NCBI GenBank assembly: GCA_903813345.2
Contig: CAIIXF020000003.1
Coordinates: forward strand, 5,233,815 to 5,297,814
DNA: 64,000 nt
Direction: 5' to 3'
From: Owenia fusiformis
Taxonomy: Eukaryota; Annelida; Polychaeta; Sabellida; Oweniidae
Positions 1 to 64,000 of the stretch are shown here, in pieces; position 1 is the stretch's first letter, and every line of letters begins with the position of its first letter. A program made the translations under genes and the position numbers. The notes beneath the pieces were generated by a model that had not been told where the DNA came from, ran no database searches, and was given only the letters and a program-made list of their open reading frames with translations.

Positions 1-938
1 GAAATTAAGTTATTTAATTCGAATTTCCAAACGATCCGGCGATGTTGACACTTAGCCTCGTTTTGAGTCTGAAGTAGCAAAAATCCATAAACCATCGCAT
101 ACGTCGTCGTATGTCATGGCTAAAAAACCGTATGTTATGGTTAAGTGAAAATTTGTCAAAAATATCATATTTTACCACTGATTACAAAAATACAGTTTTT
201 ATTTTCACATGTTATCCTATGAATATCATGCTAACTTTGGAATAAAGTTGTTTTCAATACATATGTATTTTACTAAATAATACCGTGGACTTCACTCTAG
301 CGTAATCAGGATGAGGCAGATGAGGTGCTTGCATTGTCACTTTAGGTTTGGAAATATTTGTTGCCTCATCGCTTTTTTCTTCCTGGCTTAGGTCACGACT
401 TCACTGGACTACAATTGCAATTTTGCCTTTTGATAATTTTCACATATACATATACTTGTTTATTAGTTGAGTTTGTTATTGAAATTGAAATATTCGTCTG
501 ATTTTCACAAAATTAAAAAGTACTCTGATAATTACCCTTGCGCATGAGAGTTTGTGCACAATGCCATAATAGGGAAATACCTTTTTAAAAATTGGTTTCC
601 TTCTCAATTTGGATTACCAAGTGACCATAACACACATAGTTCTGCAAGACTGATATTTGCAGTCCAGTGATTAGATGTCCATGATAACAGCCTTTTAGCT
701 CTTTGAGTCCCTCTATAACATATATACGAGATATGTTATAGCAAGAATTATATAAACTTGCAATACCAGAATTTCACATTTATACATTTATAAACAAAAT
801 GCACCATTCCATTATGCTTTACAAATCAAATCTATCAATCATCACTTTCATTTTGAGGGTGTCATTAAATTACATTTTCATTGCACATTGATAAAAATTT
901 ATCGTTTTTAATCTATGTGTACAACGGGTCACTTCCAG
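1..938. other. Intronic or upstream stretch with part of a dispersed repeat
   Basis: Positions 1-250 match 41817-41990 closely, so the window opens inside a dispersed repeat. The rest is AT-rich with no exon I can support; the missing N-terminal exons of the dikinase are not evident here. Confidence 0.5.
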
Positions 939-1195
939 GCAATAGATTGTGCCTTTTTTGATGGCTTCAACAAAGATGGCGCGTACACAGTCTGTAGAGT
1001 GGGGCGACGCCACAACAGAAAGGCTGAGGTGTGGCTGCTCTTGTACATCCCTGGGGAGGGTCACTTCCAGCACCCTAGCCACCCTGATAGTATTGTGTAC
1101 AATACCGATGGTAATACATTCACAGTTGGTGGGCTAACACTGTCATGTATAGAGCCATTGAGGACATGGAGAGTATCCTTCAATGGACTGCTCAG
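939..1195 (+). CDS. Dikinase exon 1 (first visible)
   Basis: Acceptor cttccag, donor CTCAG|GTACAG; starts in phase 0 and leaves 2 nt. It encodes the start of the conserved animal N-terminal region, including NKDGAYTVCRVGRRHNRKAE and ending WRVSFNGLLR. There is no initiator here, so upstream exons must exist; none was recognised in 1-938. Confidence 0.85.
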
Positions 1196-4100
1196 GTACA
1201 GTAACACTAACCAGGATATCTTAATGGGTTATCACATCCTACGACCCCCACTATGTTTGTGGTTGTACGCGCGAATCATTGGTCAGTCAATGTTTTTACA
1301 AAGTTGGAGAAAATACTACGCATTGCATACATAAATGACCTACCTCAATACATTCATGAGTATTTAGAGAAGCCCGTTAGAGGAAGATTCCCCTTATGAC
1401 TGGACCAGATGTACTACTAAATTGAGGAATTTGACGGTTGAAATAAGTTAAATATTACAAGTAACGTATTGCTATCAGAAACGAAAATCTCTTCGTTCTG
1501 CCGATAAATCCATACAATGGGCGATTCAACTACATAAAAAGAAGTACTAAGGAATGTATCGAGGTAAAGTCTAGTAGGTCATTTAAGTGTGCAATGCGTA
1601 GTAATTTCGGCAACTTTGTAAAAGCATTGACTTGGATCAATGGTTCGTGCATACGACCACAATCTAAAGTGGTTGTAGGATTCGATAACTTAAAGGGGTT
1701 ATAAAGGTACAATATTACTCCCTGTATGTAGTATTGCATTAAACAATGAAGATCAGATCTAGATTGTTCATATTGCTTTTGTTTATTGTATTGTTCATTT
1801 CAAACTAACCTGCTATGTACATGTATGGTTAAAATTCAAAAAAAATATATTATTCTTGTAATCTCTCTGCTAATAGTTTAAAAATCACACTTAAATTAAA
1901 GAGCTATCTAAGGGAGTGTAAACAGCAATCAAGTACTTAGAAAATTTATTTGTATTTTAATACCAAGGTTTCAGTGTGACTTGGTGTGGATTTTGGTTTG
2001 TAGAGATCAAAGGGATTAAATTTAATTTTCATACCATCTCACACCAGCGTTGTAATATGACTCAGTGTTAGACTCCAGAGGTTTAATCTGTTGATTCTTT
2101 CAGCCCAAGTCATTCCAGGTGAGCAGCGTGACTTTGTGTTAGTAGTCAAATATTTTTCACACAAGAACACCAGAAAGGATGAGTCTGGGAATGAGTCTGG
2201 ATATCGACTTAAAAAATATTAATGTCTGAAAATTGTAATGTCTGAAAAACCAACTCAATCACACATATTATTAAACTTCAATATCTTATCCTTCTTCTGA
2301 GAGTACAAAAATATCAATTTGTATCACAATTGATGAAGAATATTGGCATCAAAGAGACTGCATATGACTATGCCACAATTGGAAAAAATCAAGTGCAAAT
2401 ACTAAATGAATAATTTATACAAAAAGTTTGAAACATATCCTCCAAAACATTGCTTACTTTCTTTGTATATACATTGAATGGTATTTCTTGATAAGTGAAT
2501 TGGTGTTTATCTGAGTAATCAAGGGATTATAGTCACTCAAAGTTACTGAGCATACAGTTTTGACACTTCAATTGTGTTGGTGAAACTATACATATTTCAA
2601 TCAAATTCATGTTGAGCACAACATTTTGGTTTCAATTTTATAATCTCTATACATGACCCTGGTGATGAAGAGTCAGAATCAGTCAAAAAAAACAAACTGG
2701 AAAACTGTGCTCATTGTAAAAACTAAAAGTGAAGCTACTTTTTGTCATATTTCTTTTACCAAATGGCAGCCATCTTGCTTTTCCCACTTCAAATTAAACT
2801 GGCGGGAAATTCAAAAATTTGAAAAATTAAATCCTAAAATATATTTAAAAAATATGATTTTTTAAAAAAATTCTTCATGGGTCTTTTAGGTTATTTCTAT
2901 TTTACATGTCATACATGTTGCAATTGGTGTTTTTTTTCTATGATGATGATTATTTGTTTTCTGTTAGGATACTTATTTTGACTCTCAGCAGGATATAATC
3001 TCTAGTCAAATTGGCGTCAAATATGGTGATGAACTTATAAACGTTTTATTATATGCAGATGACATTGCTCTGATTTGTGAAAGCGAAACCGATCTACAAA
3101 AGCTGCTCGATATTGTTAAAATGTGGTGCAATCAGTGGAGAATATCTATAAATATGGGAAAAACTAAAATTGTGCATTTCAGAAGGAAAACCATGCCTAA
3201 AACGAACTATAATTTTGTCTTCAATGATTCTGAAATCGAAAAAGTGTCAAGCTACAAATATCTGGGTTGCTTCTTCAACGAAACATTAGACTATACATTT
3301 ACAGCAGAACATCTGAGCTCAGCAGCAAGCAGAGGACTTGGTGGTCTTATTTCTAAATTCAGATCACATGAAGGACTATCATTCCAGACATTCAGTAAAC
3401 TGTATGACACATGTGTATTACCTATTATGAACTATAGTGCTGGTATTTGGGGAGCGAAACCTTATCAAAAATGTGACAATATTCACCAACGTGCCATACG
3501 TGCATTTATGGGCGTTCATAGACATGCTTCAATTCCTGCTCTATATAGCGATTCTGGCTGGCTTACTCCGAAAGACACTAGAACACTAGATATTGTGTGT
3601 CTTTGGAATAGATTCACATTCATGGAAAATAATAGACTCACCAAAAAAATATTTAATATTGACTATAATCAACCTAATGGATGGTGTTCAGATATAAAAT
3701 CAATTTTCAACGAGTTAGGGATGAATGATCATTATAACCAGAAACAATATGTTAATATCAGCATTGTTAAGAGAAAACTAAAATTAAAATTACAAGAAAA
3801 ATTACGTACAGATATTGAATCACAACCCAAATTGAGGACTTACCTAACTTTTAAACATGACTGTCCAATAGAACAGTATTTACTTACATCATCATTGACA
3901 AGGGGTGAACGGTCTTTAATAACTCAGTTAAGAACTGGTATACTTCCTTTAGCAATAGAAACGGGGAGATTTACTCAACCGAAAACTCCAGTAAACCAAA
4001 GACAGTGCCAAATTTGTAACTCAAATGAAATTGAAAATGAAACGCATTTTGTATTTGAGTGTTCGTATTATTCAAAAGCTCGAAAATCTTTCCTTCAAGA

Positions 4101-7100
4101 AATCAAAGACAATTCCTTTAAAGATATCTTTGAAAATAAAAAATATATTAAATGCTTTGGAAAGTATTTGCAAAAAATATTCTATATAAGGAAAAGAGTT
4201 TTATTTAAAAATTAAAATCAATAATGATGTTGAGCTGAACTGCACTAATTTTATATTTGTATTGTTAAAATTATTATGTATTATTATTATATAACTTATG
4301 TAAAATGTGTCTCATAAGCCCAGGTAGGGCTGGCTATCTTAGATAGGTGACACTTAAATAAATGAATAAATAAATAAATATAACTAGGACAGTTATAAAA
4401 ATCATATTTCACATACATATAACTGAGGGACCAAAAGGGCATATTTCCAGACTCATCCTTTCCATATCCTGATCAGTAGTGATAAGAAGGAGTTGAAGGT
4501 CAGCTGCAATCTAGAGATGCCTATACTTTGTAATTGCATGTACTTATAAGTTGAAGAACCAATGCAATGTTTAGAGATGACTATACTTTGTAATATCATG
4601 TACATGCACTTATAAGTTAGAGGACCACTGCAATGTTTAGAGATAACTATACTTTGTAATTGCATGAACTTATAAGTTGAAGGACCACTGCAATGTTTAG
4701 AGATGCTAGTATACTTTGTAATTACACATACTTATGAGTTATTGCTATGTTGTAGGAGAGGAATATGCAATGATTGGAAGAGTAAAGACCAGCACGAAAC
4801 TGTTCACGTAAAATTCACTTTTATGTAAGTATAGATAGCAGAACAGCAAAACCTGTTTAAATGGAACACCCTTGGTTCTGCCAAAAAGTGTTCCACTTGC
4901 CAGACGTTCCATTTTTAGAGGTTATGGTATCACAGGGATTTAAAGAAATACAATGACAAATATATGACACATATAAATATCTATGATCTCCTCAGACCCT
5001 TTTTATCAGGCACTGTGCCTAGTTTTAACCAATACCCTGCTCATATGGCACCTACTTGAAGCTTTGGCGCTTTGAAAAATATTTAACCCAAAGCAATTAA
5101 TCTTATCCGTTCTATAAAGCTTTACTGAGTAAATTATCCTTGCCGATAAACCAGAAGTGAAATATCATTAGACTCTACTGTCAATTTGGTGTCTTTGACT
5201 ATAATGTGGCAAGCATTACTTTTAATTGGCAGCTGTTTCCAAAAATAGCAGCTATGGCCATTCGATGGGATGTTACGCCTTGATGTTACTGTTATCTAGT
5301 TGTAATTCAAGATGTGTTTGTAATACTTCAGGTGTTACATATTAAATGCCATTAAATGAATAACCCCACCAAATATACTCAAATGGTTATTGTGTCACCA
5401 CCAAAAGTGGTGACATATTGTTACTGTCTCCATTTTTTGTGACGGCAGTTGATAGTGGACGGTTGGTGTCCGGCATCTGTAACAAATTCTAAGAACTTCC
5501 AATAACTTAACAAACTGTTTAGACTGACTTCGAATTTTTGCAAAATCATCTCAGAAGTTCAAATCTGACTTTAGATTTGAGATTTGACCTTCAATGACCT
5601 TCTCAAGGTCAAAAAGGTAAAAAGGTCTTCTTTCAACTTGCTTCAAGTTGACCAAATCTTTTTTTTCAAAATCATCTATAAGTTCTCAGAAGTTTAAAGC
5701 TGACCAAGATTGAACTTATAATATTGTGAACAACTACCTGTAGGTGGTGACATTTTGTCATCTTAATATCTTTTACATGTGCATTTGAAATAAAAATATG
5801 TTCTAGGTTTACGATCTCTCCTCGTCGTAAAAATGTTTAAAATGAGTAGTCATTTGCCAAAATCTATGTGATTTGCTAAAATCTTTTTGTGGGATTAACT
5901 TCTTCAAAAGATTGATGTTTCTTTACTTTTCACTTGTCAAAGTGGTTAAAGATCAATAATTTCATGCTATTTTGCATACTAACTTATAATAGTACAATGT
6001 ATGTACATACTTAAAAAGAAATGTAAGCATTAGAAAACATTAGATTGGATGGATTCTTATTTAAATGATATAATAGAGAGACGGAATAAGTTATTTAATG
6101 TTTTTTTTCAGATGGCAAGCCTACAGTAACATATTCAATTTTGATACAGATATACATGCAAATGTAATATCAGAGGCTGTTGCTAGGCAACCATGGAGCA
6201 AAGAATTTTTTGAAAAACTTAAAAGGTAAATATGATTGAATTGTTTTTATTATGTCCCCACCACATAGTGTGGGGCCATATTGTCGGCCTAGGCGCGTCC
6301 GTCCGTCTGTCTGTCCGTCTGTCCGTCTGTCTGTCCGTACGTCCGGCAGTTTTCTCCAAAACCGCTACAGATATCACCTTCAAATTTTCAGGGATAACTT
6401 ATGAATGCATACAGATGTGGATGAAAAAAAATTAACTCGATACCTACTTCCTGTCGGCCATTTTGAAGTCAAATGCTAAAATCCTTGTCTGCAAACTTTA
6501 AGAAAAACTGCTTCACAGTTGCTTTTAAAACTTTAACATCTTGTTCAGCTCACTTCATTCTAGATCTGATTAGGTTTTGGACCTGCTAGAACTTTTTTTG
6601 CATTCTGCGTAAATGTTAAGGCAGCCATTTTGGATTTTCTGTCCTAAAATCTTGTCTGTAAAGTCTTGTCTACCCGTTTTCAGGTGAACCGTTTGGTAGA
6701 TCAATTTCATATTTTCAGGGATGATTCTTAGTATGAAAATCTACAAACAGATTAGTTTTTTGACATTCTGGGTAAATGTCAAGGCAGCCATTTTGGATTT
6801 TCCATCCTGAAATCTTGTCTGTAAAGTCTTGTTTACATGTTTTCTGGTTAACTGTGTGACGGATCAATTTCAAATTTTCAGGGGTGGTTCTTAGTATGAA
6901 AATCTAGAACTGACTAAATTTTTGGCATTCTGGGTAAATTCTAAGGTGGCCACTTTGAATTTTCCGTCCTCAAATTGTGTTGGTAAAGTCTTGTCTACTC
7001 ATTTTCAGGATAACCATTTCACGGGATCACCACTTGGTGGGGACATTTTGTACACATTTGTGTTCTTGTAATACATAGTTTGCGAAAATGGACTGGCAAA

Positions 7101-10100
7101 GGGCAGACCAATTTGGTAAAGTTTGGAACAGTTGCTTTGAAGTGAAATTGTCCTAACTAATTGCTTGTGAATCTCTATGATTTGTTGAATTGAATTATTT
7201 AGAAAGTTATTTAGATAATGTGGAGCACTTTTATTAGAATTATGTGGAATAGGAATAAACAGCTCATTTCTCTTTTTCATAAGTGTTTTCAAATTCTTTC
7301 AACATTCCATACTGTTGCAGCTTATTTTCAATTTCTCTGATCATTTCCTTAGGTAATCCCTGTTTAAGGTTTCCTGTCAAGTTTGACCAGCCAAATTATC
7401 AAAAAATATTTCTAATTTTTTCAATAGATGAACTAGCTCTCTGCACCTTACCAGTCCATGCTGATGATGATTAGGATGAACAAGTGTGCATAACAATATC
7501 TTATTGAGAGGTTGGCAAATGAAAGTCTATTTCGAACTTTCAATTCTTTACTACTTAGATTTCTAATTGAATATTTGCATTATACTATTCAGTTAAACTA
7601 ATGATATAATGGTCAATGATGCTGATGGTAACAGCTTTGTTTTTATCAGTAAAGGCCTCCTTAAGAGTTTCCTCTCCAACGGCTGTTGCCATGGTAACTA
7701 CTTTGAACTTATTAGTGTTGACCAACTGTTGTTGCCACGTTATTATCTGCAATATCATCGATTATGGTCTCACCAGTGTCTCCCTCAACAGTTCTCACCA
7801 TGGAAATATCATCAGTTGTTTTCACCCAATGAGTTGTTGCCATGGTTGTTGCCGCATTAGCAGCAATTCTTTTATCACATGATTTAAATCCAAGCCAGAA
7901 TGCATTGATATTCTGATAGTCGGAAGTAGCGGATTCAACCATATCAATGACATTGTTTTCTCTTACACATACATTGTCTTTCATGAGGTCCTTCATGTAT
8001 GTATAGCAGTTATGATAGCAGCTTTGTCCTGTTACATCACACACATTCTCTATCTTATGAATTATTGAATTCAGCTGAGTTTGTATGAAATCATCAAGGT
8101 TGCAGCCTTCTACAACTCCCAGCTTCCCTGCATCCCGCACTGCAACTGCACAGTAATCCTTGGAATCCTGATTGAGAATGAACAGCATGTGGTGGCTGAC
8201 TGGGTAGTACTGTATAAAAGCTAAGCACATTTCAGCTGATGTTCCATGACCCCAAATGGTGGTTGAATTTCTTCCTGTAGAATTGTAGTTGCAAGTCAGA
8301 TATACCTCATCTTGACTCTGAATCTCAACTGGTGTCTCAAAACTAAAAAATAGTTTTTTGATATTCTGAGCAAATATGTTTTTTCTTCTCTATTAAAGAT
8401 TGTCAATGCAGTAAATCAGTAAATGCAGAAGTGAAAAAATGGTTGAAATACATTTTTGTGACTAATCAAAATTCTCATTGGGATTAACTTTTAATTCACT
8501 TCAATTCAACAGTTAATTCAATTTTTAATTCTTGTTTTTTTTATTAAAAGATTCAATGGCAGTCTCATTTGAACCAATAAAGGAAATGTAATTATCCATT
8601 TTACAATAATTTCTTAAATGACTGGCACATGAGGTGATAAGGTCTTTCAAATTCTTCCCAGGCACTATTATATATATATAACTTTTATTGACATCTTGTA
8701 TCATTACATTAGTCACTATTGAAAACTTAATGATCATATTTAGAAATTCTAAAATCGTTAAAACCATTGGTTATTCAAATCATTTTAAATATTCTCAGAA
8801 TTTGTTTCCTACTACTTCAATGTGATATTTTGTCTCTAATAGGCTAAATACTTACATATGCCTCACTGGGTGGTCATAGTGATAGACATCGACTTCCCCA
8901 AGAGAGCTGATCATCTTACCATCTGTATACTGCTCCAGTTTTATTGACTTACCTACAAAATATAGATCCACTGCTATAGCTGGCAATACACATTCTGCCA
9001 AAATTTTACCAGAGATACAGTGTTCACTTGTTAAAGAACAATGTTGAAATGGTCACATTTGAAACTGAGAATCTGAGGAAAAATACCATGAACAAAATGT
9101 TTATAACTGATGACAAAATGTTTGCATAACAAGAAAAAATGTTTTCCACACATCATCAGTATTAAATGGTTGTATTATGAAAAGTATTCTGTTACTGTCC
9201 TGATTCTCATACCAGATATTTGAAGATAAACAAAAAGGAAAGTGGGAATCTATAGTTTTGAAATTTCATTTTCTGGTCCACATTAACATACCAAGTCAAA
9301 ACTATATGTACATGTACTGTAGATGTCGAGGAATTGCACATACCAAGTCAAAACTATATGTACATGTACTGTAGATGTCGAGGAATTACACATACCAAGT
9401 CAAAACTATATGTACATGTACTGTAGATGTCGAGGAATTGCACATACCAAGTCAAAACTATATGTACATGTACTGTAGGTGTCGAGGAATTGCACATACC
9501 AAGTCAAAATACTGTAGATTTCAAGGAAATACAAATACCTAGGGAATGCATATGAAGATAATTTCCGACTATTGCCAGTGGTCCAGTATCTTGGGTGATG
9601 TAATTGGTGCACACCTTAGACATCTTACTGGTTGCTGTATACAGAGGCATGTTGGGTGGTATGTTTAAACTAGTTTGGCCTATTATCATCATGCCCCCAT
9701 CATAAGGACGCAGATTTGGTGTGTAGTATATCAGCACACCACTGCTGTCGTAATAATCATCTCGTAATTCTGGATTATTCCAATGATTCTGAAAAACATG
9801 GAGATATAAGAAAAAGCTCACACATTGTTGTTTGCTTGTTGGTTATTTGCACCATTATACTTGATGAGCGTGGTGTAAAAGTCAGGGGCGTAGGAAGGTG
9901 TAAATTCAACACTACGCCAAAAAATCCCGCCAAAACTATGAAACAATTGTGTCAAATATTCTATATTAAAACGCCTATTTTATGCTCGTTAAACGTCATT
10001 TTATGGCAATAGAATGCAATGTTTTCATAACCTAAATGTGAACGGAAATGTTTAAGCGATGCATTTGTATGGGCGATTGGTCATACGTATAGGTTGGCGT

Positions 10101-13100
10101 TTCGATTTTATATGCAAGCTTAAAATCCTTGATGCCCCTTTTAATGTGCTTAAAATGTTCGAATGATTTTCATCATTTAAAATCGCCATGAAAAATCACA
10201 AATCATTCTCACTTTTCTTATGTCTCGAACGATATAGACGATCAATTTCCAAATAACAATGAGAGATTTTTAATCATTTTCGAATAATTAAATTGAGATA
10301 TATAGTATTGTCTGAATCCATCGTGTACCGTGCAATACGACACGTACAGATTAAAGAATCTAGCTTGATCAATTGATTTAGAGAAACGCATTCGTGATCA
10401 ATGAAACAATTAACCCTAATGTCTGCAACCTTTTTTATAACACTAATTCGCAAGGCCAAATAAACTTCCCACCACAAAGGTCAAATCGAGGTCAACGTGA
10501 CTTAGGGGGTGCCAAAAATGTTATATTTCCTAAAACAATAATCTATTATCTTTCAAATGAAATAAAAATCTAGGTAATAGCTTTTCTAGACCTGAAATCG
10601 ATGGAACGCGTATTTGAGTAATCAACATTTTCAAGTTGTTTTTGTATTTAACATTCATATTTCAAGAAGTACTACCAATAACAATTGGTGATTTAGTAAG
10701 AAAATAGATAATTGCTGACTTAACTATAATTTCTGTCTATGATTTTGCCTAGCAACGGAATATAAATCGATATTGTGAAATTGAAAAAACAAGGTAACTT
10801 TCAATATTTTATTTTTCAAAAAGTGTTATTTATCTGTGGCCCAGATTAGAAAAATAACAGAGGCACAAAAACATGCAAAAGAGTACTATTGAAAAAACGA
10901 GCATATCATATGGTATCCACAAAACATTTCTTTAGGCTAGTGTGCTCGAGATTACTTTTGGACAATACAATGAGAAAATATGAATAAAGAACATAGGAAA
11001 ATTAATAAGCCTTTTTATTCTCACTTTTCAACACTACGCACTGGCGTTTTGGCGTACATTGTTCCTACGCCACTGAAAGTGGTTTTGAAAAATAGCAAAT
11101 TTCTCTTTATGTAGGTAATTTGTGGTTTATGATTCTACATTGATTCTGAAAATACTGGTGTCAAGTTTTTCAGCGTTTTGGAAATATTCAGATTTATACC
11201 CCCCTTGTTTGATTTTGAGGGGGGTACTAGGAAGGCCATGTAAAATTCCTAGAATTTACAACCAATCATTTTGATATTTACAGGTAATCATGTACTTATC
11301 ATGTCCTACAAAAGTAATAAGTTTCATCAAAGTTAGTCAACTGGTTGCTATGGAAACGAAGATCATATGTCAAAAAGTACACAATTTCGTCAAAATGTAA
11401 GACACCCCATGAGACGAAACACATATTATTTTAATGAAATTGGAAAGAAACACCATAAAAACATTTTAGAAAACTTATTCAGAGTATGTTTGATAATATC
11501 AAATCAAGTGCTGTTTTATCCTATCCACACAGTGAAATCTATTGCTCATGATTATATGGCAATGCAAATTAATTTAGAAAGGGGACGTGGCACTTTTCCA
11601 AAGAATTCTTAACTTGTGTCCAAATTTTTGAAGAAAATAAATAACCAATTGTCCTGTTATTTACAGATATTATTCACATCATTATGTTTGACTATCATGG
11701 AAAGTTTCATCAGTGTTGGTTTACTGGTTACTATACTATGCAGATTTATACCCCTTGGTATGATTTTTAATGGGGGTACAATGAAAGCCATCTATAATTC
11801 CTAGAATATACAGCCAATCATCTTGATATTTACAGGTAATCGTCTACATATCATGTCTTACAACCATGACAATTTTCATCAATGTGTATCAATTGGTTGC
11901 TATGGAAACATAAATCATTTTTTCAAAAGTACACATTAAGGGAGGTACTATGAAAGCCATATATAATTCCTAGAATATCTAACCAATCATCTTGTTATTG
12001 GCAGGTAGTTATCTACTCACCATGTTCTTCCACTATGACAAAGTTCATAAATGCGGGGCAAATGGTTGCTATGGTAACAGAAATCATTTGTTAAAAAGTA
12101 CACATTAGGGCGTACTATGAAAGCCATTTATAATTCCTTAAATATCAAAACAATCATTATGATATTTACAGACAATCTACTACTTATCATGTCCTACCAT
12201 GATGACAAGTTTCATCAATGTGGGTCAAATGTGGGTAGAAATATATTTGTTAAAAAAGTACACATTTCGTAAAAATTTTAAGACACACCCTAAGACATTG
12301 AAAATCTTCATCAAATTGGGAGGAATTAGCATGAAAACATTTTTAAAAACCTATTTTGAGTATGTCTGATAATATTTAATCAATGGATATTTCATCTGGG
12401 CCATTTGATATATTGTATTTGCTTATGATAATAAAACTATGCAGAATGCGGCTGTCACATTATGCGTAGGGACATAGTAAATTATGAGCTGATCTCACTG
12501 AGTCATCTTTTATATCATTTGCATCAAAATCCTCATTCATAGATCTTTCAACGACTACTTCTGTCAAAGCATCCGCAATCTTTATGTGACTATATGTCTA
12601 TGAGATCATCAGGTGGAATGTGGCTCTATTTTGCCATCAACAAGTTACCACGTCACTTGTCATAAACAAACTAAGAGATATATACAACTATTACACCCAA
12701 TTAAAAATACTAGAAATGCTTCTTAATGAATTCTAAAAACAATGAACAGTTCAAAAAAACCATCAGACATAAAAAAAAGTTGAGAACAACAGCATGTATT
12801 ACTCTGAGTGTAAAACATGTCCGTTGTGTTACGCGGTATATGGCATACATTCATGGTTGCGCGGTATTTGTGATACGGGTGAATATGCCATACTCACCTG
12901 CGGTATATGGCATATTCCGCAGGTGAGTATGCGATATTCCGCAGTGAATATGCAATACATTGATTTCAGGTGAATATGACATATACTGCAGGTGAAAACG
13001 TGAAACGTGAGTAAGTTTATTACGCGAGATTGGTGACTGATACTTCTGCTAAGTTAATAATATATTCGATACACAGTACTGTTGATTCAATAATCACTAT

Positions 13101-16100
13101 AATAATTTATAACGTTTTACTTGTTCGTTCAATCGATGCAATTGACAATTGCGCACTTCCGTATCACGTTCTCATTGGTTGGTGTGTATGCCATATACCG
13201 CAGGTGAATCTGTCATACACCGCAAGTGAATATGCCATATTCGTTGCGGAATATGACATATTTTTGTATCGTGTTTACCGCGTAACACGTTGATGACCAG
13301 TGATGGCAATAAAGTGTCCACTGTTGTGATTGATGAGATGTGATAAGTTTAATGAAATGTTTCCATGCTTATTTCTCCCAAAATGATGAACATATTATGT
13401 GCTTAATGTCAAAGGTTACATGAGTCTTAGATTTTTACGAAAATGGGTACTCTTTTAACAAATGATTTCTGTTACCATAGCAACCAAATTACCAACATCG
13501 AGGCACTTGTTATACTGGTAGAACATGTAAACGGATGATTACCCGTAAATATCAAGATGATTGATTGAATATTCTAAGAATTATACATGGCTTTCAAAGT
13601 ACCCCCTTAATGTGCACTTTTTAACAAATTATTTCTCTTACCAGAGCAACCAATTGACCAACATTGATGGCACTTGTCATACTGGTAGGACATGATAAGC
13701 AGATTATTACCTGAAAATATCAAGATGATTGATTAAATATTCTGGGAATTATACATAGTACCCCCTTGATGTGCAATTTTTAAGAAATGATTTCTGTTAC
13801 CATAGCAACCAATTGACCAACATTGATGGCACTTGTCATACTGGTAAGACATGATAAGCAGATGATTACCCATAAATATCAAGATGATTAATTGAATATT
13901 CCAGGAATTATACATAGTATCTCCTTAATGTGTATTTTTTAATAAATTATTTCTGTTACCATAGCTACCAAGTGTTAAACATTAATGAAACTTGTCATAG
14001 TGGTAGTGCATTATAAGTAGATGATTACCTGTAAATATCAAGATGAATGGCTGTATATTCTAGGAATTATAGATGGCTTTCATTGTACCCCCCTTAAAAT
14101 CATACCAATGGGGTATAAATCTGTTTACCATAGTAACCAGTTATCCAACACTGATGAAATCTTCCATGATAGTCAAACATAATGATGTGAATAATATCTG
14201 TTAATTTCAGGACAAATGGTTACTTATTTTCTTCAAAAAGTTGAACACAAATAAAGAATTCTTTGGAAAAGTGCCACATCCCCTTTCTAAATTTACTTGC
14301 ATTGCCATATAATCATCAGGAATAGATTCCACTGTGTGGATAAGATAAAACAGCAGTTGATTTAATATTATCAAATATACTTGAAATAAGTTTTCTAAAA
14401 TGGTTTCATGGTGATTCCTTCCAATTTCATGAAAATAATATGTGTTTTGTCTCATGGGGTATCTTACATTTTGACGAAAATGTGTACTTTTTAACATATG
14501 ATCTCCATTTCCATAGCAACCAGTTGATCAACTTTAATGAAACTTGTTATAATGGTAGGACATGATAAGTACATGATTTCCTGGAAAAATCAAGATGATT
14601 GGCTCTATATTCTAGGAATGATATATGGCTTTCCAAGTACCCCCCCTTAAAATTACACCAGGGGGTATAAATCTGAATATTTCCAAAACGCTGAAAAACT
14701 AGACACCAATGATTTCAGAATCAATGTATAATAATAAACCACAAATAACCTATATGAAGAGAAATTTGCTACTTTTCAAAACCACTTTTACAACACGCTC
14801 ATCCAGTATTAGTGATAATGTTTGTTTGTAGAAATATATGCAAATCATGTTAAACATTCCCATCAAGTATCATGTTTTGAATCTAAAAAGTGACTTATTG
14901 AGATAAACAACAGACAATACCTGAATAACAAGTTTTGTGTAGCCAGTTTTTCCAATTCTGTAACCCATTCTTTCATTCTCACATTGACCATGGAAGCCTA
15001 ATGACCAAGCAATAATCATCTGAGTGCACCTATCATCTGATGGCCTCATTCCACATGGAGAGGCAGTATTATACATTGACCCGGCATCATCTCCTATAAT
15101 ATATAACATTACATATTAGTCTTGTGACCATATAATCATTTAAGTTCACCTGTCATCTGATAGCTTCATTCCTCGCATCTCCTGTAATTTATAACATTAC
15201 ATATTAGTCTTATGACCATATAATCATCTGAGTTCACCTTTCATCTGATAGCTTCATTCCTCATAGAGAGGCAGTATTATACATTGACCCGGCATCATCT
15301 CCTGTAATGTATAACAACATATTAGTCTTATTACCATATAATCATTTGAGTTCACCTGTCATCCGATGGCTTCTTTCCTCATGGAGAGGCAGTATTATAC
15401 ATTGACCCGGCATCATCTCCTGTAATGTATAACAACATATTAGTCTTATTACCATATAATCATTTGAGTTAACCTGTCCTCTGATAGCTTCATTCCTCAT
15501 GGAGAGGCAGTATTATACAGTGACTCGGCATCATCTCCTGTAATGTATAACAACATATTAGTCTTGTGACCATATAATCATTTAAGTTAACCTGTCCTCT
15601 GATAGCTTCATTCCTCATGGAGAGGCAGTATTATACAGTGACTCGGCATCATCTCCTGTAATGTATAACAACATATTAGTCTTATAGCCATATAATCATT
15701 TGAGTTAACCTGTCCTCTGATAGCTTCATTCCTCATGGAGAGGCAGTATTATACAGTGACCCGGTATCATCTCCTGTAATGTATAACAACATATTAGTCT
15801 TATTACCATATAATCATTTGAGTTAACCTGTCCTCTGATAGCTTCATTCCTCATGGAGAGGCAGTATTATACAGTGACCCGGTATCATCTCCTGTAATGT
15901 ATAACAACATATTAGTCACATGACCATATAATCATTTGAGTTAACCTGTCCTCTGATAGCTTCATTCCTCATGGAGAGGCAGTATTATACAGTGACCCAG
16001 TATCATCTCCTGTAATGTAGAACAACATATTAGTCTTATGACCATATAATCATTTGAGTTCACCTGTCATCCGATGGCTTCATTACTCATGGAGAGGCAG

Positions 16101-19100
16101 TATTATACAGTGACCCGGTATCATCTCCTGTAATGTGGAACAACATATTAGTCTTATTACCATATAATCATTTCAGTTCACCTGTCATCCGATGGCTTCA
16201 TTCCTCATGGAGAGGCAGTATTATACATTGACCCGGCATCATCTCCTGTAATGTATAACAACATATTAGTCTTATGACCATATAATCATTTGAGTTAACC
16301 TGTCCTCTGATAGCTTCTTTCCTCATGGAGAGGCAGTATTATACAGTGACCCGGCATCATCTCCTGTAATGTAGAACAACATATTAGTCTTGTGACCATA
16401 TAATCATTTGAGTTAACCTGTCCTCTGATAGCTTCATTCCTCATGGAGAGGCAGTATTATACAGTGACCCGGTATCATCTCCTGTAATGTGGAACAACAT
16501 ATTAGTCACATGACCATATAATCATTTGAGTTAACCTGTCCTCTGATAGCTTCATTCCTCATGGAGAGGCAGTATTATACAGTGACCCAGTATCATCTCC
16601 TGTAATGTAGAACAACATATTAGTCTTATGACCATATAATCATTTGAGTTCACCTGTCATCCGATGACTTCATTACTCATGGAGAGGCAGTATTATACAG
16701 TGACCCGGTATCATCTCCTGTAATGTGGAACAACATATTAGTCTTATTACCATATAATCATTTCAGTTCACCTGTCATCCGATGGCTTCATTCCTCATGG
16801 AGAGGCAGTATTATACATTGACCCGGCATCATCTCCTGTAATGTATAACAACATATTAGTCGTATGACCATATAATCATTTGAGTTAACCTGTCCTCTGA
16901 TAGCTTCATTCCTCATGGAGAGTCAGTATTATACAGTGACCCGGCATCATCTCCTGTAATGTAGAACAACATATTAGTCTTGTGACCATATAATCATTTG
17001 AGTTAACCTGTCCTCTGATAGCTTCATTCCTCATGGAGAGGCAGTATTATACAGTGACCCGGTATCATCTCCTGTAATGTGGAACAACATATTAGTCTTG
17101 TGACCATATAATCATTTAAGTTCACCTGTCATCTGATAGCTTCATTCCTCGCATCTCCTGTAATTTATAACATTACATATTAGTCTTATGACCATATAAT
17201 CATCTGAGTTCACCTGTCCTCTGATAGCTTCATTCCTCATGGAGAGGCAGTATTATACATTGACCCGGCATCATCTCCTGTAATGTATAACAACATATTA
17301 GTCACATGACCATATAATCATTTGAGTTCACCTGTCATCTGATAGCTTCATTCCTCATGGAGAGGCAGTATTATACATTGACCCGGCATCATCTCCTGTA
17401 ATGTAGAACAACATATTAGTCTTATTACCATATAATCATTTGAGTTCACCTGTCATCCGATGGCTTCATTCCTCATGGAGAGGCAGTATTATACATTGAC
17501 CCGGCATCATCTCCTGTAATGTAGAACAACATATTAGTCTTATTACCATATTATCATTTGAGTTCACCTGTCCTCTGATAGCTTCATTCCTCATGGAGAG
17601 GCAGTATTATACAGTGACCCGGTATCATCTCCTGTAATGTATAACAACATATTAGTCTTATTACCATATAATCATTTGAGTTAACCTGTCCTCTGATAGC
17701 TTCATTCCTCATGGAGAGGCAGTATTATACAGTGACTCGGCATCATCTCCTGTAATGTAGAACAACATATTAGTCTTATTACCATATAATCATTTGAGTT
17801 CACCTGTCCTCTGATAGCTTCATTCCTCATGGAGAGGCAGTATAATACAGTGACCCGGTATCATCTCCTGTAATGTATAACAACATATTAGTCACATGAC
17901 CATATAATCATTTGAGTTAACCTGTCCTCTGATAGCTTCATTCCACATGGAGAGGCAGTATTATACAGTGACCCGGTATCATCTCCTGTAATGTAGAACA
18001 ACATATTAGTCTTATGACCATATAATCATTTGAGTTAACCTGTCCTCTGATAGCTTCATTCCTCATGGAGAGGCAGTATTATACAGTGACCCGGCATCAT
18101 CTCCTGTAATGTATAACAAGATATTAGTCTTATTACCATATAATCATTTGAGTTAACCTGTCCTCTGATAGCTTCATTCCTCATGGAGAGGCAGTATTAT
18201 ACAGTGACTCGGCATCATCTCCTGTAATGTAGAACAACATATTAGTCTTATTACCATATTATCATTTGAGTTAACCTGTCCTCTGATAGCTTCATTCCAC
18301 ATGGAGAGGCAGTATTATACAGTGACCCAGCATCATCTCCTGTAATGTGGAACAACATATTAGTCTTATTACCATATAATCATTTGAGTTAACCTGTCCT
18401 CTGATAGCTTCATTCCTCATGGAGAGGCAGTATTATACAGTGACCCGGTATCATCTCCTGTAATTTATAACAACATATTAGTCTTATGACCATATAATCA
18501 TTTGAGTTAACCTGTCATCTGATAGCTTCATTCCTCATGGAGATACAGTATTATACAGTGACCCAGCATCATCTCCTGTAATGTAGAACAACATATTAGT
18601 CTTATGACCATATAATCATTTGAGTTAACCTGTCCTCTGATAGCTTCATTCCTCATGGAGAGGCAGTATTATACAGTGACTCGGCATCATCTCCTGTAAT
18701 GTAGAACAACATATTAGTCTTATTACCATATAATCATTTAAGTTAACCTGTCATCCGATGGCTTCATTCCTCATGGAGAGGCAGTATTATACAGTGGCTC
18801 GGCATCATCTCCTGTAATGTAGAACAACATATTAGTCTTATGACCATATAATCATTTGAGTTAACCTGTCCTCTGATAGCTTCATTCCTCATGGAGAGGC
18901 AGTATTATACAGTGACCCGGTATCATCTCCTGTAATGTGGAACAACATATTAGTCTTATGACCATATAATCATTTGAGTTCACCTGTCTTCTGATAGCTT
19001 CATTCCACATGGAGAGGCAGTATTATACAGTGACCCTGCATCATCTCCTGTAATGTAGAACAACATATTAGTCTTATGACCATATAATCATTTGAGTTAA

Positions 19101-22100
19101 CCTGTCCTCTGATAGCTTCATTCCACATGGAGAGGCAGTATTATACAGTGACCCGGTATCATCTCCTGTAATGTAGAACAACATATTAGTCTTATGACCA
19201 TATAATCATTTGAGTTAACCTGTCCTCTGATAGCTTCATTCCTCATGGAGAGGCAGTATTATACAGTGACCCAGCATCATCTCCTGTAATGTGGAACAAC
19301 ATATTAGTCTTATGACCATATAATCATTTGAGTTAACCTGTCCTCTGATAGCTTCATTCCTCATGGAGAGGCAGTATTATACAGTGACCCGGTATCATCT
19401 CCTGTAATTTATAACAACATATTAGTCACATGACCATATAATCATTTGAGTTCACCTGTCCTCTGATGGCTTCATTCCTCATGGAGAGGCAGTATTATAC
19501 AGTGACTCGGCATCATCTCCTGTAATGTAGAACAACATATTAGTCTTATGACCATATAATCATTTGAGTTAACCTGTCCTCTGATAGCTTCATTCCTCAT
19601 GGAGAGACAGTATTATACAGTGACCCGGTATCATCTCCTGTAATGTATAACAACATATTAGTCTTATGGCCATATAATCATTTGAGTTAACCTGTCCTCT
19701 GATAGCTTCATTCCACATGGAGAGGCAGTATTATACAGTGACCCGGTATCATCTCCTGTAATGTATAACAACATATTAGTCTTATGACCATATAATCATT
19801 TGAGTTAACCTGTCCTCGTGATAGCTTCATTCCTCATGGAGAGGCAGTATTATACAGTGACCCGGCATCATCTCCTGTAATGTGGAACAACATATTAGTC
19901 TTATGACCATATAATCATTTGAGTTAACCTGTCCTCTGATAGCTTCATTCCACATGGAGAGGCAGTATTATACAGTGACCCGGTATCATCTCCTGTAATG
20001 TATAACAACATATTAGTCTTATGACCATATAATCATTTGAGTTAACCTGTCCTCTGATAGCTTCATTCCTCATGGAGAGGCAGTATTATTCAGTGAGCCG
20101 GTATCATCTCCTGTAATGTGGAACAACATATTAGTCTTATTACCATATAATCATTTGAGTTAACCTGTCCTCTGATAGCTTCATTCCACATGGAGAGGCA
20201 GTATTATACATTGACCCGGCATCATCTCCTGTAATGTATAACAACATATTAGTCTTATTACCATATAATCATTTGAGTTCACCTGTCCTCTGATAGCTTC
20301 ATTCCTCATGGAGAGGCAGTATTATACAGTGACCCGGTATCATCTCCTGTAATGTATAACAACATATTAGTCTTATTACCATATAATCATTTGAGTTAAC
20401 CTGTCCTCTGATAGCTTCATTCCACATGGAGAGGCAGTATTATACATTGACCCGGCATCATCTCCTGTAATGTATAACAACATATTAGTCTTATTACCAT
20501 ATAATCATTTGAGTTCACCTGTCCTCTGATAGCTTCATTCCTCATGGAGAGGCAGTATTATACATTGACCCGGCATCATCTCCTGTAATGTATAACAACA
20601 TATTAGTCTTATTACCATATAATCATTTGAGTTAACCTGTCCTCTGATAGCTTCATTCCACATGGAGAGGCAGTATTATACAGTGACTCGGCATCATCTC
20701 CTGTAATGTATAACAACATATTAGTCACATGACCATATAATCATTTGAGTTCACCTGTCCTCTGATAGCTTCATTCCTCATGGAGAGGCAGTATTATACA
20801 TTGACCCGGCATCATCTCCTGTAATGTATAACAACATATTAGTCTTAGTACATATGTATATTCAGCTGAGTATGCAATGTGTAAAACAGCACTGGTTTCT
20901 GGTATCTGTCACTGACTTGGAAGATAGTGAAATTACACTTTCAGACTAATAGGTAATTTAAGGCAGACATTAAATGCATACATGTCTTATGATTTCTTAT
21001 TACTTTCTCAGTTGAACTCATGCTCTTTGTTTATCATTCAAGTGCTCATCTCCATTAATTCCAACGGTCATGTCATTTTCCATTTTATGGGATCCACACC
21101 TGTAACCTCATAACCATTGATCCCAGTTCCTTCTTTTGCCTCATTTATTGTCATCAAAATATCACAATATATAGCAGAGTCATTAAGGTTCAGCTGGAAA
21201 GTAACATTTTGGTAAAAAATTGCTATACCTGCACATGTTATTTTCTGGTACAAAATTAAGTATGAAGGCATGTTTGTATTTCCTTGCTTTTTTCAGTAAA
21301 GTATCATTACACTGTCTATTTTTAGTAAACCTGGAAACAGGTCAATGGTAGCTCCTGTGATGTCTGGAAACCTTCATACTTTATTTTGTACCAGAAAATA
21401 ACATGTGCCATATAGCAATTTTTTACCAAAATGTTATTTTCCAGCTGTACCTTAAGACGTGATTCTGTGTCATTTATACTACTTCCAACTCATAGTATAT
21501 GTTGGTTTTGACATATATCAGTGTAAGCTTCAGTTATTTTGCATTTTGACCTACTTTTGCAGCTTGACCTACATGAAGTTTTGAAACATATGGAAGAGGA
21601 ATAACAAAATGAGCTCAGTTAATGGTGCCATTTTCATTCCTTTTTGTTATTCTAACTCTTATGTCGCATTCAGAATTGAAATCTAATTGATATCTCCTAT
21701 ACATACTAACCATAACCTCCTAAACATCCAAAAATCACAGAATGGTGCATCACTGCCGTGTTGTTTATGATTGGCTTAGAGGCAATTATGTGATAATCTT
21801 GGTCAGTGGGAATATCAAATGTCTGGCAGTAATAATTGGTCTTTTGTGCTGGAACCTTAGTATGGTTAAAGCGCAAAGTCAATGTATGCACATCCTCTGC
21901 AAATGTAAAAATAGAGATAATTATAATAAACATTCAGTATACTGTAACAAATAGTTTATCATATAAAATTTAAAATTTACATTGTACATCCTTAGATAAA
22001 TTGTTAATACCATTTTTATATACCTACATGTAACATAATATAAGTGTTTTCTTTTATATGTAGTCTAGTTGTCATTTTAATGATTTCTGTTAAACCGCAA

Positions 22101-25100
22101 CATATACCCACTAGGGTGTCTAGCGGTTTGTTTTTATAGTGTATATTATATAAGAATTATGAAATAAATAATTGAATTGAAAATTGAATTGAAAAAAGAA
22201 TATACTGTATAAGTGGTATTTAATCCAAGCACTAATTTGCCGAAGGGCCAGTTTCAACTTTTTTCCAAATTCTAATTTTCTGACTCCGCAAGCCTATTAA
22301 ATAAATTAATAAGTGTTGTGAATTTTGATCAGTCATTGATTAACTGATCAACACAAGTTTAGCAGAATAAGATTCTTAATGCTCATGCTTTGATATTGTG
22401 AAAAAATAAACTGAAATCAAGTACAAGTTTTTCTGTTATTATGCGTTCATGGTGACATAAAAGGATAACTAAGATGGTTTGTAATTCAAGGGTAGTGTAA
22501 CTGTGAAACAGTAGAGCTATTTGCTTTAAATTTACAGCTATTATAGCAGACCAGTGCACAGGTTAAATGAGCTTGTGGCCATGCTGACTAATTTACAAGG
22601 TGACCATTTTGAGAATGGTAAAGTCATTGTATTGTCTTACTTACTTGTTGCATCCAGTGCTGGACACTTAAACTCATTGCTGTCACAGAATTCCCATTGG
22701 TTCTGGGCCAGACATATTTCAGAATCCAGTGGTTCACAAACTCCTGCAATCAACCAATCAGGAAACTATGATAATCATTTGAATGAAATGAATGTACAAT
22801 TGCAATAAGTTTTTCATCTAGAAGTCTAGGGCATGAATGGTCATATCTTTCAGGTCTATGTGTTCGGTCAACTGTAGAAAAATCTATATGTTTGAACAAC
22901 AGCATTAAGGTCTATGTGTTCAGTGAACAATATTAAGGTCTACTAGTATGTGTTTGCTCAGCAGTATTAAGGTCTATGTGTTTGGTCAACAGTATTAAGG
23001 TATGTTTGTTTGGCCAGCAGAATTAAGGATGTATATTTGGTCAACAGTATAAAGGTTTATATGTTTAGTAAAAAGTATAATGGTCTATATCATTGGTCAA
23101 CAGTATAAAGACCAATGTATTTGGTTAACAGTATGTCTAATGTGTAAGGTCAACAGTATAATGGTCTATATGTTTAGTCAGCAGTATAAAGGTCTATATG
23201 TTTGGTCACACAGTATAGAGGTCTATATGTTTGGTGAATAATAATTAGGTAAATGTGTTTGGTCCACAGTTTTAAGGTCTATATATTTAGCCAACAGAAT
23301 TAAGGTCTATATAGTCAACAATATAAAAGTATACATGTTTGGTCAACAGAATTAAGGTACCGTATTAGCCATGATTGGTGCCCAGGCACTTAAAGTAAGT
23401 CAAAACGGTTAAAAAAGTTTTCCTTATTAGCGCCAATATGAGTCCCGACTGAGATAAAATGCCTAGAAAAATTGGTAAAAATTTGACAAGTCGATAGGAA
23501 AACGTTCTTAACCTACTGAATTTCTTCTCAGTCTCATTTTGGATTGCATATTGGGACCGGCTATTTTCAACACATACCAAAACAAGATGGCTAGATAACA
23601 GGAAAAATCACGGATTATGGACATGAATTACCAACATTTTATACATCTTATGGTGTGAGTGACATATTCAAGCTGGAATACTTTTTGAAAAACTGCAAAA
23701 AGTAACGAAAACCAGCAAGTACTCTATTATCACCCACTGGATTTCTTCATTTGACCCTAATGATTGTTAATTCAAGGACCCAGGGACTCACCCTCAGGCC
23801 TCCAAAAGTTTGGGGGCTCTAATAGGGACATGGCACCAATTAAGACTTTTATGGTATGTTTAGTCTTGTATGTTTGGTCAGCATTATTAGGGCCTGTGTG
23901 TTTGGTCAACAGTATAAAAGTCTATATGTTTAGTCAACAGAATTAGGGTACATGTATATATATTTGGTCAATGGTATTCAGGTCTATCTATTAAGGTCTA
24001 TGTGTTTAGTCAATAGTATAAAGTTCTATATGTTTGGTTGGTTAACAGTATGAAGGTCTATGTGTTTGATCAACAGTATTAATGGCAAATGCATTTGGTC
24101 AACAGTATAAAGGTCTATGTGTTTGATCAACAGTATTAATGGCAAATGCATTTGGTCAACAGTATAAAGGTCTATGTGTTTGGTCAACAGTATTAATGGC
24201 ATTGTGTTTGGTCAATAGTATTAAGTTCTATATGTTTGGTTGGTTAACAGTATAAAGGTCTATGTGTTTGGTCAACAGTATTAATGGCAATGTGTTTGGT
24301 CAACAGTATAAAGGTCTATGTGTTTGGTCAACAGTATTAATGGCAATGTGTTTGGTCAACAGTATAAAGGTCTATGTGTTTGGTCAACAGTATTAATGGC
24401 ATTGTGTTTGGTCAATAGTATTAAGTTCTATATGTTTGGTTGGTTAACAGTATAAAGGTCTATGTGTTTGGTCAACAGTATTAATGGCAATGTGTTTTGT
24501 CAACAGTATAAAGGTCTATGTGTTTGGTCAACAGTATTAATGGCAATGTGTTTGGTCAACAGTATAAAGGTCTATGTGTTTGGTCAACAGTATTAATGGC
24601 AGTGTGTTTGGTCAACAGTATAAAGGTCTATGTGTTTGGTCAACAGTTCAAAGGTCTATATGTTTGGTCAACAGTTTAAAAATCTAATGTGTTTGGTCAG
24701 CAGTATAAAGGTCTAATGTGGACACTTAAACTCATTGCTGTCACAGAATTCCCATTGGTTCTGGGCCAGACATATTTCAGAATCCAGTGGTTCACAAACT
24801 CCTGCAATCAACCAATCAGGAAACTATGATAATCATTTGAATGAAATGAATGTACAATTGCAATAAGTTTTTCATCTAGAAGTCTAGGGCATGAATGGTC
24901 ATATCTTTCAGGTCTATGTGTTCGGTCAACTGTAGAAAAATCTATATGTTTGAACAACAGCATTAAGGTCTATGTGTTCAGTGAACAATATTAAGGTCTA
25001 CTAGTATGTGTTTGCTCAGCAGTATTAAGGTCTATGTGTTTGGTCAACAGTATTAAGGTATGTTTGTTTGGCCAGCAGAATTAAGGATGTATATTTGGTC

Positions 25101-28100
25101 AACAGTATAAAGGTTTATATGTTTAGTAAAAAGTATAATGGTCTATATCATTGGTCAACAGTATAAAGACCAATGTATTTGGTTAACAGTATGTCTAATG
25201 TGTAAGGTCAACAGTATAATGGTCTATATGTTTAGTCAGCAGTATAAAGGTCTATATGTTTGGTCACACAGTATAGAGGTCTATATGTTTGGTGAATAAT
25301 AATTAGGTAAATGTGTTTGGTCCACAGTTTTAAGGTCTATATATTTAGCCAACAGAATTAAGGTCTATATAGTCAACAATATAAAAGTATACATGTTTGG
25401 TCAACAGAATTAAGGTACCGTATTAGCCATGATTGGTGCCCAGGCACTTAAAGTAAGTCAAAACGGTTAAAAAAGTTTTCCTTATTAGCGCCAATATGAG
25501 TCCCGACTGAGATAAAATGCCTAGAAAAATTGGTAAAAATTTGACAAGTCGATAGGAAAACGTTCTTAACCTACTGAATTTCTTCTCAGTCTCATTTTGG
25601 ATTGCATATTGGGACCGGCTATTTTCAACACATACCAAAACAAGATGGCTAGATAACAGGAAAAATCACGGATTATGGACATGAATTACCAACATTTTAT
25701 ACATCTTATGGTGTGAGTGACATATTCAAGCTGGAATACTTTTTGAAAAACTGCAAAAAGTAACGAAAACCAGCAAGTACTCTATTATCACCCACTGGAT
25801 TTCTTCATTTGACCCTAATGATTGTTAATTCAAGGACCCAGGGACTCACCCTCAGGCCTCCAAAAGTTTGGGGGCTCTAATAGGGACATGGCACCAATTA
25901 AGACTTTTATGGTATGTTTAGTCTTGTATGTTTGGTCAGCATTATTAGGGCCTGTGTGTTTGGTCAACAGTATAAAAGTCTATATGTTTAGTCAACAGAA
26001 TTAGGGTACATGTATATATATTTGGTCAATGGTATTCAGGTCTATCTATTAAGGTCTATGTGTTTAGTCAATAGTATAAAGTTCTATATGTTTGGTTGGT
26101 TAACAGTATGAAGGTCTATGTGTTTGATCAACAGTATTAATGGCAAATGCATTTGGTCAACAGTATAAAGGTCTATGTGTTTGATCAACAGTATTAATGG
26201 CAAATGCATTTGGTCAACAGTATAAAGGTCTATGTGTTTGGTCAACAGTATTAATGGCATTGTGTTTGGTCAATAGTATTAAGTTCTATATGTTTGGTTG
26301 GTTAACAGTATAAAGGTCTATGTGTTTGGTCAACAGTATTAATGGCAATGTGTTTGGTCAACAGTATAAAGGTCTATGTGTTTGGTCAACAGTATTAATG
26401 GCAATGTGTTTGGTCAACAGTATAAAGGTCTATGTGTTTGGTCAACAGTATTAATGGCATTGTGTTTGGTCAATAGTATTAAGTTCTATATGTTTGGTTG
26501 GTTAACAGTATAAAGGTCTTTGTGTTTGGTCAACAGTATTAATGGCAATGTGTTTTGTCAACAGTATAAAGGTCTATGTGTTTGGTCAACAGTATTAATG
26601 GCAATGTGTTTGGTCAACAGTATAAAGGTCTATGTGTTTGGTCAACAGTATTAATGGCAGTGTGTTTGGTCAACAGTATAAAGGTCTATGTGTTTGGTCA
26701 ACAGTTCAAAGGTCTATATGTTTGGTCAACAGTTTAAAAATCTAATGTGTTTGGTCAGCAGTATAAAGGTCTAATGTGTTTGGTCAACAGTATGAATGTT
26801 TGATCAACTGAATTAATGTTTATTTGTTTGGTCAATGGTAATGAGGTCATTTTCATATGTGAACCATATTTAGGTCTATGCATTTCATATTATACTAAAG
26901 AGAGAGATGTTTGCTAATCAGATAAGCTGGCTATGTGAATAAATTTACCTGGATGTGAGAGATCAGATGTCCTGTTAGCCTGTGCCCCAGGCCTCCACAC
27001 ACAGCTGGGGTCTCCAAGTTCCTGGCCATTGCTCATACCATCCTTGTCTGAGTCTTTCATACATAGAGTAGGGTTCCATTTCTTTAAAAAAAACAGTTAG
27101 TCTTATCTGTGTTATTTGAACCATGATACTTGGCAAATTGATGAAGCTTTGGATAAGCTTTAAAATGATATTTGACACATACTATGGTATATGTCTGCCT
27201 AGGGAGGGGGCATACTTTTGGGACACCCTGTAGACAAAATAGCTATGCATTGAGACATTAAAATCAGACACTATTCTTTTTCACACATAGGTAGGCATGA
27301 TATATATCACATTGTTGTTATGCAGATCAAACTGTCAAATCTAGCCTTTGAATTAGGGCTACTATCCTTATTCAAAGTCTTGATATAAGACATTCGTGGT
27401 TATAATCATCCATAATTCATTTAGCGAATTCATGCAAAATTAACAGGTGACTGATATTTCAAACCATTACAGGTGTTAGATGTATAGTATTAAGTTTACA
27501 GCTGATTTTTATATTTTAGATGGCCACCTTGGATGTCTTTTATCTCTTTATATTTGTGAATCAATTTTATGTTAGATTGTGGATTGTGTCATGCATCTTT
27601 GACCTGATACACAAAAATGTCAACATTTTATATTTCAGTATTACTAACAAAATAGTTATATTGAAATTAAAAATACGGATGTGTTTTTGGCTCACCCTGT
27701 ATCTGAATCAATTATTCTCTAGTCTACTGTATAGTAAAGTAACATTAAAAAAGACTAAATGGGCACTTATTAAGGTGTAAATGTATGCATGAAATCTATT
27801 TACGATATGTGATGTTTAATTCCTTTGTAATTTGTAAATCGAGACTTAGTTAACAAATAGGAAAATTCGTGGATCATGACTCATCTTAAAACATAATTTC
27901 AAAAAGTATTAAATTATCATCCCACTGAACAAATTTTGTAGGGATATAGAGAAACAGTCCATCCATTTACCTGTCCATCTGTTTATCCATCCATCCATTT
28001 GTTTATCCAGGCTATAAGTCAAAGGTTGTTGACAGATTTGGCTCAAATTATTTAGGCATACATGTATGTCTAATGGGTATTAGGACTTCTACCCAAGAAG

Positions 28101-31100
28101 GAATTCTCAATATGGTCACTTAATTATGAATGGCTGCCATTTTTTTGTAAAATATGTAATCTTTGATAACTCAAATAACAGTTGATGGATTTTATATGCT
28201 GATACCTAACAATTAAGCAACATAAATATACAAACCATATTTAAGCAGATATCGGACAAATTCATAAAAAAATATTTTTTGATGGATAAAATTATCTATC
28301 ATTTTTAAACCAGAAGTGTGTTCTCTGACGTCCATGACAAAGAAGATGATGTATAAAGATTATACGTCTTCTATGTATAAAGTTATATCAATTTTCCCAT
28401 GGATTCGATTTTAAATGCTCCTAATTGATCTTCGATTGCTAACTATGAATTCTATTAATACTGTTTTGACTTCCCCGCTTCATAAAAAGAATATTATCAC
28501 CATTTACTCGACTCATAAATTTACATCCGGTCTACCGAGAAAAATAAAAGTTCTTAAAAGTTTTTTCAATCCTCAGTTGAAGTTTGGCTTTTTAAAGGTT
28601 CAAACACAGACTTTGAACTTCGATACCAGTTTTTAAATACATGTACAGTATTACATTTATGATAAAGGATTTTCAAGATTTTTCAGGATCATTTTTGACT
28701 TTTTTGGAATCATCTACAAATTGCCATAAGTTCATATCTTATCTTGTTTTACAGATTTAACCTTAACTGCTCTTTGAAAGGTCAAAAATCCTTTTTAGCC
28801 TTCACAGATTGCTTAAAATTTTGATGCATGGACTTTAAAAGTCTTCTACATAAATTGTTTGGTACTCACCTTTCCATTTGCCAAGAAGTCTATCCCAAAT
28901 TGGTTTCTACTACCTCCCCCTTCAGGGTTCCTATGTCCCACACCATTCCAAGTGTAGTTTTCCTTGCAGGGGTGAGGGACCTGATCTCCATTTGGGATAA
29001 GCCCTTGGAAATATTGGTACCCTTTCCCAGAATTAATAATGCCAAACACGAAGACTACAAATATAGTATGCTGCTCCATATTGTGAATATTTATTGTGGT
29101 CTTAGCTTTATAGAAAGCATTTTATATTTCATTTATTGAAGTACAGTAAAACCTTTCTTTAATGAGCACTGACTCAACACTTGTAGAATTCATGTAAGTC
29201 ATTATTACGTTACAATTGGTTCTGGTTACATTGAATTGGTAATTCTTCAACAACATAGACATTCTTGAAAAAGTGTTCACATATTTAGTTTATATGCAAA
29301 TTAACATAATCTATTTGTCTTTCAATAGCTCTAGGACTTTACAAATCTGCACTTTGCATTGCATATCTGTCCATTTAGTGGCCTCTTGTATTTCATGGTA
29401 CCAGGCATTATGACCACTGTGCACTTCTCCACTTTTATTTTATCTTCCAGACAGATTTTATCATTTCAACTTGCAGAAAACTTTATATGGGGTTTTTATT
29501 TGTGCAAAACATTTTCAGGTAATTTTGTATAAGTTCTGTCAACTTTAATAGGTTGTTTACTGTATGATTTGTAAAAAAATTGCAATTTGTATTCCATTTT
29601 AATTTTTAGTAGTAATAAACAAAGCCCAAGGCCTGTATGAGTGACTAAGGTTGGTGCAGGTGGTCTAGAATAAAGCCTGATGTTGGTTTAGAAAGCATGG
29701 CTTCCATTCATTGTGGTTTCCGCTACAATATTAACATTTGCATGGACACCTACATGTTTTAACTGTTCTAACATGATGACAGAATGCATATTTTTATTAT
29801 CTGGAGGACAACACTACCTATTCTTAAATAGCTATTCCCCTGCAATTCCTTGTTCCTTCATTATGAGCGGTTTTTCAGCTCATATCAATCTTTCAGCTCA
29901 CATAAAAATCATTATGAACTGTTTCTTTCAGCTCATATCAAACTCATTATGAACAGTTTCTTTCAGCTTACATCAAACTCATAATGAACTGTTTCTTTCA
30001 GCTCACATCAAATTCATTATGAACAGTTTCTTTCAGCTCACATCAAACTCATGATGAACTGTTTCTTTCAGCTCACATCAAACTCATTATGAACAGTTTT
30101 TTTTCAGCTCACATCAAACTTATTATGAACTGTTTATTTCAGCTCACATCAAACTCATTATGAACAGTTTGGAGAGATGAAAGGATCACTGCAGATAGAT
30201 GGGGGCACTGAAATGATGATTGCTTTACGTGGAGTCAGAGATCATTCATATGGTAAATATTTCACTATAATAAGCTGTTTTAATTTTCAAGTTAATTTGA
30301 CTTTATGGCTTCGTTACGGACCTACAAAGCTTTTAATTAACCTATTATATTAAAATCAATTACAACTGTAATGCAGCTAATGTAAAAATGCCACAATAAT
30401 ACCAACAAATGTGCCATTAGTCAATTAATAAGGTACATGTACATCTATGATTGTTTCTGTGGAGCAGGTGTTCGCAACTGGCATTCCATCTATCGCTATA
30501 TTATTCACATGGGGCACCTGGAGGATGGGAGGTCATTCCACATTGGAGTGATCAGCATGCCAGGAGCTTTGTCATAGTAAGTAACCTCAGTTGACACATA
30601 TCCAACACTCCTCTCCTCAGTTTCTCTCCTCAGTTTGAGGATGTAAACTGCAAAACACATGTGGTTGAAAAGTGGCAGACCGCAGGTGCAATATTTTATA
30701 GAATGTTTTAATTGGTTAAACATCTTGTGTAAAACAATTCATATATTTTAGACGTATATGATAGTTGATACTAATTCCTCCAATTCTTTATATTTATCCA
30801 CTGTTTCAGTCTGAAGATGGGATTCCTTATGCAAGCAAATTCTCGCCAGTTCCCTATAACTTGGACTGACCTTGACCTTGCCAACAACGGGGAGAACCAG
30901 GATGCACCTGGAGATTATGCTTTTAGCTTTAAAGCTGGTAACTTTGCACATTTCAAAACTCTTCATAACTGTATATTTCTTCAATTTCTCTGTATGTAGA
31001 GTATAACTTGTCAAATTAATCACAAAGGTACATGGGACAGCAATAGAAAAAATAGATTATAAAGGTTCTTGTACTACCTTTGCAAGATGTGTTTCTGTGC

Positions 31101-34100
31101 ATTCTTGATGAGCTTTGATAATTCTTCTCTATTAAGTCAAAGGCCTTGACATCAAAGAGCTTCTTGTGGTGAAACCTTTTAATGTGTCTATAAAACTGTA
31201 GAGCAACGGATATCAATATATGTATACGCCCCATAAATTTTTGTTTAATAGTTACTGAAATTAAAAAATATTGCTGTTTAATATATTGGAGTTATTACTG
31301 TTTGTGATTAGTCATAAATATGAGAAATAACTGTTGTTTTCCAGGAGGGAAGCTGTACACACTTCAAGTTAATGTCCGGTACACCCACATTTACTATCAA
31401 CATGAAGACTGGCGATCAGTCGTGCATGAAAGAATCGCAAACTTCACAATGAATGGTGTAAAGGGCTATGGGATAAGTGAACTCCTATATAGGTGCATAT
31501 TTCTATAAGTTAAAGAAAACAAGATTTAGATCTCAATAATGAAACCACTCAGTTGACATCCTTATAATGAAACCACTCAGTTGACATCCTAATAATGAAA
31601 CCACTCAGTTGACATCCTAATAATGAAACCACTCAGTTGACATCCTAATAATGAAACCACTCAGTTGACATCCTAATAATGAAACCACTCAGTTGACATC
31701 CTTATAATGAAACCACTCAGTTGACATCCTAATAATGAAACCACTCAGTTGACATCCTAATAATGAAACCACTCAGTTGACATCCTAATAATGAAACCAC
31801 TCAGTTGACATCCTTATAATGAAACCACTCAGTTGACATCCTAATAATGAAACCACTCAGTTGACATCCTAATAATGAAACCACTCAGTTGACATCCTTA
31901 TAATGAAACCACTCAGTTGACATCCTTATAATGAAACCACTCAGTTGACATCCTAATAATGAAATCACTCAGTTGACATCCTAATAATGAAACCATTCAT
32001 TTGAGATCTCAGTAATTGAACCATTCATTTGAGATCTCCATAATCAAATCACTCAATTGAGATCTCAGTAATCAAATCACTCATTTGAGATCTCAATAAT
32101 CAAACCACTCAGTTGAGATCTCAATAATCAAACCATTCATTTGAGATCTCAGTATTAAAACCACTCATTTGATATCTCAACTATCGAACTACTCAGTTGA
32201 GATCTCAATAATCAAATCACTCAGTTGAGATCTCAGTAATCAAACCACTAGATTGAGAAATTTTGTGTATGAAGAATCTTGAATTGTGGAAACATATTTT
32301 ACAGAAATGAAGGTATGTGCCCAATCACTGAACGACCACATACTGTGACTATGTTGAAGGAACCCTCTGTCGGACTTGAAAAGAATACATTAGTTTTTCC
32401 ATTTACCCATAATGCCTGTGGAAGCTCCTTATTGGTAGGCGGAAAAGGATCCCAGCTGGCACTTCTATCAACTGTTGGTGAACAGGTAAAATCGATAAAT
32501 TTTATTTTCAGAAACCTGAGTCTGAACTTTCAGCCTCTAAGCCTGATCATTTCTTTTACCTATTTCACAGATAAGATTTCATCTCACCTAGCAGAGACTA
32601 GAGTCTTTCATCCTCCATCTTGAAATGTGAGGTGGATGCATATTAAAAATACATTTAATTTAGAAAACTCAAAAATATGTTGAATAAATGATCCTCCAAA
32701 GTAAATTGAATAAATAATACTGCAGTATACATTGAATGAATATTAATGATATTCCGAAATGCATTGAATAAATGATTTCATGACTTAAAAGGAAGAATAT
32801 TTTATGTCAACCACAATATGAGGAATTTCAAACCTTCTTTATTCAACTCTACTATATATTTTTTAAACCAAAACAATCTAACACCATTTTACCCATTTCA
32901 GATGGGGTTTACTGTCCCTAAAGGGTTTTGTGTAACAATAGCAGCCTTTGATCAACACCTACAGGTATGTATAACTTTCAAATGAGCTTGTATAGCTCCC
33001 TCTGAAATATTGCTAACAGCCTTCCATGTATCACCTACTATCTGGTCAAAAAGCAAACATTATGACACGGAATCAAATAATGCAATTGTTATATACTGTA
33101 TGTGATAGACATCAGTGAGGTTGAATAATTAGAGAGCAACATTGGAAATACTGTATATAACATTCATATTTTGTATTAAGTCATGTACATGTAATATAAT
33201 AATTAATGAAACTGCAGCCTCACTAAATGATATATTTACAAACTTCTTGAATGATCTGGTTCAATGAAAGTTGATTCAAACTCATCAAACTCTTGTTTAC
33301 TTGCAGAACAATTGCGCAATAGAGGAGAAAATAAGAGAGTTGTCTGATATTACAAGGTAAGAACTAGCTATCTGGCTGAACAAAGTTTGAGTAGGAAGAA
33401 GAGTATCTTTCCTTGTGTCTCAGATTAGTCTGTCCCTTCCTGTATTTGGACGATATCCCATTCATTCACATAGCCTTAACATTGTATATACATGTATATA
33501 ATTTCAGTGGTCAAAGAAATGGTGATTTCCAGTGTACATGTGAAGCTCTGGTGAGAATGTTCCAGAAGTCACCTCTCCAAGCAGATGTGAAGATTGCCAT
33601 AGAGGAGATGTTGCAGCATGTCTTTGCTGATACCTGGAGGGAGAAGGCTTTTGCTGTGCGTTCCTCTGCAGCAGGTACACTGATTTATATGGTTTGGTGG
33701 GGTTTATTTGTGTTGATATCCTACACATATTCCCACTATGATTACAATCAATTTAAAACATATTTGTCAAATGATCTGAAAAGTACTTTATGGTTATCTG
33801 TCCATGCACTCATTCAGTAGGGCAACTCAAGTACAAGTGAATGATTTTTCTTCAAAATAACATACGGCTTTAACTGGCCTATTAAGACAGGGGATGAAAG
33901 AATTTCTGCAAAAATGGCTAAAATGTTTGGGGATTTTTAATTATGCAAATAGATGAAATTTTTTTATCAATAAACACATTCATTTTGTCAGGGAATTCCT
34001 TGTTTGAATCTGAGAGAAGTCAATGATTTTTGATTTCTTATGTATGCCTGTATTATAGTTTTGAATTAAAGGTAGAAAGACATCAAATAGCATTGATTTT

Positions 34101-37100
34101 GGCTTAATATTTGATAATCAATTCAGCTCCTGGAGTGTTCACCTGGCTGACTAAAATGTCAGATTTTCACAATGAATTTCTTCAACTAATTCACAATTTC
34201 TGCCAAAATGGACATGATGTTTTTGAATAAAACATTTTGATCTCAGATGTTTCAACCTGACATGGGTCTTATCTGGTTTCTTTGCTACTTTGATGTCCTT
34301 CTTGGTCATTGTACGCCTAACCCTTTCTGATAAACCCTGAATGTAAGGTTTGAGACAATGATCAAAATATAATTGTAACCAGATCATCTCAAAATATGTT
34401 TGTTTTATTTGCTGTTCTCTGTGGATTTACCCTAGACATACAGTATAGTACAGTTGTTGCTTTCCTGTTTACAGGTGAAGACAGTGAAGAGATGTCTGCT
34501 GCAGGCCAAATGGAAACTCTCCTTGGGGTGAGGGGACTTGAGAATATCTACACTGCTGTTCTAAAATGCTGGGCTTCTCACTTCACATTCCAAGCTGTTG
34601 AATATAGAAGGTTGCTACTCACTGTCTACATCAGATTTTGAATAACTTTGCACTTTTTTGCACAAGTTTTTATGCCACCACCAAAAGTGGTGACATATTG
34701 TTATGGTTTCCGTTTTTTTGTGACGGCGGTTGGTGGTTGGTGGTAACTAATTCTAAAAACTTCCAATAACTTAAAGGATGTATATAACTATCAAGAAAAC
34801 AATAAAAATGATTTTTTTGAAGAATATCATCAATTAGATTCATTTTCATTTAAATGCAATATACATATGTATACGCTTTCTAATCAAATCTGAAAATAGT
34901 CGAATACTCGGCCTATGATCTCAGAAATTCAAATCTGATTTTTAGATTTAAGACTTGACCTTCTCAAGGTAAAAAGGTCTTTTTTCAAATTGTCAAATAA
35001 CGCAGATGCGATTAGGTAGTTACCAGATTCACCACCAGGTGGCTCGTTCGGGTCACATAGTATGGCGGGTATAGTAGAAAGTTTCCTTTAACTTAAATTA
35101 CATCTATTTACGTGGTTCAATTTTCATATAACCCTTATGTATCTAATAGTTATGCAAATTAAAATATGTCCAGTAAAAGAAAATGTTATCTGTCCTATAC
35201 AAGAGAAGATAATTCACTTTTTGTGATTTTGTAACATGGGGTCTATGGGGAATCAATCCGAACAAGATTTCACATTTTCAAAAATAATTAAATTTGATAT
35301 ATTAAAGTTGATAGACAATTTTCGAAACCATATTTCTAATAGTACTTTTACATGCAGATTTCAAATATGAGATCACTTTGACTGAATTTTGAATATTAAA
35401 TGACGTAAATCAAGATTTTTTCTACTCGCCTCTTGTCAATTGACATATTCTTTGTCAAAAAAATCATCTACAAGTTCTCAGAAGTTCAAATCTGACTAAG
35501 ATTGATCTCAAAATATTGTGAGCAACTAGGTGGTTACAATTTTGTCATGTTAATGCCCTGTTTATCTGCTTGTAATTGGACCATGTGATTATCAAAACTG
35601 GATAATGGTTGGTGTATAAATCATGTGCATGCTTCCATCACTCTGTCAAGTATCAAATCCTTTGGGGAATAAAGTCTTACCTTCTCAAGGCAAGTTATTA
35701 TTCAATTTTTAAAAGAAATGGTCCATAATATGCATAAATAGGAGTGTAGTAAAGAAATGGATTTTAATTATATTATTTGTTTGTAGACAACATGGTCAAG
35801 CAATCAAGTCAACAATGGGTGTCCCAATACAAGAGATGGTTCATGCAGAGACTGCAGGTAATGAAACTGTACAGTTCACCTCTTCAAATGAAGATCCCAA
35901 TTATTATTGAGATGTTTGTGATTCAAGATACACTGTGCTTTTAAAGAATGGTGTCTTGCACTTTACACATATGGTACTTTTTCTTTATTTATTTATTGCA
36001 CAAAGAATACAACCAAGCTTACATGTCATAGTGTGCTTTAAGCATTATTAGCCACATTATTTATCAGTCTATGTATATGATAATATAATAGTATAGCACA
36101 CTGTATATGTATATGTCTTGTATGTTTCAGGTGTGCTGTTCACCAGAGACCCAGTGACAGGTAATCCAGGTGTGATGACTATGAATGCAAACTATGGCCT
36201 TGGTGAGGTATGTATATTAAGTACATGTAAGTTATTTGTAAAACAGTAGCTGATCAATAGAGTACAGATTGAGATGATAGATGTTTCTGGATATTATCAG
36301 AATGTTCACCAATATGTACAAGGAAAACATTAAGGAAAGTTCAAATATTCTTTTATGCTGCTACGCCATCTGCACACTACTTGCTTATGTTTAGATCCAG
36401 TATAATGCAAAGTACAGACCTGTAATACTTGAAATGATTAAATGAACTAAATTACAACTAAAAATGGCAATTCACATTTATTTTTGCATTTTACATGTAC
36501 ATATATCATTAGAAAATGTCAGATGTCTTACTAAAGAGGATTTATGCATATGGAGATGTGTATGGAAGTTGATCATTAACAAATTTATGTCTTTTCTCCT
36601 TTATTGGCAATGTTAAATCTTATTCTTACATATCTCTAAGAGTGTTCTTTTATTTTCTAGTTTCTTATTCTTACATGTCTCTATTTTCAGTCTGTTGTTT
36701 CTGGACTTTCTGATCCTGATACAATTGTCATATCCAAAACCTGGGATGATAAGCTTTCCATACTTGACAAACAGTTGGGCTCCAAGAAAGTGTCTATGAA
36801 TGTAACAGGTAATGAAATCAAGTAGAACAATGTGAATAGGGAATGGCTGGCAGTAAGGATTGAATGTAACAGGTAATGAAAACAAGTAGAACGATGTGAA
36901 TAGGGAATGGCTGGCAGTAAGGATTGAATGTAACAGGTAATGAAAACAAGTAGAACAATGTGAATAGGGAATGGCTGGCAGTAAGGATTGAATGTAACAG
37001 GTAATGAAATCAAGTAGAACGATGTGAATAGGGAATGGCTGGCAGTAAGGATTGAATGTAACAGGTAATGAAATCAAGTAGAACAATGTGAATAGGGAAT

Positions 37101-40100
37101 GGCTGGCAGTAAGGATTGAATGTAACAGGTAATGAAATCAAGTAGAACAATGTGAATAGGGAATGGCTGGCAGTAAGGATTGAATGTAACAGGTAATGAA
37201 ATCAGGTAGAACAATGTGAATAGGGAATGGCTGGCAGTAAGGATTGAATGTAACAGGTAATGAAATCAAGTAGAACGATGTGAATAGGGAATGGCTGGCA
37301 GTAAGGATTGAATGTAACAGGTAAGAAATCAAGTAGAACAATGTGAATAGGGAATGGCTGGCAGTAGGGATTGAATGTAACAGGTAATGAAATCAAGTAG
37401 AACAATGTGAATAGGGAATGGCTGGCAGTAAGGATTGAATGTAACAGGTAATGAAATCAAGTAGAACAATGTGAATAGGGAATGGCTGGCAGTAAGGATT
37501 GAATGTAACAGGTAATGAAATCAAGTAGAACGATGTGAATAGGGAATGGCTGGCAGTAGGGATTGAATGTAACAGGTAATGAAATCAAGTAGAACAATGT
37601 GAATAGGGAATGGCTGGCAGTAGGGATTGAATGTAACAGGTAATGAAATCAGGTAGAACAATGTGAATAGGGAATGGCTGGCAGTAAGGATTGAATGTAA
37701 CAGGTAATGAAATCAAGTAGAACAATGTGAATAGGGAATGGCTGGCAGTAAGGATTGAATGTAACAGGTAATGAAATCAAGTAGAACGATGTGAATAGGG
37801 AATGGCTGGCAGTAGGGATTGAATGTAACAGGTAATGAAATCAGGTAGAACAATGTGAATAGGGAATGGCTGGCAGTAAGGATTGAATGTAACAGGTAAT
37901 GAAATCAGGTAGAACAATGTGAATAGGGAATGGCTGGCAGTAAGGATTGAATGTAACAGGTAATGAAATCAGGTAGAACAATGTGAATAGGGAATGGCTG
38001 GCAGTAAGGATTGAATGTAACAGGTAATGAAATCAAGTAGAACAATGTGAATAGGGAATGGCTGGCAGTAAGGATTGAATGTAACAGGTAATGAAATCAA
38101 GTAGAACGATGTGAATAGGGAATGGCTGGCAGTAGGGATTGAATGTAACAGGTAATGAAATCAGGTAGAACAATGTGAATAGGGAATGGCTGGCAGTAAG
38201 GATTGAATGTAACAGGTAATGAAATCAGGTAGAACAATGTGAATAGGGAATGGCTGGCAGTAAGGATTGAATGTAACAGGTAATGAAATCAAGTAGAACA
38301 ATGTGAATAGGGAATGGCTGGCAGTAGGGATTGAATGTAACAGGTAATGAAATCAAGTAGAACAATGTGAATAGGGAATGGCTGGCAGTAAGGATTGAAT
38401 GTAACAGGTAATGAAATCAGGTAGAACAATGTGAATAGGGAATGGCTGGCAGTAAGGATTGAATGTAACAGGTAATGAAATCAAGTAGAACAATGTGAAT
38501 AGGGAATGGCTGGCAGTAAGGATTGAATGTAACAGGTAATGAAATCAGGTAGAACAATGTGAATAGGGAATGGCTGGCAGTAAGGATTGAATGTAACAGG
38601 TAATGAAATCAAGTAGAACAATGTGAATAGGGAATGGCTGGCAGTAGGGATTGAATGTAACAGGTAATGAAATCAAGTAGAACAATGTGAATAGGGAATG
38701 GCTGGCAGTAGGGATTGAATGTAACAGGTAATGAAATCAAGCAGAACGATGTGAATAGGGAATGGCTGGCAGTAAGGATTGAATGTAACAGGTAATGAAA
38801 ACAAGTAGAACAATGTGAATAGGGAATGGCTGGCAGTAAGGATTGAATGTGGATTGAATGTAACAGGTAATGAAATCAAGTAGAACAATGTGAATAGGGA
38901 ATGGCTGGCAGTAAGGATTGAATGTAACAGGTAATGAAATCAAGTAGAACAATGTGAATAGGGAATGGCTGGCAGTAAGGATTGAATGTAACAGGTAATG
39001 AAAACAAGTAGAACGATGTGAATAGGGAATGGCTGGCAGTAAGGATTGAATGTAACAGGTAATGAAATCAAGTAGAACAATGTGAATAGGGAATGGCTGG
39101 CAGTAAGGATTGAATGTAACAGGTAATGAAAACAAGTAGAACAATGTGAACAGGGAATGGCTGGCAGTAAGGATTGAATGTAACAGGTAATGAAAACAAG
39201 TAGAACGATGTGAATAGGGAATGGCTGGCAGTAAGGATTGAATGTAACAGGTAATGAAAACAAGTAGAACAATGTGAACAGGGAATGGTTGGCAGTAAGG
39301 ATTGAATGTAACAGGTAATGAAATCAAGTAGAACAATGTGAATAGGGAATGGCTGGCAGTAAGGATTGAATGTAACAGGTAATGAAAACAAGTAGAACAA
39401 TGTGAACAGGGAATGGCTGGCAGTAAGGATTGAATGTAACAGGTAATGAAAACAAGTAGAACGATGTGAATAGGGAATGGCTGGCAGTAAGGATTGAATG
39501 TAACAGGTAATGAAATCAAGTAGAACAATGTGAATAGGGAATGGCTGGCAGTAAGGATTGAATGTAACAGGTAATGAAAACAAGTAGAACAATGTGAACA
39601 GGGAATGGCTGGCAGTAAGGATTGAATGTAACAGGTAATGAAAACAAGTAGAACAATGTGAACAGGGAATGGCTGGCAGTAAGGATTGAATGTAACAGGT
39701 AATGAAAACAAGTAGAACAATGTGAACAGGGAATGGCTGGCAGTAAGGATTGAATGTAACAGGTAATGAAAACAAGTAGAACGATGTGAATAGGGAATGG
39801 CTGGCAGTAAGGATTGAATGTAACAGGTAATGAAATCAAGTTGAACAATGTGAATAGGGAATGGCTGGCAGTAAGGATTGAATGTAACAGGTAATGAAAA
39901 CAAGTAGAACAATGTGAACAGGGAATGGCTGGCAGTAAGGATTGAATGTAACAGGTAATGAAAACAAGTAGAACAATGTGAACAGGGAATGGCTGGCAGT
40001 AAGGATTGAATGTAACAGGTAATGAAAACAAGTAGAACAATGTGAACAGGGAATGGCTGGCAGTAAGGATTGAATGTAACAGGTAATGAAAACAAGTAGA

Positions 40101-43100
40101 ACAATGTGAACAGGGAATGGCTGGCAGTAAGGATTGAATGTAACAGGTAATGAAAACAAGTAGAACAATGTGAACAGGGAATGGCTGGCAGTAAGGATTG
40201 AATGTAACAGGTAATGAAATCAAGTAGAACAATGTGAACAGGGAATGGCTGGCAGTAAGGATTGAATGTAACAGGTAATGAAATCAAGTAGAACGATGTG
40301 AATAGGGAATGGCTGGCAGTAGGGATTGAATGTAACAGGTAATGAAATCAAGTAGAACAATGTGAATAGGGAATGGCTGGCAGTAAGGATTGAATGTAAC
40401 AGGTAATGAAAACAAGTAGAACGATGTGAATCATTCATAAGGGAATGGCTGGCAGTAAAGGATTGACTGTGTTACAATTTTCTTGCATTCAAATCAAAGA
40501 AAGAATATGAAAGTTATCGAAGATTTTGATTAATCTGTTACCGTGGTAGTGAAGAGTGATACCTCTTAAATAATAAAACTTTTTGTAATAAAGCAAAAAC
40601 TTGAGAAGTAATGAAAGACTTGGAACTCAATAAGGTGTCATTGAATATTCCAGAATCTGGTGGAACTGAGACAGTTGATGTGAAAGAGGATGCAGTACAT
40701 AAATGCTCAGTAGCTGATGATGTCATAATACGGCTTGCCAATATTGGAATTGAGGTATTAGAATCAATTATCTGTCTTATGAATCTTTGGCCTATATTCC
40801 TTGCAAACACACTTCATGGTGTTCTTTGTGTCAGCTATAGTCTGGGGATAAGTTGTGCTACATTAAATACATTAACACATTTTCCTGTTTTCTTTCAGCT
40901 TGAGAAAGCATTTGGAGACCCACGTGACATTGAGTGGGCAGTGTCCAATAACAAAATCTACCTGCTACAGGTAGGTTGAGTGAAACAGTGTTGGTCAGTG
41001 TCAGAACCATACACTGTATTTCAAAGTCATTCTGGTGCCAAGAGTGTGGCTTTATTTGGAAGAAAAACTTACCAACCTTGTTACTGGAACTGTTCTAAAA
41101 CAGCATTATATTTCTTCCATGTCAGAATAGCACTAAATTACATTGCCAGTGAACCCTACATGTATATAGTAATACACATGTGTTTCAAAATGCAAAAGAC
41201 ACCAAAAGTAATAAATTATACAGTGAACATACAGGTAGTCCACACCACAAATGGTATTGATAGGAGTTATGAAAATAAAAATATTTGTTTCCAGGCTAGA
41301 CCTATCACCACACTACAGTTAGAGAGCACTAAAGAGTTGATGCACGAGTTTGACTCGGCGTTGTCCTTCGACACAGAGAGCGTTACCACTGCTAACATAG
41401 GGTGTGTACTTGTAGGATCTCCTAATGAGGAATATTATTTTTATATACAAAGTGATATAGATAGGTTAAAGTGTTATTTCATAAAATCGAAAAAAATCAT
41501 AGGATGTTCTTATCCTACACTTTGTACATACTAAATGAATAACAAATGTATGTAACATGCGGAGTACATGTACATCGTGGTGATATCCTCAGGTAATTCA
41601 TTTTGCCAATAGATATCAAATTTATCTTTTAATGTTATTATACATTTAGTACACTAAGTGTAGGATAAATAGAGGATAAGATTTATGAGTGATATGATTT
41701 TTATCCACAAATGGATATGATATCTGCACAAGCGAGCGTAGCGAGAGAGTAAATCATATCACAAGTTAATCGTAGGATGTTCTTTTTTTCCATAGTTAAA
41801 GTCATCATCAGAATCGTTGGAAATTAAGTGATTTAATGCAAAAATCCATAATTCATAGCATCGTATGTCATGGCTTAAACATCGTATGCTAAAATTTGTC
41901 AAAAATATCATATTTTACCACTGATTACAAAAACCGTTTTTATTTTGACATGTTATCCTATAAATATCATGCTAACTATGGAATAAATATTATTACCCCC
42001 CCCCAAATAAATTTTAGGGATTTACTGTAGAGGAGCTGTCCGTCCATCCAATCATACATCTGTTTGACCATTTGTGTTTAACAATTTTTGCTGTTAGGAT
42101 ATTGAAATAATGAATCTGATATTGAATTCATGCATGGACAGATTAATATTTTGTCTGCCAAACATTGTAGATGATGGAGAAAGAGCAGACCACTGAACAT
42201 AACTGTAATAGTTACATACATATCAGCTGTGCAACTCGCTCATGCAGAATGATATTGATCTCAACTCATTGGAAAAATGTTATCTTTCAATATCATGGAA
42301 TATTCCAGACATATATTTCCAATTCATCATTCATCGACAGAACAAAGTGTAGTGGTGATATACATGTAGTTACAAGAAGATGGCAGCATGTTCCATTACA
42401 TTTGAGATTAGGAAAGCTGAAATAGCTTTGCTGAAAACATACATTCATCCCTCAATCAGTCCACTCAGTCCATTCATTCATTTGAATTGAAGATAAATGA
42501 AGATAGGAAGATAGATTGAATGTACTACAAGGATTCAGCATTGATTAGTTGTAATGTTTTCTGTTGTATTGTTCCAGTGAAATGATGCCTGGTGCTATGA
42601 CTCCTCTCACCATAAGCACATTCTTCAGAGCAGTTGAAAACACAATGCAGGTACATGTAATCTAATTGTATACTGCATCATATCATTGTTTAATTCAATT
42701 ATACAGTGGAACTTTTCAATAAATTATAATCAGGTTTGTTGTGTTTTGATCAGTTTAGCCTAGAACTGTAGATATCTTCATCAGAAGTCCTTTAATAATA
42801 AAGTATGATTTGGATTGCTTAACTCTAGAATGCAGTTGTCTCACATTCAAACATATCCAAGTTTACTGTCGTGTGTTTAAGAATTGTTATTGAACTTTGC
42901 AGGAGTTTTTGCTTGAAGCAGGCTGTATTGACCATAAATGTGATCTCTACAAGGCAGTAGCACTTGCATGCAACAATGCATTCATAAACCTACATGTGAG
43001 TATAAGGCAGTAGCACTTGCATGCAACAATGCATTCATAAACCTACATGTGAGTATAAGGCAGTAGCACTTACATGCAACAATGCATTCATAAACCTACA

Positions 43101-46100
43101 TGTGAGTATAAGGCAGTAGCACTTGCATGCGACAATGCATTCATAAACCTACATGTGAGTATAAGGCAGTAGCACTTGCATGCAACAATGCATTCATAAA
43201 CCTACACGTGAGTATAAGGCAGTAGCACTTGCATGCAACAATGCATTCATAAACCTACACGTGAGTATAAGGCAGTAGCACTTGCATGCAACAATGCATT
43301 CACAAACCTACATGTGACTATAAGGCAGTAGCACTTGCATGCGACAATGCATTCATAAACCTACATGTGAGTATAAGGCAGTAGCACTTGCATGCAACAA
43401 TGCATTCATAAACCTACATGTGACTATAAGGCAGTAGCACTTGCATGCAACAATGCATTCATAAACCTACACGTGAGTATAAGGCAGTAGCACTTGCATG
43501 CAACAATGCATTCATAAACCTACACGTGAGTATAAGGCAGTAGCACTTGCATGCAACAATGCATTCATAAACCTACACGTGAGTATAAGGCAGTAGCACT
43601 TGCATGCAACACTGCATTCATAAACCTACATGTAAGTATAAGGCAGTAGCACTTGCAGGCAACAATGCATTCATAAACCTACATGTGAGTATAAGGCAGT
43701 AGCACTTGCATGCAACAATGCATTTATAAACCTACATGTAAGTATAAGGCAGTAGCACTTGCATGCAACAATGCATTCATAAACCTACATGTGACTATAA
43801 GGCAGTAGCACTTGCATGCAACAATGCATTCATAAACCTACACGTGAGTATAAGGCAGTAGCACTTGCATGCAACAATGCATTCACAAACCTACATGTGA
43901 CTATAAGGCAGTAGCACTTGCATGCGACAATGCATTCATAAACCTACATGTGAGTATAAGGCAGTAGCACTTGCATGCAACAATGCATTCATAAACCTAC
44001 ATGTGACTATAAGGCAGTAGCACTTGCATGCAACAATGCATTCATAAACCTACACGTGAGTATAAGGCAGTAGCACTTGCATGCAACAATGCATTCATAA
44101 ACCTACACGTGAGTATAAGGCAGTAGCACTTGCATGCAACAATGCATTCATAAACCTACACGTGAGTATAAGGCAGTAGCACTTGCATGCAACACTGCAT
44201 TCATAAACCTACATGTAAGTATAAGGCAGTAGCACTTGCAGGCAACAATGCATTCATAAACCTACATGTGAGTATAAGGCAGTAGCACTTACATGCAACA
44301 ATGCATTTATAAACCTACATGTAAGTATAAGGCAGTAGCACTTGCATGCAACAATGCATTCATAAACCTACATGTGACTATAAGGCAGTAGCACTTGCAT
44401 GCAACAATGCATTCATAAACCTACATGTGACTATAAGGCAGTAGCACTTGCATGCAACAATGCATTCATAAACCTACATGTGACTATAAGGCAGTAGCAC
44501 TTGCATGCAACAATGCATTCATAAACCTACACGTGAGTATAAGGCAGTAGCACTTGCATGCAACAATGCATTCATAAACCTACATGTGACTATAAGGCAG
44601 TAGCACTTACAGGCAACAATGCATTTATAAACCTACATGTGAGTATAAGGCAGTAGCACTTGCATGCAACAATGCATTCATAAACCTACATGTGAGTATA
44701 AGGCAGTAGCACTTGCATGCAACAATGCATTCATAAACCTACATGTGAGTATAAGGCAGTAGCACTTGCATGCGACAATGCATTCATAAACCTACATGTG
44801 AGTATAAGGCAGTAGCACTTGCATGCAATAATGCATTCATAAACCTACATGTGAGTATAAGGCAGTAGCACTTGCAGGCAACAATGCATTCATAAACCTA
44901 CATGTGACTATAAGGCAGTAGCACTTGCATGCAACAATGCATTCATAAACCTACATGTGAGTATAAGGCAGTAGCACTTGCATGCAACAATGCATTCATA
45001 AACCTACATGTGAGTATAAGGCAGTAGCACTTGCATGCAACAATGCATTCATAAACCTACATGTGAGTACAAGGCAGTAGCACTTACATGGAACAATGCA
45101 TTCATAAACCTACATGTGAGTATAAGGCAGTAGCACTTGCATGCAACAATGCATTCATAAACCTACATGTGACTATAAGGCAGTAGCACTTGCATGCAAC
45201 AATGCATTCATAAACCTACATGTGAGTATAAGGCAGTAGCACTTGCAGGCAACAATGCATTCACAAACCTACACGTGAGTATAAGGCAGTAGCACTTGCA
45301 TGCAACAATGCATTCACAAACCTACATGTGAGTATAAGGCAGTAGCACTTGCATGTGACAATGCATTCATAAACCTACATGTGAGTATAAGGCAGTAGCA
45401 CTTGCATGCAACAATGCATTCATAAACCTACATGTGAGTATAAGGCAGTAGCACTTGCATGCAACAATGCATTCATTAACCTACATGTGAGTATAAGGCA
45501 GTAGCACTTGCATGCGACAATGCATTCATAAACCTACATGTGAGTATAAGGCAGTAGCACTTGCATGCAACAATGCATTCATAAACCTACATGTGAGTAT
45601 AAGGCAGTAGCACTTACATGCAACAATGCATTCACAAACCTACATGTGACTATAAGGCAGTAGCACTTGCATGCAACAATGTATTCATAAACCTACATGT
45701 GAGTATAAGGCAGTAGCACTTGCATGCAACAATGCATTCATAAACCTACATGTGAGTATAAGGCAGTAGCACTTGCATGCAACAATGCATTCATAAACCT
45801 ACATGTGAGTATAAGGCAGTAGCACTTGCATGCAACAATGCATTCATAAACCTACATGTGAGTACAAGGCAGTAGCACTTACATGGAACAATGCATTCAT
45901 AAACCTACATGTGAGTATAAGGCAGTAGCACTTGCATGCAACAATGCATTCATAAACCTACATGTGAGTATAAGGCAGTAGCACTTGCATGCGACAATGC
46001 ATTCATAAACCTACATGTGAGTATAAGGCAGTAGCACTTGCATGCGACAATGCATTCATAAACCTACATGTGAGTATAAGGCAGTAGCACTTGCATGCGA

Positions 46101-49100
46101 CAATGCATTCATAAACCTACATGTGAGTATAAGGCAGTAGCACTTGCATGCAACAATGCATTCATAAACCTACATGTGAGTACAAGGCAGTAGCACTTGC
46201 ATGCAACAATGCATTCATAAACCTACATGTGAGTATAAGGCAGTAGCACTTGCATGCAACAATGCATTCATAAACCTACATGTGAGTACAAGGCAGTAGC
46301 ACTTGCATGCAACAATGCATTCACAAACCTACATGTGAGTATAAGGCAGTAGCACTTGCATGCGACAATGCATTCATAAACCTACATGTGAGTATAAGGC
46401 AGTAGCACTTGCATGCAACAATGCATTCATAAACTTACATTGAGTATGCTCTTCAAAATGTCTTGGTGCTTTTTAAAGGACTTTTTGAACAAAGTTTGAT
46501 AGAGATAGAGTGAAGCTATTCATTTATCTGTCATTTTGTCTCTCTGTCCATCAGGAGGGTAACTTAAATACTAGTGTACAGATTTTTAGTAGTTTTTTTT
46601 TGAGTTGCCACCAATAGGCAGTTTTTCAGTAATGATCTATTAAGCATATATAAGTTTTTTGGCCTGACCCCCAGGGGGCCATTGTAGGGCATCAAAAAAT
46701 TGGGATCTGTCTGAAGTATTTCTCTTCTAAGCATTGCTTTGTTATATTCAAAGCAATGGTACCAAGTTAACCCTTTCCCGACGTGAATATAAGAGGAAAA
46801 TGTTGGCTCTGGTGACGGATAAGTAAGAGCAGTTTTTAGGGGAAAACTGCTAAATACCTACGCCCCGGGACCTATACCCTGAATTTTATCACTGAAATAC
46901 AATTTTTAGTAAGGATTATCACATTAGAACAACTTGTCAAAATTTGGTGTAAAAATACTGAATAGAACTTGAGATATTGTCATTTCATTGATAGATAAAA
47001 ATAATGGTGCCAAAAGGAGCCTATCGTCCTGAAAGGTATTACATAATAGGGCTCCATATGGAGCCTATCGTCGTGAAAGGGTTAAGTTTGTATCATTTCA
47101 TTTTATATGTGCTTTTGAAATTCCAAAATGGTCACCTACAGTATGTATCGCTAATTACGAGTTGCTATTCCATGAAATTGCCCTTTTCTTGTTTTTGATT
47201 GTAACCAGTATTGATACTTTCACCATTTTAAGATGCTCACTTTGTTGCTATAACATCCCATACAACCTCTGTCCCATACATTAACAAGTAGTATACATAG
47301 TTAATAAGGGCTTAATTGGATGGAAATCTTAAGTTTGAAATTACAAGAGGGGAATCTAGTGGACAAATACCAAGAAGTTTGTCAATTTGTGAGAGATTGA
47401 TGTATGAATGGTGTTCTTTCTCCTTGCAGAACCTGTATGGGACCTCTGAACTGTATGTATTGGGCAGTGACAAGAGGATGGTGGACCTGGCACTTCTAGG
47501 TTATGTCAACACGAGCGTCACAATAGAGCAATTAAGAAGTATTCATGGAGAATGTTCATTGCCTTTAAAATTATGGCACAAAATCATGTCTACTTATGTA
47601 AGCTATAAAATATTATTTTCAGTTGAAAAATTATTAGGTCAAATATAATCATGCAAAAAGTGTAGTTATATTTCTATACCAGGGTTGCCAAAGTTAGAAT
47701 TAGTCAAAAATGGATGAATTCTTTCAACGAATTTTGAGTATCAAAAGTTGAAACATGAATTATTGACTGAAAAATATGAAAAAGTGAATAAAATCATATA
47801 TAAATGTATATGTGCATATGGAGTCAGTGAATTTTAGTGGTATATTACTCCGAGGACTTCTCTTTACTTTAGTTTGTACATTCATTACAATAGTTCCCTT
47901 CTATTCTTTCAGAGTCAGAACAGGTCATATGGTAGGACTAAAGAATGGGAAAGACGAATCAGAAGTCAAGAGTTCACAGTTGGTCAGAACTGTGATACAG
48001 CTATATCTGTCTACAATGATATTGATAGTAAAATGATGGACTATTATGATGTAAGTAAATAGGGGATCATGATTGTACAGAAGGGAAATCATCGAATCAA
48101 GATAAAATGATGATTAAGATAAAAAATGAAATGATAAATTTAATATGTTTTGGAATCGCATTTTTGAAATATTTAACTATATATGTTTGATAAACAGGCC
48201 TGTCAGACAGGGAGGCACATGTATGTTGGTGCAGTGATACCCCTCTTAGAAATCTCTAAAAACATAGCCAGGGAAAAGCATCGTATTCCAGCAATCATTA
48301 ATGATCTTCGTTAGTTAACAATGCAGGGTTCTCACTAGGCTTTTAGACTTCGGAGATTCTCTGGAGTCTAATGTCTTAAACCCTCTTGCTCCAGAGTCTA
48401 CTCTTGAGAAAATACATAAAACTGGATACAAACAAGGAATAGGAAGTCAGAAACCTTTTAGAAATAAATATTGGGATTAAAATAGCAAGATAATCTTAAG
48501 AAGTATGTTGAAAACTGTACTTATAGGATATCTCTGATCTAACATAGGGGAGAAGTAGTCGCGATACCGCAATAAAGTAGTCACAATACCGCTAAAAATC
48601 CGGGGTCTAAAAATTTCCTGGTGAGAACCCTGCAATGTATTTATACTTTCTGGAAAAGAAGCTGTTTTTGTGCAGTATACATCGTTTGGCTATCTGTCAT
48701 GTTTTCTTATTTTCAAGTTTTTCGGCATTCTTGGTAAATGTTAAGGCGGCCATTTTGGATTTTTCGTCCTAAAATCGTGTCTGTGAAGGCTTGTTTTAAA
48801 AAATAAAAACGAATTTCCCATTGAGAGCAATGTTAAATTAAAACATTTTTTTAGAAATAACTAAACGGTCAATCTTTCAAATTTTCACATATTTTGTAAT
48901 ACATCAGTATATCTTTTACCAGGATTTTTTTCAGGAAAATCTGAATTGTAGAAAAAAGCTGATACACTGTGAAGTAATACCTTAAAACGTGTCTCTTGAG
49001 GGTTGTTTACAGGTTTTATGGATTCATCCTAAAATTTTAGAGATGTTTCTATGGAAAGTTTAGAACTGATTAGTTTTTAGGCAGTCTGGGTAAATGTTAA

Positions 49101-52100
49101 GGTGGCCATTTTGAATTTTCCATCCCGAAAAGTGTATTCTGTTCAAGGGTGCGATTTTGTTCACCCTGTGGCTTTTCTAATTAGGCTGTCTATTGGGTAT
49201 TTTTTAAAGTACATATATGATACAAATATTTGAAATTGCTTTTAATAAATAAACTTATTAAAAATGATAATATTTAATAAACTTTGGAAATGAAATGTAC
49301 ATATCTTTAATTATGCATATTTGATAATGTGAAATTGATATGTTTATAGCTGATTGATGCTTTGATGCATGCTTGCAGTGCTTTAAGAAAAAGATTAAAA
49401 TGTAATGAGTGGCTTATTATTTCTTCTTCTTATAATTTGTAAAATTTGTTTTCTAATAGGGGTATTGCAGACAGCGAATATAATATTGAGGTGCTTCTAT
49501 CTCACTTTAATACATCTAACAGTACTAGCTCACTGAAAAGGTGTTTTGCAGATACAAAATGAGGAACAGTATATCAGTATCATGGCTTCTATATATAATG
49601 GTTGAAGATTTCTGTTCCATATATTGTACTTGTCATTTGCTCTTTATTCCTTGCCTCTCTTTTTCATTCAGCTCTGAATCATTCAACTACATCTTGATTG
49701 CTTGAGCTTTGGATGTAATTGGATTGAGTTGCCAAGAGCAAAGTAGCTTTTATTGATGTTTCAATCCAATTTAGATGTACTAAAGGGGTTCCCACTAGTG
49801 GTGTCAATTAACCGCTTGAGCATTAACCGGTTAACCGGGGGTTTTTACCGGTTAAAGTCGGTTAACCGGCGGGAAATTTGAACTGATAATTTCAAATGAA
49901 ATCTTCATTTTCGATTTTGAAAGTTGAAACAAATTGGAAAAAATGATATAGCGGCGTTTATTTTTTACGTTCGTCAAGCTTTACTCTATTCTATGTAAGT
50001 AAGCGCGGGAAAGCAATGTGGCAGGGATTAAAGTTGCTGATTGGATGTTTGTAAGGAATTATCGGACCTATCACATGTATGAGTAGCTCAAATAAAACTG
50101 ACGCTTGAAAAACAAACAGATTAAAATGCAAAGTAAGCGTGGGAAAGCAATATGGCAGGGATTAAAGTTGCTGATTGGATGTTTGTAAGGAGTTATAGGA
50201 CTTATGACATGTATGAGTAGCTTACGTGAAACTGACACCATAAAACCAAACGGATTAGCATGCAAAATAAGCGCGGGAAATCACAGAATTATACACGGTC
50301 AACTAACCGCCCATAAAAACACAGACCGGTCAAGGCATTATCGGCGGTTAACCGGTTAACCGGTTAATACTTGACACCTCTAGTTCCCACCCAGGGGCTG
50401 ACACACATATCTTTGCTGGCTTCTGAATCATGTTACACCTTAATGCATGTCCATTTATTAGAAAATTATCATCCTGGTTATATTTTGAAATATCAATTAG
50501 AGTGAAAAAGAGGGGGCAAGGAATATGGTAAAGATTTGGTCAGACTCTAAGACAAACAATAAATTGTAGATGTGGGTGGACACAATCCTTAACACTAGTC
50601 GCTCAGGCGTGTGGTCAGTGGCATTAATAGCAACAATATCAGGAGGTGGTGCAGGTATGTAACCATCATTACTAATATAGCTTACAATTTATGGTTGCTA
50701 TACTATTATCACTAAGTAATGCGGGTAGACTTAGATTACCATAGTAACTAACATATTAGGTCATAGTTTATTGCCATGGTTACAATATCACTAGGTAACT
50801 TGAGTGGAGAGATTTTTCTATAGCAAATCATTAGAACATAATGATAAATTCATTGTTATTCCTTTGAAAACATGTGTAGAAATTAATATATGATGGAATC
50901 ATTGCTTCTATCCTGTAACAGTATGTTTTAGCAGGTATGTAACCATAGTTACTAAATTTGGATCGTCATAGTTACAAATCAATGCTACAGCAACATATTT
51001 AAGCAGCTTTAAGCAGGTATGATCTGAAAATTAAAGGCAAGCCAGCAGGTACTAACCTATGTTAAAGCTTTCACAAAAGTTCACAATTTAACAGCATGAG
51101 AAAAGCAACAAAATGGAAAATAAAAAAAGTTGCAGATATTTTTTATTAACATTCATTGAAGTTCAGAGGAAGTCCTGTTATGTTGTATAGTCCTATTTGA
51201 TAGAAATGCAGTGAACTCTTGCATGATTCTGCTTCTGCAGTGTGTCAATGAAGTGTCGTTCAACTCTGGAAGGTCTCTACAATGGGGCTACATGATGCTG
51301 GTGATCTTGGCTAAGGGAGGATGTGGTAGGATGTTGTTTTGTCATTTTTGTTGAATTGCATGGGGGATTGACTACTAATATTATTATATACACACTGTAC
51401 TAATAGCATTTGGTTGCATGCGGTTTTTATTCTTGTTTCTAGCAGTTTGGTCATACAAATAAATAATGTATTGGGAAAGGCAGTTACATGCTTAATTAAA
51501 GGATTCACTCTATAACTTCTCACACATCTATGTAGTTTCAACTAAAGGATGCTTGGCTAAATGTTTCCACAAGATTTCTTTCTTTCAAATGTGATTTGAA
51601 GTACAACAATGTGTTAGTATTATAGGAGTAAGCTAGAGAAGTTAATGTTATAAAACTATGAGACCTGCCAGTCCTCCATATATATTTAAGATTGTGCATT
51701 AAATCTGGGGTACCTTATCTGAGGTAACTTTTATGGAGAAGCTTATCTGTTGAATTGAGGAAACGTATGTATATGTAGGGAACCTTATCTAGTGAACATT
51801 TTTATCTGAGGTAAGTAAACCTTATCTAATGAACCTTATCTGGGGTAACTTATATGGGGAACCCTATCTAAGCTAATTTTTATCCAATCGAACAAAGTTC
51901 GGAGGGATATAGGGAACGCCTCCGTCTGTCCGTCCGTCCGTCCATCCGTCTGTCCGGGCAATAACTCAAATACCGTTAGCCCGATTTTGTTCATATTTTG
52001 TACACATATACCCTATGGGGGTAGAAGTTCTGCTCAAAAGCCGATTTTCAAAATGGCCGCTCATTTAAAAATGGCAGCCATTTTAGTGCCGATTTTACAG

Positions 52101-55100
52101 TAATTGAGGTGCAATATGTAAAACTGTAATAGCAATATGTTTTAAATGTATAAAAATTATGTAGGACATTAATAAAGCTAGAAATGTAGATATTGAAGAA
52201 GCACATGTCAGCCATCTTGAAAAATGGCTGCCTTTACTCGTTATTTTACGATTTTTGCTGTAACTCGAAAAGTAGTGGAGCGATTTTGTTCATATTTGGT
52301 ATGTGAATACTATAAGCATGGCACACTGTCTAATGACACTTTTGGTAGAAGGTGGCCATTTTGAAAAATGGCTGCCATTTTTTGTTATATACTTTGTTTG
52401 TAAAAATGCCAGCCATGGCTGTTCAATGGGATTCGCTACGCTTTGGCGTTGCCGTTATTCTGGTTTATGGATAACCTTATCTGATGTTACTTTTTATGGG
52501 GAACCTTATCTGATGAACCTTATCTGAGGTAACTTTTATGGGGTGGCTTATCTGAGGTTACTTACATGGGGAACCTTATATGGGGAACCTTATCTGAGGA
52601 AACTTTTATTGGGAACTTTATCTGGTGTAACTTATCTGAGCCAACTTCTATGATGAATGTACTTTTAAAATCTTATTTACACTGACTATTACTGTACTAT
52701 ACTCACAGTCACTTGAATGGTAATTTTAAAATTTTAATAGCTGAATATTCATTAGTTGGTGAATAATTAACCTTATACCTGTGACACACAGCCTGTTGTG
52801 TACCCGAAATATTAAACTATAACATATCTATTAAAGGGTTCCAGCAACTATGTGACTGTTTGTCCGATGGGTCATTTCAGCAACATTTTATTGTTCTATT
52901 ATGATTCTGGCATGACTCAACAATGGTAATGTTGTATGATTATCTGAATGACATATGACAGATCAAAAATCAAATGATGTCAGTTTACTGATTTTCTGGA
53001 TATATACAAGTTGGAACTATTGTTGTCTTAGTAAACTCAGAAACTGTTGGCCATTTGATATTACTAGTATCCTTAAATATATGTTGGAGGTCACACTTCA
53101 GGTAGAAGTAAATAATGGACATAGTCAAAAATAGATTACTAGATTGGAAATAGCATGTATACTTACTGTACTAATGGTGTAACACACTTATATTTTGCAT
53201 GACAGTGCAAATTACTATGAAGTTCATTATGTTGATTTCCATAACTATCTAAGCCATGCAGGGGCGAAGCCAGCAAATGTCAAGGGGGTGCGATTGTTTT
53301 GGTTTTCTTCACTGCGAGTGAAGCGAGCCCCAAAAAGGGAAGTACAGTGGAATTTTTTTAGAATTTATTAAAAATTTACATTGTGATCGCACCCCCCCCC
53401 CCCTCCTGATTACACCCATGCCTATCTATTGACTCCTGAAAAATCATGGGTCCAAATATTGTCATTCGTATTTCTTTATTCTATTACAGATTGGACAAGT
53501 GAACACTACTCAGATGTTGCTCTACTCCTAGCAGACTGCACAAATGTCTACAGTGCTGATGTTCCCTCTGCTCTACAGGTGAAACATTCTCTCATACTTT
53601 ACCCTTGCCCTTTGCTCTCCAGGTGAAACATTCTCTCATACTTAAGAATTTCCCAATGCTCTTCAGGTGAAACATTCTCATACTTTACCCTTGCCCTTTG
53701 CTCTTCAGGTGAAACATTCTCTCATACTTAAGAATTTCCCAATGCTCCTCAGGTGAAACATTCTCTCATACTTTACCATTTCCTTTTGCTCTTCAGGTGA
53801 AACATTCTCTCATACTTTACCATTTCCTTTTGCTCTTCAGGTGAAACATTCTCTCATACTTTACCATTTTCTTTTGCTCTTCAGGTGAAACATTCTCTCA
53901 TACTTTACCATTTTCTTTTGCTCTTCAGGTGAAACATTCTCTCATACTTTACCATTTCCCTTTGCTCCTCAGGTGAAACATTCTCTCATATTTACCCTTG
54001 CCCCTGCTCTTCAGGTGAAACATTCTCTCATACTTTACCATTTCCTTTTGCTCCTCAGGGGAAACATTCTCTCATACTTTACCATTTCCTTTTGCCCTTC
54101 AGGTGAAACATTCTCTCATACTTTACCATTTCCTTTTGCTCCTCAGGTGAAACATTCTCTCATACTTTACCATTTCCCTCTGCTCTTCAGGTGAAACATT
54201 CTCTCATACTTTACCATTTCCTTTTGCTCCTCAGGTGAAACATTCTCTCATACTTTACCATTTCCTTTTGCTCCTCAGGTGAAACATTCTCTCATACTTT
54301 ACCATTTCCTTTTGCTCTTCAGGTGAAACATTCTCTCATACTTTTCCATTTCCTTTTGCTCCTCAGGTGAAACATTCTCTCATACTTTAGCACTTCCCTC
54401 TGCTCTTCAGGTGAAACATTCTCTCATACTTTACCATTTCCTTTTGCTCTTCAGGTGAAACATTCTCTCATACTTTACCATTTCCTTTTGCTCCTCAGGT
54501 GAAACATTCTCTCATACTTTACCATTTCCTTTTGCTCCTCAGGTGAAACATTCTCTCATACTTTACCATTTCCCTCTGCTCTTCAGGTGAAACATTCTCT
54601 CATACTTTACCATTTCCTTTTGCTCCTCAGGTGAAACATTCTCTCATACTTTACCATTTCCTTTTGCTCCTCAGGTGAAACATTCTCTCATACTTTAGCA
54701 TTTCCCTCTGCTCTTCAGGTGAAACATTCTCTCATACTTAAGCATTTCCTTTTGATCTACAGGTGAAACATTCTCTCATACTTTACCATTTCCTTTTGCT
54801 CCTCGGGTGAAACATTCTCTCATACTTTAGCATTTCCCTCTGCTCTTCAGGTGAAACATTCTCTCATACTTTAGCATTTCCTTTTGATCTACAGGTGAAA
54901 CATTCTCTCATACTTTTCCATTTCCTTTTGCTCTTCAGTTGAAACATTCTCTCATACTTTACCATTTTCTTTTGCTCTTCATGTGAAACATTCTCTCATA
55001 CTTTACCATTTCCTTTTGCTCTTCAGGTGAAACATTCTCTCATACTTTACCATTTCCTTTTGCTCTTCAGGTGAAACATTCTCTCATACTTTACCATTTC

Positions 55101-58100
55101 CTTTTGCTCTTCAGGTGAAACATTCTCTCATACTTTACCATTTCCCTTTGCTCTACAGGTGAAACATTTTCTCATATTTTACCATTTCCCTTTGCTTTAC
55201 AGGTGAAAAATTCTCTCATACTCTATTGTTTCATAAATGGGAAAATATTTTGTGTTTATGATGATGTGTATTCTTTTGATATTTGGTATGGTTTTCAGGG
55301 AAAGTAAAAAATATACATAGAATACAATTGACTATTATGTTATTCAATATCAGTTTGGCACTGAACCTCCTTCACAATGCATAATCAACACAAATCAGTA
55401 AGTGAGAATGATTTTATTGTTTCAGGAGCTGGTAGATGTCATCTTCAAAACTGGGCAAGCTGATCATTTCACAAAACTCACTCCAGAGGTGAGTGCTGAT
55501 TTGTTTAATTCTTATGATGTGTAGTGTGGAAGGTTATCTCATGTTGATCATCATAGTCAGAAACAAGTTACACATTTAAAGTGGCTCTACCTCTAAATAA
55601 CTCCACAAATGTTAAAATTGTAGCAGCCCCTAACATATAGGTTTGGTTTTTGAAAAGGAATGAATTTGCGGTAATTATCTGGAATAAGCAATTTATCAAG
55701 GTTTGATATTTACGTAAAAGAAGGTCATATTAAAGAAACAAATAACAGATTTATAAAAACAGGTATATTAAGAACCAGACCCTGAGTCAAGACCTTTGGA
55801 GTTTGAAAATCCATGGCCTATCATATTTACTAGTTCTATGACATACAAAACATTTCTTCTGCATATGGTAGCTAATCCATAATAAGACTTGAATATTTTA
55901 CTCTTTTTATGAATTTTAGGAGGCAGCTAATTGGTTGAAATCATCTGAGAGTGGAGATGCGGGTGAAAGGTTTACACAATTTTTGAACATGCACGGTCAT
56001 CGGTGTATTAGAGAGGTTAGTGTTCAACTATAAAATTGCATTTGGTGTAGAGCTTTAACTCTGAGTAGATAACTGATTTTTCATTAGGTCTGAATTTATT
56101 TAACATCTTACAGGTGTGTATATGGACATTTTGATTTCAAAAACATTTTGATTTCAAAAACTATGTAATATAGATGTATAAATGTAGTAGGTTATCACAT
56201 ACTTTCACTTTATATGGGTCCATGGTAATATATGAATCATTTTTCTTTTTTAGGCAGAATTTCGGGAAAAATCCTGGAGAAGTGAGCCTTGGAAAGTAAC
56301 AGCTGTGCTGCAGGTAAGGACAACACTTTCAAACCCTCAACTAACATGTACTGTATACATGTATAAAAAATATGCTGCATATTGAGAATGTCATGTTCAC
56401 ATCACATGTTAACTATGAGCCATGCTTAAAGTTGTGCCAAAAAATATTACTGATAATAATACTCATTGGGCCAGAAGACTTTAGTTCTTTGTTTGATGTT
56501 ATGCAAAAATTACAGAAAAACACAGAAAACCCTCTGTGGCCTAAAGGTTAGCACGCTAGACTCTTAATGCCAAGGTGCTGGGTTCAATCCCAGCATGTGG
56601 TAAAAGGAGCTAGTTTCTGTTAACTGGTACACTAGAGAGGTGATTACTAGAGTGCTGCTGATTGAACGAAAGGCTGGCAATGACTGGAACTGTCTATGGT
56701 CCTAGCCAGGATATAGATACCAGGTCCTGAGAGATTAATACAACGGTGATCTGTTTCTACCTTCAGATCAAGTTACATTACCCTACCACATATGGTACCA
56801 TATTGAAACTCAAATGAAATGAAATATTTAAATGGCTTCATTTTATAAACTCCATACCAGACGCCCAAGAAGTTTTAGAGAATTGCCCTCATTAGATCTT
56901 TGAGTGGCTAATTGTACATGCCCACTGATGATAAATGTAAAGTAATGTACATTGCTTTATTTATTTTAGAATATAGTGCGTGGGCCCAGAAATAATAAGG
57001 CAGCTAAGGTGGAGACATCTATTGAAGATGCAATATCACAATTGAAAACACCTATCTCTAAAAATGCAAGGTTTGTACATTGTATATTGTAAATTTTATC
57101 AATAAGATACATGTAATTTAGGATTTTTTAACTACTTTATTCTGTTCATCATTCTACATTTCATCTCATTCACATTATCAATCTTCCACCATTATAGAGA
57201 GTAACTTAAATTCTTTTTTTAATGTTTGTTGTATACCAAGCCAAAAATGTCTGATGACCTTTGCTTCATTCATATTGTTTGCAATATTATATGTTTTAAC
57301 TGTTCTTAACTTGTAAAATGTGATTCATATGAAATAAATAACCTTGAAAAAATTTCTTTAAATATCTGAGAAGTGAGGGGATACATTGTACTTATTACAT
57401 ATTATTGATATATTTGTAGAATGGTATTAAAATTTATCGTACCAAGAGCACGTAGGGCAGTGGGAGACAGAGAATGGGGTAAATCTGTTTCTATTGAGAT
57501 GGTGGACATATTCAAGAAAGCATATTGGAAACTAGCTAAGCTCATGGTGACTGAGGTAAATGATCACAGTTACCATGGTAACTAATTATATAAAACTTGA
57601 ATAAAAGTATGAACTAATCTTGGTTCATGATGTTTTACATAACATTTGTTTTATTTCAGATTTCTGATGGTAAAATTGCATAAAAATACATTTAAGATTA
57701 TTAAGATCTTTGTATCAAAATTGTAAATGATCTGTAATCGTCAGAGGGTTGTACTAATGTATTTTATGTTTAACACATTAGGGAAGGCTCCCAGATGAAG
57801 ACTTGTTGTTTTTCTTCACTCATCAAGAACTGAAAGTTCTGCTGGAGAGCAGATCTGGCAGATTAGTTGCAAAGTAGGTAGAATCTGTCACTATATTGGA
57901 ATCTGAGACCTAATTCATGAAAGCTCCGCAAGCTTGCGTGTCTGTAGGGTATTTGCGGACCCATTATGTGTCCGCATTTTATTGCGTTGCGTGGTATTCA
58001 CCAAGCTATCTGCAAATCCGTCGAGTTTCAGCATGTAATCCCCATATCTGCAATCCGTGTCCTTGACGACCGTATCACCAATTAGGACACCAGTCACAAA

Positions 58101-61100
58101 TGTCAGTTTGACTTTTAGTGTTCCTTATTACCCAACCAAGTTATCTGAATAGTGGGGAAGTGCTAACAATTTTTTTGTTTGATACTACGGATCATTCTTG
58201 AGGATTCTAGCAATATGCGTTATAATATACATTGGACAAAAGAATCCATATCTTAGTAGTATTTCGTGTTCGTCAAAAATCCCGAGTGGATTTTGCTTCT
58301 AAAAATCTCTAAAAATTCGTTTATGTCTCACGCTTCTCCAAATTGCTTCCAGGAGGTACTTATTACTGATATCCAAATTGACCATAATTAAAGTTGCGGT
58401 GTTCTGCAACCTTAAAAACCTTAAAAAAAATTCCCGAACTTGTTGCTTTTACATCCATAATTGAACGTCTATTTCACATTCCAATTTTTTTTCATTGGGA
58501 AACTTAACTGGATGAAAGGACGATACAATAAATACACATGTACATATTTCTATTGCTGAAATGTAATGTTAAATGGGTTCTTAAGATGATTTATTACTCT
58601 GAATTCAGCGAGTGACTTGTGGTAAGTACATGTATAGAGGTACCGCACAATATTGGTGTAATTCTCGCAGTACCACAAGATACATGTATCTGCGGTGATG
58701 CTAACTTTGTGGTCCTTTCTTGAATTAGAAATAGCGGTACCGCAGTGAGTTGCAGAATTGCACAGGTTTGTGGAGCTTTCACGAATCATTATTTGGAACT
58801 TGCAAGCATAATTTTGAAACCAGTTTGTTCTTCAATGTGGAAACTGGTGAATCCTTACATATATGCATAAAGGCATACAACATGATGCAAGAAAAGTTGT
58901 TTGGAGTACTTCCTTTTATGTGCAGTAACAAGTATTTGTTGGTTTTAGGGCTGCTAAAAGACGACGTATCTTACCACAACAGATGTCACTACATTTCTCC
59001 CATCTCAATATGGGTCATCCAATTCCAGTAAGTTTATGCCCTCATAGAATGTAATATGTTCATCTGTGCAGGTTGGTAATGGACATTTTTATTATGTCAC
59101 TTTTTCAAAGTCCCATATTGTTGTCATCTTGTGTGTCTGGGTGTGTGGGGAGGCAGGCATGACAAAATCTAGCTTTCTGCTAAACAGAAATGTTGTTAAA
59201 TGTATAGTCTTCAGGCCCGTAGCCAGGATTTGACAAGGGGGGTTCACTTTTTGAAAAAAAAACAGGGGGGTTCACTTGTGACAATTTTGGTCCAAAAATG
59301 ACCAAATCACTTAAAAAGTGCTCAGAGAGGTGAAAAACTGCATGATTTAGAAAGATTATTTGGCCAGGGGGGGGGGGGGTTCGGGTGATACGGGCAGGGT
59401 CTTGCTTCAGGTTTGTGCTCTCCCCCTCCCCTTATCTACTTCACCACTTGAGGAGTATGTGTAATGAGGGGGTCACAAGGGCTTGTAGGTAGACTATGAA
59501 ATCTTTTGACAGCTGTTAAATGGAAATACTGTGTCTGATATGTATGTGAAGTCTGTTTTTTTCTTTGCTACTGTTTTCCACTGGACTGTTTGTTTAAAGG
59601 ATGACCTTATTAACATTTTATATCCAGGTAGAGGAAACAGTCTCTGAGGAGGACTACAAGACATTGACAGAGATAAAAGGTATGCCTGTCAGCCAGGGGG
59701 AGGTGAAAGGAACAGCCAGGGTTGTCACATCATTACAAGAGGCTAATGAAATTCAGGTATGAATTTGCATATTTCATTGATTATACCTTACATCGGGATA
59801 GAATCGACATTTCAAAATTCTCTTTTTAAATGTTGTATCACAAAAAATCCTGTATTGCATTCCATATCAGACAGTGTGACAATTTGAAAAAACAATCTAT
59901 TCTATTTCATCCATTATACATGTACCAAACTTTGTTTTTGTTAAATATAATGAAAAGGAGTCTGCAAAGGGCATCACATAAGCAGTCAAATAGTGCTAAT
60001 AAACTACATGTAATTATGAAATTGATATATGTAATTTACATGTTTGCAGTTTTAGATGTGGGTTTACAAATAAATATAATAAATAGTGAAATGTACTTCC
60101 ATATTTTGCGAATCAATTTCATACTTTACTCGAAGGAGGCATTATGGGCTAGGTTTTTGGTAAGCTATGCTTGATGATTTTAGACTGACTGCTAGAAATT
60201 AGATGATTTATGCACATTCGGTGACTTCATTTATATTCTATCACAAAGCAGGCCCGTAAGACACTTTTCTCCAAGGGGGGTGCGGTTTTTAGCTTACTAA
60301 AGAGAATATAAAATTGTCAATTTTTTTGCCGCGTAAATCAAATCGCGTAAGTCAGAGGGGGGGGGATGCTCAGTTACTCCCTATATTGGTTTGGAATTAA
60401 CAAATGCAACTTCCAAAAGTTCCAATTGTTTTGTGGGGGGTGTGAGGAGTGGTCCACTCCCCCTAGAAAATTTTACAGTTTTGAGATGCTATTTGGTGCT
60501 TTCTGGGCACTTTCAAAGTGTAAGTTTCCAAGTAGTATGCCACCACCATGGGAATAAGAGTTGAGTGAATAAAAAACCGAGCATTCAGGGGGGTCTCCCC
60601 CAGGAAAATTTTGAAATTTGGTTGTATTTGGAGCGAATTTGCAACCATCTGGTACGCCTGTGCGTTATAAGTCAATAAGAAAAATGTGTATTTTTTTCAA
60701 ATTCTTTTGGGGGTGTCAAAGTGGATGAGAGGGTGAAGTGGGATGTGGTGCCAGTAGGGGAACAAGGGGTTGTCCCCCAGAAACATTGACCATATCAAGG
60801 TGCTATTTGATGATGTCTGGGCACTTAAAAAATGTCTGAGACAATACATGAAATTCAGAATATTTTCTTTTGTTTTGTGGGGGATGTGAGGGGTGGCTAA
60901 CTCTCCTAGAAAATTTTACAATTTAAAGTGTATTAGTCAATAAAAACAGTGAAAAACAATCACAATTTTTTTCAAATTTTGGGGGTGTCGAAGGGGGGGG
61001 GGGGTGCCAGAGGGGGAGGTGGGGCTGGGGTGCCAGAGGGGGAGCAAGTTTTTGTCCCCCATCAAGGTGCTATTCGATGAAGTTTGGGCACTTTAAAAGT

Positions 61101-63209
61101 GTCTGTGCCTAAAAGTGCCTATTTCCCAAGAAAATTTTACAATTTCAAGATGCTATTTGGTGCTTTCTGGGCACTTTAGTCAATAAAGTCAATAAAAAAA
61201 ATTATGAAATTTTTTTTTTGTTTTTTTTTGGGGGGGGGGGGGTGTTAAGGAGGGGGGCTGCCAGAGGGGGAGGTGGAGTGGGGATGCCAGAGGGCGAGTA
61301 AGTGTTAGTCTTCCAGAATCATTAACTTTATCAAGGATGATGATGATGTCTGGGCAATTTAAAAGTGTCTGAGACAGTACATAAAACAAATTCAGAACTT
61401 TTCCATTGTTTTGTTTGGGGTGTGAGGGGTGGCCCCTAGAAAATTTTACAATTTTACAACGCTATTTGGTGCTTTCTGGGCACTTTCAAAGTGTATGAGT
61501 CAATTAAAGAATTTGAGAAAATCACAATTTTTTTTTTGGGGGGGGTCAAGGGGGGGGGGGGGGCGCCAGAGGGGGGGGGGGGTCTATGCAAGTGCAAGAT
61601 GCATGAGGGGGAGCAAGTCCCCCAGAAACACTAATTATATCAAGGAGCTATTTGATGATGTCTGGGCACTTTAAAAGTGTCTGAGACAAAACACTAAAAT
61701 AAATTTAGAACTTTTCTATTGTTTTGTGGGGGGTGTGAGGGGTGGCCAATACCCCTAGAAAATTGTACAATTTTAAGATGCTATTTGGTGCTTTCTGGGT
61801 ACTTTCAAAGTGTATGAGTCAATGAAAAAAAATTACAAAAAAAAAGTTTTCAAAAAAATATTTTTTTCAACTTTTTTTTTCAAATTTATTTTGGGGGCTG
61901 ACAAAGGGGGGGGGGGTGCGGTCGCACCCATCGCACCCCCCATCTGACGGCCCTGCAAAGTAAATTAAATGATTGTAACTTTATGGTGCCAATATCAAAC
62001 TCCTTATCAATGCCTTTGATTCCCTGCATTTAATGACATGCAAGCTGCAAGCACTACATCACGGTCATTATATTTCAGTCAATATCATCTTATTTCACAA
62101 CATGACATTCATATATAGTATATACTTCCCTCTCGTCATATGATTTCAGTATTCATTCAACTCCAATTCAAAATTTTTCTTTCCAGCAAGGAGACATTCT
62201 GATTGTACATTTCACAGACGTTGGGTGGACTCCATATTTCCCCCTCATCGCAGGACTTGTCACAGAAATAGGAGGACTCGTATCCCATGGTATGTCAGTT
62301 GCCCATTTCTAGTGCAGTGTCCTAGCCTGTAGCCAGGATTTGCCAAGTTCACTTTTTGAAAGATTCCAGGGGGGTCACTTTTGACAACTATGGCCTAAAA
62401 TCACTTAAAAGTGCTCAAAATGTTGAAAAATTGCATGATTCTGAAAGAATTTTTGGCCAGGTGGGAGGTTTCTTGCCTTCATTCTCATTATAGTAAATGT
62501 TCCATGTAGGCCCTATTACCTATAGAATATCTTGATTTATGAGATGGTTGAGTGCTTCACATATCCCCGTAAAACTTACCCAGCACCCAAATTATAGTCC
62601 TAAGTTTAATGTTTTGTAGAGGAGTCAAACACCTTGAACAGCCCTGAACAGCTCTGCTTGAGCTGATTCTGCATATCCATGTTTAAAGTGTATTTTATCA
62701 AACAGATGTGAACCATATTTTAGAATATCATTGTTTTTATTATTTACTAGGTGCTGTAGTTGCTAGAGAGTATGGACTACCATGTATTGTCAGTGCACCA
62801 AAAGCTACAAAACTCATTAAATCAGGTAATGAGAAATTGTTTTTCAGATAATGAATGACATGTAGACGTAGTCCCATTTTTTGAAAAATGACTGCCAATT
62901 TTACATGTGGTTCTGTTAGTTTTATGATACAGTAGCTATATACCATATTATGGCATGTTCATATATGAATATTGAAACGGAATTCAGAAATAAAGCTGAA
63001 TTGAATGACAATGTAGTGAATTTTTTGAAATGCCTGCAAAACTCCAGATGTATTTGCCACTAAGATGTTCAAAGAGATTTGCTATTCCTTTGCAATTACA
63101 TTATAACTGGTTATAAATACATATGCATCTTCTATATCATATTCCAGGTGATGAGGTGATTTTGAATGGAACTTTAGGAACAATAAAGAGAGTATTGAAA
63201 ACAAATTAG
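939..63209 (+). CDS. Animal rifampicin-phosphotransferase / PEP-synthase-like dikinase (PigC-like), 34 visible exons, 5' end outside window
   Basis: The joined exons give 3,651 nt, 1,216 codons and a TAG, with phases agreeing at every junction. Numbering from the first visible residue: 1-290 is an N-terminal region I recognise from animal homologues only; about 330-670 is an ATP-grasp PPDK_N domain with LVGGKGSQLALL, FAVRSSAAGEDS, LFTRDPVTGNPG, YGLGESVVSG and LLQARPIT; 670-1090 is a helical middle region with an HGHR motif; 1105-1216 is the PEP-utiliser swivelling domain with GGLVSHGAVVAREYGLP, whose His is the expected phosphocarrier. There is no C-terminal PEP/pyruvate TIM barrel, so the architecture is that of rifampicin phosphotransferase or PigC rather than true PEP synthase. 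By family it should split ATP and pass a phosphate through His to an acceptor; the acceptor is unknown. All motifs look intact, so I infer an active enzyme. One or more N-terminal exons lie upstream, and a small exon between exons 1 and 2 may be missing from this model. Confidence 0.9.
1196..2967. other. Dikinase intron 1, unique part
   Basis: AT-rich, no convincing coding sequence. A possible 15-nt microexon is noted at 2104-2118. Confidence 0.5.
2968..4381 (+). mobile_element. 5'-truncated non-LTR retrotransposon (LINE) fragment
   Basis: An open frame runs from 2968 to the TAA after 4212. It begins inside the reverse transcriptase domain, with LLYADDIALI (catalytic YADD at 3052-3063) and then a run resembling 'CNQWRISINMGKTKIVHF'. 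Near the end is a Cys/His knuckle, CQICNSNEIENETHFVFEC, as in RT-associated zinc-binding tails. After the stop lies about 140 bp of 3' UTR ending in AATA/AATG repeats at 4357-4381, typical of LINE tails. The N-terminal RT palm and any endonuclease are missing, so this copy cannot move by itself. It sits in dikinase intron 1 in sense orientation. The exact 5' end (2968 to ~3006) is uncertain. Confidence 0.9.
4500..4745. repeat. Tandem repeat, ~59-bp unit, 4 copies
   Basis: Copies share a core of 'tgcaatgtttagagat' and 'ctatactttgtaat' and 'acttataagtt'. Moderate divergence between copies. Intronic, not at a splice junction. Confidence 0.85.
4746..5391. other. Intron 1 stretch without recognised features
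   Basis: No exon or intact element seen. The piece near 5215-5290 resembles 52390-52460 and is likely a fragment of a dispersed repeat. Confidence 0.4.
5392..5775. mobile_element. Dispersed repeat, ~380 bp (second copy at 34675-35550)
   Basis: Opens with a short hairpin (ccaccaaaagtggtg) followed by gacatattgtta and closes with 'gtaggtggtgacattttgtc'. The same edges and body recur at 34.7-35.5 kb, so this is a mobile family. No coding capacity. Confidence 0.65.
6112..6225 (+). CDS. Dikinase exon 2
   Basis: Acceptor ttttttttcag, donor AAAAG|GTAAAT. Encodes WQAYSNIFNFDTDIHANV and then a helix ending FFEKLK. The phase matches exon 1 directly, but homologues as I remember them carry extra residues between the two, so an exon of 3n length may be missing. 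Confidence 0.87.
6249..7062. mobile_element. Dispersed repeat with tccgtctg microsatellite and hairpin ends
   Basis: The left edge has a hairpin (tccccaccacatagtgtgggg-like), then a pyrimidine-rich 'gtccgtctgtctg' run, then three diverged internal copies of a block containing 'cattctgggtaaat' and 'gccattttg', and a right edge 'accacttggtggggacatttt'. Related pieces occur at 48.7-49.15 kb and 51.88-52.46 kb. Confidence 0.65.
7063..7711. other. Gap between dispersed repeat and nested gene 3' end
   Basis: No intact element. A minus-strand stretch at about 7277-7407 reads as a plausible C-terminal peptide containing GLPKEMIREIENKLQQYG and ending in TGA; it is listed as a finding. No clear AATAAA for the nested gene was found. 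Confidence 0.4.
7712..8342 (-). CDS. Temptin-monooxygenase exon 8: copper-B Met and Cys-containing tail
   Basis: Starts FETPVEIQSQDEVYLTCNYN and continues STGRNSTTIWGHGTSAEMC (the Met is the copper-B ligand) and FIQYYP, as in DBH. The last ~150 residues include several Cys and an MATTHW-containing low-similarity end, then TAA at 7712-7714. I do not recognise a domain in the tail. Confidence 0.92.
7712..29079 (-). CDS. Secreted temptin-domain copper monooxygenase (DBH/MOXD-like), 8 exons, nested in dikinase intron 2
   Basis: The exons join to 1,779 nt, giving 592 aa plus TAA. Residues 1-20 look like a signal peptide (FVVFVFGII core). Residues 21-147 are temptin-like: FQGLIPNGDQVPHPCK, NPEGGGSRNQFGIDF, DSDKDGMSNGQELGDPSCVW. 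From 148 comes the copper type II ascorbate-dependent monooxygenase core: HH at 198-199 and His269 (NHWNNP) fit copper site A; His346/His348 (LHMHSLG) and Met420 (AEMC) fit copper site B. All ligands are present, so I infer an active extracellular or secretory-pathway hydroxylase. A Cys-containing tail of about 150 residues follows. A DOMON domain, usual in DBH and MOXD1, is absent and replaced by the temptin part. Substrate unknown. It is transcribed against its host gene. Confidence 0.9.
8856..8952 (-). CDS. Temptin-monooxygenase exon 7
   Basis: Encodes KSIKLEQYTDGKMISSLGEV and DVYHYDHPVRH, C-domain strands of the oxygenase. Acceptor attttgtag, donor GCATAT|GTAAGT. Confidence 0.88.
9287..9538 (-). 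repeat. 52-bp tandem repeat beginning at the donor of nested exon 6
   Basis: About four units plus a diverged first copy. On the gene strand each unit reads GGTATGTGCAATTCC ... ATCTACAGTA ... TTTGACTTG. The true donor region (GGTATTTGTATTTCC ... ATCTACAGTA) is the diverged first copy, so the splice site belongs to the repeat. The later copies carry GTATGT, a better donor consensus than the real GTATTT. Confidence 0.85.
9539..9788 (-). CDS. Temptin-monooxygenase exon 6: copper-site residues
   Basis: Encodes NHWNNPELRDDYYDSSGV, LIYYTPNLRPYDGGMMIIGQ and GNYLHMHSLG. It carries the third copper-A His and the HxH of copper B. Donor CCCTAG|GTATTT begins the 52-bp array. Confidence 0.95.
9883..11075. 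mobile_element. Non-autonomous DNA transposon, 14-bp TIRs, 5-bp TSD AAAGT
   Basis: Ends CAGGGGCGTAGGAA and (reverse) CAGTGGCGTAGGAA, flanked by AAAGT at 9878-9882 and 11076-11080. The other arm of the foldback element (around 14780) has the uninterrupted sequence with a single AAAGT, an empty-site proof of insertion. No transposase seen. The ends suggest the hAT-like group with 5-bp duplications; that assignment is inferred. Confidence 0.9.
12826..13288. mobile_element. Short element with GTGTTACGCGGTA inverted ends and internal 22-24 bp palindromic repeats
   Basis: GTGTTACGCGGTA at the left and its reverse complement at the right, with GTT on both outer sides. Inside, variants of 'atatgccatataccgcaggtga' occur in both orientations about ten times. 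It lies in the loop of the foldback element. Confidence 0.7.
14921..15093 (-). CDS. Temptin-monooxygenase exon 5; its 5' half seeds the 118-bp array
   Basis: Encodes SMYNTASPCGMRPSDDRCTQ, MIIAWSLGFHGQCENERM and GYRIGKTGYTKLVIQ. The AWSLG and GYRIG motifs match DBH 'AWAxG' and 'GYPIG'. Donor ATTCAG|GTATTG. The first 92 exon bases and the acceptor are the unit of the 5.7-kb array immediately upstream in the transcript. Confidence 0.93.
15002..20850 (-). repeat. 118-bp satellite (~49 units) carrying the 3' splice site and first 92 bases of nested exon 5
   Basis: Unit on the gene strand: ~26 intron bases ending TACATTACAG, then GAGATGATGCCGGGTCA and about 75 further exon-derived bases. The real acceptor at 15093/15094 is the first copy and the last is at about 20818; the spacing fits 49 units of 118 bp with two 30-bp deletions. 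Most copies carry TGA where the exon has TGT (Cys), or another stop (AGG TGA), so they cannot replace the exon. The acceptor AG is kept in every copy I read. Confidence 0.93.
20851..21710. other. Nested-gene intron 4, part beyond the satellite
   Basis: Holds a long inverted repeat (arms 21184-21269 and 21371-21456). Otherwise AT-rich with no feature. Confidence 0.5.
21184..21456. repeat. Inverted repeat, ~86-bp arms, ~100-bp loop
   Basis: Left arm begins taaggttcagctggaaa; right arm is its reverse complement at roughly 90% identity, including ggtaaaaaattgctata and tattttctggtacaaaa. It could form a long hairpin in the transcript. No target duplication was identified. Confidence 0.85.
21711..21896 (-). 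CDS. Temptin-monooxygenase exon 4: Cu2_monooxygenase N-part
   Basis: Encodes LRFNHTKVPAQKTNYYCQTF through NNTAVMHHSVIFGCLGGYG. The VPAQxTxYxC and MHHxxxxGC motifs are hallmarks of PHM/DBH N-domains; the His pair binds copper A. Donor TTATG|GTTAGT. Confidence 0.95.
21897..22644. other. Nested-gene intron 3
   Basis: No exon seen. A run 'gaattgaaaattgaattgaa' near 22170 looks like the tail of an old retroposon. Confidence 0.4.
22645..22743 (-). CDS. Temptin-monooxygenase exon 3: Cys-rich linker
   Basis: Encodes GVCEPLDSEICLAQNQWEFC and DSNEFKCPALDAT, a four-Cys segment between temptin and oxygenase parts. Acceptor ttgattgcag, donor GCAACAA|GTAAGT. Its first 81 bases and acceptor are copied at 24721-24801 by a tandem duplication; that copy has no donor. 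Confidence 0.88.
22663..24720. repeat. First copy of a 2,058-bp tandem duplication
   Basis: Near-identical to 24721-26778. Contains the first 81 transcribed bases and acceptor of nested exon 3, unique intron, a 28-bp minisatellite and a 0.5-kb inverted-end element. The junction between copies shares only 'tgg'-type microhomology. Confidence 0.93.
23358..23855. mobile_element. MITE-like element inside the 28-bp minisatellite
   Basis: Imperfect inverted ends: TACCGTATTAGCC...ATTGGTGCC left and GGCACCAATTAAGAC...ATGGTA right. No coding capacity that I trust; the 71-codon minus frame is incidental. Confidence 0.65.
24721..26778. repeat. Second copy of the 2,058-bp tandem duplication, with truncated exon 3 copy
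   Basis: 24721-24801 repeats 22663-22743 exactly, so the acceptor and 81 exon bases are present but the last 18 bases and donor are replaced by minisatellite sequence. I saw one base difference in the arrays (24457-24463 region versus 26515-26521). Very recent event or an assembly duplication. Confidence 0.93.
25416..25913. mobile_element. Duplicate of the MITE-like element
   Basis: Same element, carried by the 2,058-bp duplication rather than by transposition, since its flanks are duplicated too. Confidence 0.65.
26949..27081 (-). CDS. Temptin-monooxygenase exon 2: temptin DSDxDGxxNGxELGDP motif
   Basis: Encodes KWNPTLCMKDSDKDGMSNG and QELGDPSCVWRPGAQANR, ending SHPG. The acidic DSDxDG loop resembles a calcium-binding loop and is the temptin signature. 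Acceptor tttttaaag, donor CATCCAG|GTAAAT. Confidence 0.93.
27082..28869. other. Nested-gene intron 1
   Basis: 27930-28150 resembles the 'agggatatag...gtccgtcc' dispersed repeat (compare 51.9 kb). The rest is AT-rich; no additional exon seen. Confidence 0.45.
28870..29079 (-). CDS. Temptin-monooxygenase exon 1: signal peptide and temptin N-half
   Basis: Starts MEQHTIFVVFVFGIINSGKG (hydrophobic core), then YQYFQGLIPNGDQVPHPCKE and GGGSRNQFGIDFLANGK. Donor GGAAAG|GTGAGT; 70 codons, phase 0. The start was chosen because it gives a signal peptide directly before the temptin motif. Confidence 0.9.
29120..29126 (-). promoter_or_regulatory. Possible TATA box of the nested gene
   Basis: TATAAAA on the minus strand, about 41-47 bases before the ATG. 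A second AT-rich candidate (CTATAAAG) lies slightly nearer. The spacing would give a very short leader; a leader intron cannot be excluded. Confidence 0.25.
29135..29869. other. Space between nested gene 5' end and acceptor array
   Basis: Nothing recognised beyond AT-rich sequence. It must hold the nested gene's promoter if that gene has no leader intron. Confidence 0.4.
29870..30172 (+). repeat. 35-bp tandem repeat of the 3' splice site and first ~30 bases of exon 3
   Basis: Nine copies of tttctttcag|CTCACATCAAACTCATTATGAAC-type sequence (written here in two parts: the tttcag acceptor and the CTCACATCAAACTC exon start). The last copy is the real exon edge at 30143. A unit of 35 bases shifts frame, so upstream acceptors give stops. 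Confidence 0.9.
30143..30252 (+). CDS. Dikinase exon 3
   Basis: Encodes SHQTHYEQFGEMKGSLQ through ALRGVRDHSYG. The acceptor is the last of nine near-identical tandem acceptors (29870-30142); only this copy continues in frame. Separated from exon 2 by a 23.9-kb intron that contains a whole antisense gene. Confidence 0.9.
30468..30576 (+). CDS. Dikinase exon 4
   Basis: Acceptor gtggagcag, donor TCATA|GTAAGT. Encodes VRNWHSIYRYIIHMGHLEDG through ISMPGALS; 109 nt, phase consistent on both sides. Confidence 0.9.
30810..30937 (+). CDS. Dikinase exon 5
   Basis: Acceptor ccactgtttcag, donor AAAGCTG|GTAACT. Encodes LKMGFLMQANSRQFPITW through DAPGDYAFSFKAG, part of the N-terminal region. Confidence 0.9.
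31345..31492 (+). CDS. Dikinase exon 6
   Basis: Acceptor tgttttccag, donor TATATAG|GTGCAT. Encodes GKLYTLQVNVRYTHIYYQHE through GYGISELLY. Followed by the 28-bp minisatellite at 31.53-32.27 kb. Confidence 0.9.
31530..32265. repeat. 28-bp minisatellite, ~26 units, in dikinase intron 6
   Basis: Units 'aataatgaaaccactcag' plus 'ttgacatcct', drifting from 31.98 kb to 'aatcaaatcactca' plus 'tttgagatctc'. Homogeneous left half and diverged right half. No splice site in the unit. Confidence 0.93.
32305..32485 (+). CDS. Dikinase exon 7: entry to ATP-grasp domain
   Basis: Acceptor attttacag, donor GAACAG|GTAAAA. Carries SSLLVGGKGSQLALLSTVGE, the glycine-rich motif that opens PPDK_N-type ATP-grasp domains in PEP synthase and rifampicin phosphotransferase. 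Confidence 0.93.
32902..32964 (+). CDS. Dikinase exon 8
   Basis: A 63-nt phase-0 exon between acccatttcag and CTACAG|GTATGT. Encodes MGFTVPKGFCVTIAAFDQHL, the 'VPxGFxVT' strand that follows the glycine-rich loop in the family. Confidence 0.9.
33307..33356 (+). CDS. Dikinase exon 9
   Basis: A 50-nt exon between tacttgcag and TACAAG|GTAAGA. Encodes NNCAIEEKIRELSDITR, a helix of the ATP-grasp half. Too short to stand out as an open frame; supported by phase and position. Confidence 0.82.
33508..33674 (+). CDS. Dikinase exon 10: nucleotide-binding motif
   Basis: Acceptor tataatttcag, donor GCAGCAG|GTACAC. Ends in EKAFAVRSSAAG; the family motif VRSSAxGEDS is completed by exon 11. The Arg is an ATP-phosphate ligand in characterised relatives. 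Confidence 0.93.
34475..34610 (+). CDS. Dikinase exon 11
   Basis: Begins GEDSEEMSAAGQMETLLGV, a classic PPDK_N continuation, and ends FQAVEYRR. Acceptor gtttacag; donor GTTGCT is weak. Confidence 0.92.
34675..35550. mobile_element. Second copy of the ~380-bp dispersed repeat, interrupted
   Basis: Edges match 5392-5775. Compared with that copy it carries an extra ~450 bp from about 35000 to 35445, flanked by TTGTCAA on both sides, so an insertion with a 7-bp direct repeat is likely. Lies in dikinase intron 11. Confidence 0.6.
35787..35857 (+). CDS. Dikinase exon 12
   Basis: A 71-nt exon, acceptor ttgtttgtag, donor ACTGCAG|GTAATG. Encodes IKSTMGVPIQEMVHAETAG; the V-x-x-M(V)-x-AExAG pattern is diagnostic of the ATP-grasp domain. 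Confidence 0.92.
36131..36207 (+). CDS. Dikinase exon 13: TRDPVTGN motif
   Basis: Acceptor tatgtttcag, donor GGTGAG|GTATGT. Encodes GVLFTRDPVTGNPGVMTMNA and NYGLGE, two of the strongest signatures of the PEP synthase / rifampicin phosphotransferase ATP-binding domain. Confidence 0.95.
36691..36808 (+). CDS. Dikinase exon 14; donor is first of 57 tandem copies
   Basis: Encodes SVVSGLSDPDTIVISKTWDD and ends SMNVTG. The donor AACAG|GTAATG is the first copy in a 3.6-kb array of 64-bp units; each unit repeats the last 12 exon bases and this donor. Confidence 0.93.
36797..40466 (+). repeat. 64-bp minisatellite: 57 copies of the exon 14 donor
   Basis: Unit = last 12 exon bases (TGAATGTAACAG) plus 52 intron bases starting GTAATGAAATCAAG. 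First donor 36809, last 40403; the distance 3,594 equals 56 x 64 + 10, which matches the one 1-bp deletion (37325) and one 11-bp insertion (~38850) seen. Each junction reads AACAG|GTAATG, so it also offers an AG acceptor abutting the next donor. Variants (aaatcaag, aaaacaag, aaatcagg; gaacaatg, gaacgatg; tgaatagg, tgaacagg) are clustered, as expected from local amplification. Confidence 0.96.
40654..40754 (+). CDS. Dikinase exon 15
   Basis: Acceptor aatattccag, donor ATTGAG|GTATTA. Encodes ESGGTETVDVKEDAVHKC through RLANIGIE. It lies after the 64-bp array; the phase (2 nt) joins correctly to exon 14. Confidence 0.88.
40899..40970 (+). CDS. Dikinase exon 16: end of ATP-grasp domain
   Basis: Encodes FGDPRDIEWAVSNNKIYLLQ; the DIEWA strand and the IYLLQ end supply metal and ATP contacts in the family. 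Acceptor tctttcag, donor CTACAG|GTAGGT; 24 codons, phase 0. Confidence 0.95.
41295..41401 (+). CDS. Dikinase exon 17
   Basis: Starts ARPITTLQLESTKELMHEF, completing the QARPIT motif, and ends VTTANIG. Donor ATAGG|GTGTGT. This is the boundary from the ATP-grasp half to the substrate-binding region. Confidence 0.9.
41402..41990. mobile_element. Dispersed repeat with inverted core
   Basis: 41511-41536 (ttatcctacactttgtacat) and 41644-41668 (its near reverse complement) form a hairpin; 41817-41990 matches 1-250. Likely one non-autonomous element family. Boundaries approximate. Confidence 0.55.
42578..42650 (+). CDS. Dikinase exon 18
   Basis: Encodes EMMPGAMTPLTISTFFRAVE and NTMQ. The G-E-x-x-P-G-A-M-T/S-P-L motif opens the middle (acceptor-substrate-binding) region in rifampicin phosphotransferase-like proteins. 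Confidence 0.93.
42903..42995 (+). CDS. Dikinase exon 19; its 3' half is repeated in a 53-bp array
   Basis: Encodes EFLLEAGCIDHKCDLY and then KAVALACNNAFINLH, donor CTACAT|GTGAGT. The last 45 coding bases plus 8 intron bases form the unit repeated for the next 3.4 kb. Reading through the donor reaches a TAG six codons later, so downstream copies of the donor would add a stop. Confidence 0.92.
42951..46440 (+). repeat. 53-bp minisatellite: 65 copies of the exon 19 end and donor
   Basis: Unit = 45 coding bases (KAVALACNNAFINLH) plus GTGAGTAT. First donor 42996, last with GT 46388; the distance 3,392 is exactly 64 x 53, so there is no net indel in 3.4 kb. Donor variants: GTGAGT (most), GTGACT, GTAAGT. 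The final copy has lost the G (cattgagt). An 11-unit block (583 bp) is repeated, as shown by the rare 'caacactgcatt' at ~43609 and ~44192. Confidence 0.96.
46771..47081. mobile_element. piggyBac-type MITE with TTAA duplication
   Basis: TTAA at 46767-46770 and 47082-47085; ends CCCTTTCCCGACG and, reversed, CCCTTTCACGACG. 311 bp, no open frame. Lies in dikinase intron 19. Confidence 0.88.
47430..47597 (+). CDS. Dikinase exon 20
   Basis: Acceptor ctccttgcag, donor ACTTAT|GTAAGC; 56 codons, phase 0. Encodes NLYGTSELYVLGSDKRMVDL and a helical segment ending WHKIMSTY. The sequence is divergent; phase and position support it. Confidence 0.8.
47913..48050 (+). CDS. Dikinase exon 21
   Basis: Acceptor attctttcag, donor TATGAT|GTAAGT. 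Encodes SQNRSYGRTKEWERRIRSQE through SKMMDYYD, 46 codons in phase 0; polar helical middle region. Confidence 0.85.
48324..48632. mobile_element. Short DNA transposon, ends CAGGGTTCTCACYAGG, TSD CAATG
   Basis: Inverted ends match over 16 bases with one change; CAATG flanks both sides (48319-48323, 48633-48637). 309 bp, non-coding. Confidence 0.88.
48700..49150. mobile_element. Fragment of the 6.25-kb dispersed repeat family
   Basis: Shares 'cattcttggtaaatgttaag' and 'ggccattttgga' blocks with 6590-6990. Edges not resolved. Confidence 0.5.
49796..50382. mobile_element. hAT-type MITE, 8-bp TSD GTTCCCAC
   Basis: TIRs TAGTGGTGTCAA and (reverse) TAGAGGTGTCAA; GTTCCCAC at 49788-49795 and 50383-50390. 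Subterminal runs of ttaaccggttaacc are palindromic. Inside, a ~130-bp block (agcg-gggaaagcaatgtgg...) is tandemly duplicated. 587 bp, no transposase. Confidence 0.93.
51241..51325 (+). CDS. Dikinase exon 22
   Basis: Acceptor cttctgcag, donor GATGTG|GTAGGA. Encodes CVNEVSFNSGRSLQWGYMML and VILAKGGC. The SxxSxQW pattern is familiar from the middle region of animal homologues. Confidence 0.87.
51700..52650. repeat. Degenerate short tandem repeat (aaccttatctgaggtaactt) split by a dispersed repeat
   Basis: Repeat units at 51700-51880 and 52466-52650 flank a repeat at about 51881-52465 that begins 'aacaaagttcggagggatat' with a 'gtccgtccgtcc' run. The arrangement suggests insertion into an existing minisatellite. 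Confidence 0.7.
53259..53420. mobile_element. Short element of the CAGGGGCG family
   Basis: Begins CAGGGGCGAAGCCAG and ends in a decayed complement (ctgattacacccatg) after a long C run. Flanks (ccatg / cctat) no longer match exactly. Confidence 0.6.
53490..53578 (+). CDS. Dikinase exon 23; donor is first of a 44-bp array
   Basis: Encodes DWTSEHYSDVALLLADCTNV and YSADVPSALQ. The donor CTACAG|GTGAAA starts the 44-bp array; the last 15 exon bases are part of the unit. Confidence 0.9.
53564..55210 (+). repeat. 44-bp minisatellite: ~38 copies of the exon 23 donor with a pyrimidine tract
   Basis: Unit = ~15 exon-derived bases (ccctctgctctacag) plus GTGAAACATTCTCTCATAC and ttaccatttcc. First donor 53579, last 55203; 1,624 = 37 x 44 - 4, matching two 2-bp deletions. 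Each junction reads pyrimidine tract-CAG|GTGAAA. Four copies are changed at the junction (cagggg, cagttg, catgtg, cgggtg). Confidence 0.95.
55426..55488 (+). CDS. Dikinase exon 24
   Basis: A 63-nt phase-0 exon between ttgtttcag and CCAGAG|GTGAGT. Encodes ELVDVIFKTGQADHFTKL. Confidence 0.85.
55920..56015 (+). CDS. Dikinase exon 25: HGHR motif
   Basis: Encodes FTQFLNMHGHRCIRE, with the F-L-x-x-H-G-H-R motif typical of the region between the ATP-grasp and swivelling domains in PEP-synthase-like proteins. Acceptor gaattttag, donor GAGAG|GTTAGT. Confidence 0.93.
56254..56313 (+). CDS. Dikinase exon 26
   Basis: A 60-nt phase-0 exon encoding AEFREKSWRSEPWKVTAVLQ. It continues the HGHRxxxE segment (E-x-x-x-x-S-W), between ttttttag and CTGCAG|GTAAGG. 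Confidence 0.9.
56531..56825 (+). mobile_element. tRNA-derived SINE (tRNA-Lys-like head)
   Basis: Head with A box TGGCCTAAAGG (56537-56547), an anticodon-loop region AGACTCTTAATG (CTT, Lys-like) and B box GGTTCAATCCC (56581-56591). A body of about 200 bp follows, ending in AAATGAAATGAAAT. The acceptor stem does not pair, so it is not a working tRNA gene. Confidence 0.85.
56970..57070 (+). CDS. Dikinase exon 27
   Basis: Acceptor ttattttag, donor GCAAG|GTTTGT. Encodes NIVRGPRNNKAAKVETSIED and a charged tail ending PISKNAR. Confidence 0.82.
57420..57555 (+). CDS. Dikinase exon 28
   Basis: Encodes VLKFIVPRARRAVGDREWGK through AYWKLAKLMVTE. The 'P-x-A-R-x-x-V-x-x-R-E-x-x-K-S' run is conserved in rifampicin phosphotransferase-type middle regions. 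Confidence 0.93.
57782..57873 (+). CDS. Dikinase exon 29
   Basis: Encodes GRLPDEDLLFFFTHQELKVL through GRLVAK. The 'L-P-D-x-D-L-L-F-F' motif is a family hallmark. Acceptor acacattag, donor GCAAA|GTAGGT. Confidence 0.93.
57911..58789. mobile_element. MITE-like element with ~20-bp inverted ends
   Basis: Left 'attcatgaaagctccgcaa', right its near complement 'tttgtggagctttcacgaat'. About 0.88 kb, in dikinase intron 29. No target duplication identified. Confidence 0.7.
58949..59027 (+). CDS. Dikinase exon 30
   Basis: Encodes AAKRRRILPQQMSLHFSHLN and MGHPIP; the RRR basic patch precedes the swivelling domain in relatives. Acceptor tggttttag, donor ATTCCA|GTAAGT. Confidence 0.9.
59212..59398. mobile_element. 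Short element, ends CAGGCCCGTAGC, TSD GTCTT
   Basis: GTCTT at 59207-59211 and 59399-59403; the right end GATACGGGCAGG is an imperfect complement of the left. A related solo fragment lies at about 62325-62480. Confidence 0.7.
59628..59756 (+). CDS. Dikinase exon 31: start of PEP-utiliser domain
   Basis: Encodes IKGMPVSQGEVKGTARVVTS, the 'G-x-P-x-S-x-G-x-x-x-G-x-A-R-V' strand pattern that begins PEP-utiliser (swivelling) domains. Phase 0 at both ends. Confidence 0.95.
60249..61955. mobile_element. 1.7-kb non-autonomous transposon, TSD CAAAG, G-rich internal tandem repeats
   Basis: Ends CAGGCCCGTAAGA and (reverse) CAGGGCCGTCAGA; CAAAG at 60244-60248 and 61956-61960. The interior is four or five diverged ~290-bp repeats with 'ctatttggtgctttctgg' and long poly-G tracts. 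The short open frames inside are not genes. Confidence 0.85.
62187..62289 (+). CDS. Dikinase exon 32: swivelling domain
   Basis: Encodes QGDILIVHFTDVGWTPYFPL and AGLVTEIGGLVSHG. The D-x-G-W-T-P motif and the catalytic-type His of SHG are intact. Confidence 0.96.
62751..62825 (+). CDS. Dikinase exon 33: swivelling domain
   Basis: Encodes GAVVAREYGLPCIVSAPKAT and KLIKSG, the canonical 'A-x-V-A-R-E-Y-G-L-P' continuation after the His. Confidence 0.96.
63148..63209 (+). CDS. Dikinase exon 34: C-terminus
   Basis: Encodes GDEVILNGTLGTIKRVL and ends KTN with TAG at 63207-63209. The 'G-D-x-V-x-x-x-G-x-x-G-x-I-x-x-L' end is typical of the domain. Confidence 0.95.
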
Positions 63210-63212
63210 CTA

Positions 63213-63218
63213 AATAAA
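63213..63218 (+). terminator. Candidate poly(A) signal of the dikinase gene
   Basis: AATAAA, three bases after the stop codon. If used, the 3' UTR is very short. No cleavage evidence is visible in the DNA itself. Confidence 0.45.
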
Positions 63219-63318
63219 CTTAGCTATGTAATTTGCCATCAACTACAACATTGCCATAATTATAACAGACAATTTACTGAGACTATAATTCGATGGGTTA
63301 GTTTGAAAGACTGGTGTT

Positions 63319-63413
63319 TACAGTGCAGATCAAGGACATGTCTACTGATATGACTAAAGTTAGAGGTTTGTTAGATGAAATGAAGTCCAAGCTAGATAAT
63401 ACAGAATATGTTT
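63319..63413 (+). CDS. Possible exon of a downstream gene (coiled-coil peptide)
   Basis: After tggtgtttacag an open stretch encodes QIKDMSTDMTKVRGLLDEMK and SKLDNTEY, a heptad-like helix. It begins about 100 bp after the dikinase poly(A) signal. Its apparent end TAATACAGAATAT|GTTTTA is repeated in the 58-bp array that follows. Could equally be chance coding; I do not recognise the protein. Confidence 0.3.
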
Positions 63414-64000
63414 TATCAAGTCCATATGCCACATTGGAGCAACATGCCTGGGCCATATTGGAGCTAGATGTAGATCTAGATAATACAGAATATGTTTTAT
63501 CGCGCCTGAACCATATTGGAGCTAGATGTAGATCTAGATAATACAGAATATGTTTTATCATGCCTGGGCCATATTGGAGCTAGATGTAGATCTAGATAAT
63601 ACAGAATATGTTTTATCGCGCCTGGGCCATATTGGAGCTAGATCTAGATCTAGATAATACAGAATATGCTTTATCGCGCCTGGGCCATATTGGAGCTAGA
63701 TGTAGATCTAGATAATACAGAATATGTTTTATCGCGCCTGGGCCATATTGGAGCTGATGTAGATATAGATAATACAGAATATGTTTTATCGCGCCTGGGC
63801 CATATTGGAGCTAGATGTAGATCTAGATAATACAGAATATGTTTTATCGCGCCTGGGCCATATTGGAGCTAGATGTAGATCTAGATAATACAGAATATGT
63901 TTTATCAAGTCCATGCCACATTGGATCTACAAGTAGATCTCGATAATACAGAATATATTTTATAAGGAGAACTCATAGTGAAGCTGCTAATGACCTGTAC
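63385..64000. repeat. 58-bp tandem repeat, ~10 units, running out of the window
   Basis: Unit includes 'gatctagataatacagaata', 'tgttttatcgcgcctgggcc' and 'atattggagctagatgta'. Highly similar copies; the last visible ones diverge. Confidence 0.92.

Follow-up and report, generated by a model that had tools for sequence, protein, structure and literature searches.

Junction-spanning tandem arrays in the annelid Owenia fusiformis, probable counterparts of the mirages of lancelets

Tandem copies of exon-intron boundaries, termed mirages, are known from lancelets in the Adh3, troponin C, globin (BflGb6/BflGb9), and PGBD5 genes, and the two reports describe these genes as spliced regularly despite the copies (PMC3087553; PMC3902484). 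The BflGb6 mirage is given there with 3 and 6 units in two haplotypes (PMC3087553). The arrays analyzed here come from a 64,000-bp stretch of the Owenia fusiformis genome (the window) and have in common with the lancelet mirages tandem copies of a 5' or 3' exon-intron boundary with AG/GT present in many copies. Unlike the BflGb6 mirage, the largest of them run to 66 copies or to 5.8 kb; also unlike the lancelet cases, six or seven of them lie together at one locus, and their frequency was tested against a null model. The sequence-only reading of the window had stated that no named system like this was known; the mirages of both lancelet reports, as there described, do match, and the Owenia arrays are probably mirages outside lancelets, in an annelid. 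A lancelet source, first considered on account of the mirages, is improbable: the GFP family PF01353 had no match in the genome, though the controls gave no match either, and the linker domain PF16915, which is not known outside annelids, had 3 matches. COX1 as a query for a mitochondrial contig yielded nothing.

In human IFI6 (6-16), a minisatellite reportedly gives multiple splice donors, according to a paper from 1995 that is cited in PMC2572611. That minisatellite likewise repeats a donor site, but it is one array in one gene and, to judge from the title, its inner donors are used. In potato RdRp, a tandem duplication crossing an intron-exon boundary is described, by which splice signals were copied (PMC4974935). 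This case and AGGT intron gain resemble the annelid arrays in that a tandem duplication copies splice signals; there, however, one duplication yields a new intron, in AGGT intron gain with the duplicated exonic AGGT as its donor and acceptor, whereas the annelid arrays hold many copies within an existing intron. AGGT intron gain was rejected as an assignment, the arrays crossing existing junctions into existing introns with breakpoints that are not at AG/GT. The available part of a paper on earthworm metallothionein describes intronic minisatellites and unexplained exon-4 duplications, and no junction-spanning units (PMC12783039).

Two genes host the window arrays:

939 to 62825, plus strand: gene with a PPDK_N domain; exons throughout the span, several from the gene finder alone
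7774 to 29054, minus strand: gene with Temptin_C and Cu2 monooxygenase; exons 28870-29054, 26949-27081, 22645-22743, 21717-21896, 14921-15093, 9539-9788, 8856-8979, and 7774-8342

Based on exon order and open frames, the minus-strand gene is apparently nested in a 24-kb intron (6226-30142) of the plus-strand gene. PF01326 was found at one place in the genome, the PPDK_N gene, in a search that overlooked the second PPDK_N exon of that gene. The minus-strand exons over the junctions of arrays A1 and A2 (listed below) join as one open frame of 431 aa. Its first 289 aa have matches to Pfam Cu2_monooxygen and Cu2_monoox_C, and their alignment to human dopamine beta-hydroxylase (4zel, E 1.5e-29) is colinear. 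A PDB search with a single monooxygenase exon gave no match; it was the joined exons that matched dopamine beta-hydroxylase. Array A3 is supported by exons 30143-30252 and 6112-6225, which form an open frame when joined.

Tandem Repeats Finder (TRF), applied to the window, recovered all six arrays of the earlier reading with their unit lengths of 52, 118, 35, 64, 53, and 44 bp. Exon edges were read directly from the sequence; those of A1, A4, A5, and A6 were also recovered by a small gene finder, and the exons at A2 and A3, absent from its output, were added by eye. The arrays, labeled as candidate mirages with a slash at the junction, are as follows:

9286 to 9539, minus strand: A1, 52-bp donor mirage in the Cu2-monooxygenase gene; exon 9539-9788; TRF interval 9286-9509; true donor TTCCCTAG/GTATTTGT in the degenerate first copy
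15088 to 20855, minus strand: A2, 118-bp acceptor mirage, about 49 copies; real exon 14921-15093 (GDDAGSMYNTASPCGM...), first exon base 15093; acceptor TATTATAG/GAGATG
29889 to 30170, plus strand: A3, 35-bp acceptor mirage in the PPDK_N gene; exon 30143-30252 (SHQTHYEQFGEMKG...RDHSYG); acceptor 30142/30143
36797 to 40431, plus strand: A4, 64-bp donor mirage, about 57 copies; exon 36691-36808; donor TAACAG/GTAATG at 36808
42951 to 46447, plus strand: A5, 53-bp donor mirage, 66 copies; exon 42903-42995; donor CTACAT/GTGAGT at 42995
53562 to 55222, plus strand: A6, 44-bp donor mirage, about 38 copies; exon 53490-53578; donor CTACAG/GTGAAA at 53578
4491 to 4755, plus strand: A7 (possible), 60-bp array 4491-4740 ending 15 bp before a predicted acceptor, GTTGTAG/GAGAGG, of exon 4756-4807; degenerate acceptor mirage

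The tandem-repeat units of the window arrays thus span exon-intron boundaries, and both 5' and 3' boundaries are duplicated: as had been described, four arrays (A1, A4, A5, and A6) repeat donors and two (A2 and A3) repeat acceptors, in two genes on opposite strands. For five of the six arrays (A2 to A6), the junction is inside the TRF interval; the A1 interval ends 29 bp before the last exon base (9539, minus strand), and its junction is in a degenerate outer copy. When aligned with the unit, a 51-base stretch over the A1 donor did better than 500 of 500 shuffles, so the donor is spanned by that copy. The corresponding alignment across the A7 acceptor is weak (4 of 500 shuffles were equally good), and A7 (4491-4740) is at most a possible seventh array, degenerate and at an acceptor. 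In all six window arrays, and in eight found outside the window, the real junction is in the exon-side outer copy.

The frequency of such overlaps was tested by collapsed-unit random placement. In the genic part of the window, array clusters with a period of at least 20 and a score of at least 100 were counted, which gave 17; 4 were set aside as dispersed families, and the remaining 13 include four 28-bp arrays from one duplicated block. Junctions were overlapped strictly by 5 of 13 arrays and leniently by 7 of 13, with 0.76 of 13 expected by chance (P=0.0005) in a window that was chosen for having this feature and in which a few exon edges were off by one or two bases. Lenient calls (L012, L022, and window A1 and A7) were assigned only to misses near junctions, and lenient P values therefore overstate the case.

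As an independent sample, 23 ten-kb stretches with myosin genes elsewhere in the genome were used. Myosin-gene exon edges were backed by a profile; several exons were predicted solely by the gene finder, for whose training 15 of the 23 tested loci had been used. At a low penalty the finder returned far too many exons; it was tightened, and the overlap test was performed at penalty 17. On its own training loci at penalty 18, it found 138 of 140 junctions and predicted 34 antisense exons per 150 kb. When overlap was first tested, the profile was the sole source of exons, and the result was 4 of 16 arrays against 2.7 (P=0.27); since some real exons (L002 and L011) had escaped the profile, the test was redone with the gene finder. 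Five dispersed arrays were picked by hand, and L021 7928-8000 was kept among the local arrays despite a match outside L021. The strict cases outside the window, eight arrays in 6 of the 23 loci, were:

Donor arrays in myosin-gene loci: L002, L005, L011, L013, and L021
Acceptor arrays in myosin-gene loci: L011 (two) and L023

These eight cases bear out the view that the arrays are a property of the genome and not of one gene. The comparison of arrays with exon edges that the sequence-only reading had proposed gave, on the 23 loci, 8 of 29 local arrays with a splice junction versus 3.6 expected (P=0.015), a result that weakened to 5 of 26 versus 2.4 (P=0.083) without the L011 gene. The first count argues against pure chance, under which minisatellites arise uniformly, junction-crossing ones are tolerated, and no excess is left to be explained; so do the arrays with a score of at least 300 (7 of 17 versus 2.67, P=0.006, at a cut picked by us as one among several splits) and the selected window. 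Chance is favored by the intron-dense genes, which already give the expected 3.6 of 29, by the result without L011, by all 34 arrays including the 5 dispersed ones (8 versus 4.53, P=0.059), by the second batch of eight loci alone (2 of 14 versus 0.95, P=0.24), and by the arrays scoring below 300 (1 of 12 versus 0.94). We regard pure chance as somewhat doubtful, though as a serious candidate. Junction arrays appear to be common in this genome, with a roughly twofold excess over random placement that is not beyond doubt. Overlap with exon edges is above chance, though moderately so, and the share due to random placement, which the sequence-only reading had expected to be rare, is not negligible. 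At the p450 loci L016-L020, outside the overlap test, no array of test size was present between p450 matches.

A birth directed to junctions, in which duplication is triggered at exon edges by AG/GT microhomology, by nicks, or by R-loops, would account for some junction excess. Against it, the exonic share of the unit spans 0.12-0.85 (45 of 53 bases in A5) and does not depart from uniform (KS p=0.81, n=13 arrays, offsets entered manually); the duplication breakpoints are therefore not at the junction, and microhomology as the seed, which had been suggested, is not supported. The ends of the four-copy arrays L005 and L013 share 0 and 2 bp by eye, which also speaks against this origin, and we consider it improbable.

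Splice signals are well preserved in the copies. With the real copy counted, the donor GT was kept in 55 of 55 (A4), 65 of 65 (A5), and 33 of 35 (A6) matched copies, and the acceptor AG in 8 of 8 matched A3 copies. Inner copies were located by a core motif and compared with the real site. Those whose score equalled or exceeded that of the real site numbered 56/56 (A4), 41/53 (A5), 33/33 (A6), and 49/49 (A2) in the window, and 8/8 (L002), 6/6 (L011 donor), 3/3 (L013), 5/5 (L021), and 3/3 (L005) among the outside donors; the L011 acceptor gave 10/11 and L023 only 1/4. A3 copies scored 7.5-11.2 versus 11.0 for the real site, and A1 copies 5.8 versus 5.2. More than 50 near-identical donors beside one exon constitute a natural competition experiment on exon definition and on how splice sites are chosen. 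If such arrays are frequent outside lancelets, as 6 of 23 loci in this sample suggest, they are also a constant supply of material from which new exons and introns could form, and they can mislead gene prediction.

The retention of strong inner sites would fit arrays kept for a function, with many equal splice sites regulating splicing or yielding new exons or introns, a reading that we hold to be very improbable. It is also favored by variation that is lower in the splice motif than elsewhere in the unit for A4 (0.000 versus 0.021), A6 (0.013 versus 0.052), and A3 (0.028 versus 0.058), by L002 copies with an open 69-base stretch between an acceptor-like site and a donor site, and by the intron gain from mirages proposed in the globin paper (PMC3087553). 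In A5, however, the relation is reversed (0.046 versus 0.015), and the comparison of motif with rest-of-unit variation gave no consistent signal of selection on splice sites within arrays; the variation is limited to a few columns, as homogenization alone produces, and of 23 A2 copies picked out with an exact 12-base core, 20 are interrupted by a stop when read in the frame of the exon.

We consider it likely that the arrays are mirages in the sense of chance local duplications of junctions, tolerated since the exon-proximal copy is spliced. A local tandem duplication would happen to include an exon-intron boundary, and the array would then expand into the intron through unequal exchange or slippage. 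The copy adjoining the exon body, i.e. the first donor or last acceptor, would be used for splicing, being chosen under exon definition because it gives the shortest exon with the partner site. Longer alternative exons would mostly carry stops or frameshifts; among the 8 donor arrays tested, use of the second donor meets a stop inside one unit in 6 and shifts the frame in the remaining two, A6 and L005. Intronic and junction-spanning arrays would remain because selection removes arrays inside exons. The earlier suggestion that arrays are tolerated where the outermost junction still works agrees with this anatomy, the real junction being in the exon-side outer copy.

The exonic copy, held by selection, may in addition act as a lasting template and be the source of the moderate excess and of greater array length. 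Median length was 735 bp for 8 junction-spanning arrays and 179 bp for 19 other arrays (p=0.034), two borderline arrays being excluded. The difference reflects longer units (p=0.003) and not more copies (p=0.70), which weakens the anchoring idea. That such arrays are general among animals, that the selected exonic copy is an undying seed which sustains the array and lets it outgrow ordinary intronic minisatellites, and that dozens of decoys of equal strength are concealed by strict exon definition, is offered tentatively, as an unlikely extension.

Long near-identical arrays are difficult to assemble, and an assembly artefact or wrong exon edges might be suspected. The copies differ from each other at several positions, however, the monooxygenase exon edges are supported by colinear homology and the myosin edges by the profile, and 6 of the 23 other loci have similar arrays, which makes an artefact hardly credible.

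With exon-plus-unit probes, no second allele of A4 or A5 was seen in the one assembly searched. The probes matched only this locus there, and A4 and A5 were therefore born at this locus.

All six arrays listed by the sequence-only reading were recovered by TRF with the claimed unit lengths, and the edges read from the sequence likewise gave the proposed four donor and two acceptor arrays.

Arrays at exon edges in the window
A1: 9286-9509, minus-strand gene, 52-bp unit, donor
A2: 15088-20855, minus-strand gene, 118-bp unit, acceptor
A3: 29889-30170, plus-strand gene, 35-bp unit, acceptor
A4: 36797-40431, plus-strand gene, 64-bp unit, donor
A5: 42951-46447, plus-strand gene, 53-bp unit, donor
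A6: 53562-55222, plus-strand gene, 44-bp unit, donor

Exon edges were determined by reading of the sequence, from protein families (PPDK_N, Cu2_monoox_C, and Temptin_C), and with a purpose-written small gene finder, which recovered the exons of neither A2 nor A3. Joining five exons of the minus strand at the A1 and A2 sites yields a single open frame of 431 aa, the first 289 aa of which match Cu2_monooxygen and Cu2_monoox_C and are colinear with residues 174-457 of dopamine beta-hydroxylase (4zel); the predicted A1 and A2 edges are well supported by the joined frame, the family matches, and this alignment. The TRF interval of A1 stops 29 bp from the donor, and the bridging sequence is a degenerate unit copy (0 of 500 shuffles as good). 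An additional array at 4491-4740 ends 15 bp before a predicted acceptor, to which it bears a weak resemblance (4 of 500 shuffles as good).

Predicted exons of the plus-strand gene span about 0.9-62.8 kb and those of the minus-strand gene 7.8-29.1 kb. Because exon 6112-6225 runs in frame into the A3 exon, with the frame open across the join, the minus-strand gene appears to lie inside a 24-kb intron of the plus-strand gene. A genome search with PF01326 hit one place, in the plus-strand gene, and missed that gene's second PPDK_N exon, so a count of one copy may be too low. An open frame at 2968-4215 (plus strand) with a reverse transcriptase match (PF00078) is probably a retroelement inside the PPDK_N gene. 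The region 22645-26821 holds a duplicated block about 2 kb long, whose array starts lie 2058 bp apart; both copies carry 28-bp arrays and a copy of a minus-strand exon (22645-22743 and 24713-24801).

Independent loci were picked, blind to repeat content, from myosin and p450 matches (contigs C1 to C12) in the 498-Mb genome of 525 contigs. Stretches of 10 kb were taken, 20 and then 8 more; 23 myosin loci were tested and 5 p450 loci left out. Exons were assigned using a profile built in this analysis and the gene finder. Junction-spanning arrays were present in 6 of the 23 loci, which bears out the claim that the feature extends beyond one gene; 14 of the 23 held any array of the test's size. 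Two further candidates, one each in L012 and L022, count as degenerate or borderline cases.

Junction-spanning arrays at myosin loci
L002: 125-bp unit, donor
L005: 34-bp unit, donor
L011: 83-bp unit, donor; 91-bp and 260-bp units, two acceptor arrays
L013: 41-bp unit, donor
L021: 129-bp unit, donor
L023: 61-bp unit, acceptor

For the null model, each array within a gene span (period at least 20, score at least 100) was collapsed to one unit and a segment of that length was slid over the span; placements entirely within an exon were dropped, and the share covering a junction was the expectation. Strict calls required the array interval to contain the junction.

Strict overlap with junctions, observed and expected
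All 34 arrays, 23 loci: 8 vs 4.53, P=0.059
5 dispersed arrays removed: 8/29 vs 3.61, P=0.015
First 15 loci: 6/15 vs 2.66, P=0.027
Remaining 8 loci: 2/14 vs 0.95, P=0.24
Score at least 300: 7/17 vs 2.67, P=0.006
Score below 300: 1/12 vs 0.94, P=0.63
L011 left out: 5/26 vs 2.42, P=0.083
Window (chosen for having this feature): 5/13 vs 0.76, P=0.0005
Window, all 17 clusters (same choice): 5 vs 1.43, P=0.009

A lenient count without the dispersed arrays, admitting near misses, gave 10/29 (P=0.0008), and such calling is biased. From these counts, therefore, junction overlap is about twofold above chance, not beyond doubt, and the statement that random arrays would rarely overlap exon edges was too strong for an intron-dense genome, 3.61 of 29 being expected by chance. 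Three dispersed families, with tandem units of about 162 bp (window 6594-7009, L003 9475-9997, L028 74-946), 145 bp (L008 4649-5526, L024 7135-7903), and 134 bp (window 49997-50280, L021 4813-5096), probably represent mobile elements that carry tandem repeats inside them.

Across 13 arrays, exon sequence made up 0.12-0.85 of the unit, compatible with a uniform distribution (KS p=0.81), and 12 of 13 unit lengths are not divisible by three. Matched copies keep the GT or AG almost without exception, and in most arrays the inner sites located by core-motif search equal or exceed the real site in score, L023 (1/4) excepted. Use of the second donor would introduce a stop in 6 of 8 donor arrays tested and a frameshift in the remaining two; in A2, the exon frame is interrupted by a stop in 20 of the 23 copies that an exact core located. 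Site retention does not prove selection, because the splice motif is less variable than the rest of the unit in A4, A6, and A3 but more variable in A5. In the independent set, with two borderline arrays left out of the length comparison, junction arrays (n=8) were longer than intronic ones (n=19), with medians of 735 and 179 bp (p=0.034); their units were longer (p=0.003) and copy number was not higher (p=0.70). The length difference within the window gave p=0.08 (5 and 6 arrays).

The proposed seeding by AG|GT microhomology was not supported. Most simply, a random local duplication would be followed by growth of the array within the intron, and the array would be tolerated because exon definition would pick the exon-proximal site. 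Anchoring by a selected exonic copy could cause a real excess. Comparable lancelet arrays, termed mirages, can affect 5' and 3' boundaries alike, and Adh3 data and globin RT-PCR suggest regular splicing according to the authors (PMC3087553); troponin C and PGBD5 are further cases (PMC3902484). A limited search of partly available literature found no report of junction-spanning arrays in annelids, the group to which this genome probably belongs; a genome search with PF16915 gave three matches.

A 58-bp array at 63446-63963, whose unit prolongs the predicted coding stretch at 63324, shows no clear splice site. Most of one intron is occupied by a 28-bp array (31535-32249), beginning about 42 bp past the donor and ending about 55 bp short of the acceptor. 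A muscle myosin gene (G000:C9:37986009-37994334) contains twelve tandem matches to one part of the myosin head, at about positions 18-84; these are likely to be mutually exclusive exons, in an unusually large set.
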